Shown: one piece after another, positions 1-37,251 of the stretch
Layout of the letters: every line of letters begins with the position of its first letter
Numbering within the stretch: the stretch's first letter is position 1
Origin: a virus
Reading direction: 5' to 3' (one strand)
Virus record (IMG/VR): IMGVR_UViG_3300013103_000004
Span: 1 to 37,251 of that record
DNA length: 37,251 bases
Notes under the pieces: model-generated
Told to the model about the DNA's origin: nothing
The model's database searches: none
The model's input: the letters and a program-made list of their open reading frames with translations, nothing else
Program-made: the position numbers and the translations under genes

Positions 1-123
1 AACGAAAAATGAAAGCAATATTAGAATATAATGGTTTTTTAAAAAGGATGTATATCTCCCAACCAATACCGATAATCAGAATCCTAAACCCTAAGCCAGT
101 TCGGGCTATAGAAGCAGGGACGA
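1..123. repeat. Terminal direct repeat, left copy (circular join)
   Basis: These 123 bases are identical to the last 123 bases of the window. They lie inside coding sequence: the end of one small gene and the start of the next read through the join. This is best explained as assembly overlap from a circular or terminally redundant molecule. A true fixed terminal repeat cannot be excluded from sequence alone. Confidence 0.95.
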
Positions 124-236
124 AGTTAGACCCAAGCTCGCATGCAGAGATTTGGGAATTTAAATATAAAGGAAGGATTGCTGATGATATTTGTCTTTAC
201 CAAAAAATTACTAAAATTAAAAAAGGAAAAAAATGA
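9..236 (+). CDS. Small hypothetical protein spanning the circular join (75 aa)
   Basis: Not recognised. It is a 75-residue basic protein with a Pro/Ile-rich start and a Lys-rich tail. Its ATG overlaps the stop of the 56-residue gene seen complete at 36970-37140 (ATGA overlap across the join), and its own TGA overlaps the next ATG at 233. It is therefore an ordinary member of the translationally coupled early operon. There is no Shine-Dalgarno; coupling probably provides initiation. Confidence 0.7.
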   Translation: MKAILEYNGFLKRMYISQPIPIIRILNPKPVRAIEAGTKLDPSSHAEIWEFKYKGRIADDICLYQKITKIKKGKK

Positions 237-451
237 AAAAACTAATCTTACCTCTAATTCTATTTTCTATAGCCTTTTATATTATCGTTTCGTCTTTCAA
301 AAAGATAACAAGTATTCCTATATATCTTGAAAAGGATTACATAGACCAAAGAGTTAGACAGAAACTATCAGAAAGGGGCTGTAATATAGATAATCCACAA
401 TCGTTTAGTAATTTGCCAATGTGGAGGCAACCCTGTAGGAGGGGAGAATGA
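233..451 (+). CDS. Small single-pass membrane protein (72 aa)
   Basis: Not recognised. Residues 3-21 form a hydrophobic segment rich in Leu, Ile and Phe preceded by two Lys, so an N-terminal membrane anchor or uncleaved signal is expected. The remaining ~50 residues are charged and contain two Cys (in GCN and QPC contexts). It is coupled by ATGA overlaps to genes on both sides. Early phage membrane proteins of this type can act in superinfection exclusion or host takeover, but nothing here shows which. Confidence 0.7.
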   Translation: MKKLILPLILFSIAFYIIVSSFKKITSIPIYLEKDYIDQRVRQKLSERGCNIDNPQSFSNLPMWRQPCRRGE

Positions 452-924
452 AAAAAGTTAGATTTAGAGTTTGGCAGACATTTCACAAAAAGATGTTAAC
501 TGTTACCGATTTACATTTTGATAAGAATGGAAACATAAAGGGAGTTACGGTTAGAAATACCCCCGACACCATCCCCACAACAATATCTTATGGATTAGAA
601 AAAGATTTTGGGTTGACCTATGAAGGAAAAGAGACATTAGTTTTGATACAATCTACCAACCTAAAGGATAAAAACGGAAAGGAGATATTTGAGGGAGATA
701 TTGTTAAAAGTCAAAAAAAGGATGATGTTGTTAGATTTTCTAAATACCAACCACCTAAAATACAAGAAGTCTTTTTCAGTGAACGATATGTGTGTTTAAT
801 GTTGCGAGATGTTAAAACAAAACAAGAAGATTTTTTGGATAGGGAACAATTTGAAAAATGGAGAGATTTTGAGATTATCGGTAATATTTATGAAAATCCT
901 GAATTACTTAAGGAGGACAAATGA
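448..924 (+). CDS. YopX-like phage protein
   Basis: Matches the YopX family pattern: an N-terminal RFRVW motif, a central STxLKDKNGKEIFEGDIV block (residues ~70-84) and a C-terminal EIIGNIYENPELL end. Family members are common in early regions of Firmicute phages and form a small beta-barrel; their biochemical function is unknown. The start at 448 has an excellent AGGAGG about 7 nt upstream and overlaps the preceding stop. Length (158 aa) is normal for the family. Confidence 0.85.
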   Translation: MKKVRFRVWQTFHKKMLTVTDLHFDKNGNIKGVTVRNTPDTIPTTISYGLEKDFGLTYEGKETLVLIQSTNLKDKNGKEIFEGDIVKSQKKDDVVRFSKYQPPKIQEVFFSERYVCLMLRDVKTKQEDFLDREQFEKWRDFEIIGNIYENPELLKEDK

Positions 925-1130
925 AACTAGATAGAACCTGTCAACCATTTTCAGTCGAGGCAGTATTCATTTCGTTTCTTGTTAATGGAAAGAAGCTACT
1001 TGGGGAGTATTCTAACTCAAAATATCAAAAGCAATTAAAAAGATTTGCCAACGACAAAGAATATCGAGAAAAGGTGTTTGATTACCTTAACGAACGATTT
1101 ACATTAAATATTAAAATGGAGGAAAAATGA
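921..1130 (+). CDS. Hypothetical early protein (69 aa)
   Basis: Not recognised. A 69-residue protein with a short hydrophobic stretch (VFISFLVNG) followed by a charged helical half. The start has AGGAGG 5 nt upstream and overlaps the YopX-like gene by four bases, so it is clearly part of the same translated operon. Confidence 0.75.
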   Translation: MKLDRTCQPFSVEAVFISFLVNGKKLLGEYSNSKYQKQLKRFANDKEYREKVFDYLNERFTLNIKMEEK

Positions 1131-1459
1131 CTAAAGTAGATAATGAACAAATAACATTAGGAGAATTAGAAGAGCAACTAAAAGACGGTGAGTTTGCTGT
1201 AGTTGTTACCAAAGATAAAAAGGGCTGGTTTGTCGGGGTTATATCTAACAACTACATTCCTGAAATAGACAAAGAGATAATCTACAAGATAAGCCGACAA
1301 GGTGGAGTGATTAAAGACCTAAAGAAGTTTCTAAAAGCGTTAGAGAAAGCTAAATTAGGCGAAGTATTTAAAAACCAAGATGTTACAATGGCATTAACAG
1401 GTTTTGAAAGAGTTGCTTTGATTAAACAAATTAAAAAGGTATTGAAAAATGAAAAATAA
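1127..1459 (+). CDS. Hypothetical early protein (110 aa)
   Basis: Not recognised. The N-terminal half (about residues 1-60) looks like a small beta-rich domain (FAVVVTKDKKGWFVGVIS); the C-terminal half is a Lys-rich helical region. Good GGAGG upstream and ATGA coupling with the preceding gene support the start. It overlaps the next gene by 11 bases. Confidence 0.75.
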   Translation: MTKVDNEQITLGELEEQLKDGEFAVVVTKDKKGWFVGVISNNYIPEIDKEIIYKISRQGGVIKDLKKFLKALEKAKLGEVFKNQDVTMALTGFERVALIKQIKKVLKNEK

Positions 1460-1676
1460 AAGAATAATTGTAGAAACTGATTTTGACAACAACAAGACTA
1501 CGGTTGAAACAAACTACTCTATCAGACAAACCATCTTTATCTTAACCGAGGGATTAGCTATGTTAATTTCTAAGGCTGTTAAAAATAAGGAAATGTCATT
1601 TAAGGACATTGTAAAAGGACTAAACAAACAACTGAAGGACGCATTTAAGGATTACTCAAAAAAGAGAGAAAGATGA
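1449..1676 (+). CDS. Hypothetical early protein (75 aa)
   Basis: Not recognised. Starts with a short beta-like stretch (RIIVETD) and then a helical segment with hydrophobic spacing (QTIFILTEGLAMLI) and a very basic C-terminus ending KKRER. Overlaps both neighbours, consistent with coupled translation. Confidence 0.7.
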   Translation: MKNKRIIVETDFDNNKTTVETNYSIRQTIFILTEGLAMLISKAVKNKEMSFKDIVKGLNKQLKDAFKDYSKKRER

Positions 1677-1888
1677 AACACAAACCTAAATACACAGGTT
1701 ACACCACATCTAAAGCTGGTTTAGCTTATTCTTTTACTGTGAATGAGGATTATTATCACCTTGAAGCGAATAATGGTAAAAAGTATTCAATTCATATTAT
1801 TGCTAAGAATCCTAAGTTGGGACTAGAAGCATTGATGAAAGCATTTGAGTTATATGTTGAAACAATAAAAAATGAAACACAAAGATAA
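1673..1888 (+). CDS. Hypothetical early protein (71 aa)
   Basis: Not recognised. Predicted beta-beta-alpha arrangement: two strands around FTVNEDYYHLEA and KKYSIHIIAK, then a helix (GLEALMKAFELYVETI). ATGA overlap with the gene before it. Its end overlaps the 53-residue gene that starts at 1872. Confidence 0.7.
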   Translation: MKHKPKYTGYTTSKAGLAYSFTVNEDYYHLEANNGKKYSIHIIAKNPKLGLEALMKAFELYVETIKNETQR

Positions 1889-2033
1889 AGTTAAATTAGC
1901 TACCAAAATGAACAATGGTCAGCGAAAGGGAATGTTTTTATCAGACGCCTGGGAGAAACGAAAGCAGGCTATTGCTAAAAGAGTTGCAAAAAAAATAATG
2001 AGAGTTAAAAGTTATAAATTAAAAAAGGAATAA
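1872..2033 (+). CDS. Small basic protein (53 aa)
   Basis: A 53-codon reading frame too short for usual cut-offs. The product is strongly basic and begins MKHKDKVKLATKMNNG; Lys/Arg make up roughly a third of residues, suggesting nucleic-acid or RNA-polymerase contact, which is inference only. It overlaps the preceding gene by 17 bases, and AAGGA near its end serves the next start at 2036, so it fits the operon with no gap. Confidence 0.6.
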   Translation: MKHKDKVKLATKMNNGQRKGMFLSDAWEKRKQAIAKRVAKKIMRVKSYKLKKE

Positions 2034-2035
2034 AT

Positions 2036-2224
2036 ATGGGACCATCAGATTTTAGAGACACAATACTAATTGCTTTGACTGAAGCGAAAGAAGAAGCAAA
2101 AAAGCTTGGACGACAAATAGGAGGCAGAGAGATATCGCTTGTTATTACCAAACTTGAAGAAGCGTTATTGTGGGCTAACCAGAGTTATAAATTAAAAGGA
2201 ACAAATGAAACACAAAGTAATTGA
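2036..2224 (+). CDS. Acb2-like cyclic-nucleotide sponge (putative anti-CBASS)
   Basis: The C-terminal half carries GREISLVITKLEEALLWAN (residues ~30-48), very close to the GREKSLAxTKLEEAxxWANAAIA signature of the Acb2/Tad1-hairpin family of small phage proteins. Characterised Acb2 proteins are helical oligomers that sequester cyclic di- and trinucleotides made by CBASS, blocking activation of suicide effectors. Here the protein is 62 residues, shorter than the typical 70-95: the N-terminal helix (DFRDTILIALTEAKEEAKKLG) is present but the usual aromatic-rich leader is missing. AAGGA precedes the start. Location in an early cluster of small genes fits a counter-defence role. Family assignment is from motif recall; ligand binding is inferred. 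Confidence 0.68.
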   Translation: MGPSDFRDTILIALTEAKEEAKKLGRQIGGREISLVITKLEEALLWANQSYKLKGTNETQSN

Positions 2225-2381
2225 CTTCATCAAGGACTACAACCATATCTCACCTTTAGATTTAGAGGAAATACTAGAAACACTTGAGGATTGTGGGTAT
2301 CTAAACAAAGAAGGAAAAGAGTTTAGGACTGAATTGTGGAAGTTATTTGTTAAAGATAACCCCATAAAGGGGAGCGACTAA
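2205..2381 (+). CDS. Small acidic hypothetical protein (58 aa)
   Basis: A 58-codon frame preceded by AAGGA and overlapping the Acb2-like gene by 20 bases. The product is helical (FIKDYNHISPLDLEEILETL ...). It shares its first four residues (MKHK) with the gene at 1872, and both have similar start regions. No function recognised. Confidence 0.65.
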   Translation: MKHKVIDFIKDYNHISPLDLEEILETLEDCGYLNKEGKEFRTELWKLFVKDNPIKGSD

Positions 2382-2401
2382 GTGTCGGATTAACTTATTA
2401 T

Positions 2402-2593
2402 ATGAAACAACAAAAAACCAAACAAGTATGGGTTGGAAAGTATGGAAGTAAGGAGTTTACAGACATAAACTGTTTTGACATGTGGGTAAGGGCACTGAGT
2501 AAACACACCGATTTATTACCGAACTGTGGCGAAGATGAAGACCGAAACACAACATTATATGTTCCTATGATATCCCAATGGACAAACAACTAA
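2402..2593 (+). CDS. Hypothetical early protein (63 aa)
   Basis: Not recognised. Contains a conserved-looking VWVGKYGSKEF start and two Cys. An equally long frame exists on the opposite strand, but the + frame is preferred because it continues the operon (20 nt after the previous stop) and overlaps the next start. Confidence 0.55.
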   Translation: MKQQKTKQVWVGKYGSKEFTDINCFDMWVRALSKHTDLLPNCGEDEDRNTTLYVPMISQWTNN

Positions 2594-2760
2594 TTAAAAA
2601 AGTAGAACAAAGTTGGGACGAATTATTTACCTTATTATGTGGTAGAGAGGGAGACGATTGGAGTGAACTAAAGATTACTGTTAAACTGAATAATGGTGAA
2701 ACTTATGTTAAAAGTTGGCAGGCTAGCCAAAGGAGGAGAAGTGAAGCAAACAGACAATAG
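2578..2760 (+). CDS. Hypothetical early protein (60 aa)
   Basis: Not recognised. An acidic/aromatic N-terminal half (WDELFTLLCG, DDWSELKI) is followed by a beta-like stretch (KITVKLNNGETYVKSW). It overlaps its neighbours on both sides (16 and 20 bases). No Shine-Dalgarno; coupling is likely. Confidence 0.55.
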   Translation: MDKQLIKKVEQSWDELFTLLCGREGDDWSELKITVKLNNGETYVKSWQASQRRRSEANRQ

Positions 2761-2959
2761 ACCAAGCGTGGAATTGTTATCATATAAAGGAACACTGTTT
2801 CTTAACCTATGGCCTACCAAGAAAAGGGATAAGAAATATCTAGAGTTTATAGGCAAAATGTTTGCAAAGAATGGCTTTCGGATAGAATTGTGCTTTAGAA
2901 GACCTGATGATGACAAAACGCAAGTTGGACTTAGTATTAGATTAAAGGAGGACAAATGA
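2741..2959 (+). CDS. Hypothetical early protein, GTG start (72 aa)
   Basis: The frame is open from an ATG at 2693, but the GTG at 2741 has a perfect AGGAGG at 2731-2736 and gives a protein beginning VKQTDNRPSVELL, so this start is chosen. Central LFLNLWPTKKRDKKYLEF and C-terminal GLSIRLKEDK suggest a small compact domain. No known family recognised. Confidence 0.65.
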   Translation: MKQTDNRPSVELLSYKGTLFLNLWPTKKRDKKYLEFIGKMFAKNGFRIELCFRRPDDDKTQVGLSIRLKEDK

Positions 2960-3144
2960 GAGTTAGAAGCATAATAAAGACTACACCTATCAGTAATATG
3001 GATGAGGTATCAAATAGTTTAGTAATTGAATCTGCCTTTGATGACAAAAAAGTTGTCCTTACCACAGAACACGATGCTGTAGTGGTTGATATTGAAGAAT
3101 TGAAAAAAGCTATTTATTTTGTTGAAGATAGTTTTATAAAATGA
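2956..3144 (+). CDS. Hypothetical early protein (62 aa)
   Basis: Not recognised. A small beta-rich protein (SLVIESAFDDKKVVLTTEHD) with a C-terminal helix (IEELKKAIYFVED). The start is coupled by ATGA and preceded by AGGAGG. Confidence 0.7.
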   Translation: MRVRSIIKTTPISNMDEVSNSLVIESAFDDKKVVLTTEHDAVVVDIEELKKAIYFVEDSFIK

Positions 3145-3386
3145 ACACAATACCTAAAGAATACCTGTTTAATAAAAGAAAGTTTGAAATTATCTTTAAG
3201 TTTAATGGAAAGACATACACAATGCACGATGTTGGGTCATATAGTCTCTACCATATTTATGAAGACGGTAATAATAGTTGCGATTGTAATAGAAGTCTCC
3301 TTATTAGAAAACACTGTGACAAAAACTTTCCGATAATGGATTGTGGTGAAAAGATTAAGCTAGTATCAATAAGGGAGGTCTCATGA
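3141..3386 (+). CDS. Cys-containing conserved-type phage protein (81 aa)
   Basis: The segment YEDGNNSCDCNRSLLI followed by DCGEKIKL resembles a small protein found in early regions of many siphoviruses, with no assigned function. Five Cys and one His could bind a metal, but this is inference. Its first residues (MNTIPKEYL) nearly match those of the next gene (MNTIPKKYL), including the DNA, suggesting local duplication of a start region. ATGA coupling with the preceding gene. Confidence 0.7.
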   Translation: MNTIPKEYLFNKRKFEIIFKFNGKTYTMHDVGSYSLYHIYEDGNNSCDCNRSLLIRKHCDKNFPIMDCGEKIKLVSIREVS

Positions 3387-3643
3387 ACACAATACCTAAA
3401 AAATACCTACCAAGAGGAAACAAGGGAATTAGGAAAGAGAAAGATGTTTGGCTACATTCTGAAGATAAAAAGATCTTTGCTAAGTATTACAGAAAAGCTA
3501 CTATCAGAGCTAGAAAGCTGTATACAGTAGGAACACAACCTTATATTAAAGCTAAAGAAATGCTTAAAACTATGAGTGTTAAAGAAATAGGTGTTAAATT
3601 GAACCGAAGTGAAAGGTGGGTTAATTGGGTTAAACTAAAATGA
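3383..3643 (+). CDS. Small helix-turn-helix protein (86 aa)
   Basis: The last ~30 residues (AKEMLKTMSVKEIGVKLNRS, then ERWVNWV) have the spacing of a helix-turn-helix: a first helix, the turn at VKLN and a recognition helix starting SERWVNW. The rest is very basic. Likely a DNA-binding regulator of early or late genes. Start supported by GGGAGG and by ATGA overlap. The N-terminus repeats that of the upstream gene. Confidence 0.65.
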   Translation: MNTIPKKYLPRGNKGIRKEKDVWLHSEDKKIFAKYYRKATIRARKLYTVGTQPYIKAKEMLKTMSVKEIGVKLNRSERWVNWVKLK

Positions 3644-3652
3644 GAATATTTA

Positions 3653-3661
3653 TGGTATAAT
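3653..3661 (+). promoter_or_regulatory. Extended -10 promoter inside the early region
   Basis: TGGTATAAT is an extended -10 (TGn-TATAAT) just after the stop of the HTH gene. No convincing -35 is visible at 17 bp. The expected transcript starts near 3668, has a small hairpin (CTGGCT 3680-3685 pairing with AGTCAG 3691-3696) and then AGGAGG before the gene at 3712. It would give the last early genes an independent supply. Confidence 0.5.
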
Positions 3662-3711
3662 GAGAAAATTAATAATTGTCTGGCTGGAAGAGTCAGAAAA
3701 AAGGAGGATTT

Positions 3712-4077
3712 ATGGCAAATAAATTAGTAAAAGAAGTAGGCACATTATATACAAAGAAAGAGTTGCTTGAAAGAAAATATAAAAGGACGATAAGGGAGAA
3801 GAAGATTTCAAGAGTCAGGTCGGCAATAGTGCGTTCTCAATTAGTAGAAGCATATAAAATACTTGAAAGTATTAGATTTGACTATGTATCTGATACTGCT
3901 TTTAGAGAAAAGGTCGTCAGAGCAAAGCAAAGTATTGAAAATGCAATAGATGATTTTCTTATGAGTGATAGCTACTGGGAGAAAAGGGTAGACTTTTTTA
4001 CAAAAATGTCCTTAAAAGAATATAAAAGTTATATTAGTCAGAGTGCGATGCCCCCAGTTAAGTTAAATGAAAGTTAA
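3712..4077 (+). CDS. Hypothetical helical early protein (121 aa)
   Basis: The frame extends upstream, but the ATG at 3712 has AGGAGG at 3702-3707 and is the natural start after the promoter at 3653. The product is almost all helix, basic in its first 50 residues (KKELLERKYKRTIREKKISR) and mixed after. No family recognised. Confidence 0.7.
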   Translation: MANKLVKEVGTLYTKKELLERKYKRTIREKKISRVRSAIVRSQLVEAYKILESIRFDYVSDTAFREKVVRAKQSIENAIDDFLMSDSYWEKRVDFFTKMSLKEYKSYISQSAMPPVKLNES

Positions 4078-4321
4078 GTATGTCAAATTATGGATTAAGA
4101 GAGGTAGGGATACTAAGTGGTTGATAAGATACCGCAAACGAGCAATCTACCGAAAAATCGTGCCTACAAACGACCCAAAAACTCTTTTTAAAGTAAAAGT
4201 GGTATATAATGCTAGTGGATACAAATCAACACCTTTAAACGAGTCTAATTGGGACACCGCAAGTAATATAAAAAAAATGTTATCAATTTTTATAGAGCAA
4301 AGCCTCTTAAATACAATATGA
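4067..4321 (+). CDS. Basic hypothetical protein (84 aa)
   Basis: Not recognised. The first 45 residues are highly basic with aromatic residues (KLWIKRGRDTKWLIRYRKRA), suggestive of nucleic-acid contact. Overlaps the preceding gene by 11 bases and the next by 4. Confidence 0.65.
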   Translation: MKVKYVKLWIKRGRDTKWLIRYRKRAIYRKIVPTNDPKTLFKVKVVYNASGYKSTPLNESNWDTASNIKKMLSIFIEQSLLNTI

Positions 4322-4503
4322 AATATACAATCTCCACCAAAGTCTTTGATACAAAAGAAGAAGCATTAGATATGTTAGAACGATACAGAGAATGGGAAAT
4401 ACTTAATCCTGAAAGCAAGGTTTTTGAAGTTTCTAAAATATATGATGTTAAATTATCTTTAGATGAACACAAAGAAACTGAAAACAAAGAAACTGAAAGC
4501 TAA
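4318..4503 (+). CDS. Hypothetical early protein (61 aa)
   Basis: Not recognised. A beta start (KYTISTKVFDTKEEALDML) followed by an acidic C-terminus that ends in two copies of the peptide ETENKE/ETES, reflecting a direct DNA repeat (CAAAGAAACTGAAA twice). The repeat overlaps the start of the NinG-like gene. Confidence 0.6.
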   Translation: MKYTISTKVFDTKEEALDMLERYREWEILNPESKVFEVSKIYDVKLSLDEHKETENKETES

Positions 4504-4894
4504 GTGTTGGAGGACTTTTTCCAACTATATCCGTATGCGAGATTGTCTAGAAACGACTGGAACAACTGAAAGGGGTAGATGTTGCACCTGCGGTAAAATA
4601 ATCCCTTACAAAGGCTCTCACGCTGGTCATTTCTTACCCGGTAGACACAATGCTAATTTATTTGACGAACACGGTTGCCATTTACAATGTGTTCACTGCA
4701 ATACTTATCTTCAAGGAGCTGGAGCGGAGTATTATAAATTTATGCTAAACAAATACGGTCAAAAAGAAATCGACCGTTTAATGAAACAAAACAGAACGAC
4801 TAAAAAATGGAAACCAGGTGAACTAAAAGAACTCGAGCAACACTTTAGAGATAAAATCGGTGAAATTACTTGTTCAAAAAACTTACCATTCTAA
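4463..4894 (+). CDS. NinG/Rap-like recombination protein
   Basis: Resembles lambda NinG (Rap), a Zn-dependent Holliday-junction/recombination endonuclease. The signature is visible: CCTCGK (residues 40-45), GSHAGHFLPGRHNANLFD (51-68) and CxxxCVHCN (72-80), giving two Cys pairs and clustered His typical of this HNH-related fold. At 143 residues it is shorter than lambda NinG (~200), lacking part of the N-terminus. It probably acts with the YqaJ exonuclease and annealing protein to process recombination intermediates. The exact start is uncertain because of the repeat at 4463-4500; an internal start is possible. Confidence 0.8.
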   Translation: MNTKKLKTKKLKAKCWRTFSNYIRMRDCLETTGTTERGRCCTCGKIIPYKGSHAGHFLPGRHNANLFDEHGCHLQCVHCNTYLQGAGAEYYKFMLNKYGQKEIDRLMKQNRTTKKWKPGELKELEQHFRDKIGEITCSKNLPF

Positions 4895-4924
4895 AAGGAG
4901 TAGGTATGTTTGGTGGTATAAAAA

Positions 4925-5104
4925 TTAACGATTAACATTCCTAATCTCTAAATTAGGATTTTTAGGGTGAACCTCTATACCCCCCTCTAAAACTACTCTT
5001 GGTTCTATATACCAATCCTTTCCACCAACTAAAGATGGTAGTTTATGTCTAGGGATTACTTTAATAATTTCTCTCCATTTGTCTGGTTTAATTCTACCTT
5101 CCAT
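4925..5104 (-). CDS. Hypothetical protein at end of leftward block (59 aa)
   Basis: A 59-codon leftward frame beginning MEGRIKPDKWREIIKVIPRH and containing VGGKDWYIEPRVVLEGG. Composition and periodicity look like a real folded protein rather than chance. No Shine-Dalgarno is visible. It lies beyond the lysis-operon hairpin, so it would need read-through or its own weak promoter. It converges on the early operon. Confidence 0.6.
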   Translation of the reverse strand: MEGRIKPDKWREIIKVIPRHKLPSLVGGKDWYIEPRVVLEGGIEVHPKNPNLEIRNVNR

Positions 5105-5110
5105 ATTTTT

Positions 5111-5138
5111 TTGACTTTAAACCTATAATTGTTATAAT
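5111..5138 (+). promoter_or_regulatory. Strong promoter facing a hairpin (sRNA promoter)
   Basis: TTGACT (5111-5116), 16-bp spacer, TATAAT (5133-5138) preceded by TGT, so both a -35 and an extended -10 are present. No gene lies in its path on this strand: transcription would start near 5145 and meet the hairpin ending at 5195. It therefore appears to drive a very short RNA. Confidence 0.65.
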
Positions 5139-5143
5139 ATCCC

Positions 5144-5195
5144 AAAAGACACTTCAAAACCAATTCGGCGTTGAGTTTTAAATGAGGTGTCTTTT
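5144..5195. terminator. Bidirectional terminator between lysis genes and early operon
   Basis: The 12-bp stem described for the short RNA is flanked by T-runs in both directions (CTTTTT rightward; TCTTTT leftward). It directly abuts the stop codon of the holin-like gene (5195), so it would end the leftward late transcript as well as rightward transcription. Confidence 0.75.
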
Positions 5196-5197
5196 TA
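5145..5197 (+). ncRNA. Putative ~50-nt hairpin RNA from the lysis/early boundary
   Basis: Between the promoter at 5111-5138 and a T-run, the sequence folds into a long hairpin: 5144-5155 pairs with 5184-5195 (12 bp, one G.U), extended inward by AAAAC/GTTTT (5156-5160 with 5175-5179) and CAA/TTG around a 7-nt loop. Its architecture parallels the unit at 32448-32513. It could be a stable small RNA, or simply a terminator that happens to face a promoter. Confidence 0.5.
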
Positions 5198-5383
5198 CTT
5201 TAGCTTTTTTAGATAATCAGAAATTGCCCCGTAAAGTGCCAATAGTAAAACCCAACTGGCTTGCTTAAAAGGAACTTCTTGTTGCAATAATCCGAAGAAC
5301 ACTGACAAGGCGGGAGCGGTGAACTTCAATAAGTTTACCCCCCATTTCTTTAGGTTCTTTTTATCTTTGATTACAAGTTTCAT
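5195..5383 (-). CDS. Holin-like membrane protein (62 aa)
   Basis: A short protein with two hydrophobic stretches, residues ~18-33 (LLKFTAPALSVFFGLL) and ~43-56 (SWVLLLALYGAISD), and charged ends (KDKKNLKK, KKLK). Size, topology and position as last gene after an endolysin fit a holin, which makes the inner-membrane lesion that releases the lysin. No specific holin family is asserted. Coupled by overlap to the gene before it. Confidence 0.65.
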   Translation of the reverse strand: MKLVIKDKKNLKKWGVNLLKFTAPALSVFFGLLQQEVPFKQASWVLLLALYGAISDYLKKLK

Positions 5384-5622
5384 TTTATGTTTAACAAATA
5401 AATTTGGTCAACTCTACTTCGGATATATTTCAAATCATCACACAAACTTTGAATAGCACTTTCATTAGCTGATACTCTCATATCTAATTCTTTTAAACGA
5501 AGTGTAATAGGAAATAATTTAGTAGATAACCACAATCCCAAAATTAGAACAATAACACTACTACCTTGAACAACTAATGTAACAATGTGTTGTTGAAACC
5601 AACTCTTTAATGTAGTTTTCAT
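5380..5622 (-). CDS. Membrane-anchored coiled-coil lysis accessory (80 aa)
   Basis: One transmembrane helix at residues ~15-37 (VVQGSSVIVLILGLWLSTKLF) followed by an amphipathic helix with heptad spacing (RLKELDMRVSANESAIQSL). It sits between the endolysin and holin-like genes with 4-bp overlaps, so a lysis accessory role (XhlA-like partner, pinholin or antiholin) is likely. The order anchor-then-coil is the reverse of XhlA. Confidence 0.55.
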   Translation of the reverse strand: MKTTLKSWFQQHIVTLVVQGSSVIVLILGLWLSTKLFPITLRLKELDMRVSANESAIQSLCDDLKYIRSRVDQIYLLNIK

Positions 5623-6437
5623 TTTCCTAGCAATTTCTTTAACAGAATAACAACTAGTTGAACAAAATTAAGTTTAGAATAATCTCTTTCTAGAGCCTTT
5701 TCATACAGTCTTCTATATTGGTTCTTTTGTCCGTCCGCTATACTAATTGCTTCCTCTACTTTCGATATTTTCCTATTAGCAGACACTAATTCGGACTGCT
5801 GTTTTTCCAATTTTAATTTTAATTCCTTATTTTCCCTCTTTAATTCCTTGATATTTTGTTCTAATGACTTCGTAAGAGTTTGGCAAGTGTCTAAGGTTTT
5901 ACGAACATTCTCCAAATCTACCCAAGCACCATACATTTCACGAACATCACCTTCGGTGTATTTACCTTTTTCTTTTAAGAATTTGGCTATTTCATTCATA
6001 GGTGGCTCCTCTGGCTTATTATAACTTTTTGGGACTAGAAAACCAATAACATTCGTATACCGATTACTTTCTAATTGGAATATCCTAGATGACCAGTTTT
6101 GAGCCCAGTTTTTAAGTATTCCTTTAGTAGAACCTTTAGCTACAATAGCGATGTGGCCCCACTTATTTGTTGACCACGGTTTCCATACAGCTATCCAACC
6201 CTCTTGGGGGATTAAGTCAGGGGTATTTTCAACTTTCTCAAACACCGTTCCCAAAGGGGCGGGAAAGTTAGACCAGTAACCATAAGCCGAACCAGAACCT
6301 GATGGTGGGGGACTAATTCCAAATACTTCTTTGATGTAAAGTTTACAGACAGAAAGGCATTCACCTTTATATTGTTTATCAGTAGGATAACCCTTTGATT
6401 GACCTAAGTATTTATCTAAGAATTGTTTAAGTGTCAT
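5619..6437 (-). CDS. CHAP-domain endolysin with coiled coil and hydrophobic tail
   Basis: The N-terminal ~135 residues match a CHAP amidase/endopeptidase: catalytic Cys27 in KGECLSVC and His95 in KWGHIAIVAKG, plus the GWIAVWKP strand typical of the fold. After a Pro-rich hinge (residues 138-147) comes a long coiled coil (~185-235, TLTKSLEQNIKELKRENKEL). The last residues (~257-270, NFVQLVVILLKKLL) are hydrophobic/amphipathic. No SH3b or other wall-binding domain is evident. It cleaves host peptidoglycan at lysis; the coil and tail could mediate oligomerisation or membrane association. Confidence 0.85.
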   Translation of the reverse strand: MTLKQFLDKYLGQSKGYPTDKQYKGECLSVCKLYIKEVFGISPPPSGSGSAYGYWSNFPAPLGTVFEKVENTPDLIPQEGWIAVWKPWSTNKWGHIAIVAKGSTKGILKNWAQNWSSRIFQLESNRYTNVIGFLVPKSYNKPEEPPMNEIAKFLKEKGKYTEGDVREMYGAWVDLENVRKTLDTCQTLTKSLEQNIKELKRENKELKLKLEKQQSELVSANRKISKVEEAISIADGQKNQYRRLYEKALERDYSKLNFVQLVVILLKKLLGK

Positions 6438-6462
6438 TTTTTATCTCTTTGACTATATCTTT

Positions 6463-7605
6463 TCATATTAAATAAACAAATGTAAATGTAAAGGAATCGG
6501 GATTTGCCCAAGTGGCAGGAGCTGACTCGGTTATTCCATTAAACGGTGGTTCTGTTTTATCTAGTTCTACTGTGGTAGCCGAGTTAAGAACCGCTAAAAG
6601 CTGGTATCTGGACGCTCCACTTCTTACGGCACTACCCGTCCCGTGTAAACCACTATCTCCACCATCAGTAATTATTGAAGTTATTGGTAAAGAAAAGGAA
6701 TACACCCCAGAACCAAAACTCGTTGTATTCCCAGTTACTATCTTACCAAAGGTAAAACATAGTATCCCTTGTAAATAAAACTTCCCAGTAGCAGTGCCAT
6801 TGCCTAATGAAGGATTGGTTGTTGTAGCAGTCCATTCAGGAGTGTAATTAAAATAATTGGGAAACCCTATCGGACTTGAGGCGTGGGAATAATAATTATC
6901 TGTAATCGTAGCGTCGGCTACTGTGTAGTCTGAACCACCAGTTACGGTAAGAACAGTGTTAGCAACCCCTACAACATAAAAGTATTTATATCCTCCACCT
7001 TGCTTGAGTCTTATTTTATCCCCTTTGGTATAAATTGCAGTTGCACCACTTGGTACGTTAATTGTAGTAGATGAGGCATAAGTCCAAGTATCACTAACAC
7101 TAATCCAACCGTCCCAATTTTTATCAGACTGAACTATATTACTATCTTGTATTGCTTTAGGGGTAACTATTTCATCATCGGCTGTACCAGTATTTATTTT
7201 AGCTCCAGTTGTTTTAAGAGTAGTAACTAAAGCTGATTTATGTGTTCCGTCTTGGTTGTGTTCTACCACACCCCAATCAACCATATCATTCCAATTGTCA
7301 GCAGTCCAAAGTAATTCCACAACCGCCCCTGCACTATGTGCTTGGGCTGTTCCCTCAACTCCCCTAACTGCACTAACGATATTACTTCCACTAACTACAC
7401 CAACGATTGTTTCCTCTAATGCGGAAGTCGAAGACCCATTACTGTCTACTCTATCAATAACTAATGTAACCGCTGTATCGGTGGGTAGGTTTGTTGCCGA
7501 ACTTAGCGGAATGGTTGTAACCGAATCATCAGCCACCCCACCACTTCCTATTTGACCAACCCATCGGCGAGCCAATTTTCTTAATTTGTCTGTATTACTT
7601 GCCAT
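6463..7605 (-). CDS. Second tail fibre/spike-like structural protein (380 aa)
   Basis: A Thr/Ser/Gly/Asn-rich, beta-dominated protein. Residues ~75-115 (AVRGVEGTAQAHSAGAVVEL) contain a motif seen in many phage virion proteins at the tail end of structural operons. The C-terminal ~120 residues (from YTPEWTATTTNP) look like a fibre tip domain. It follows the nozzle gene and precedes lysis, a usual place for a fibre or receptor-binding protein. AAGGAG precedes the ATG. Specific receptor unknown. Confidence 0.65.
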   Translation of the reverse strand: MASNTDKLRKLARRWVGQIGSGGVADDSVTTIPLSSATNLPTDTAVTLVIDRVDSNGSSTSALEETIVGVVSGSNIVSAVRGVEGTAQAHSAGAVVELLWTADNWNDMVDWGVVEHNQDGTHKSALVTTLKTTGAKINTGTADDEIVTPKAIQDSNIVQSDKNWDGWISVSDTWTYASSTTINVPSGATAIYTKGDKIRLKQGGGYKYFYVVGVANTVLTVTGGSDYTVADATITDNYYSHASSPIGFPNYFNYTPEWTATTTNPSLGNGTATGKFYLQGILCFTFGKIVTGNTTSFGSGVYSFSLPITSIITDGGDSGLHGTGSAVRSGASRYQLLAVLNSATTVELDKTEPPFNGITESAPATWANPDSFTFTFVYLI

Positions 7606-7614
7606 AATTTCTCC

Positions 7615-9615
7615 TTATGATACCCAATCAGACGGCACTCGTCTACTAACAAGTGTTCCCCTCGCCTGTAGGGATAAAATTGAATAACTAGTGTCTGCTG
7701 TAGTAGATGACACTTTGAATTGAATTGCATATAGTTTGGCTCGTTTTTTAATAGCCTTTTTTGTAATAGCCTGAGTAAAGGTAGAGGGGGTTTGGGTGTA
7801 ATATACTGCCCACGAACCAGCTCCACCTTTAGAGTTATCGTTTGTAGAAGTCATAAAGAAATCCCCAACCAAATCAGACCCCACGCCTGTGCTGGCACCA
7901 AAATTGTCTATAGTTGTCGAACCGATAGTAGTGAAACTGTTATCTTTACCTATACCTAAAATTTTGAAACTAATCGAACCTTTTGGTCTGCCTAATTCCA
8001 ATACTGCGTCCTTTAGAACTAACATATCTGTTTTGTGTTTAGATACTGGTATAAGGGGGGAGATGTAAGATTGATTAAAAGCCGAACCCAAATCATTGGC
8101 GTAGTTTTCTGATAATTCTATTAACTTCGTCCCTGTCATAGGAACATATAAAAAGTGAGTATTACCCGATGTATCTGTGTAGTCTAAAAATTGCCTAGCA
8201 CCATTATTCCACGACCACGACCAATTCCTCCTTTCCATATCGTAAATTGCAATAGTGTCGTTTCCTGAAGTAGAGTTAGGAACAGAAATAAAAACTTTAG
8301 CGTCGTAATAATAAGCACAAATACTAGATATTTTAGATGAAATTAAATTTCTCCAACTAGGACGGATATTACTTGATAATTCCCGTGTTCTTAGAATACC
8401 GTAATAATTCTTTTCTGGACCTAAAGAAAACCACCCCTTTCTATTAGGGAACATTAAATCATTATCAGTAGCCACTGTCCCTAATATAGACTCTGTCCCA
8501 AACGAACCGATAACTTTAGTAGCTGAAGGTATAGAAAATGAAGTATCCCCTACGGTAGCAGTTGATATGTCTATCTGCCAAATAGCCCCCCTGCCGTCTG
8601 GAGTTTTACACAAAGCAGTCGCTACTCCTGAACCTGAACCAGTTTGATAATGTCTAACAACTATCGGCATTTCTCGACCGCCTTTTTCTAAATTTATCCA
8701 CCCGCCACCATAAAAGTCTGAGAAATTACCTAAATATTGTCCTGTGCCTGAAAAATAAACTTTATATTTACTATCGCTATCATTAGTTGCCCATATTCTA
8801 TTCCCTGACATACACATCGATTTAAACTTAGGAGCACCAGTAGTATTATCTTCTGGAACAACAACATAAGTATTGATATCTAATGAACCATTATCGGTAT
8901 AATTTGTATCTATGGTAGAAGTTAATAATGCCTCGTCCCCCGACTCATCAGAAATATAAAGTTGGTATCTATTAGCATTGGCTACGGAGTCCCAACTCCA
9001 CACCACTTTATCCGTGCTTGAATTCCAGTTATCTCGGTCTTTATTTACACTTATAGAAGCCTCTGTTGAGCCTACCGTTTCACCTACATCGTTTAAGGCG
9101 GTTACTTGTGCATATTGAGTAAATGACCCACTTGATAACCCGACTAAAGAAGCGCTAAGGTTAGCAGGAGCGGATATTTCAGTATATGAGGTTAGATTTG
9201 TCCCGTCATATCTAGCTAAAGTGTCCGTTCCGTTAGCAATATAAAGGTAACCACTTATTTGTAAAAAATAACACTGTAATCCTGCGGTAAAAGTAGCTCC
9301 AGTTACTTCGGTCAAAGCTCCACCGTCGGTAGACTTCCAAACCTTTCCATTACTGATAGTGATAAGTTCTGTTGTTCCGTCTGATTTAACGAATTCACAA
9401 GCTCCGTCTATAGTAGAGGCGTGGTCTTTTCCATAATAAGCTGACCCCCATTTAGTTGTCCAAACTCCGTCTTGGGTTTGTAACATATTATTGCTCTCAA
9501 CCGCAAACTCCGAACTCATTCTAGCCTCATCTATTAAGGTATTAGTCCCGCCTTTGAATTTATCGACGGTTATCTCTATTTTTCGTGGTCGTATTTTACT
9601 TGCTGGTATTTTCAC
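7615..9615 (-). CDS. Tail nozzle-like protein (tail tubular protein B type)
   Basis: A 666-residue protein with repeated short beta motifs (GKVWKSTDGGALTEV, YLYIANGTDTLARYDG, KGWFSLGPEKNYYGI) characteristic of the beta-propeller-rich nozzle of podoviral tails (T7 gp12 or P22 gp10 analogues). A fibronectin-III-like insertion lies at ~155-250 (SAPANLSASLVGLSSG ... ANRYQLYISDESG). Its start overlaps the adaptor gene by 4 bases, the usual pairing of adaptor then nozzle. Forms the distal tube through which DNA exits. Family placement by pattern, not by alignment. Confidence 0.7.
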   Translation of the reverse strand: MKIPASKIRPRKIEITVDKFKGGTNTLIDEARMSSEFAVESNNMLQTQDGVWTTKWGSAYYGKDHASTIDGACEFVKSDGTTELITISNGKVWKSTDGGALTEVTGATFTAGLQCYFLQISGYLYIANGTDTLARYDGTNLTSYTEISAPANLSASLVGLSSGSFTQYAQVTALNDVGETVGSTEASISVNKDRDNWNSSTDKVVWSWDSVANANRYQLYISDESGDEALLTSTIDTNYTDNGSLDINTYVVVPEDNTTGAPKFKSMCMSGNRIWATNDSDSKYKVYFSGTGQYLGNFSDFYGGGWINLEKGGREMPIVVRHYQTGSGSGVATALCKTPDGRGAIWQIDISTATVGDTSFSIPSATKVIGSFGTESILGTVATDNDLMFPNRKGWFSLGPEKNYYGILRTRELSSNIRPSWRNLISSKISSICAYYYDAKVFISVPNSTSGNDTIAIYDMERRNWSWSWNNGARQFLDYTDTSGNTHFLYVPMTGTKLIELSENYANDLGSAFNQSYISPLIPVSKHKTDMLVLKDAVLELGRPKGSISFKILGIGKDNSFTTIGSTTIDNFGASTGVGSDLVGDFFMTSTNDNSKGGAGSWAVYYTQTPSTFTQAITKKAIKKRAKLYAIQFKVSSTTADTSYSILSLQARGTLVSRRVPSDWVS

Positions 9616-10277
9616 GAACCAAACCCCTCCTCTTCAGAAGTATTAAGTGTATCTTGAAACCAAGGTGGCATTATATTCATAGTCTTCATTCCTTCCATTT
9701 TCTGTGAGGCAATCGAAGCAGAAGTAATATCTCCCTCATCTCGTCTAAGTTCTGATAAAGCATAAAAGACTGCAAACATTGGGTCTGACATCTCAAAGGT
9801 ATCTGAACCCGAACTTAATTTAGTTGCCTTTTTGTAATATGAATAATGGATATCGTATCCGCCCGTAATTGTGAGATTGGGGTTAATTTCCAAAGTCGTA
9901 GTTGTAAACCAACAAACATAATCGGTTGAGTTTTCATATAACTGTTTTTCTTCTTGTTTAATTACTCTAAGGGCGGTTTTTGATGTTCCACTCCCTAGCC
10001 ACACATAACCTGAAGCGGCGAATTTGAAATCACTTGGTAAATCGTAAGCAAATGTAGAAGACGCTGTAGTTTTATCTCCGTCTGAGGCGTCTTCTAGTTT
10101 TACAAATAACTCATTCCACAATACACCTTCTTCGGTTTCCCATAGATTTATGGCTATATTTATAAGAGAAGTCCAATAAGTGTAATCGCTATCTCCACTT
10201 GTAGGAGGTGAATTATCCCCCTCGTAGATAGAGTTTATGTAACTTATGGCGTCGTCTAGTGTATTTATTATTGACAT
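9612..10277 (-). CDS. Head-tail adaptor-like protein (tail tubular protein A type)
   Basis: A 221-residue protein with an N-terminal helix pair (TLDDAISYINSIY, WTSLINIAINLWETEEGVLW), a beta-rich middle (TFAYDLPSDFKFAASGYVWL) and a C-terminal helix (MFAVFYALSELRRDEGD). This helical-bundle-plus-beta pattern and its place next to the nozzle fit the podoviral adaptor that binds the portal ring. The start codon lies in an AAAAAACT-ATG context without Shine-Dalgarno, 13 nt after the U-run of a leader terminator. Confidence 0.7.
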   Translation of the reverse strand: MSIINTLDDAISYINSIYEGDNSPPTSGDSDYTYWTSLINIAINLWETEEGVLWNELFVKLEDASDGDKTTASSTFAYDLPSDFKFAASGYVWLGSGTSKTALRVIKQEEKQLYENSTDYVCWFTTTTLEINPNLTITGGYDIHYSYYKKATKLSSGSDTFEMSDPMFAVFYALSELRRDEGDITSASIASQKMEGMKTMNIMPPWFQDTLNTSEEEGFGS

Positions 10278-10290
10278 AGTTTTTTGACAT

Positions 10291-10320
10291 TAAAAAAGAC
10301 CGTCAAAACCGACGGCCTGT
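10291..10320 (-). terminator. Leader terminator before the adaptor gene
   Basis: Read leftward: GGCCGTC, a GGTTTT loop, then GACGGTC and TTTTTT. It is a 7-bp stem with one G.U and a six-U tract, placed between the promoter at 10351-10359 and the adaptor start at 10277. An upstream AAAAAGAC in the leader can pair with the GTCTTTTT end, so an alternative (anti-terminator) fold is possible. Confidence 0.75.
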
Positions 10321-10350
10321 ATCAATAGTCTTTTTGATAATTGGTAACTT

Positions 10351-10359
10351 AGTATAACA
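10351..10359 (-). promoter_or_regulatory. Extended -10 promoter for the adaptor-nozzle-fibre-lysis block
   Basis: TGT-TATACT on the minus strand, just downstream of the stop of the 1313-residue gene. No -35 at the right distance is seen; TTGACA at 10364-10369 is only 7 bp away and cannot serve. Transcription would begin near 10344 and meet the terminator at 10291-10320 after about 45 nt. Confidence 0.55.
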
Positions 10360-10360
10360 T

Positions 10361-13300
10361 TCATGTCAAGAACCCCCCTTTTGATACTTTCATTGTAGGT
10401 AATTTAGCTACCCTAATCTTTCTTACTTTTTGGGGTTGTTTGATTTTGATAGCTTTGTATAGTTTCTTATCCCTAACAATTTTAGAACTTGGGGCTTTAG
10501 TTAGTTTCAAAGGCTTTAATTTACTAGAACTCAATTTAGGCATTTTAACTTTAGATATTGTTATTTTTCGCCTAGTTATCCTTATTTTTCGTCCTTTTCC
10601 CCCATAAGACTTAATCTTTCCCCCGCTATTATATTTACTAACACTAACACCCATTTCACGCAATTTCTTAACTACACTTTTAGTTAATACTTTAGCCTCA
10701 AGCATTTTGTTTACCGTATCATTAAACTCTTTACCTTTAAGGCCTTTTAATTTACTACTCGCCCACTTAGCCCTTTCATCAACTGTTTGACCCCCACCTG
10801 ATTTATAAGTGTCTAATTGAGCATTAAATGCCATTTCTGGGCGACTTTCCTCCATCTTAGCAAGCATATCTTTAGCCAAGTTTAATTTCTGTTGATTGTC
10901 GGCAATATCATATTGGCGGTCATATTCATCATATTCACTTCTAGCTTCATAAGGTAGCGTTTTAGCTTTTTTCTTATACCTACTTAAATCTGATGCCGTT
11001 TCCTTATAAACTGCGTTAAATGTCTCTTGGTCTTGGGGAATAGTTTGGTCAACACTACTATTGATTGGTTCTACCTCTTTAATTTTTATTTTTCCTCGAA
11101 GGGCGTCAATCCTTTTTTTAGCAACCTTCTCAGTAATTTTCCCAGTTAATCTAAGTTTATTAACCGACTTTATCTTACCCTGAATACTTTTAGTTTTAGC
11201 CTTTGCATAATACTGGTTGGTTTCCTTTTGTTTAGCTACTTGCTCTGGTCCAAATTGCTGGACTTTAATTCCTGGATAAGTTCTTAGGGCTGCTTGTATT
11301 GGCGTTAATGTTCTACCGTAAAAGTCTTCCTTACCCTGTAGAGACTTGCTTAAATCAATAAGGTTATTCGCAATGGGGATGTTATATTGTCTGCCAAGAT
11401 ACCTTAATCTATTTATATTTCTTTCTCCAGTAGTGAGTGTTGAACCTGTATATTTATTAGAATTGGGGTCGGCTATAGATTTACCTCTGAAATCAGTATC
11501 CGCCATAATAGACAAGAATGGTCCTATATCGGGAGAAGAACCTAACGTCTTTTTGCTTGGGGTTTCAAACGGCATATAATCTGAAATAGTTGAAGAAGTC
11601 GAAGATTGTCCTGGTCCGGGATAAGTGTAAACCCCTAATAACCTAGAGGCATTAACTTCTCCCCAAGGTGTCTGGACTGCCATAGAAATATTAGTAAACG
11701 GAACTTTAGGACTGCCCAACCTCGCCTCTCTTACCTTTTGGTCTTCTTTGCTTTCTCCTGAAAGCCTACTCATAATGTTTGTGAGAAGTTTCCACGCTAT
11801 GACCGTCCCTATAACTCTCGCAGGTCTATCTATCATTGCATTTTTTGCCATTCTAACAAAATCACCCTTAAATCTAACAAAGGGGTTTCCAAATACCGGT
11901 AACTTAGCCCCGATATCATACAACCAACCAACTGTTCGATAATTTTGAAAACCACGATATGCCCTATCGATAGCCTCTTTATAAGACAGCCCCCTATCAA
12001 GCCAAGTTTTCACCGAAGCCACCTTAGCGACATCATCTACTGTCCCATATCCTTTCTCTATAGCATTGAGTATTTTCTTGGCATTACTTTCACCATATTC
12101 TAGTTTAATTTTTTTGGCAAAATCCGTTAAATCAGCCTTAAACACATCAGAACCCAAGATACCGTCTTTAACTAGTCTTCTATAAAGCTCTGATTGTTGA
12201 TTAACCTGTTGTTTCGCCCACTTTTGGTTTTTGGCAAAAGTTATCGGATTTATTCCATTAAACCACGCAAAAACATAATTGCTAGTTTTATTTCCCAACC
12301 TTACTGCGGGATTAAATATGGTAAATATCTTTTTATATGTCCTCCTTACGGGATTTCTATCGTAAATCTTTAATAAATCATTAACTCGGTTGGCAAAATC
12401 GTTGGTGAAATGAAGCCCAGATATATCATCCATTACATCTTTTCTAACCCACTTACCTGCCAATTCTCCATATGCTTTGTGGTCTGATAATTGCTCAAAT
12501 CCTGGTTTGGCAACATCTGATACCAACTCGGTTTTTCCTAACCAATCAAACATCTTATGAACCTCATCATTAAAAAGTGTCTGTTGAAGCCTTTTAGCCA
12601 TTAAGTAGGACGGGTCTTTTATAGAATTAGCCTGTTTCCAATCATCTATATCCTTGCGTTTAATAAACGAAGATAAATCAAATCTCTTTCTTGTCTGTTT
12701 TAAGAAGTCCGCCACTTCTGGGGGTAGGTCGTATTGCTCGTATGCACGGGCTATATATTTACCCCCTTTATTTTTCTCCCAAAGTTCCTTACTAATAAAG
12801 CCATTTTTGTAATTTGTATCATTTATAAAGTCCGATAGTGTCGAGAAGAATTTAAATGCCTTCAATTCTTTTTCGTTTAAGTCTGCTAATTTGACTTTTT
12901 TACCAGCTAACTCTGTGTCCATTACTGACCATATCTTTTCTAAGCTTTTCTTGTTGTTGTCAACCAGTCCAGCACCATAAATTTGAGAATCGTAAGCCAA
13001 TTTACTAGCATAGTTTGTTCCTCCAATAAACTTACCTAACCTACCTACTGTTTTATCTGTCTTACCCAATTCTCCTAAAAATCCCTGAGCCAATCTCGAT
13101 ATATTTCTAACAACCTTGTTTTTGCTTGTAACACCTTTTTCAACAGTATCGCTTACTGCTTTTTCCGCCTTTCTTAGACTATTTCCAATAAAACCTACAC
13201 CTTCTTTTGTGCCTGTTTGAAATGTTTCACCTTTAGGGGTTACTGTCCCATATATAGTTTGCTCTATAGCCTTGAGTTTATCTTTGGGATATTTTATTTT

Positions 13301-14302
13301 GGCCGAAGAAATCTTAATCGGTTGAGTAAGGTCTATCTTTCCACCCATTTTCTGTTGAATTGGTAGGTTTTTATACTTTTGAACCACATCACCTATTGTT
13401 TTTTTGATAACTGGACTCATCTTTGCGACATCTCCAATAGAGTCAACACCAGCGAAACCTATATTTGTTACTAGATTTTCTACAAACTCTCTTTTCATTG
13501 CGTCTGTCCATTTCTCCTTATCGCTACTGTTTAATGTTGCCCAAACTGGTGTTTCTACCATTGTTTCAATAACGGCACTCTTGAATAACTTCTTGCCTGC
13601 TACATCCGCCCATTTTTTAATTGATTGCTTTAGAGTATCTGCGGTCAAGGATACATTTAATGATTTGTTTGTTAGTGGTTTAAGTGCGGGGATATAATTA
13701 GCTAAGCTATTTACTAAAGAATTAGTCAATCGTGTTGTTCCTGCATTAGCCAAGCCTTGACCAAAACCTTGTTTGAAAACCGTAGCGTTATTTTGAGTAA
13801 GGGGTTTTTTGTTTATGACATTAGACCCCATATTAAGAGCTGTGTTAAAAACCCCACCACCTAAAGCTGAGGTTAGAGCAATATTTGGTTTCGCTAATCC
13901 ATATGCTGTCATACCTGCCGACAATGAGTGTTTTATATCTTGCCAAGGTTTGTAGTTTGTGGGTAGTTGCGATTGAGTATTATCTACCTTGTGTCTAAGC
14001 GCTACAGCAGGAGATGAGTATTCATATAAGTTTAATAAACTTTTACCTTGTTTTAATCTATTAAGAGTAGGTTTAACTAAATCTTGTGTTTGGCGTTGGA
14101 AATTAGCTAGATTTTGTCCAGTTTTAGACGACCAAAAGTTATCCCCTTTGTTATAAGTAGGATTAAGAGTTTGTGAGAAACTTTTAAGGTTTTTAGTTTT
14201 ATCAGCGATATTAACTAAAGGTGCGAACCTACCACCACGAACCCAACCCTCATCGTCCATTGTTTTGTTAAAGATAGATTTTATCTTGGATAGTAAATCC
14301 AT
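10361..14302 (-). CDS. Giant internal virion / DNA-ejection protein (1313 aa)
   Basis: The largest gene of the window. The N-terminal half is helical with small hydrophobic stretches (AGMTAYGLAKPNIALTSALG around residue 130). Around residues 660-860 it has an IFNPAVRLGNKTSNYVFAWF segment resembling the NPAxxxRN motif of large polyvalent/ejection proteins, and FGNPFVRFKGDFVRM. The last ~90 residues are extremely basic and Ser/Lys-rich (GKGRKIRITRRKITISKVKM), probably binding packaged DNA. Position between structural genes suggests an internal protein injected with the genome. No muralytic motif was recognised. Confidence 0.65.
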   Translation of the reverse strand: MDLLSKIKSIFNKTMDDEGWVRGGRFAPLVNIADKTKNLKSFSQTLNPTYNKGDNFWSSKTGQNLANFQRQTQDLVKPTLNRLKQGKSLLNLYEYSSPAVALRHKVDNTQSQLPTNYKPWQDIKHSLSAGMTAYGLAKPNIALTSALGGGVFNTALNMGSNVINKKPLTQNNATVFKQGFGQGLANAGTTRLTNSLVNSLANYIPALKPLTNKSLNVSLTADTLKQSIKKWADVAGKKLFKSAVIETMVETPVWATLNSSDKEKWTDAMKREFVENLVTNIGFAGVDSIGDVAKMSPVIKKTIGDVVQKYKNLPIQQKMGGKIDLTQPIKISSAKIKYPKDKLKAIEQTIYGTVTPKGETFQTGTKEGVGFIGNSLRKAEKAVSDTVEKGVTSKNKVVRNISRLAQGFLGELGKTDKTVGRLGKFIGGTNYASKLAYDSQIYGAGLVDNNKKSLEKIWSVMDTELAGKKVKLADLNEKELKAFKFFSTLSDFINDTNYKNGFISKELWEKNKGGKYIARAYEQYDLPPEVADFLKQTRKRFDLSSFIKRKDIDDWKQANSIKDPSYLMAKRLQQTLFNDEVHKMFDWLGKTELVSDVAKPGFEQLSDHKAYGELAGKWVRKDVMDDISGLHFTNDFANRVNDLLKIYDRNPVRRTYKKIFTIFNPAVRLGNKTSNYVFAWFNGINPITFAKNQKWAKQQVNQQSELYRRLVKDGILGSDVFKADLTDFAKKIKLEYGESNAKKILNAIEKGYGTVDDVAKVASVKTWLDRGLSYKEAIDRAYRGFQNYRTVGWLYDIGAKLPVFGNPFVRFKGDFVRMAKNAMIDRPARVIGTVIAWKLLTNIMSRLSGESKEDQKVREARLGSPKVPFTNISMAVQTPWGEVNASRLLGVYTYPGPGQSSTSSTISDYMPFETPSKKTLGSSPDIGPFLSIMADTDFRGKSIADPNSNKYTGSTLTTGERNINRLRYLGRQYNIPIANNLIDLSKSLQGKEDFYGRTLTPIQAALRTYPGIKVQQFGPEQVAKQKETNQYYAKAKTKSIQGKIKSVNKLRLTGKITEKVAKKRIDALRGKIKIKEVEPINSSVDQTIPQDQETFNAVYKETASDLSRYKKKAKTLPYEARSEYDEYDRQYDIADNQQKLNLAKDMLAKMEESRPEMAFNAQLDTYKSGGGQTVDERAKWASSKLKGLKGKEFNDTVNKMLEAKVLTKSVVKKLREMGVSVSKYNSGGKIKSYGGKGRKIRITRRKITISKVKMPKLSSSKLKPLKLTKAPSSKIVRDKKLYKAIKIKQPQKVRKIRVAKLPTMKVSKGGFLT

Positions 14303-14312
14303 TTAACCTCCT

Positions 14313-15560
14313 TTAACTGATAACATTTCCGAAGATGTCTTTTTCTTTCGTATTGGCGTTACCGTAGTAAACTGGTAATGTATAATTCCCTCCTGATATT
14401 TGAGGAGTGCCTTGGAATACTTGACCTTGCGGAAGATTAGCCTTAAATCCTGCTACACCTTGCATATTTTGTCTCAATTCAGCAAGATTTTTAGAATTTC
14501 CAATTGCCCACTGGTCTAACATCGACCTTCTATTTGAAGCCTCTTGGTCTATAGCATTTAATCTCTGTAATGCTTGATTTAGTAAGGTTTGGGATAGTGC
14601 GGCTAAATCCTTTCCCCTACCTACACCAGCCTGACCTATTTGACTTCTAATAGCATTTTGTTGTTCGTTGAACCAATTACCTAATTCAAGAACTTTGTTG
14701 TCCCTTTCAGTCGCAAGATTTCTTGTTTCTTGGTCGTAGATAGTTTTAAGGTTTGTTTCTCTTCGTCCTATCTCGCCTAATTGGTCTGCGGTTTGGGACA
14801 TAATATCCCCTCTCGCTTTACTTCCTAATTTCGTTAAAGCATAGGAGTATTGATTAGCGGCGGAACTATCACCAGCACCTCTCGAACCTAAATAGACATT
14901 CCCTGACATAAACATATTTCGTATGTTTGAAGCCATATCTTTTAAGTTTCTTGATTGGTTCTTTTCTAACGAAGCTCTTTCACCCTCTAGGTTAGTCAAA
15001 CCAGTATCTCTTTCAACTCCCAAATTACCCACACCAGTATTGTATTGGTTTTGGATAATCCCTTCTTGAGCTGATTTTTGTCCAGGCAAACCTTGATTCA
15101 ACATATTGTTTAGTTGCCCTATGTAAGAGTCCCAACCCGAATTTATATCGTTTCGCATTTGTGCAGAGTAATCAACACCGCCACCTCCACCAGGACCTCC
15201 AGTAGCGTTGTAATCGGCTCTCATAGCATTAACATCAGTCCACCCTCTATCTCTATATGCCTGTTCATTAAATCCGCCACCCGAATTACTTGGTGGAATA
15301 CTTGAATTAAAGTCTGTATTCTGTTGTGTAGTTGGGGATTGAGCATAAGTCGCTCTTCCACCCGTATACCTTGTTGGTCCACCAGCTATCCATTCACTTA
15401 TACCACCTTCTGGCTTACCCAATTGTTGTCCCAACCACTCAACGCTATTGCCTAATGTTTGTCGAATTGGCGACTGCCTCATCGTTTGACTTCTAATTTT
15501 CTCTCTAGCAAGCTGTGCGGTGCTTTTTAAGTTTGGCCATACATTAGCTAAGGAAAACAT
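14313..15560 (-). CDS. Gly-rich/coiled-coil internal structural protein (415 aa)
   Basis: The N-terminus is a basic helix (ANVWPNLKSTAQLAREKIRS). Residues ~65-130 are a disordered Gly/Ser/Thr/Asn-rich linker with a pure Gly run (GGPGGGGG). The C-terminal 270 residues form long helices rich in Gln, Asn and Glu (NNMLNQGLPGQKSAQEGIIQ, LTNLEGERASLEKNQ). This is typical of minor capsid or ejection proteins. It is encoded right upstream of the 1313-residue protein and is probably its partner. Confidence 0.6.
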   Translation of the reverse strand: MFSLANVWPNLKSTAQLAREKIRSQTMRQSPIRQTLGNSVEWLGQQLGKPEGGISEWIAGGPTRYTGGRATYAQSPTTQQNTDFNSSIPPSNSGGGFNEQAYRDRGWTDVNAMRADYNATGGPGGGGGVDYSAQMRNDINSGWDSYIGQLNNMLNQGLPGQKSAQEGIIQNQYNTGVGNLGVERDTGLTNLEGERASLEKNQSRNLKDMASNIRNMFMSGNVYLGSRGAGDSSAANQYSYALTKLGSKARGDIMSQTADQLGEIGRRETNLKTIYDQETRNLATERDNKVLELGNWFNEQQNAIRSQIGQAGVGRGKDLAALSQTLLNQALQRLNAIDQEASNRRSMLDQWAIGNSKNLAELRQNMQGVAGFKANLPQGQVFQGTPQISGGNYTLPVYYGNANTKEKDIFGNVIS

Positions 15561-15561
15561 A

Positions 15562-15777
15562 TTATTTTGTTAATTCAATAATTAATTCTTTAATTCTCAC
15601 AAGTTGTGTGGTGTTTTTGTCTATTGAACCACCTAATTGATTGAGAATAGGAAACACCCTTTGATAGAAACCCCTTGCAGGAAGTTCTGTAGCATCTCTT
15701 AAGAATAAATCTAATAACTCGTCTTTAAGCTCTCTGAGCTTGTCTACTTTCTTTTCTTGAAACTTCTTTTTTTTCAT
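15562..15777 (-). CDS. Small helical protein opening the internal-protein block (71 aa)
   Basis: Very basic first 12 residues (KKKKFQEKKVDK), then helices ending QLVRIKELIIELTK. Not recognised. It is the first gene after the leader terminator at 15795-15816, starts in an ATAGACT-ATG context without Shine-Dalgarno, and ends two bases before the next start. Confidence 0.65.
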   Translation of the reverse strand: MKKKKFQEKKVDKLRELKDELLDLFLRDATELPARGFYQRVFPILNQLGGSIDKNTTQLVRIKELIIELTK

Positions 15778-15794
15778 AGTCTATTAAAAAAATA

Positions 15795-15816
15795 AAAAGC
15801 CCCCGTAAGGGAGCTG
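15795..15816 (-). terminator. Leader terminator before the internal-protein block
   Basis: Leftward: AGCTCCC-TTAC-GGGGGCTTTTT, a compact stem (one G.U) with a U-tract, 18 nt before the start of the 71-residue gene. It is nearly identical to the terminator before the portal gene. A second perfect hairpin, TGTTGGA/TCCAACA (15820-15836), precedes it in the leader. Confidence 0.8.
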
Positions 15817-15848
15817 TGTTGTTGGAATGTCCAACATATTGCTGACTT

Positions 15849-15878
15849 ATTCTAACCACAAGTGTTAGGATTTGTCAA
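15849..15878 (-). promoter_or_regulatory. Sigma70-type promoter before the internal-protein block
   Basis: TTGACA (15873-15878), 18-bp spacer, TAGAAT (15849-15854) on the minus strand. The -35 lies inside the last codons of the upstream glycosyltransferase. Transcription would begin near 15842, make a ~50-nt leader with two hairpins and reach the terminator at 15795-15816. Confidence 0.65.
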
Positions 15879-16929
15879 CCATTGAGAACCATTTAGCATA
15901 ATCCTCGATATGGTCTTTACATTGCCAATTCTTTTTTACCTCATTAAAAGCGTTTTCACCCATCTGTTTTCTTAATTCCTTGTCGTCTATTAACTTTTTA
16001 ATAGATTGATACCAATCTTCTGATGTTTTAGCGAGAAACCCTGTATTTTTAACCGCTTCTCGGTATTGTCTTATATCTTGATATACACCTGGTTTTTTAG
16101 CAGATGACATTTCTAAGAATTTAATTGAACTTTTAGCTTTAGTGTAGGTGCTTTCCTTTAATGGAACAACCATAATATCAGAATTGTCCATAAAATAAGG
16201 AAACTTCTCTTTAATCCACCCATAAACATCGACATCTCCAAAGGCATTTTCGTATCTCATTCCCCACATTTTTTTTAGTTTAGGCATCATCGCACCTACG
16301 GTTATGAGTTTCACATTAGGATATTCTTTCATTATCTTATCTATCCCTAAAACAAATTCATTTTCTTCTAGGTCAATAAAATGGGTAGTTGAGCCAAAAT
16401 GAAGTAATACAATCTCGTGTGTATCTTTAAACTTACTTCTATGGGAGTATAAATCTAAATCTATGTAATTTGGGAAAACTTTTATTTCTTTTTGATTAGT
16501 TTCGTGTCTGATTATGTTTTTTAAGTATCTTGAGGTAGTTGTCATATAATCCACCTCGTTGCATATAGTAGTGAAATTCTTTATTCCCTCACTGCCACGC
16601 TTATAAACTTTATGAGCCTGATTGTCTGGTAAAACACTCCATAATGCGTCGTCTACATCTAACACTAATTTAGTCTTATGGTGTTTAGCATAAATCTTCA
16701 TATGGGCGAAACCCCAAGCGTCGTTTAAGTAATTGAAGTAAATAATGTCGTATTTTTCTGCTACTTCTAGCCAATTCATCTTTTCTTTAGGGTTAAATAT
16801 ATGGATATCAAAATCGGGGTGTTTAGATAAATGCTCCATTGGTTGTATTATCCGGGCAAAATCCACTCCTGATACCCTATACTCTGTGCCGTGACTTGGA
16901 AATGCGAAGATTCTAATTTTGTGTTTCAT
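15865..16929 (-). CDS. GT-B glycosyltransferase, GT4-like (354 aa)
   Basis: Two-Rossmann GT-B architecture. The N-terminal domain has VSGVDFARIIQPMEHLS and VLDVDDALW. The C-terminal domain has the donor-site pattern DIMVVPLKESTYTKAKSSIK then KFLEMSSAKKPGVYQDI, where the acidic residue of FLEMSS matches the second Glu of the E-x7-E motif of GT4 enzymes. The end (DDKELRKQMGENAFNEVKKNW) is typical of retaining GT4 transferases. Likely adds a sugar to a growing glycan. Last gene of the glycan island; overlaps the preceding gene by 17 bases. Confidence 0.85.
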   Translation of the reverse strand: MKHKIRIFAFPSHGTEYRVSGVDFARIIQPMEHLSKHPDFDIHIFNPKEKMNWLEVAEKYDIIYFNYLNDAWGFAHMKIYAKHHKTKLVLDVDDALWSVLPDNQAHKVYKRGSEGIKNFTTICNEVDYMTTTSRYLKNIIRHETNQKEIKVFPNYIDLDLYSHRSKFKDTHEIVLLHFGSTTHFIDLEENEFVLGIDKIMKEYPNVKLITVGAMMPKLKKMWGMRYENAFGDVDVYGWIKEKFPYFMDNSDIMVVPLKESTYTKAKSSIKFLEMSSAKKPGVYQDIRQYREAVKNTGFLAKTSEDWYQSIKKLIDDKELRKQMGENAFNEVKKNWQCKDHIEDYAKWFSMVDKS

Positions 16930-17659
16930 TGATAAACCTTTCTAGCTTTCGCTCAAAAATACTAACTAAATGTTCGTAATGCTTTCTAAATCTAGCCGTG
17001 TCTAACTTTTTATCCTTTTTCCAACCTAATCCATTTATACCTGGTTCATAAAGACTAAAATCTTTTAGCTTGTCGCTTAAAACCACCACTCTACACCCAC
17101 ACAATCTAGCGACTTCAAACATAGCCGACCTATGGTCGTAAGAATATAAAACCTCACACTCGTTTAAAAAATCTGCTAATTTCTGTTGGTCTTGGGCAAA
17201 AGCTCTGTTAATAATAATACAGTCTTTGGGGTGTAGTCCTAAATCCTTTCCCTTTCCGAATAATACTGCTTTTTTGGTTCTTTTTCTGTGTTGGTCTTTA
17301 AATATGTGTAAGTTTAATATAGGTAAGAACATTGTGTGTTTTTCGTCTGTTTTATGCACAATTCTGGAAAAGCTATATATCTTATCTGTGGGGGGGTATG
17401 AGGTTGGTCCTGGTATTCCGTTTGATGACATCTCTCCTAATGGGGCTAATATATATCTAACGACCGTTTTAGCATTAAACGGATTACCATTAACTATTTC
17501 GGGATAAATGGCTATCGTGTCGGCTTGGACTCTCCTATTCATATAGGCTATTTGTCCTTTGGATAGCAACCAACCGTATAATCCCCACATAACCCTCACT
17601 CCACCTGATACTACATTCTGACCAACTAAATCCGGCGACATTAAAGAATAAGGCTTCAT
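16913..17659 (-). CDS. Second GT-B-like glycosyltransferase (248 aa)
   Basis: Begins with GQNVVSGGVRVMWGLYGWL, the Gly-rich first loop of GT-B transferases, and has LFGKGKDLGLHPKDCIII (around residue 130) and EVLYSYDHRSAMFEVARLCG (~185-205), which resembles donor-binding regions of GT4-type synthases. At 248 residues it is short for a full GT-B enzyme, but both lobes seem represented. Overlaps both neighbours. Substrate unknown. Confidence 0.65.
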   Translation of the reverse strand: MKPYSLMSPDLVGQNVVSGGVRVMWGLYGWLLSKGQIAYMNRRVQADTIAIYPEIVNGNPFNAKTVVRYILAPLGEMSSNGIPGPTSYPPTDKIYSFSRIVHKTDEKHTMFLPILNLHIFKDQHRKRTKKAVLFGKGKDLGLHPKDCIIINRAFAQDQQKLADFLNECEVLYSYDHRSAMFEVARLCGCRVVVLSDKLKDFSLYEPGINGLGWKKDKKLDTARFRKHYEHLVSIFERKLERFINETQN

Positions 17660-18402
17660 ATTGTTATGGTTACTCCTTTATAAGCTATGTCTTTTAAATA
17701 TCTAATAACTTCGGGTTTGAATTTGATATCTGTTCTGTCAAAATCCATTTTGGGGAAGTCTTTACCCCTAGCCCAATGGTAGGCTTTAACTACTTGATTG
17801 TTATACATCAATTTCCCACCGCCTATATAAAAGTCTTGTTCTCCGCCTAATGATTTACAACCTAAATAATTCTTTTCTCTATCCCATATTAACCGCTTCA
17901 TTTGTTTAACCTTTGAGTTTTGATACCAAATTAAATTAAGAACATCGTTTTCTTGTCTTAGATATTTCATTGCACTTTTGTTGGCTTTTTCCCATATATC
18001 CCAAAACTTTGGGTTTGTAGACCCCACCATACCAGCTTGGACATAATCTAACTCGCTTATATTATCTAAACTAGCATTCTCATAAAGATTAAAGTTCCAC
18101 ACCCCACCTACTTCCCAATCTGTGTCTAAAACCTCGCTTAATCTGCCTGTAATTATCGTATCAGCATCTATATTGATTATCCTGTCGTAGTCTTTAAGTA
18201 ACAATTTAGCAAAGGTTGGTTTAGCCTGATAAAAGTTAATCCCCTTTAAGGCGAATACTTTGTCTATCATATCTTGGCGGAATACTATCAAATCAATATC
18301 GGGGTGAAACTTCTTGAATGAGTTGATTAAGATATGTGTTCCGACCTTATAGTAATAATCATCTGAAACGATAGTAAAAAAGCAGGTTTTAAGGTTAGTC
18401 AT
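17656..18402 (-). CDS. GT-A glycosyltransferase, GT8/glycogenin-like (248 aa)
   Basis: Carries the metal/nucleotide-sugar DxD motif, Asp79-Ala-Asp81 in IINIDADTIITGRL, preceded by KLLLKDYDR as in GT8/glycogenin-like enzymes. The C-terminal segment SLGGEQDFYIGG followed by YHWARGKDFP gives the acceptor-side residues usual in the fold. Predicted to transfer a hexose or related sugar from UDP-sugar. Part of the coupled glycan operon. Confidence 0.85.
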   Translation of the reverse strand: MTNLKTCFFTIVSDDYYYKVGTHILINSFKKFHPDIDLIVFRQDMIDKVFALKGINFYQAKPTFAKLLLKDYDRIINIDADTIITGRLSEVLDTDWEVGGVWNFNLYENASLDNISELDYVQAGMVGSTNPKFWDIWEKANKSAMKYLRQENDVLNLIWYQNSKVKQMKRLIWDREKNYLGCKSLGGEQDFYIGGGKLMYNNQVVKAYHWARGKDFPKMDFDRTDIKFKPEVIRYLKDIAYKGVTITI

Positions 18403-19060
18403 TTCTTGTAAATAATATAATTATGGCACTTGAGGCGTATCTTTTAGGGGTATAACCCAAACTACTCATATACTCTACCAATTCCATCCAGTTGGGGAAG
18501 TGCATTTCCATCATAATAGATTTTATTCTTGGTGCAACTTTTCTAAACCCCTCGCTCCTGTAAATCATATCCTCCGCTCCCTCTACATCTGACTTACAGA
18601 AATCTACCGTATCGATGTTGTTTTCTTCCATAAAGGTATCAAAACTAATAGTCTTAACCATTTCACCCTTGTCGGACTTTAACACCAATGAATGGCAAGT
18701 TTGGTTATTATCATTGAGGTTTAACATCATTTCGCCATTTTTATCAGCCATAGCCATATTAAATATCTCGACATTATCCCAATGATTAAACTCTTTGTTC
18801 TTTTTTAAGGCTGTGAAGTGAATAGTGGATGGCTCTATGGCGTAAATCTTTTTACAATGCGAGCGAAAATGGTCGGTAATTAAGCCTATATTTGCACCAA
18901 TATCAAGCATTACCATATCATTTTTGCTATTTAGAATATCAGTGTAAACTCCTTCAAAATAAATTTCCCTATAAATATAAGGAATGTATAAATTGTCAAA
19001 AGGGACTTTTTTTCCCTCTTTGTCGGTAACTGGATAATAAATTGCTCCTAATTTTGTCAT
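18395..19060 (-). CDS. FkbM-family methyltransferase
   Basis: SAM-binding motif I is clear (LDIGANIG, residues 52-59), followed by IYAIEPS (motif II acidic residue) and the FkbM-specific CKSDVEGAE (155-163). These enzymes O-methylate sugars or polyketides; within a glycosyltransferase cluster, O-methylation of a sugar hydroxyl is the likely reaction. Length (221 aa) is normal. Coupled to neighbours by 4- and 8-base overlaps. Confidence 0.9.
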   Translation of the reverse strand: MTKLGAIYYPVTDKEGKKVPFDNLYIPYIYREIYFEGVYTDILNSKNDMVMLDIGANIGLITDHFRSHCKKIYAIEPSTIHFTALKKNKEFNHWDNVEIFNMAMADKNGEMMLNLNDNNQTCHSLVLKSDKGEMVKTISFDTFMEENNIDTVDFCKSDVEGAEDMIYRSEGFRKVAPRIKSIMMEMHFPNWMELVEYMSSLGYTPKRYASSAIIILFTRND

Positions 19061-19554
19061 TTTCTAATTAAACTAATAAACGAAGGTTGTTTGCTTTCAA
19101 TGGCTTGTTTTAGGACATCCGCCCCGTCTTGTTTGGTTTGAGGCCAGTATTGTCTTACATTCGGAAAACAAGCTAATGCTTTTTTGGCGTCTGGACTTTG
19201 GTGTGTCCAACCGTCTTCTTTGTAATCCATATCCCTACCAGCTCCGACTAAAATTACTGGTGCTTTTTCGTGGTCAATGTAATTCCGTATCCATTCAAAT
19301 GGTCGAAATAAAACAAAGTTTGTAATTGAGTAAACAATCGGTATTTTACCCCTATATGTCATTCCCACCGCTATTCCTACCATCGCTTGTTCTGAAGCAC
19401 CACAATTAAAAAACCTATCGGGATAATCATCTCTGATAGTATTAAACATACCGTAACCTAAATCGCCTGTTAATAAACAAATATCTTTATTCTCTTTCAT
19501 CTGTTGGTGTAATTCGTAGGCGAAATACCCTCTTTGTGATTCGTGTCTTTTCAT
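19057..19554 (-). CDS. Transketolase-like protein, pyrimidine-binding half
   Basis: Corresponds to the middle (Pyr) domain of transketolase. The catalytic Glu that activates thiamine diphosphate is kept in NCGASEQAMVGIAVGM, and GWTHQSPDAKKAL matches the conserved THQ segment. The third, C-terminal domain of full transketolases is absent, as in two-subunit transketolase-like enzymes. Overlaps the gene for the other half by 4 bases, so the two should assemble into one enzyme. Confidence 0.88.
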   Translation of the reverse strand: MKRHESQRGYFAYELHQQMKENKDICLLTGDLGYGMFNTIRDDYPDRFFNCGASEQAMVGIAVGMTYRGKIPIVYSITNFVLFRPFEWIRNYIDHEKAPVILVGAGRDMDYKEDGWTHQSPDAKKALACFPNVRQYWPQTKQDGADVLKQAIESKQPSFISLIRK

Positions 19555-20159
19555 TTTATCTCCTTATATTTTTCTTCATCTAACTTAACATAATGACCGT
19601 CTATGCCTTGTAAGAAATCGGGGTAATCAAATAAATTAACTCTATAGAATAAGACTGGGTAAAAAGTTTTTAACCTTCGTTCCAAATCGTCTAAGTCAAT
19701 CCTCCCATAGGCTGAATAACCGTTAGCAATAACCGAAACTCTTAGGTTCTCTAGTCTAAAATCTCCTGCTATCCTTAAGGCTTCCCAAACCGACCCTTCG
19801 GCACAAGCACCGTCTGAGGTAACTAAATAAACTGTTCTACTTCTGTCTGCTAAAGCCATTCCTACTGCGACTGTTTCGGCTTGACCTAAACTCCCCCCAC
19901 TTACAAAAATACCGTCTTTTAAACTTCTTTCGGCGTGTGTCCCCATTCTTTTAATTAAATCTTCGGCATTGACTCCTTTCTCCTCTAGTAATACATACAA
20001 AGCTAATGCAGAATGGCTATTACCTAATACCACCTCATCGTTTGGTTCTTTAACTCTATATATGTCTTCTAAGGCGGGAAGTGTCGTTAGACAACTGCTA
20101 ATGTGTGTTAGCCCGTGTTTGTAACTTAAATCAATTATCCTTTTCTCTAAGGTATTCAT
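19551..20159 (-). CDS. Transketolase-like protein, diphosphate-binding half
   Basis: Corresponds to the PP domain of transketolase. Visible elements: LGNSHSALALY (the conserved His), GGSLGQAETVAVGMAL and the ThDP/Mg motif TSDGACAEGSVWEALRIAG ... ANGYSAYG, with SDG replacing GDG but keeping the Asp and Asn metal ligands. With the partner at 19057-19554 it would transfer a two-carbon ketol unit, probably to make a branched or unusual sugar for the glycan island; the substrate is inferred, not seen. Confidence 0.88.
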   Translation of the reverse strand: MNTLEKRIIDLSYKHGLTHISSCLTTLPALEDIYRVKEPNDEVVLGNSHSALALYVLLEEKGVNAEDLIKRMGTHAERSLKDGIFVSGGSLGQAETVAVGMALADRSRTVYLVTSDGACAEGSVWEALRIAGDFRLENLRVSVIANGYSAYGRIDLDDLERRLKTFYPVLFYRVNLFDYPDFLQGIDGHYVKLDEEKYKEIK

Positions 20160-20910
20160 CTACCATCTCCTTTATTGAAACTTCTAATGTCTTTTGAGGT
20201 AACCAACCCCAACTCCTTGACCTAAAATTATCCGATACCCACTTTTTTGTGTCATACGGTCGCAAGGAATCAACCAAATTAACTCTAATTTTCTTTTCCG
20301 TTACTCTTTCGACTATTTCTAGGACTTCTTGGTTTGAATAAGATATTCCAGTGCCTAATTCAAAAACTCCTCCAACTTTATGGTTTGATAAGTTCAAAAT
20401 CCCATTAACTAAGTCTTCTACATCTATAAAATCGTGTCGTGGTTCGGGAACAAAGTTTACGGTTTCTCCACTATAACTCGCCCTAATTAAAGTTGGGATT
20501 AAATGTTCTTTTTGTTCTCCTATCCCTGTAATTGACATTGGTCTGATTATACAAATAGGTAGTTGATATTTCTCTCTAAAAGCTAGTAAAACTTCTTCTG
20601 TCGCCCTTTTAGTTCTTGAATACATTGTTTGGGTGGGTAATTTAACCGATGAAGTGCTAAAAAAAACAAACGACTCGAAATCTGATGACCTAGTTATAAT
20701 ACTTAGTGGGTCGAAAACATTAGCCCTAACGATTAATTCGTCATTATTATGGTGGTGCATATTCCCATAAGTGGAAAGGAAAAAAAATCTCTTGAATTTG
20801 TCTAGTTTGACCGTTTGAATATCTTGGTGTCTTATTGGGGTGCAGTCTATTCGCCTGCATAAATGGCTACCTACAAAACCATTGCTTCCTGTAATGTAAT
20901 TTTCTATCAC
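20131..20910 (-). CDS. NAD-dependent sugar epimerase/dehydratase (extended SDR)
   Basis: Rossmann motif TGSNGFVG (residues 7-14, the extended-SDR GxxGxxG) and catalytic Tyr97/Lys101 in YSRTK, with Ser near residue 87 (FFSTSSV). The C-terminal part (RHDFIDVEDLVNGIL, GVFELGTG) is typical of nucleotide-sugar epimerases/dehydratases. At 259 residues it is slightly short. The start is GTG at 20910, as no ATG fits. First gene of the glycan operon, driven by the promoter at 20937-20967; overlaps the next gene by 29 bases. Confidence 0.88.
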   Translation of the reverse strand: MIENYITGSNGFVGSHLCRRIDCTPIRHQDIQTVKLDKFKRFFFLSTYGNMHHHNNDELIVRANVFDPLSIITRSSDFESFVFFSTSSVKLPTQTMYSRTKRATEEVLLAFREKYQLPICIIRPMSITGIGEQKEHLIPTLIRASYSGETVNFVPEPRHDFIDVEDLVNGILNLSNHKVGGVFELGTGISYSNQEVLEIVERVTEKKIRVNLVDSLRPYDTKKWVSDNFRSRSWGWLPQKTLEVSIKEMVDEYLREKDN

Positions 20911-20936
20911 CTAAGTTTCTAAAATGCTAATAAGCA

Positions 20937-20967
20937 ATTATATCATATTATTTTTTTAACTGGTCAA
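20937..20967 (-). promoter_or_regulatory. Promoter of the surface-glycan operon
   Basis: Minus strand: TTGACC (20962-20967), 19-bp spacer, TATAAT (20937-20942) with the TGA extension. Transcription would start near 20930, about 20 nt before the GTG of the epimerase gene. It gives the seven-gene island an independent promoter without a leader terminator, unlike the virion modules. Confidence 0.6.
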
Positions 20968-21112
20968 TCATTTTAGCCAATTTATTTATAATTGGAGCAA
21001 TAATACTATTACTTTCTTTTAAACTTAAATTCCATTTTCCAGTAAACAACAAATTGCTGATTGTTTGCAGTTCTTCTTTTGTTAACTTAGTTTCTGGCTT
21101 TTCGTTTTTCAT
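20948..21112 (-). CDS. Small helical protein (54 aa)
   Basis: A 54-codon frame beginning MKNEKPETKLTKEELQTISN, ending in KLAKMIDQLKK. Helical and charged, likely real given its periodicity and 5-nt spacing after the preceding gene. It carries the -35 box of the glycan promoter at its 3' end. No function recognised. Confidence 0.6.
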   Translation of the reverse strand: MKNEKPETKLTKEELQTISNLLFTGKWNLSLKESNSIIAPIINKLAKMIDQLKK

Positions 21113-21117
21113 ATTTT

Positions 21118-21378
21118 TTATAAACTATTAATTTCGTCTGGATATTCATTGGCTTCTTTCACTTCGCTTATATATCCAGCCTTTGCAGTTTCTATTATAA
21201 ACTTTTGTACTGCGTCATTAAAACATTCTTTTTGAGTTACAGGGTTATCAATTTCTTTACCTTCGCCGTCTGTTATCTTTTCCGTCCAACCTCTTTGCTT
21301 ACAGAACCAATCTAATAACTTAACTTTCTTTTCTGTATTTAAATTAGTGTTTTGATTTATGTAGTTTAGTATGTCCAT
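21118..21378 (-). CDS. Hypothetical protein next to tail fibre, predicted leaderless (86 aa)
   Basis: Not recognised. Helical, with an aromatic KLLDWFCKQRGW motif, DGEGKEIDNPVTQKECF and an acidic C-terminus. It lies directly after the fibre gene, where fibre chaperones or assembly factors are often found, but no family match is claimed. An extended -10 (TGTTATACT, 21384-21392) ends 5 nt before the ATG, so its own transcript would be leaderless. Confidence 0.6.
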   Translation of the reverse strand: MDILNYINQNTNLNTEKKVKLLDWFCKQRGWTEKITDGEGKEIDNPVTQKECFNDAVQKFIIETAKAGYISEVKEANEYPDEINSL

Positions 21379-21383
21379 AATTT

Positions 21384-21392
21384 AGTATAACA
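21384..21392 (-). promoter_or_regulatory. Extended -10 giving a leaderless start at 21378
   Basis: TGT-TATACT on the minus strand, identical over nine bases to the box at 10351-10359. Only five bases (AAATT) separate it from ATG, so the +1 base should be at or within one base of the start codon. No -35 is seen. Confidence 0.55.
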
Positions 21393-21398
21393 CCTAGT

Positions 21399-23816
21399 TT
21401 AAGTAACTGTTCCTCCTAGTTTATTTGCTATACCCCTGACAATCATTTTGTGTAAGTACGCACTTGCTCCTAAAGTATCAGCGGCATCATTCCCATCTCT
21501 CCAAATTGTTAAACTTAGTATTTTATCTCCTGCGTCAAACGCAGAGGCAGGAATTACACAAGTAGAATGGACTAACCCATTAGCAGTTGAAGAGCTTTCA
21601 GCTAAACAGTTAACAGTTGTTGTTGCTGTATCTGTCATATCTTCATCTACTGCCTTGAATTGATATCTTACCTCCCAATCACAATTTGCGGAAACTGTAG
21701 GACTATCCCAAACTAGTATTACTTCTAAGTTCTCTGTATGATCCCATCTGCCAGTTATTCTTATGGTTGCGTGGATGTGTTCTTCCTGCCCATCTGAGTA
21801 TTCGTAAGCAGTCCCAAGCCCCCTGTTTACCTTGGTTGCTGATTGGGAGGGTGGCTCTTTAAAGTTTGTATTGTCTATTTCCCAACCTATCCAAAACCTT
21901 GCTGTTCCCTCCATTGTCATTCTGCCGTCTGAGGCAAGTAGTGTTTGGTTAGTCCCATCGCCAAACCTATGAGCGGTAGTAGCCCTGTAATCCATATAGC
22001 CGTCTGCTAGAGAGTCTATATATTCGTTTCCGTCTGTTTGAGTAAAACTGACCTTATCTCCAAAATGGACTTCTCCTGCGTTGGTATAGATGGCGTAATT
22101 GAGGGTTGTTGCATTATTTTGATCTTCAAGGTATAGACCATAAAGATTGACCCTTGTACCAGCCGGATGTGGAGTTTGAACATATAACCCATATCCATTA
22201 GTAATTGTAGCAGATGCCCCATTCTGATCTAATCTAAAATGTCCAACATAAGCATTTGTAATTGTTATATTCTGATCATTAGGATTGATCCTAAAAAACC
22301 CACCATATACGTTTGTTGCATTACCTTTCAACGGCGTAGCATAAAATTTACCACCATATAAATTTGTGATGGTACCAGTTGATGAATGCCTCCCACTGAA
22401 CCTGCCGCCCTCTGCTTGACCATAATTAACCGTTCCAAGAGTAGATGTTTGACATAATATTCCTATAATTTGACCCGTAGTTTGGCTGGCTGGACTTGTA
22501 AAGTCTGCACGTACATCGGTACCTACATAAACGCCAGTTGGAGTAGCATCTGTTTTTACAAAATGAATCTTAACTTTATTAAATTCAGTTGATACAGCCC
22601 CAATTCCAAGACTGCCATCTTCTTCTATGGCTGACAATATTGTCCCCCCACTATCCTGCCACTCCTGAAGATTGGCTGATTGGGCGGCGGCTCCTTTGAC
22701 TATTAGACCTTTGGTTGTTGAGGTTGAACTTACAATATCTAGCATTGCCGTTGGAGCAGTAGTATTAATTCCCACCTTAACCGCCCAGGTACCAGTGCCA
22801 CCCAATATCAAAGATGAATTTTGGGTTACCTGAGCATACGCACCAAAAGCAGATGCGTTGTATAAAGTGGCTGTTGTGGAGGTTGTACCATCAGTGTAAC
22901 CAGCCTGCCTTCCTATAAAAGTATTATTGCTATCAGTTGTAATTGCCCGCCCTGCATTGTCACCAATAGCCACATTACCTGCCCCCACAGTGCTATTTTG
23001 CAAAGCTGATATTCCAATGGCTACATTTACAGAACCAGATGTACTTGTTTTTAATGTTGAATTACCAAGCCCAATATTTCCACTTCCAGTTATGTTAAAC
23101 AACGATTGCAAACCAATGGCAAAATTGCTATTCCCAGTTTTATTATTAAATAGTGCTTGAACCCCAAACGCATGATTGTTAGTCCCAGTGGTGATATTTT
23201 GTCCAGCAGCATATCCAACACAAGTATTAAAGTTACCTTCTGTTAAATAAAATAAAGCGTCTACACCAACAGCGGTATTTTGTATTCCTGTTGTTAATGT
23301 ATAGAGGGCATCTGCTCCTATACCAGTATTATCATGTGCAGAAGTCGCAAATCCACCAACTCTATATCCAAGATATGTATTGTTCATGCCGTCAGTTCCA
23401 CCGCCAGAAACATCAATTGCATCCCCAGCAAGCCATCCCAACACCAAATTTGTATCGCTGTTTGGTTCTGTTTTTACCTGATACCCTTTTAAAATAATAC
23501 TTGGAGCAATAGTATCCACCGTCAACACATTAGTCCCATCTGCTTGGTTAACTTGAAAGGCAGTAGTGGAATTAGTAGGTTGAATGGTTAAGTCGCCCGT
23601 TATGGGGTCATTGGAAGCGTCTAGTTTGAGATAGCGGGCGTCTAAAGAGGCTGTATCTAGTTGTAATTCTCCACTGTTATTGGTCTTTAGCCTTTGTAAA
23701 TTAGTTCCATCGTATCCTAATAACTCAACTGCAAGTATGTCAAAATCTTTGTCATAAGATTTAACCAAAACATTTTGGGGGCTTCTTTTAGTTTGGCTAT
23801 TATCTTGGGTTATCAT
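21399..23816 (-). CDS. Tail fibre with YadA-like head repeats (805 aa)
   Basis: N-terminal anchor of ~55 residues (DNSQTKRSPQNVLVKSYDKD) followed by LDARYLKLDASNDPITGDL, a linker frequent in phage fibres. Residues ~130-310 hold repeats of the type NTxxGxxALxxxTTGxxN (TGIGADALYTLTTG, FNTCVGYAAGQNITTG), as in YadA/trimeric-adhesin heads, so a trimeric beta-roll is expected. The C-terminal third is beta-rich and probably binds the receptor. It is the main candidate for host recognition. The start overlaps the stop of a 55-residue paralogue of its own anchor. Confidence 0.8.
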   Translation of the reverse strand: MITQDNSQTKRSPQNVLVKSYDKDFDILAVELLGYDGTNLQRLKTNNSGELQLDTASLDARYLKLDASNDPITGDLTIQPTNSTTAFQVNQADGTNVLTVDTIAPSIILKGYQVKTEPNSDTNLVLGWLAGDAIDVSGGGTDGMNNTYLGYRVGGFATSAHDNTGIGADALYTLTTGIQNTAVGVDALFYLTEGNFNTCVGYAAGQNITTGTNNHAFGVQALFNNKTGNSNFAIGLQSLFNITGSGNIGLGNSTLKTSTSGSVNVAIGISALQNSTVGAGNVAIGDNAGRAITTDSNNTFIGRQAGYTDGTTSTTATLYNASAFGAYAQVTQNSSLILGGTGTWAVKVGINTTAPTAMLDIVSSTSTTKGLIVKGAAAQSANLQEWQDSGGTILSAIEEDGSLGIGAVSTEFNKVKIHFVKTDATPTGVYVGTDVRADFTSPASQTTGQIIGILCQTSTLGTVNYGQAEGGRFSGRHSSTGTITNLYGGKFYATPLKGNATNVYGGFFRINPNDQNITITNAYVGHFRLDQNGASATITNGYGLYVQTPHPAGTRVNLYGLYLEDQNNATTLNYAIYTNAGEVHFGDKVSFTQTDGNEYIDSLADGYMDYRATTAHRFGDGTNQTLLASDGRMTMEGTARFWIGWEIDNTNFKEPPSQSATKVNRGLGTAYEYSDGQEEHIHATIRITGRWDHTENLEVILVWDSPTVSANCDWEVRYQFKAVDEDMTDTATTTVNCLAESSSTANGLVHSTCVIPASAFDAGDKILSLTIWRDGNDAADTLGASAYLHKMIVRGIANKLGGTVT

Positions 23817-23980
23817 AATGCTACTTTTAATTTTCCATCACTGGTAACCTTAATTCTTTGTAAGTTAGTGCCATCAAACCCAATCATCTCTACTGCTAAT
23901 ATATCAAAATCAGTATCGTAGGACTTTGTAAATATATTCTGTGGGGTTCTCTCTGTTTGAGTGTTATCTTTATTTACCAT
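23813..23980 (-). CDS. Stand-alone copy of the tail-fibre anchor (55 aa)
   Basis: A 55-codon frame starting MVNKDNTQTERTPQNIF. Aligned without gaps to residues 1-55 of the 805-residue fibre, 32 positions are identical, including KSYDxDFDILAVE and GxDGTNLQR. It ends where the fibre's linker begins and overlaps the fibre start by 4 bases. It may be the remnant of an older fibre gene, or a short protein that competes for or caps fibre sockets. Confidence 0.8.
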   Translation of the reverse strand: MVNKDNTQTERTPQNIFTKSYDTDFDILAVEMIGFDGTNLQRIKVTSDGKLKVAL

Positions 23981-24380
23981 ATCTTGCCAAATTAAACTTT
24001 ATTTTATCGCAATTTCTCAAGAATTTAACATATTCTGAAACGACCTCAATTTTAACTATTGGTCTTTCGTTTTTGTCTATGTTAGTTATCTTTTCCATTT
24101 TTTTTAATGCTTCTTTTATGGCTTCGACATTATTGGGTAGTTCTCCTTTTTCAATTCTATCGTTAAAAAATTCTTGTATAAGTGATATTTCTTTTGAAAA
24201 ACCTCCATTTGGGTCATTCCAAGTATCACCTAGTTTGTAATATTCGGCTACAAAAGGTCTGCCATTTTCAGATTCGTAATCCTTATAAGGAACGATTGTC
24301 TTATCTGTGCTAACGGTAGTCTTATCTTTTGCTTCGGTCTTTATATCTACAGTTGGTTCTGTTGGGGTTCTAAATGGCAT
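23970..24380 (-). CDS. Hypothetical structural-operon protein (136 aa)
   Basis: Thr/Lys/Asp-rich disordered first 30 residues (TVDIKTEAKDKTTVST), then a helical domain (SLIQEFFNDRIEKGELP, AIKEALKKMEKITN). GAGGAG lies close upstream of the ATG. Not recognised; the place between capsid and fibre suggests a virion or assembly role. Confidence 0.65.
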   Translation of the reverse strand: MPFRTPTEPTVDIKTEAKDKTTVSTDKTIVPYKDYESENGRPFVAEYYKLGDTWNDPNGGFSKEISLIQEFFNDRIEKGELPNNVEAIKEALKKMEKITNIDKNERPIVKIEVVSEYVKFLRNCDKIKFNLARYGK

Positions 24381-24597
24381 TTCTTCTCCTCAACATATCT
24401 TCTCTAATATCTTTGGTGTTTTGAGTTTTCCCTTTTCTTGTTTCTCTTAGTAAAGCCTCTCTGGCACTTTTAGTCCAACTGTCTTCGTTTCTTATCTTTT
24501 TACCAGTTTCCTCAATTACTTTTTTCATAACTGGGTCGCGAGTGTTTTTATACTCCCTGCGGAGTTGTTGTAAATCTGCTTGTCTTGTTTTGTCCAT
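24370..24597 (-). CDS. Small basic helical protein after the capsid gene (75 aa)
   Basis: Highly charged and helical throughout (RQADLQQLRREYKNTRD, REALLRETRKGKTQ). Not recognised. It starts in an AT-only leader (two copies of a ~16-bp A/T repeat at 24605-24640) with no Shine-Dalgarno. Overlaps the next gene by 11 bases. Confidence 0.65.
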   Translation of the reverse strand: MDKTRQADLQQLRREYKNTRDPVMKKVIEETGKKIRNEDSWTKSAREALLRETRKGKTQNTKDIREDMLRRRNAI

Positions 24598-24643
24598 AAT
24601 TTTATTAATTTTATTTTAACAAAAATTTTATTTTAACAAATGC

Positions 24644-24673
24644 GGGGATACAGTTAAGGGCGTCTGTATCCCC
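24644..24673 (-). terminator. Perfect 10-bp hairpin after the major capsid gene
   Basis: GGGGATACAG and CTGTATCCCC pair perfectly around a 10-nt loop, 9 nt beyond the capsid stop. What follows leftward is AT-rich but not a clean U-run, so it may be a partial terminator or a 3' stabilising structure that raises capsid mRNA relative to downstream genes. Confidence 0.65.
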
Positions 24674-24681
24674 TATCTCGA

Positions 24682-25635
24682 CTAAACGCTAGTGAAACGA
24701 CAACTTAATGCCCAATTACTGTTAAGTAATTTGGTTGCATAAGAACCCGCCCACGAAATTTTAGTGATTCTACCAACAGGTGAGTTTGAATCCACCACGT
24801 TAGGAAGAATATAAAGTTTCGGAACGTCTTGTGCTAAGTCGTAAGTTCCAAATGCGTCAGAGCCGTGAACATAAGTATAGAACCTTGTAACACCCGAAGA
24901 TGCTGTTGATGCCGCTTCTGTTCCAGACGATAAGTCTTTATTCAAAAGCCATCGAACCTGGTATAACTCACCCATCTCTCCTTTGTAAAGTTTCTTTACA
25001 TCAGAATAGACTTTGGAATTAATCCAAGTTGTATCTCCCAGCAATCTGTGTTTGCTATAAGGGTCTGTCTTCCCCATAAAAGTCCCGTCTTTATAAGCAC
25101 GAGCCTTATTTAGTTCAAGCTGTCTCACCATCAAACGGATATTACAAGCATCCAAAACATCGCCTGAGGCGATGCTGGCTACATCGTGTCCATTTGGGTA
25201 ATAGGCTGTCCCATTTTCAAGCTCATTCCTAACCAAACGGTTAAGAGTTTCGCCCATATTTTGACCGACTAATTCGACTTTCTCCTTAGCACCTGAATCA
25301 ATAGAAACCAAAGTCTCCATCTTTCCAGAGTTTACGGTTAAACCATAGGCTGAAAGAGTCATCGAAACGGTGCAAGCTGTGACGGCACAGGTTACAGGGT
25401 TAGAAGCCTCTCCCAATGGGGTAGTAATAATACTTAGTGGTTCGTAACGCGTAAAGTTTACGGTGTGTCCTGAATTAACAGGGTGAGTTCTTTTTTGAGA
25501 ACCCTCTTTCAATATCAAGTCATACTCCGCCCTAGCTAAGAAAACTTTTTCGTAGTAGGTCATTATCTCTGCAGATAACGATGAAGTAGTATTGACATTG
25601 GTTGCACCGGATATTCCGCTACCGACTACTGCCAT
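24682..25635 (-). CDS. Major capsid protein (N4-gp56 / P22-like HK97 fold)
   Basis: 317 residues. HVNSGHT-type P-loop region here reads NSGHTVNFTRYEPL (~54-67), followed by the E-loop-like TPLGEASNPV and the YGLTV ... GQNMGETLNRLVRNEL helix, the pattern of N4-gp56 family capsid proteins. It follows a scaffold gene, as expected. AGGAG precedes the ATG. It forms the icosahedral shell. Abundant expression is suggested by the strong hairpin after the gene. Confidence 0.85.
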   Translation of the reverse strand: MAVVGSGISGATNVNTTSSLSAEIMTYYEKVFLARAEYDLILKEGSQKRTHPVNSGHTVNFTRYEPLSIITTPLGEASNPVTCAVTACTVSMTLSAYGLTVNSGKMETLVSIDSGAKEKVELVGQNMGETLNRLVRNELENGTAYYPNGHDVASIASGDVLDACNIRLMVRQLELNKARAYKDGTFMGKTDPYSKHRLLGDTTWINSKVYSDVKKLYKGEMGELYQVRWLLNKDLSSGTEAASTASSGVTRFYTYVHGSDAFGTYDLAQDVPKLYILPNVVDSNSPVGRITKISWAGSYATKLLNSNWALSCRFTSV

Positions 25636-25672
25636 ATTTTTTACTCCTATTTAATTTTACGCCAAGTTAAGG

Positions 25673-26416
25673 TTAAGTCTGAACAATCCCCAGTTCCCTT
25701 TCTAGTTCTTGTATAGACTTTTCCTCTGCTGATTTCGTTGGCTTTCTAACTGAAGTTGGTTTTACAGCGGTTTGCGAAGCCTGTTTGGCTAATTCCTCGC
25801 CTACCTTTCCAACTTCTTTGGCTACCGACCTTTTATAAGGTTTCATCAGTTTATCAACAAAGCCTTTGACATCTGCGGAGTAGGGGTTGGCTCGAACCTT
25901 TGCCTCTACTGCTTCAGTAACCGATTGAGATAAGTCTTTATCAAAAAGGTCATTATCAGGGTCGAGTTCGGGATATTTCTGAACAACCGCTTGAGTGTCA
26001 GACTGTATTTTCAAAGACGCACTTTGCTGTTTAAGTCGCAAATTAACAATCGCATCAGCTCTTCTGGCAACATCGTTACCATATTGCTCTGGGGTTATTT
26101 CTGCCCCCGGTTGGATTGGAGGTGTGTATTGTGGCACATCAGGCGAACCGCCTGTTAGTTCCTCAACCCTTTCAGATAGCGATTTGATTTGCTCCTCAGC
26201 TTGGCGTGCCTTTTCTTCAGCCTGCTTCGCACGAGCATTCAATTCTCTAACTCGATTAGAAAAGCCCTTTTTAGACTTCTCACCTGTTTCAGCTTCAGGT
26301 TGAACCTCCTCCGTCGATTCGGTTTCCTTGACTTCCTCAGTAGCTTCAGATACTGGCGTGGTATCAGCGTTTGCTTCCTCGTTTTCGTTTAACGCCATCT
26401 TTTGACTTTCGTCCAT
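25673..26416 (-). CDS. Capsid scaffolding protein
   Basis: Acidic, disordered N-terminus (EATEEVKETESTEEVQPEAE), a coiled coil at ~55-90 (NARAKQAEEKARQAEEQIKS), a Pro-rich hinge (DVPQYTPPIQPG) and a basic, helical C-terminus (KPTSVRKPTKSAEEKS). This layout and its place immediately before the capsid gene are diagnostic of scaffolds. Starts in an AAAACT-ATG context without Shine-Dalgarno. An in-frame ATG five codons in could also serve. Confidence 0.85.
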   Translation of the reverse strand: MDESQKMALNENEEANADTTPVSEATEEVKETESTEEVQPEAETGEKSKKGFSNRVRELNARAKQAEEKARQAEEQIKSLSERVEELTGGSPDVPQYTPPIQPGAEITPEQYGNDVARRADAIVNLRLKQQSASLKIQSDTQAVVQKYPELDPDNDLFDKDLSQSVTEAVEAKVRANPYSADVKGFVDKLMKPYKRSVAKEVGKVGEELAKQASQTAVKPTSVRKPTKSAEEKSIQELERELGIVQT

Positions 26417-26502
26417 AGTTTTAATAACTTTTAACCATACCCGTAAGGTGATATGAGATTACCCAAGCAAAGAGCTTGATTGTAGGCACATAATGCACAC
26501 AA

Positions 26503-26715
26503 TTAAACCCTCTTCTTTAAGATTGGCTTACCCTCCTTAGTTTCACCAACCATAACCTTATCAGGTCCAATAAATATTGCGTGTTGTAGGTCGCAACTTT
26601 TACAAACGAGGTAAAAACCTTGTTGCCTCCAGTTATGGCGACCTTTGGGAACGAATTTAAAAACTTCCTCATAGGTTTCATTTACCTCCTCCGCTTTCAC
26701 ACGCTTCCTTTGCAT
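26503..26715 (-). CDS. Small CxxC phage protein (70 aa)
   Basis: The core HNWRQQGFYLVCKSCDLQHA, then IFIGPDKVMVG, matches a small protein found near portal/scaffold genes of other phages, function unknown. Only one CxxC pair plus His is present, so a metal site would need a partner. Overlaps the preceding gene by 38 bases. A competing ATG frame in the overlap gives a less protein-like product. Confidence 0.65.
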   Translation of the reverse strand: MQRKRVKAEEVNETYEEVFKFVPKGRHNWRQQGFYLVCKSCDLQHAIFIGPDKVMVGETKEGKPILKKRV

Positions 26716-26995
26716 CGTTGACTTTGTTTAGAAACTTTCTAACAATGTCTTTGACTAAACTAATAACTATGGTGTTTCGTCCTATTTCTTCAAATGTAGC
26801 CCCGCTAGTAATGGCTGTGTCGTTGATTTTATCTAGGTCGGATATCATCTTTTCTATTATTTTAACTAAATACTGCCAACCGTGTGATTTGGACATTGTA
26901 TATAACGAGGTTTCCTCATCGGTTGGTCCTTCAGACTTTTTTGTTTTAGTTAGTGCTGGTATGTTAAAAAACTTTGGTTTTATAGCTTCAGACAT
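26678..26995 (-). CDS. Hypothetical head-region protein (105 aa)
   Basis: The frame is open further upstream, but the ATG at 26995 has GGAGG 5 nt before it and overlaps the portal stop by 8 bases, so it is chosen. Helical core (HGWQYLVKIIEKMISDLDKI, VISLVKDIVRKFLNKV) and Gly-rich end. Not recognised. Confidence 0.65.
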   Translation of the reverse strand: MSEAIKPKFFNIPALTKTKKSEGPTDEETSLYTMSKSHGWQYLVKIIEKMISDLDKINDTAITSGATFEEIGRNTIVISLVKDIVRKFLNKVNDAKEACESGGGK

Positions 26996-28748
26996 TTTGA
27001 CCTCCTTGTGGCATACCTTGTTGTGCTGGCACACCTTGACTTTGCATTTGTTGCACCGCTTGAATAAATTGTTGAGTGCCTTCATCTAAAATCCGGTTAG
27101 TCATATCTTCTGGCTTTTCTTCTTCAATTATCTTATCCCAGTCTTGTAGACCTGAGTTAACTATTGACCTTTTAAGTAATTCTCCTACAGATACTTTGAT
27201 ATTTCCTAATTGGGCATAACCTGTTTGTATGGCTTGCTGTTTCATTTCGGGGTCTTGAAGTATCATACTTAATAATCCGTTTACATTTTCTTGCTGGGAT
27301 TTTTGGTCAACTAAATAAGTCGAACCACTTACAATTTCATAATCATATAAAATATTACCTATCTTTCCTTTTGAGATAGTTAACTTGCCTGTCTTTTTGT
27401 CATATATATCTTGAATATCTTCATACTGTGAGGCTAATTCTTCTATTTCATCTTTGAACATTCTAATTGCTACCCCACCAGAGTTCTTTTTAGACATTAA
27501 ATTGACCATTTTGTTTACAACTTTAGTAATAAATTGCTCCATATAATACCTATCAGCATTATCTCTTGTGTTTTCTCTTGCCCCCTGCATTTTCAAGGCT
27601 TCTGGGGTTTTACCAAACCCTGCTTCGGTTTGTTTGGTAACTGAGGTATCGGTAGTCCCAAACATATTAAGTAATGAGGCATTGGCTATTTGGAATGTGT
27701 TATTGAAGGTGGATATACCTAAGGGACTTAGATTGACTGGTTGGACTGCATTATTTATTTGATTTCTAACCAACCATTTTGCCCCTGCTTTCATTTTAAT
27801 TGAACTCATAGAGGCTATGTTGTCTTTGTTGATTAGAACTGGAGGATAAATGCTTGTTTTAACTCCGTCTAGATATAAGTTCCAAACAGAATTAACCACG
27901 TGTTGCATCGTTCCTCCTCTTTCGGCATCGCCCATACCCATAAAGTCGTCCATTAAAGGAATAGAATATTTTTGAACTACTGGCAATTCTCCGTTATCGT
28001 GGGGATTCTTTATTTCTCTGAAGTTTAAATCGGCGTCAACACAATAATCTGTCCACTTGTCTTTTTCATACATTGTTAAGACTTCGTAATAGCCATCTGA
28101 TTTGGTTCCCTCTGCTTGGGGGTATTTGTCATCAGTCCTTTGTGTTTTCTCTCCTGCTGATTTTTGGGGGTTAGATTTTTTCTTTAATATGTCTACAATC
28201 TTTTTGATATTTTTAAACTCTTTGTCTTTTAACTTTTTCTCAAAGAATGAGATTGGTTGCCAACTTCTAACGATAATATAATCACTATCTTCAATTGATA
28301 CCGCCCCTACTTGAGGGAATACATCTCGTATATTAAGTAACCATAAATCAGGACCAGCGTAACCATTCTTTTTAACTGTCCAATCCACTAAACCATAGTA
28401 ACTACCATATAAACTAGAATAAATATCAACCATCCGCAATTTAGTAAGGAAATTGAATTGAGAATTAGCGTTTTTAAGAATATATTTGTCTAGGACTAGG
28501 TTCATTAACCTTGATGTTCCCTCATCATTTCTGCTTATAGCCCTGACTTTTCCTGTAGAGTTTTGAGCCATAACACGATATGCCCTTTCAATCATCAAAG
28601 TCGAAAGTTTAGGGTCAAAGACGTGCGACCTGGCATCGTTGTGGTTTGATAAGGAATTATGAAACAGTTTCTCATATTCATCCCAATCATCCCTCTTTTG
28701 TTTAAGGTATTCGTATGACGCTTGTTTTCTTTCTAAAATTATGCTCAT
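26988..28748 (-). CDS. Portal protein (podoviral type)
   Basis: The translated product from the ATG at 28748 is 586 residues and starts MSIILERKQASYEYLKQKRD; an upstream in-frame start at 28784 would read through the terminator stem and is rejected. The N-terminal YEKLFHNSLSNHNDARSHVF and WLLNIRDVFPQVGAVSIED segments resemble P22-type portals. The C-terminus is Gln/Gly-rich (QAVQQMQSQGVPAQQGMPQG). Forms the dodecameric DNA channel. The ATG follows directly on a seven-T run, without a normal Shine-Dalgarno. Confidence 0.85.
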   Translation of the reverse strand: MSIILERKQASYEYLKQKRDDWDEYEKLFHNSLSNHNDARSHVFDPKLSTLMIERAYRVMAQNSTGKVRAISRNDEGTSRLMNLVLDKYILKNANSQFNFLTKLRMVDIYSSLYGSYYGLVDWTVKKNGYAGPDLWLLNIRDVFPQVGAVSIEDSDYIIVRSWQPISFFEKKLKDKEFKNIKKIVDILKKKSNPQKSAGEKTQRTDDKYPQAEGTKSDGYYEVLTMYEKDKWTDYCVDADLNFREIKNPHDNGELPVVQKYSIPLMDDFMGMGDAERGGTMQHVVNSVWNLYLDGVKTSIYPPVLINKDNIASMSSIKMKAGAKWLVRNQINNAVQPVNLSPLGISTFNNTFQIANASLLNMFGTTDTSVTKQTEAGFGKTPEALKMQGARENTRDNADRYYMEQFITKVVNKMVNLMSKKNSGGVAIRMFKDEIEELASQYEDIQDIYDKKTGKLTISKGKIGNILYDYEIVSGSTYLVDQKSQQENVNGLLSMILQDPEMKQQAIQTGYAQLGNIKVSVGELLKRSIVNSGLQDWDKIIEEEKPEDMTNRILDEGTQQFIQAVQQMQSQGVPAQQGMPQGGQNV

Positions 28749-28776
28749 AAAAAAAGCCCCCATCAGGGAGCTGTCC
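28749..28776 (-). terminator. Leader terminator abutting the portal start codon
   Basis: Leftward: AGCTCCC-TGAT-GGGGGC followed by seven Ts that touch the ATG of the portal gene. The stem is almost the same as at 15795-15816. In full-length mRNA the stem would also bury the start region, so it may control translation as well as transcription. Confidence 0.8.
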
Positions 28777-28804
28777 GCACGCATTGTGCCATTGCTAATA
28801 ATTT

Positions 28805-28833
28805 AATATAACACTAAGACTGGTTGTTGTCAA
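28805..28833 (-). promoter_or_regulatory. Promoter for the portal-capsid block
   Basis: TTGACA (28828-28833), 17-bp spacer, TATATT (28805-28810) with TGT extension, minus strand. Consensus -35 and near-consensus -10. Expected start near 28798, giving a ~45-nt leader that ends at the terminator before the portal ATG. A 16-bp tandem A/T repeat lies just upstream (28834-28865). Confidence 0.75.
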
Positions 28834-28854
28834 TTTTGTTAATTTTCAATTTTG

Positions 28855-29028
28855 TTAATTTTCAATTTTATATCTCTTTCTCTTGGCGGTAACAACATCT
28901 AGTGTTTTCATAATCACCAGACCGTTTTTAATTTGACAAGTATAAGTTATCTGTCCGAATTGAATATCAGACGCTTGTTTTTCTATTAGCAAGTGAAGCG
29001 GTAAATTCGGTATCTCGGACGCTTTCAT
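28855..29028 (-). CDS. Small paralogous head-region protein B (57 aa)
   Basis: Begins MKASEIPNLPLHLLIEKQAS; a start three codons further upstream (29037, GTAGACT-ATG) is possible. The pattern L..HL.IE......G.I......NG recurs in the gene before it (28967-29167), so the two look like diverged tandem duplicates. They overlap in different frames by about 60 bases. Function unknown. Confidence 0.5.
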   Translation of the reverse strand: MKASEIPNLPLHLLIEKQASDIQFGQITYTCQIKNGLVIMKTLDVVTAKRKRYKIEN

Positions 29029-29167
29029 AGATAACATAGTCTACCAAATTTCCTCTGTTTACTTTCAATACAAAGTTTATCGTTCCATTTTTAATCCTTT
29101 GGATGTCGGATTCTATATCCAAGTGGGCTTGTAAATTCTTTGGATTTAATTTTACTCCATATTTCAT
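28967..29167 (-). CDS. Small paralogous head-region protein A (66 aa)
   Basis: KLNPKNLQAHLDIESDIQRI then NGTINFVLKVNRGNLVDYVI describes a small alpha-beta protein of a type seen next to terminase genes in other phages, function unknown. ATG overlaps the terminase stop by four bases, so translation is coupled. Confidence 0.6.
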   Translation of the reverse strand: MKYGVKLNPKNLQAHLDIESDIQRIKNGTINFVLKVNRGNLVDYVIYESVRDTEFTASLANRKTSV

Positions 29168-30414
29168 ATATATAATCCATCTAAATTTTCCTCAGGGGGG
29201 AGTTCGACTACTTGTGGTTTTTTATAACTTACGGCGAAATAGCGTATTGCATCCATCGCATCGTCATTTACTTTATACGGAACTTCCTTTATTACGCCAT
29301 CTTTTCTACTTTCCATCCATCTATATCTCTCAAACTCATCAGCTATCCAAGTTAAATTTTTATTAAACATTAATGTAGGCTTACCTGTGTCGTTTCTAAT
29401 CTTTAATAATCCTGCTACTTTAGCTATTCCGTGTTTAACACTATCACTTGCTTTGTCTACAGAACCAAAATAAACACCATATTCTGCCAACTGTTTAATA
29501 TTCATTGGCTGTGCTGAATCTGCCACTGGGTTTGTAATATAACGACCAGAGTCCTTAATCTTGACCACATCTGCTATTTGTTTCTCTATAAGACCTGCCT
29601 TATAAAGCCCATCGTATGCATAAATCTCACTACCATCGTTTTTTATGGCAAAATATATTAAAGCGGTTTTATGTCCAAAACCAAAATCTAATGACCTTGT
29701 AAATGTCCAATGTGCGTTGTTTGACAAGTCTGGAATTTCAACCATATGTTTATCTCTATCAAATTCTTTGTAAATAAGACCTTCCATTTTTCTAAACTCA
29801 CCCAACCATTCTTGAGCGAAAGAATCCTCGTCCATTTCTCGCTTGGCTTGGTCGATTTCTTCTTTGTCAATATAGGGATTGTCGTATGAAGTAAAGTGAA
29901 AGTATGTCCAATCGTCATCAACCTTCTCTGTAAGCTCTTTAAAATGATTAAAACCATTGGGTGTTGAAATAAACATTACTTTAGCTCTGCTGTCCGCTAA
30001 GGTGGGTCTAATGACCTTCCACGACTCTTTCCACCTAGCAAAAAACGCAACCTCGTCAAAAATACAAAAATCTATCCTATTTCCTCTTAGGCTGTTTGGG
30101 TCTTCTGCCCCCTTTAGTAAAATGTCGACATTCATTATAGTGGAGATTTTAAGTTTGGTTTTATTTGTTGATTTAATCATCCCCTTTGGAATCAGTTCTA
30201 GTAACATCTCCCACATAATTGATTCTGCCTGTTTATAGTTTGGGGCGATATACCAAACATAACCTTTTCTTTTTTTTTTGTAGTTTTGAACAAAAGCCAA
30301 TATCTCTATTGCTGATAGATATGTTTTACCTGCTCTTCTTCCACAGTTTATTACTCTATACCTATGCTTGTCTTGGTATACTTTGTATTGCCATTTACTG
30401 AACCTTATTTTCAT
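29164..30414 (-). CDS. Terminase large subunit
   Basis: ATP-driven DNA packaging motor and nuclease. Walker A GRRAGKT (residues 25-31), Walker B FCIFDE (116-121, Asp120/Glu121), coupling motif STPNG (150-154). RNase H-like nuclease acidic residues are Asp243 (LDFGFGHKTA), Asp299 (VADSAQP) and Asp385/388 (DDAMDAIRYF). 416 residues is in the normal range and all motifs are intact. Overlaps the small subunit gene by 20 bases. Confidence 0.95.
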   Translation of the reverse strand: MKIRFSKWQYKVYQDKHRYRVINCGRRAGKTYLSAIEILAFVQNYKKKRKGYVWYIAPNYKQAESIMWEMLLELIPKGMIKSTNKTKLKISTIMNVDILLKGAEDPNSLRGNRIDFCIFDEVAFFARWKESWKVIRPTLADSRAKVMFISTPNGFNHFKELTEKVDDDWTYFHFTSYDNPYIDKEEIDQAKREMDEDSFAQEWLGEFRKMEGLIYKEFDRDKHMVEIPDLSNNAHWTFTRSLDFGFGHKTALIYFAIKNDGSEIYAYDGLYKAGLIEKQIADVVKIKDSGRYITNPVADSAQPMNIKQLAEYGVYFGSVDKASDSVKHGIAKVAGLLKIRNDTGKPTLMFNKNLTWIADEFERYRWMESRKDGVIKEVPYKVNDDAMDAIRYFAVSYKKPQVVELPPEENLDGLYI

Positions 30415-30772
30415 CTTTGGGCGGAAGTATAACTAACTTTTCTCCTCCAGTAGTAACATCGGTCTTCTCTTTCATTCCGTGATTGTTTTGGAGTAATAGT
30501 TTGACTATTGTCGAATTAACTTCTTTGCCACCATATATGCCGTCGTTTATTAGTTGTTTCTTCTGATTTATCTTGATGGCTTTCAAAGAGTCGCGAAACT
30601 TCTTGTGTTTTTTCACCCATCTATAAATTGAGTGTTTAGATACTCCCAATCTTATGGCAAAGTCTTCAACCATTGGCAATCTGCCAAATCCACACTCATC
30701 TAAATATCTCCCAACTTCTTCACAGTATTCTTCTTTATATTTGGACGGTCTCCCGCCGTTGGCTCCTCTCAT
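30395..30772 (-). CDS. Terminase small subunit
   Basis: N-terminal GRPSKYKEEYCEEVGRYLDE and helix-turn-helix FAIRLGVSKHSIYRWVKKH (residues ~38-56) followed by KFRDSLKAIKINQKKQLIN, the standard layout of small terminase subunits that recognise pac DNA. Directly precedes the large subunit. Its ATG is 5 nt after an extended -10 box, so the mRNA should be leaderless. Confidence 0.88.
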   Translation of the reverse strand: MRGANGGRPSKYKEEYCEEVGRYLDECGFGRLPMVEDFAIRLGVSKHSIYRWVKKHKKFRDSLKAIKINQKKQLINDGIYGGKEVNSTIVKLLLQNNHGMKEKTDVTTGGEKLVILPPKDENKVQ

Positions 30773-30777
30773 ACTTG

Positions 30778-30805
30778 ATTATAGCACAGTTCTCGCCAGC
30801 GAGAA
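30778..30805 (-). promoter_or_regulatory. Terminase promoter with a palindromic operator
   Basis: Extended -10 TGC-TATAAT (30778-30786, minus). Immediately upstream, at 30790-30805, is the perfect palindrome TTCTCGC-TG-GCGAGAA, covering about -20 to -35, where a dimeric repressor or activator could sit. The start codon follows the -10 by 5 nt. Confidence 0.65.
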
Positions 30806-30815
30806 AATTAGGATA

Positions 30816-31217
30816 CTAAATAAAACTTTTTTTATCATTTAATTGGCCCATATTGTCGACAATATCTCTGTAATAACACATATTTTTGTTTGACAAAAAC
30901 CCGACATAGTAAGCCTTTAAGATACCACTTCTCTCATAAACAACAGACTTAATCATATAATCTTTGTGTCCAAACTTTCCTTTTTCTACAATTATTTCAT
31001 ACACCATAGCCCCTTTTAATGACCCATTCTTTATCTCTCTCTTGTTCACAGGTCTTTTTCTCGCCCACATTGAAACATCTGTCCCAAGACCGTTGACTTT
31101 AGCCTTTAATTTAATCCACTCTGGAGTGTTATCGGGGGTTAATTTTATCCCCACTTCATTTTTGTATTTCTCCTGTAGAAGTTTTTTGTTGTCTAGTATC
31201 TGTTTTATTGATTGCAT
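30816..31217 (-). CDS. Hypothetical protein between initiator and terminase (133 aa)
   Basis: Not recognised. A basic alpha/beta protein: N-terminal helix (SIKQILDNKKLLQEKY), a central AKVNGLGTDVSMWARKRPVN and beta strands (GAMVYEIIVEKG, VVYERSGILKAYYVG). Starts in an AAATAAACT-ATG context with no Shine-Dalgarno. Could be a packaging or replication factor by position only. Confidence 0.65.
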   Translation of the reverse strand: MQSIKQILDNKKLLQEKYKNEVGIKLTPDNTPEWIKLKAKVNGLGTDVSMWARKRPVNKREIKNGSLKGAMVYEIIVEKGKFGHKDYMIKSVVYERSGILKAYYVGFLSNKNMCYYRDIVDNMGQLNDKKSFI

Positions 31218-31231
31218 AGTTTATTTAATTT

Positions 31232-31990
31232 TTAATGGTTCAACAGACTTCCTATGTAATCCACATCTTCCCCTTGTGGATTTTTTCTCCTGAATAATAT
31301 AGTTGGGGTCATTTTATCTTTCCAAAACTTATTTGAGGGTATGTTTCTAATTGCTATCTCTATGTCTGGTATTTCGTATGTTTGTAACCAGTATTCTAGT
31401 CCTTTTAGTATTGCCTTTATGGATTTGTATTTTGTTTTCATTACCTTGTTAAACAAATCAACATAAATTTTAGCTAACTCCTCTAGGGTGTATTTTTTAT
31501 GAGTTGAAGAACTTATGTATGTATTATCTTTAACACTCTTAACACTCTCTAATACATTCTTGTTAGTTGTCCCTTTATTGTGCCTCCATTGTGCCTTTAT
31601 TGTGCCTTTATTGTCCATTCCATTGTCCATTTTGACTATGTCGTCATACCCTTTTACCGTAATTATCAAGCCAAACGGCATTGCTTTAATGTCCATTCCA
31701 TTGTACCATTTTTGCAGTATTTCTATAGAACGGCGGACTTTCTTGCGTCCTATTTTTAATTCTTTGGCAATTTTTGATACTTTTAGAACACATTGACCTC
31801 TGTTTAACTCGATAGAATAATCTCTGTTAGCGTGTACAAATCTAAGTAGTTTTTTCTTGTTTTGGCATAGACTCAATATCTCTCGAAATAAAGACCTTTC
31901 TAAAAATGTTAGATTTTCATCATTGTTTAGGTCTGTCGGGGTCGGCTGTCTCCAGCAGTTTGGGTTTTTCATATTCAGATTCAAAATCAT
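31232..31990 (-). CDS. Replication initiator-like protein (DnaD/replisome-organiser type)
   Basis: Residues ~25-110 form a winged helix (LTFLERSLFREILSLCQ ... VLKVSKIAKELKIGRKKVRR), as in phage replication organisers. A charged linker (105-165) is followed by a DnaD-like helical C-terminus (KYTLEELAKIYVDLFNKVM). The linker DNA (31566-31632) carries six direct repeats of an 11-12-bp unit, as lambda O carries its origin. No polymerase or primase is encoded, so it would recruit the host replisome. Translation could start at 31990 or at the ATG at 31972. Family placement is moderate. Confidence 0.6.
   Translation of the reverse strand: MILNLNMKNPNCWRQPTPTDLNNDENLTFLERSLFREILSLCQNKKKLLRFVHANRDYSIELNRGQCVLKVSKIAKELKIGRKKVRRSIEILQKWYNGMDIKAMPFGLIITVKGYDDIVKMDNGMDNKGTIKAQWRHNKGTTNKNVLESVKSVKDNTYISSSTHKKYTLEELAKIYVDLFNKVMKTKYKSIKAILKGLEYWLQTYEIPDIEIAIRNIPSNKFWKDKMTPTILFRRKNPQGEDVDYIGSLLNH
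31566..31632. repeat. Iteron-like array (candidate replication origin)
   Basis: Six consecutive copies of (A/G)TTGTSC(C/A)TYY start at 31566, 31577, 31588, 31599, 31610 and 31622, i.e. spaced 11,11,11,11,12. A further ATTGTACCATT lies at 31700. The period is about one helical turn and not a multiple of three, so it cannot reflect a peptide repeat. AT-rich DNA flanks it at 31510-31560, as in iteron origins. Confidence 0.65.
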
Positions 31991-32189
31991 TAACTATGTG
32001 TTTCAAGTCAGAAATTAGCCCAAGATAAAAAGCGTGAACCTCCTTGATTTCACTTCTGGGCAACGAATGAAATGGAGAAAAGGCTTTGTTAATTTGTGAG
32101 TAAGAAAAAGATATCTGTGCAACTCTCTGTAGGTATTTTCTGATGGAAAGCGTATCTGTGTAGTATTGAGTTTTCGACTTCATATTCAT
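31920..32189 (-). CDS. Hypothetical protein, first gene of the leftward block (89 aa)
   Basis: Not recognised. Helical protein (TLSIRKYLQRVAQISFSYSQ ... FYLGLISDLKHIVNDFESEY). Two starts are possible, 32189 or 32183. Overlaps the initiator gene by 71 bases, an unusually long overlap that suggests coupled expression. Confidence 0.6.
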   Translation of the reverse strand: MNMKSKTQYYTDTLSIRKYLQRVAQISFSYSQINKAFSPFHSLPRSEIKEVHAFYLGLISDLKHIVNDFESEYEKPKLLETADPDRPKQ

Positions 32190-32262
32190 ATTTTATTAGT
32201 AACTAAACTAACAATATACTATTCAACTTAGAAAGTAAATTAGTAAAAACTATATCAACTTT

Positions 32263-32276
32263 ACTTCTTTTAAGAC
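32263..32276 (+). repeat. Inverted repeat arm, left
   Basis: ACTTCTTTTAAGAC; its exact reverse complement lies at 32388-32401. The arm lies upstream of both leftward promoter candidates. A pair of 14-bp inverted sites 111 bp apart is suited to looping by a dimeric regulator. Confidence 0.7.
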
Positions 32277-32387
32277 CTATTATTTATCTCTGGCGTCAAT
32301 CTAACTTAAGCAGTAAGTATTAAGAAAACTAAGGAAATACGGAAAAACTACTCGAAAACAAATCCCACATAAGTTTTAGGTTTTGTA

Positions 32388-32401
32388 GTCTTAAAAGAAG
32401 T
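32388..32401 (-). repeat. Inverted repeat arm, right
   Basis: Exact reverse complement of 32263-32276. It ends 11 bp upstream of the -35 of the rightward promoter at 32413, the usual position for an activator site. Confidence 0.7.
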
Positions 32402-32412
32402 TAAAAAATCGA

Positions 32413-32441
32413 TTTGCATTATCTTTAATCTATGATATAAT
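32413..32441 (+). promoter_or_regulatory. Rightward promoter of the short hairpin RNA
   Basis: TTTGCA (32413-32418), 17-bp spacer, TATAAT (32436-32441) with TGA extension. Expected start near 32448. It points at the hairpin terminator ending at 32511. Confidence 0.65.
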
Positions 32442-32447
32442 CAATTA

Positions 32448-32513
32448 CCACTGCACAAGTGAGAAAACACCTCGGAAATATACTTCCCGTTAGTTAATCC
32501 CGGGGTGTTTTTA
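32448..32513 (+). ncRNA. Putative ~65-nt hairpin RNA with intrinsic terminator
   Basis: AAAACACCTCGG (32464-32475) pairs with CCGGGGTGTTTT (32500-32511) over 12 bp with one G.U, enclosing a 24-nt loop and ending in a T-run. A CACT/AGTG mini-hairpin precedes it. The unit sits directly before the promoter of the HTH gene, so it is either a free small RNA or an attenuated early leader. Confidence 0.55.
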
Positions 32514-32524
32514 GTTTACAGATA

Positions 32525-32533
32525 TGTTATAAT
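32525..32533 (+). promoter_or_regulatory. Extended -10 giving a leaderless HTH gene
   Basis: TGT-TATAAT; the ATG of the HTH gene follows after only five bases (AGATT). The -35 position is occupied by the terminator stem of the preceding hairpin RNA, so this box probably works through the TG extension. Confidence 0.6.
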
Positions 32534-32538
32534 AGATT

Positions 32539-32682
32539 ATGAAGACAAAGTTTTCGTATAAGAAGTTTGCCGAGATAAAGAGTTTAATTGAATTGGGTGT
32601 CCCGATTGCCAAGATAGCAAGAAAGTTCAAAATCACCCGACAAACCATTCACCACTGGCTTAATACTAAATCAACTACTTGA
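32539..32682 (+). CDS. 47-residue helix-turn-helix protein
   Basis: Almost the entire protein is one HTH: FAEIKSLIELGVPIAKIARK then FKITRQTIHHWLN, with the resolvase/Hin-type pattern G-(V)-PIAKIARKF-ITRQTIHHWL. It is the first gene of the rightward operon, predicted leaderless, and its stop overlaps the -35 of the next promoter. It is a strong candidate for the regulator of the surrounding promoters, probably as a dimer. Confidence 0.75.
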   Translation: MKTKFSYKKFAEIKSLIELGVPIAKIARKFKITRQTIHHWLNTKSTT

Positions 32683-32707
32683 CAGATTAGTAAAGATAGT
32701 TTATAAT
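32676..32707 (+). promoter_or_regulatory. Consensus early promoter, copy 1
   Basis: Perfect TTGACA (32679-32684), 17-bp spacer, perfect TATAAT (32702-32707). The 24 bases 32676-32699, covering -35 and most of the spacer, recur exactly at 34735-34758. Start expected near 32714. The transcript has AGTTG/CAACT/AGTTG elements (32714-32745) that can form alternative hairpins. Confidence 0.85.
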
Positions 32708-32758
32708 CAAATCAGTTGAGGCAACAACAACTATAAATGAAGAGTTGAAAAGCAGAAA

Positions 32759-32812
32759 ATGCAGGTGGACACGCAATTAAAAATTAAACTAAAACCAATA
32801 TGGTTAAAATGA
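32759..32812 (+). CDS. Possible 17-residue leader peptide
   Basis: MQVDTQLKIKLKPIWLK, whose TGA overlaps the ATG of the next gene (ATGA). There is no clear Shine-Dalgarno. The exact coupling overlap is the only support; it may be coincidental. Confidence 0.3.
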   Translation: MQVDTQLKIKLKPIWLK

Positions 32813-32970
32813 AAAAGAAACTTGAATGGATAAAAAGGATATACGAAGTATACTTTATTATCTTGGTTACTGGTATGCTCAATCTACTTAGTGTAGGAGA
32901 CTTTGGTTTTGGGGAGCTCTTCGCAATAACAATGATGGCGCTTGCCGTTTACTATATGGAAAAAGTTTAA
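32809..32970 (+). CDS. Small two-helix membrane protein (53 aa)
   Basis: Two hydrophobic segments, IYEVYFIILVTGMLNLL (~11-27) and ELFAITMMALAVYYM (~36-50), with a basic N-terminus (KKKLEW). Unrecognised; early membrane proteins may alter host envelope or exclude other phages. Confidence 0.6.
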   Translation: MKKKLEWIKRIYEVYFIILVTGMLNLLSVGDFGFGELFAITMMALAVYYMEKV

Positions 32971-32972
32971 AA

Positions 32973-33113
32973 ATGAAAAACCTCCAAAAATACAAAGACC
33001 CAAAAACCAAAGAGGAAAGGAAGAGATACAACCAAGAGTTATACGAAGAGTTGAGAGAAGAAGCCATATTAGAACAGTCCCACGCTTATGATAGTTTAGT
33101 AAACGACCAATGA
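32973..33113 (+). CDS. Small charged helical protein (46 aa)
   Basis: Begins MKNLQKYKDPKTKEERKRYN, followed by LYEELREEAILEQ. Highly charged, probably one long helix. It overlaps the next gene by 4 bases. Function unknown. Confidence 0.55.
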   Translation: MKNLQKYKDPKTKEERKRYNQELYEELREEAILEQSHAYDSLVNDQ

Positions 33114-33271
33114 ATTACAAAAAGATAGCCAAAACACTATCCGGCATTTTAGACCCCGATATAAGGCAAGACTCAATAGAAAAAGCATTAGAGCGAGCCT
33201 ATTTAACAGGTAAAAGCGACGAGGCTTTAGAAAGATTGAAATTACTAATTAAAAAAGATTTTACTAATTAA
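33110..33271 (+). CDS. Small helical protein (53 aa)
   Basis: Begins MNYKKIAKTLSGILDPDIRQ, with ALERAYLTGKSDEALERL after it. ATGA-coupled start. Its last codons come from a 17-bp tandem repeat (TTACTAATTAAAAAAGA twice, 33242-33277) that also forms the upstream region of the next gene. Confidence 0.55.
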   Translation: MNYKKIAKTLSGILDPDIRQDSIEKALERAYLTGKSDEALERLKLLIKKDFTN

Positions 33272-33279
33272 AAAAGACT

Positions 33280-33774
33280 ATGAATAAAAAATTCGTTATA
33301 AGCATTCAAGGTAAACAATTCGTAAAGTTTGAAGGACTATTAGATGCCTTTCATAATAATGGTGGAACTTCTATCAAAACTTATGAATTGAAATCCAGCA
33401 CCCCAGAACGACCTATTTTTAAGGCTATTGTAAAAGGTAAAAAAGGAACATTCACTGGACACGGAGACGCCGAAAATACAAATGTTAATAAAATGATAGC
33501 CCCCCATAAATACAGAATGGCGGAAACAAGAGCTATCGCAAGAGCCTTAAGGTGGTATTTGAATATCGGAATGTGTGCGGTAGAAGAGGTGGCTAAACCT
33601 GTCCCGCAGACTAAAGTTGTAGACTTGCCCGAGAAATACGTCAAGCAGTTAAATGCAGTTTCGGATTTATTGACCTTAAATACTTTAGCCAAGAAAATCC
33701 AAACCGAAACTAAGCATAAATACCAAAAATCCTTATTAAATATCTACAATCAAAGAAAGGAGGAACTTAAATGA
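33280..33774 (+). CDS. Putative single-strand annealing / ssDNA-binding recombination protein
   Basis: The segment GHGDAENTNVNKMIAPHKYR then MAETRAIARALRWYLNIGMC (residues ~60-98) matches a motif of phage and bacterial proteins with Rad52/annealase-like roles. It is followed by 4-bp overlap with the YqaJ exonuclease gene, the standard pairing of exonuclease and annealing protein. Function therefore inferred mainly from motif plus neighbour. Starts in an AAAAGACT-ATG context. Confidence 0.6.
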   Translation: MNKKFVISIQGKQFVKFEGLLDAFHNNGGTSIKTYELKSSTPERPIFKAIVKGKKGTFTGHGDAENTNVNKMIAPHKYRMAETRAIARALRWYLNIGMCAVEEVAKPVPQTKVVDLPEKYVKQLNAVSDLLTLNTLAKKIQTETKHKYQKSLLNIYNQRKEELK

Positions 33775-34352
33775 AAATCTATACTTTCGAACAAGGCTCT
33801 GAAGAGTGGTTTTCTGCTAGATTAGCGAAATTCACCGCTAGCACAGCTCAGGCTATCGCAACCGCAGGAAAAGGATTAGAGACCCTAGTCTATAAAAAAC
33901 TTGCAGAGAAGCTAACTAATAAAGCCCCAGAGGCATATTCAAACGAGGATATCGAAAGAGGACACGAACTAGAGGCTATGGCACGAGACGCTTATGAATT
34001 AGAAACTGGAAATATCGTTGAACAAGTTGGGTTTTGTGAATTAAACGAATATGTCGGAGCCTCACCAGACGGATTAGTCAAAGACGGATTAGTAGAGATT
34101 AAATGTAAAAACGATGTTAATTTTATTAAAGAAAGACTAAGCGATGAAATTGAGTCGGCTCATAGGTGGCAAATGCAAATGCAAATGTATGTTACCGATA
34201 GAAAGTGGTGTGATTATGTGGTTTTTAATCCGAATTTTGAAAAGAGTTTAGTAATCAAAAGATTAAAGCGAGACGAAGAGGCTATCAAAAAAATAAAACT
34301 AGGTTTAGACAAAGGAATTAAAATGTTTAAGGATTTGTTAAAAAAACTATGA
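33771..34352 (+). CDS. YqaJ-type (lambda-exonuclease-like) recombination nuclease
   Basis: PD-(D/E)XK nuclease with RGHELEAMARDAYE (63-76), catalytic Asp100 (GASPDGLV) and Glu109-x-Lys111 (VEIKCK), then HRWQMQMQMYV. These are the YqaJ hallmarks. It resects dsDNA ends 5'-3' to feed annealing. GGAGG lies 8 nt upstream of the ATG. 193 residues is normal. Confidence 0.9.
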   Translation: MKIYTFEQGSEEWFSARLAKFTASTAQAIATAGKGLETLVYKKLAEKLTNKAPEAYSNEDIERGHELEAMARDAYELETGNIVEQVGFCELNEYVGASPDGLVKDGLVEIKCKNDVNFIKERLSDEIESAHRWQMQMQMYVTDRKWCDYVVFNPNFEKSLVIKRLKRDEEAIKKIKLGLDKGIKMFKDLLKKL

Positions 34353-34687
34353 AATCAGTAAAGGTAAACACTATCATTACAGGTATTAGAGCCAAAGTAG
34401 ACGGTTCGCTAGGTTTGACTATCTCAACTCCTGAATTAGACCCAAAACAAAAAGTCTTATTTATGGAATTACAAAACATAGAATGTGAGACTACCTTTAC
34501 TCCTAAAGGTGTCAAAGAGGAAGTGACTATTGAAGGCAAGACTGATACTAAAACTCCTAGCCAGCGTCTGCGGTCGGTCTTATTTATTCTTTGGAAACAA
34601 ACTAAAACAGACGAACTATTTGATACTTGGTATGCTAAAAAAATGGAAGGGTTTATTGATTGGGTCAAAAATAAGTTGAGTGTATGA
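34349..34687 (+). CDS. Hypothetical protein of the recombination operon (112 aa)
   Basis: Begins with a beta-rich part (VNTIITGIRAKVDGSLGLTI) and ends in helices (SQRLRSVLFILWKQTKTDEL). Proteins of this look often follow YqaJ in phages, but no function is known to me. TTAAAAAAACT-ATG start context; overlaps YqaJ by 4 bases. The terminator at 34687-34730 begins at its stop. Confidence 0.65.
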   Translation: MKSVKVNTIITGIRAKVDGSLGLTISTPELDPKQKVLFMELQNIECETTFTPKGVKEEVTIEGKTDTKTPSQRLRSVLFILWKQTKTDELFDTWYAKKMEGFIDWVKNKLSV

Positions 34688-34730
34688 AAGGGGAGAGGGT
34701 TGAGAGAGCAATATCAAAGCTCTTTCCTTT
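34687..34730 (+). terminator. Terminator after the recombination genes
   Basis: AAAGGGGAGAG (34687-34697) pairs with CTCTTTCCTTT (34720-34730) with two G.U pairs; an alternative compact stem uses GAGAGAGC/GCTCTTTC. It is followed by TTTTATAT. Separates the recombination genes from the next promoter 5 bp further on. Confidence 0.65.
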
Positions 34731-34734
34731 TATA

Positions 34735-34766
34735 TACTTGACAGATTAGTAAAGATAGAGTATAAT
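34735..34766 (+). promoter_or_regulatory. Consensus early promoter, copy 2 (leaderless)
   Basis: Perfect TTGACA (34738-34743), 17-bp spacer, perfect TATAAT (34761-34766). Shares 24 identical bases with copy 1. The ATG of the transglycosylase follows six bases after the -10, so the transcript should start at the start codon. Confidence 0.85.
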
Positions 34767-34772
34767 GAAATT

Positions 34773-35237
34773 ATGAAAAAAGAAACCTCCGAAACCGTTG
34801 AATACTTAATCTCCTTTATAATCGCAATAATGCTAGCATTCTTTCCAATGGGAATGTTTAACCGACATTTAGCTAAAGAACAGAAAACTCCGACAGTAAC
34901 CCCAACTACAATTCCAACTCCTACCTTAACTCCTTGTAACGAACCTATGTGTTATATAAGAAGAAAAGGTCAGTTGTTGGGATATGACGATTATACTATT
35001 ACCAAGTTTATAGAATTGGCTAAGGTTGAGAGTAGTCTTAATTCCAAAGCTAAGAACCCCAATTCTACCGCTAAAGGACTTTACCAATTTATTGATTCAA
35101 CCTTTGCTCTTTACTGTAAGGGCAATGTATTTAACTACAAAGACAATGTAAACTGCTTTTACTCTATTCTCGAAAGAGAGGGCTATCCTAGAGGCCTAAG
35201 ACACTGGAAAGTAAGTCTAGAGAAAGCAGGACTATAA
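34773..35237 (+). CDS. Membrane-anchored lytic transglycosylase
   Basis: N-terminal membrane segment (residues 11-28, YLISFIIAIMLAFFPMG), a Pro/Thr-rich spacer (39-55), then a small lysozyme-like SLT domain: catalytic Glu86 in KVESSLN and the GLYQF motif (102-106). It would cleave glycan strands from the outer face of the membrane. It is expressed from the early promoter, far from the late lysis cassette, so a role other than final lysis is likely: wall remodelling, entry block or lysis timing. Only ~95 residues of domain; minimal size. Confidence 0.8.
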   Translation: MKKETSETVEYLISFIIAIMLAFFPMGMFNRHLAKEQKTPTVTPTTIPTPTLTPCNEPMCYIRRKGQLLGYDDYTITKFIELAKVESSLNSKAKNPNSTAKGLYQFIDSTFALYCKGNVFNYKDNVNCFYSILEREGYPRGLRHWKVSLEKAGL

Positions 35238-35243
35238 TGCCAA

Positions 35244-35282
35244 TGGTGGGCTTCTGGGAGGTTGACCCACCAAAGGCAACCT
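35244..35282 (+). promoter_or_regulatory. Candidate RNA pseudoknot (or 18-residue peptide) before 35302
   Basis: Stem 1: TGGTGGG (35244-35250) with CCCACCA (35266-35272), 7 bp. Stem 2: AGGTTG (35259-35264, inside the stem-1 loop) with CAACCT (35277-35282), 6 bp. Together they form an H-type pseudoknot with linkers of 8, 1 and 4 nt. The same bases encode an 18-residue frame, MPMVGFWEVDPPKATFKN (35237-35293), overlapping the previous stop by one base. Either reading is possible. Confidence 0.45.
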
Positions 35283-35301
35283 TTAAAAATTAAAATAAAC
35301 T

Positions 35302-35523
35302 ATGAATAATGAACGAGACAACTTAATCATCTATTTTTGGATATTAGTCATTTTTTGCGTTGTTGGTTTTATGGTGATTCAAAGTGGAACAGACACTCAA
35401 CGAATCAGATGTAGGACTTATTGCTCCGAAATTGGTGGTGAGTTTAAGCATTTTACATACGGAAACAGATCACCAGACCAATGTATTTGTAAGGTTAATG
35501 GTGAAATTAAAAATTTATATTAA
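35302..35523 (+). CDS. Small Cys-rich membrane-anchored protein (73 aa)
   Basis: Membrane segment at ~8-26 (LIIYFWILVIFCVVGFMVI) and an external part with four Cys (CRTYCSEIGG, QCICKVNG), which could form two disulfides. Starts in an AAATAAACT-ATG context after the putative pseudoknot. It may work with the neighbouring transglycosylase at the cell surface. Confidence 0.65.
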   Translation: MNNERDNLIIYFWILVIFCVVGFMVIQSGTDTQRIRCRTYCSEIGGEFKHFTYGNRSPDQCICKVNGEIKNLY

Positions 35524-35530
35524 AACTATT

Positions 35531-36034
35531 ATGAAAATAACCATAGACGGTAAAACAATAGAAGTTAACAAGGAAGCCTCTGAGGAGGTGAAGTCTTTGG
35601 TGAAAAAGATTGAAAAGATTATAAAACCTAAAAGGTGGAGGGCTAAAGAGGGTGAAACTTATTGTTTTTTTGATGGGAAATGGGACGTTTATGAAGCTAC
35701 CGACTTTGGAGAAAAACAAGGTGATTATCTCTATTCGATTGGTAACTACTTCCAAACCAAAGAACAAGCTGAAAAAACTCGTGATAGACAGCTAGCCTTA
35801 ATGAGGGTTAAGGACTGGGCAATGGAAAATTGTCCATTCGAACCTAATTGGGATGATGATGACGAAGGTAAACACCTTATTTATCGTAACTTTATTTCAC
35901 ATAGTTTTGAGATAACCCAAACTAATATGCACCTCCAAACTGAACTTCCTTATTTCAAATCAGAAAAAGACGCCAAAAGGTGTATTAAAGAGAACATATC
36001 GGATTTGAAGTTAATTTTTAATATAGAAAAATGA
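35531..36034 (+). CDS. Hypothetical early protein with phage-common WRAKEGE motif (167 aa)
   Basis: The ATG at 35531 is chosen over an upstream frame opening within the preceding gene. Contains a coiled stretch (EASEEVKSLVKKIEKIIK), then WRAKEGETYCFFDGKWDVYE and YLYSIGNYFQTKEQAEKT, a pattern common in phage early proteins of unknown role. Overlaps the next gene by 4 bases. Confidence 0.7.
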   Translation: MKITIDGKTIEVNKEASEEVKSLVKKIEKIIKPKRWRAKEGETYCFFDGKWDVYEATDFGEKQGDYLYSIGNYFQTKEQAEKTRDRQLALMRVKDWAMENCPFEPNWDDDDEGKHLIYRNFISHSFEITQTNMHLQTELPYFKSEKDAKRCIKENISDLKLIFNIEK

Positions 36035-36678
36035 AAACACTTAAAATAACATCTAGAGATGTAGAAGATACTAATTATTCTTGGAAAAAATACATTGGTA
36101 AAACCGATGTATCAGATTATGACGGAAATATAGAAATAGATGAGAATTTGGGATGTGTGCGATTTAGTGGAGATGTAAAAGCTAGTGGATATATATTAGC
36201 TAAGGAAGGGAGTGGAATTAAAGCAAGGCTTGGAATTAAGGCAGGGCTGGGAATTAAGGTGGGGCTGGGAATTGAGACAGGGTGGGGAATTAAGGCAGGG
36301 CTGGGAATTGAGACAGGGTATGGAATTAAGGCAGGGTATGGAATTAAGACAAAGAGTGGAATTAAGGCAGGATGGGGAATTGAGGCAAGGGATGGAATTG
36401 TGGCAGAGGATGGAATTGTGGCGGGGGGGGGAATTAAGGCAGGGCTGGGAATTAGGGCAGGGTATGGAATTAGTTGTAAACTGGAACTTGATATTGGTTT
36501 AAGAATATTTGCTGGTTTGTGTTTGTGGAGAAAACCAACAGAAGATGAAATGAAAATAATTTGTGGAAAATTAGTAAACGGTGAAGTTTGTTACGGAAAA
36601 CTTATAGAAACGCGGGGACATAAAGAGAAAGTTAAGGAGGTGGTTATAGATGGAGTTACTTATGTACCCCAAAATTAA
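36031..36678 (+). CDS. Hexapeptide-repeat beta-solenoid protein (215 aa)
   Basis: Residues 61-150 are 15 tandem hexapeptides of the form xGI(K/E)(A/T)G, e.g. LGIKAG, WGIKAG, YGIKAG. Such short-period repeats are expected to form a beta-helix. The N-terminal 60 residues and the C-terminal 65 (KPTEDEMKIICGKLVNGEVC) are non-repetitive caps. The function is unknown; solenoids of this sort can mimic DNA or act as binding scaffolds. Confidence 0.75.
   Translation: MKTLKITSRDVEDTNYSWKKYIGKTDVSDYDGNIEIDENLGCVRFSGDVKASGYILAKEGSGIKARLGIKAGLGIKVGLGIETGWGIKAGLGIETGYGIKAGYGIKTKSGIKAGWGIEARDGIVAEDGIVAGGGIKAGLGIRAGYGISCKLELDIGLRIFAGLCLWRKPTEDEMKIICGKLVNGEVCYGKLIETRGHKEKVKEVVIDGVTYVPQN
36211..36480 (+). repeat. 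18-bp tandem repeat array (15 units)
   Basis: Degenerate 18-bp units around GGAATTAAGGCAGGGCTG encode the hexapeptides. A second frame is also open through the array, because repeat units lack stops in it, but its product (repeated WELRQG) is taken as a by-product. Arrays like this gain or lose units easily. Confidence 0.9.
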
Positions 36679-36697
36679 ATGTTAAAATAGGAGAAAA

Positions 36698-36940
36698 ATG
36701 AAAAAACTAATAAAAATGAAAATAACAGATAAGGTTGAAAAACTAAACAAGTATTGCGATGGTTCACTTATTATCACACATTATTTTAAGTGGCAGGTTG
36801 CTAGCTATCAACAAGGAACTTTATTTCACTCTGATGGTCATCTTTATACATCAAATGATGGTTTTTTGAAGGCTGATACTTTTGAAAAGGTGATTGAACT
36901 CGCCTACAAAGAAATGTTAAAAGACAAGAAAAAGTTATGA
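36698..36940 (+). CDS. Hypothetical early protein (80 aa)
   Basis: Beta-rich centre (GSLIITHYFKWQVASYQQG) and helical end (TFEKVIELAYKEMLKD). AGGAG precedes the ATG. Not recognised. Confidence 0.65.
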   Translation: MKKLIKMKITDKVEKLNKYCDGSLIITHYFKWQVASYQQGTLFHSDGHLYTSNDGFLKADTFEKVIELAYKEMLKDKKKL

Positions 36941-36969
36941 AGTTACAAATTAAATAAAAACGAGTGACA

Positions 36970-37140
36970 ATGAAAATACACAAAATAAAATCCAGTAATG
37001 TTGGCAAGTTGGCTATAGCCCTAGCAAGGATTGACACAGAACTTGTTAAGTTTGTTGGTGAAGAAGAACAACACAAGCCACTATCAGAAAACAGAGACTT
37101 AATCAGAAAATTATTAAAAACATTTATGAACGAAAAATGA
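36970..37140 (+). CDS. Small helical protein at the circular join (56 aa)
   Basis: A 56-codon frame beginning MKIHKIKSSNVGKLAIALAR, ending RDLIRKLLKTFMNEK. Its stop overlaps the ATG of the next gene (ATGA), which in the circular genome is the gene at 9-236. It shows that the early operon is continuous through the join. Confidence 0.65.
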   Translation: MKIHKIKSSNVGKLAIALARIDTELVKFVGEEEQHKPLSENRDLIRKLLKTFMNEK

Positions 37141-37251
37141 AAGCAATATTAGAATATAATGGTTTTTTAAAAAGGATGTATATCTCCCAACCAATACCGA
37201 TAATCAGAATCCTAAACCCTAAGCCAGTTCGGGCTATAGAAGCAGGGACGA
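37129..37251. repeat. Terminal direct repeat, right copy
   Basis: Exact copy of bases 1-123. It contains the start (37137 onward) of the gene described at 9-236, cut by the window end. Confidence 0.95.
37137..37251 (+). CDS. Partial copy of the 75-aa join-spanning gene
   Basis: First 38 codons of the gene seen complete at 9-236, duplicated only because the window overlaps itself. It should not be counted as a separate gene. Confidence 0.85.
   Translation, partial: MKAILEYNGFLKRMYISQPIPIIRILNPKPVRAIEAGT

Follow-up and report, generated by a model that had tools for sequence, protein, structure and literature searches.

Late gene control in phages is usually pictured as depending on a single late promoter, on an RNA polymerase of the phage or on a single antiterminator. 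In the lambdoid pR'-tR' arrangement with its Q protein, and likewise with AlpA and GafZ, a promoter, a short leader and an intrinsic terminator, which is overcome by antitermination, precede the virion or lysis genes (PMC9371919, PMC11150451). The Q and AlpA systems require a binding element embedded in the promoter as well as a -10-like pause element (PMC9371919), and GafZ, starting from the promoter of a gene-transfer-agent cluster, bypasses the terminators within that cluster (PMC11150451). The put RNA of HK022, which is about 70 nt long, contains two stem-loops and binds RNA polymerase, is located before early genes (PMC9378689). In RAT and ANTAR leaders, stabilization of an antiterminator shortens the terminator stem and separates this stem from the U-tract; in the ANTAR-controlled eut, nas and ami operons, one system has terminators ahead of several of its genes (four in eut), and a leader stem-loop overlaps each terminator (PMC3369936).

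Here we describe what looks like an undescribed on/off switch, one per virion gene block, in a family of uncultured phages. The window, by which we mean the whole stretch of DNA that was analysed, is a genome record of 37,251 b whose ends carry a direct repeat of 123 b (1-123 = 37129-37251), and hence the phage genome is probably complete. It encodes terminase genes, a portal-position protein, a major head protein, an endolysin, a RecE-like exonuclease, a glycosyltransferase with further sugar genes, and a protein with a weak SU10-type adaptor match. The glycosyltransferase, FkbM methyltransferase, transketolase-like and epimerase genes form a block within the late region (15865-20910), which nearly all relatives keep. 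No relative of the portal was found among 50,697 annotated phage records and, judged by this search, the lineage has no annotated members. Only two matches were obtained in the genome collection, both of them contigs of metagenome-assembled genomes, one labelled Chloroflexi. The relatives used below are portal homologues of 39-97% identity gathered from viral contigs.

Promoter-leader-terminator units before the virion modules

A preliminary description of this DNA had placed such units before the portal, internal-protein and adaptor blocks and had claimed that two of the terminators share AGCTCCC..GGGGGC. All three units were found at these locations, the one before the adaptor with an extended -10 as its only promoter element, and the common terminator sequence is indeed that of U3 and U4. 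The parts of the units are as follows, P2 being the leader hairpin and P1 a short pairing between the leader and the terminator.

28833-28749, minus strand: portal unit (U3), whole
28805..28833, minus strand: U3 promoter, TTGACA-17-TATATT with extended -10 TG, just past the stop of the open reading frame 28855-29037
28794..28796, minus strand: U3 P1 5' strand, AGC
28777..28789, minus strand: U3 leader hairpin P2, GCAC-AATGC-GTGC, retained in relatives with compensatory changes
28771-28769, minus strand: U3 P1 3' strand, GCT, which are terminator bases
28755..28772, minus strand: U3 terminator, AGCTCCC-TGAT-GGGGGCT followed by T7, with the U-tract reaching to 28749
26988..28748, minus strand: portal-position gene, 586 aa, weak PHROG connector/head-tail adaptor match; its ATG (28748) abuts the U-tract
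15878-15790, minus strand: internal-protein unit (U4), whole
15849..15878, minus strand: U4 promoter, TTGACA-18-TAGAAT, overlapping the stop of the glycosyltransferase gene 15865-16929
15841..15843, minus strand: U4 P1 5' strand, AGC
15820..15836, minus strand: U4 leader hairpin P2, TGTTGG-ACATT-CCAACA
15814-15812, minus strand: U4 P1 3' strand, GCT, which are terminator bases
15798..15815, minus strand: U4 terminator, AGCTCCC-TTAC-GGGGGCT
14313..15777, minus strand: first genes of the U4 module, 71 aa (15562-15777, ATG 15777) and 415 aa (14313-15560)
10359-10291, minus strand: adaptor unit (U5), whole
10351..10359, minus strand: U5 promoter, extended -10 TGTTATACT only, without a good -35
10344-10343 with 10317-10316, minus strand: U5 P1, 2 bp only, CC with GG
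10320..10339, minus strand: U5 leader hairpin P2, TATCAA-AAAGACTA-TTGATA
10297..10318, minus strand: U5 terminator, AGGCCGTCGGTTTTGACGGTCT
9612..10277, minus strand: adaptor gene, 221 aa, weak SU10_adaptor match, ATG 10277

The distance from the -10 to the U-tract is nearly constant in the three units (49, 50 and 51 nt). As the portal ATG follows the U-tract without a gap, a promoter cannot fit between them, and any mRNA that contains the portal start has crossed the terminator. A portal start at 28784, in an open reading frame called through the terminator, was discarded in favour of 28748 as it is missing in relatives. A leader peptide was likewise rejected: an AUG occurs in some leaders and is missing from many.

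Scans of the window for promoters only or terminators only gave counts not above those of shuffled sequence. We therefore scanned for the combination, i.e. a promoter with a strong terminator 40-75 nt downstream, against a background of 60 dinucleotide shuffles; promoters were scored against the sigma70 consensus, which may not be that of the host. The joint scan returned 4 units in the window, compared to 0.12 expected from the shuffles, and the portal and internal-protein units are two of the four. The adaptor unit was missed on account of its weak -35, its promoter being an extended -10 only. It is the combination of promoter and terminator, together with its conservation, that is above chance.

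For the conservation of placement, we counted terminators up to 230 nt upstream of the portal start, and full units by strict automatic criteria. All 39 portal loci have a strong terminator upstream, and 32 of them a full promoter and terminator unit; the adaptor start has a terminator in 10/11 and a full unit in 6/11 cases. Values for the epimerase gene are in between (4/12 and 2/12), and each of the 17 remaining late genes has 0-3 terminators, with one full unit among all 17. Ten further complete or near-complete genomes also have units at their portal, p14313 and adaptor boundaries. Reading of the sequences located the p14313 unit in L013, L052, L065, L067, L068, G005, G006, G007, G009 and G012, some of these loci sharing records, and none was seen in G010. 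Extra units precede the epimerase gene in G008 and L013 and follow the g7615 homologue in G005. The earlier proposal of one unit per module is thus borne out, with the same boundaries carrying units in diverged relatives. The portal leaders of L008, L029, L032 and L034 are about 13-16 nt longer than the others, and in some of them a second copy of a GCAAT-like sequence lies close to where transcription starts.

The other two of the four units returned by the joint scan are on the plus strand and do not figure in the preliminary description.

5111-5195, plus strand: strong promoter-like sequence, then a bidirectional terminator between convergent operons
32413-32515, plus strand: promoter, short RNA and terminator, absent from the 97% relative L061

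Neither resembles U3-U5, and both were set aside. The unit at 5111-5195 is kept in the 97% relative, and its transcription would proceed antisense into late genes. The other one is included in a segment (32260-32515) that starts with the inverted repeat TTTACTTCTTTTAAGAC / GTCTTAAAAGAAGTTAA (32260-32276 and 32388-32404); L061 is without this segment, and its flanks join there.

As these two units have no dependent late gene, they would suit a reading in which all the units are genes for small RNAs of about 50 nt that act in trans, their placement serving co-regulation and the virion genes being transcribed by leakage from upstream. The units do have their own promoter and terminator, a near-constant length and two hairpins. 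However, the two additional ones are a bidirectional terminator and a unit missing from the 97% relative, the conservation is mostly of structure and of terminator-arm pairing and not of sequence, and units are confined to module starts. We consider this reading very improbable.

A likely antiterminator in the leader RNA

The P2 hairpin is present in nearly all leaders, and its commonest form is a 4-bp stem with a UNUAAU hexaloop. Across diverged leaders the stems vary and the loop is often UNUAAU, and this conservation suggests recognition. In an ungapped alignment of 13 portal leaders, which were picked for stem and loop size and do not represent a random set, 52 of 52 cells are paired and all four pairs have changed on both sides; the covariation score of this alignment was reached by none of 500 shuffles. 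Among 35 unselected leaders, better folding than in shuffles is apparent for the set as a whole only (mean z -1.05, Fisher p=7e-6). MAFFT put the P2 stems, which are short and variable, out of register. Conserved stems, on which the preliminary description had staked its proposal, are present in the leaders of the relatives and covary. An operator palindrome in the DNA was rejected as an explanation of P2: a fixed operator would not vary in stem and loop length as P2 does between leaders, and this favours an RNA hairpin. Rfam gave no match at gathering score for the units of the window and nine relatives. Matches to Atu_C8 at two units were far below the gathering score and were dismissed; they probably reflect the GGGGGCUUUUU terminator.

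A side-by-side comparison of the leaders shows that bases a few nucleotides 5' of P2 complement the start of the terminator 5' arm. This pairing, P1, is AGC:GCU in U3 and U4 of the window, and its other forms include GCU:GGC, GUC:GAC, GUCU:AGAC, GAGC:GCUC, GGGU:ACCC, GAGGU:ACCUC, UGCCA:UGGCA, GGCGUC:GACGCC and UAGUC:GACUA. It was examined by position-specific permutation, in which the terminator-arm starts of 52 non-redundant units were swapped among the units. The true pairing beats the swapped partners (p=2e-5, a value that, like the other P1 p-values, is optimistic through shared ancestry, though near-identical leaders were thinned out), and control windows just upstream and deeper in the terminator arm were not significant (p=0.35 and 0.19). 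As P1 was spotted by inspection and a first test with loose windows failed (p=0.32), only the 12 units gathered after the idea arose constitute a held-out test, and these gave p=0.013. The U5-class leaders alone gave p=0.12, being alike among themselves, and a chimera folding test of P1 gave p=0.0009.

When the RNA is cut ahead of the terminator 3' arm, most of 53 leaders fold P1 around P2; the predicted fold of the full-length U3, U4 and U5 RNA is the terminator. P1 measures just 2-3 bp in several leaders, including L016/L019 and U5 of the window (two G-C pairs), and is not predicted in a few relatives. Since P1 engages the start of the terminator 5' arm, P1 and P2 together are likely an antiterminator that is mutually exclusive with the terminator.

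The explanation we favour, with a probability of a little under 60%, is that each virion module is gated by a promoter and an attenuator leader whose P1-P2 antiterminator is stabilized by a factor. A sigma70-type promoter and such a leader would stand ahead of each of the three virion-gene modules. In the default state, an RNA of about 50 nt would fold the terminator and transcription would end just short of the first gene. In the alternative fold, an antiterminator of about 30-35 nt would consist of P1 (2-6 bp) around an asymmetric internal loop and of the hairpin P2. As the 3' strand of P1 is made of the first bases of the terminator 5' arm, formation of P1 would trim the terminator at its base and part it from its U-tract. 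Given the shortness of P1 and the preference of full-length RNA for the terminator, we infer a trans-acting stabilizing factor and, with it, regulation and timing: made in infection, this factor would bind P2 and the internal loop, lock P1-P2 and admit RNA polymerase to the module.

It may also be that a promoter and a leaky terminator passively set the level of each module and block transcription from upstream, with P1-P2 fixing a constitutive read-through fraction and no regulator involved. The terminators do end the upstream operons too (the stop codons are 43-83 nt upstream), and co-transcriptional folding can form P1-P2 first. A simple insulator, however, would have its promoter after the terminator, and the conserved loops of diverged leaders point to recognition, so that we find such dosage control improbable.

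Relation to known antitermination systems and a candidate factor

The proposed factor-stabilized attenuator has its nearest counterparts in the RAT and ANTAR leaders. In RAT leaders, which belong to the BglG/SacY/LicT family with its CAT domain, part of the 5' arm of an intrinsic terminator also belongs to a hairpin whose internal loops are asymmetric (PMC3369936). An overlap of this kind is present in the phage leaders. RAT leaders, however, are found in sugar operons, whereas the phage leaders stand before virion modules, three times in one genome, and the CAT RNA-binding domain PF03123 (CAT_RBD) is absent from 10 phage genomes, although the host might supply a CAT protein. The phage shares with ANTAR systems several terminators per system, each overlapped by a leader stem-loop, but the ANTAR target consists of two hairpins that have A1 and G4 in their loops, whereas the phage leader has one P2, most commonly with the hexaloop UNUAAU, and the ANTAR domain PF03861 is absent from the 10 genomes. 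The order of promoter and intrinsic terminator before late genes is that of Q control; unlike in lambdoid phages, there is one unit for each module, and an alternative fold is written into the leader RNA. As with put, a phage leader RNA with hairpins would promote terminator read-through, except that the second hairpin of the present leaders is the terminator itself. The anatomy fits RAT/ANTAR and not lambda Q or put, and neither a CAT or ANTAR protein nor an Rfam family was found: by sequence, what precedes each virion module of this lineage resembles a RAT/ANTAR-like expression platform, which would respond to a ligand.

Single leaders such as AGCGATGG appear by eye to have a convincing lambda-type pause element, but the shuffle test shows no enrichment, the -10-like element being present in the initial transcribed region of 17 of 35 leaders compared to 18.5 in shuffles. 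The Q family searched, PF06530, is absent from the 10 genomes. The preliminary description had likened the units to miniature pR'-tR' elements with module-by-module antitermination. The second half of this is supported by the module-wise units, the covarying stems and the read-through needed for the portal; the likeness to lambda does not go beyond the outline.

The missing pause-element enrichment and Q protein also argue against processive antitermination as performed by lambda N/Q or HK022 put, in which a factor is recruited by the leader, as DNA or RNA, or the leader itself acts on RNA polymerase, and later terminators are ignored too. P2 would then be a boxB- or put-like recruitment hairpin, which its variable stem and conserved loop would suit, and P1 would be incidental. 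The three modules need read-through, and a small basic protein gene lies directly upstream of the portal unit, much as the Q gene lies upstream of pR'. UCUUUA occurs ahead of P2 in some U5 and U4 leaders, which we take to be reminiscent of boxA. On the other hand, the P1 pairing is specific for the terminator-arm start, and put RNA has the two-stem-loop, polymerase-binding build described above. We regard a processive mechanism as unlikely.

The factor that would lock the P1-P2 antiterminator was sought among the phage genes, where two small ones stand out.

28855..29037, minus strand: g28855, 60 aa, with a conserved basic C-terminal motif [KR]Rx[KR]Y; adjoins the portal unit upstream in almost all relatives
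28967..29167, minus strand: g28967, in 11/11 genomes

g28855 is encoded in 11/11 genomes, with an invariant Arg within its conserved basic tail, and is the final cistron before the portal unit, on the strand of the terminase genes. Structural and sugar-modification genes excluded, only g28855, g28967 and two small genes after the portal are present in all 11 genomes; the early genes tested were shared no further than the 97% relative. A fairly confident structure model of g28855 is alpha-beta-beta (pLDDT 87). There was no convincing Pfam, PHROG, PDB or fold match and no known RNA-binding family, nor did any of the 50,697 annotated phage records contain a relative. Comparison of the profiles of g28855 and g28967 (E 5e-6) makes them likely paralogues. 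In a distant relative with 39% portal identity (L056:3016-3393), a 125-aa open reading frame seems to carry both small-protein motifs, as in a g28855-g28967 fusion.

g28855, perhaps with g28967, is the best candidate for the trans-acting factor of the leaders, and we predict this role tentatively. Its gene position could also fit a virion-assembly protein, and the P2 loops of U3, U4 and U5 of one phage are unlike one another, which sits badly with one shared factor. It is doubtful, if conceivable, that the g28855/g28967 proteins define a new phage-specific antitermination class, binding P1-P2 leaders unlike RAT, ANTAR, nut and put, with a distinct leader identity gating the head, ejection and tail modules separately. 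Still, the lineage appears to gate every virion module with a separate RNA switch. If this is true, the leaders would constitute a new RNA family, perhaps along with a new RNA-binding protein family, and they would offer promoter-switch-terminator parts of small size, as well as a model, readable directly in metatranscriptomes, of expression module by module.

Other elements of the genomes

A NinG (lambda Rap-like) homologue (4463-4894) is the final plus-strand gene of the window ahead of the convergent late operon; in lambda, ninG is near Q. Two sigma70 promoters of perfect consensus (32679-32707 and 34738-34766), both containing TTGACAGATTAGTAAAGATAG and with no terminator found downstream, are probably early promoters that share an operator. 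Inside an open reading frame, at 36201-36472, there is an array of 18-bp repeats. The late region of one relative (L023:14557-14748) contains a Group I intron (Rfam RF00028, E 2e-15).

Follow-up and report, generated by a model that had tools for sequence, protein, structure and literature searches.

Four genes in a viral genome have a -10 box so close to the start codon that transcription would begin on the codon itself, which raises the question of whether their mRNAs carry any 5' leader. The window, meaning the whole stretch of DNA analyzed here, is the 37,251-nucleotide IMG/VR record IMGVR_UViG_3300013103_000004. Its positions 1-123 and 37129-37251 are an identical 123 bases, and thus the genome is probably complete, either circular or terminally redundant; rightward genes would then extend from 32539 across the junction to ~4894. 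An 18-bp repeat array of ~19 units (hexapeptide repeats) occupies 36165-36508 (+), inside a 215-aa ORF at 36031. A search of the whole window for Rfam families and tRNAs found none. The four genes in question are:

30395..30772, minus strand: terminase small subunit (TerS), predicted leaderless, with matches to Pfam PF16677 GP3_package (4.6e-15) and to PHROG terminase families
21118..21378, minus strand: 86-aa ORF, the weakest gene call of the four, with no PHROG or Pfam match and no homologue in related phage loci
32539..32682, plus strand: HTH protein of 47 aa, predicted leaderless, matching Pfam HTH_7 (4.2e-7, above cut-off)
34773..35237, plus strand: lytic transglycosylase, predicted leaderless, matching Pfam SLT (3.6e-5, above cut-off), with a 44% identical homologue in related locus L066

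The putative promoter elements abutting them, read from the sequence, are:

30778..30786, minus strand: extended -10 of TerS (also an exact match), with 5-nt discriminator CAAGT, full site TGC TATAAT CAAGT ATG
21384..21392, minus strand: extended -10 of the 86-aa ORF, immediately 3' of the upstream tail gene's stop codon, with 5-nt discriminator AAATT, full site TGT TATACT AAATT ATG
32525..32533, plus strand: extended -10 of the HTH gene, with 5-nt discriminator AGATT, full site TGT TATAAT AGATT ATG
34738..34766, plus strand: sigma70-type promoter of the transglycosylase gene, 12/12 consensus matches, with 6-nt discriminator GAAATT, full site TTGACA-N17-TATAAT GAAATT ATG

The initial annotation had described -10 boxes ending 5-6 nt before ATG at all four genes, three of them with TGn, and the letters read as claimed. 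The spacing is 5 nt at 30772(-), 21378(-), and 32539(+) and 6 nt at 34773(+), and the start codon is ATG in every case. The first three sites belong to the extended -10 class, in which TGn adjoins the hexamer, while 34773(+) lacks TGn and has a perfect -35 instead. No Shine-Dalgarno (SD) sequence is found in the 5-6 nt discriminators of the four sites. Good SD sites do occur elsewhere in the window, also as first described: SD-like sequences accompany 16 of 52 genes, AGGAGG examples among them. Judged from sequence, the four genes very probably head transcription units and are leaderless, while SD sequences serve other genes. This reading, put forward in the initial annotation, is supported by recurrence of the same spacing in related phages and its absence from controls, by a pyrimidine preference at -1, by the conservation of TerS, and by two of the following elements:

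32463..32512, plus strand: terminator-like hairpin, its 3' side rich in T, adjoining the HTH promoter on the upstream side (dG -23.2 kcal/mol, z -3.9)
34689..34728, plus strand: terminator-like hairpin with a T tail after it (dG -15.6 kcal/mol)
32676..32712, plus strand: second copy of the promoter at 34735 (repeat D4, 92% over 37 nt, 12/12 promoter match)

The first hairpin ends ~15 nt before the HTH -10, and none of 200 shuffles folds as well; the second ends ~9 nt before the transglycosylase -35. Since terminator-like structures thus precede both promoters, the HTH and transglycosylase genes should each need the promoter that abuts them. These hairpins stand against the alternative that survives best, namely that the -10 boxes are real but later or dominant upstream starts yield leadered mRNAs, whose translation would rely on coupling or on A-rich leaders. 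In its favor, TerS and the 86-aa gene sit within a long leftward gene array in which upstream gaps are short, and many other genes of the window lack an SD and are presumably translated from A-rich leaders. The promoters of these two genes have neither a strong -35 nor a terminator upstream, so that a read-through mRNA could also cover them. Leadered transcripts would, however, leave unexplained both the spacing peak at 5-6 nt and the pyrimidine at -1 described below, and as an account of the four genes they are considered unlikely.

The promoter copy at 32676 has no ATG at the end of its discriminator, and therefore a leadered transcript is predicted from it; a near-identical promoter should thus occur once with a leader (32676) and once without (34735). 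A general module of terminator plus leaderless promoter was considered and rejected, as leaderless candidates taken together show no excess of terminators before them (7/31 vs 23/151). Other promoter-like sites of the window also lie close to hairpins. A promoter-like TTTGCA-N17-TATAAT with TG is found in 32413-32512 (+), where a strong terminator-like hairpin ends ~70 nt later; with no ORF noted in between, the segment is a possible small RNA candidate, for which Rfam gave no match. On the minus strand, promoter-like sites of the form TTGACA ... TATATT or TAGAAT lie at 28751-28833 and 15777-15878. Both have a near-identical hairpin, AGCTCCC-NNNN-GGGGGCT, and a T run ~33 nt downstream, adjoining the next gene (a 598-aa ORF in the portal position and a 71-aa ORF, respectively). 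This arrangement could represent attenuation, or just the terminators of the upstream genes.

The start codons themselves might have been misplaced, with the true starts lying downstream and the promoters giving ordinary leadered mRNAs. Conservation among TerS homologues begins at residue 6-7, which indicates that the predicted TerS start is well placed. The HTH protein, which opens the rightward operon, matches its Pfam family from residue 6, and the transglycosylase has a hydrophobic segment at its N-terminus, directly after the start. Inspection showed no alternative start led by an SD. The 86-aa ORF has no homologue by which to anchor its start, and to this extent the suggestion has some footing; for the group of genes it is very unlikely.

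Counts within the window depend on how strictly the motif is defined. When one mismatch is allowed across the whole window, TATAAT-N5/6-ATG does not exceed the expectation from shuffles in either of two counts (19 vs 22.1 and 16 vs 21.9), and the loose motif is therefore uninformative. The strict motif is found at 4 of 60 gene starts against ~0.13 expected (0.125 under a first-order model of the upstream regions), roughly 30 times the expectation (P ~8e-6), by a criterion that is post hoc, having been fixed after the sites were seen. For this reason independent data were sought in related phages, with the window excluded. TerL picked out 20 related viral contigs on an initial scan, and alignments were obtained for 79 loci; the related set comprises 41 closer viral loci and a MAG contig, L023 (434 kb in all, TerL 54-73% identical).

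In the related set, strict -10 boxes precede starts in 8 cases at spacing 5, 19 at spacing 6, and 5 at spacing 7, compared with 2.5 on average at each other spacing; requiring TGn leaves 4, 15, and 2, compared with 0.55. Among extended -10 boxes at spacings of 0-35, 19 of 39 fall at 5-6 (p ~3e-14), and ATG, the codon that leaderless initiation favors, is the start codon in 31 of the 32 related-phage matches at spacing 5-7. Boxes with TGn at spacing 5-7 are absent from the distant TerL relatives (289 kb) and from five named control phages (214 kb, same GC); the one match in the control set, at the repressor of Lactococcus phage Tuc2009, lacks TGn. The distant relative MW202497 yielded no host and has no abutting -10 starts. 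Chance matches in an AT-rich genome, to which the unremarkable single-mismatch counts would be congenial, are scarcely credible given the excess of the strict motif at gene starts and a spacing peak that is repeated in related phages and absent from the control phages.

The base at -1 is a pyrimidine in 25 of the 28 best starts (window and relatives) vs 269 of 481 others (p 3e-4), as is expected where polymerase initiates on the purine that follows. The gene in the TerS position has an abutting extended -10 in six related loci (L007, L017, L021, L034, L035, and L054), in which the discriminators differ and the spacing is the same. Direct TerS homologues in L003 and L015 have no abutting -10, and such a box is found instead on a neighboring gene of the packaging region (TerL in L003, the gene between TerS and TerL in L015); the feature thus appears to be lineage-wide, not fixed gene by gene. 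A separate pattern is enriched at starts that have no abutting strict -10, in which ACT lies immediately 5' of ATG, often within an A-rich leader (AAACT-ATG). It is found in the window at 10277, 15777, 26416, 31217, and 33280 (5/52 vs 0.6 expected) and in related phages at 26 of 457 starts (6.5 expected, p 5e-9); its excess is not significant in the MAG G001, introduced below, or in the control phages.

The best TerL match in GTDB representative genomes, at 59%, is to this MAG (G001, ADurb.Bin212), which lies in the same phylum as G002, whose record bears the title Patescibacteria group bacterium. A 10.6-kb contig of G001 carries the TerL and a 32% relative of the major capsid protein (MCP); mis-binning is possible, and no spacer match was identified. 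Based on gene content, the host is placed with moderate confidence in Patescibacteria, allowing that the contig may be a mis-binned phage. Counting this spacing in the predicted host had been suggested as a check, and the outcome was positive: in 61 relatives of G001 the pattern TGNTATAATN{5,7}ATG, in which TGnTATAAT lies 5-7 nt before ATG, occurs 511 times vs 155 at spacings of 12-14, with 50 genomes higher at 5-7 and 0 lower. G001 itself (381 kb) has a spacing peak at 6-7. The further expectation that such a count could identify the host lineage did not hold, as a Chloroflexota MAG has the same spacing bias (33 vs 8, several being one repeated sequence) and the bias is published for several phyla; host identification by spacing alone was thus rejected. 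Neither of the phyla offered as examples, Actinobacteria and Deinococcus, is indicated, gene content pointing to Patescibacteria. A late-region cassette at 15865-20910 (-) consists of genes that overlap: a glycosyltransferase, an FkbM methyltransferase, a transketolase split into two ORFs, and an epimerase fragment; its transketolase part has 66% DNA identity to a contig of the Patescibacteria phylum.

The leaderless mRNA of phage lambda is that of cI, transcribed from PRM. As there, a phage gene would be translated here from an mRNA beginning at AUG; the lambda gene encodes a repressor, whereas the present four include packaging and lytic enzyme genes and the feature recurs across a phage group. 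Lambda leaderless mRNA is cited in a survey of bacterial leaderless (TA-led) genes, in which TATAAT or TANNNT lies ~12 nt upstream of the start, low-GC genomes show a TG extension, and SD genes coexist (Zheng et al., 2011, PMC3160421). The phage sites resemble TA-led genes in box position, TG extension, and mixture with SD genes; the survey differs in covering cellular genomes of RefSeq 2010, phages not being its subject and "candidate division" going unmentioned. Coexistence with good SD sites, which the initial annotation had thought unexpected, turns out to be usual among bacteria with leaderless genes (PMC3160421). In Deinococcus-Thermus, a -10 motif lying few bases before ORFs has been tested as a promoter of leaderless mRNA, and its spacing is required (PMC12340547). 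The position of the box and its fixed spacing are shared with that system, in which the motif is TANNNT on ~30% of ORFs, whereas in the phage group TATAAT with TGn predominates and marks a few percent of starts. No report of leaderless starts in Patescibacteria or their phages was found in the open-access papers searched, and publications on phages infecting CPR bacteria or a patescibacterium are silent on such starts. What is new is the phage group and the probable host lineage; the mechanism is already known.

What is directly observed is the anatomy of the sites and their recurrence at a fixed spacing, from which we infer that the four sites act as promoters, that the 5' end falls exactly at the start codon, and that translation is leaderless. 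The start codon would adjoin a sigma70-type promoter, in most cases one of the extended -10 class, and RNA polymerase would begin on the A of ATG, the sixth or seventh base past the -10, producing an AUG-first mRNA. Translation of such an mRNA would dispense with Shine-Dalgarno contact; the classical route is through 70S ribosomes with initiator tRNA. Every gene so affected would stand first in its transcription unit, with SD or A-rich leaders used by other genes, most of them downstream, and the phage and its probable Patescibacteria hosts would have the signal in common. A 5-nt discriminator would put +1 on the A at a distance toward the lower limit of what is usual, and transcription beginning 1-2 nt later would lose the start codon. 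Leaderless initiation might also be a regulatory choice in this phage group, such that TerS and other unit-leading genes are translated when SD-led translation falls (late in infection, or on stressed ribosomes), exploiting the reduced ribosomes of Patescibacteria; this idea is a speculative one and considered improbable.

With this finding, the known range of leaderless expression would come to include a phage group and, on the evidence of the same kind of count, Patescibacteria. In these genomes, start-site callers that depend on an SD will put such starts in the wrong position or overlook them, and annotation can easily lose short genes of this kind, such as that of the 47-aa HTH protein.
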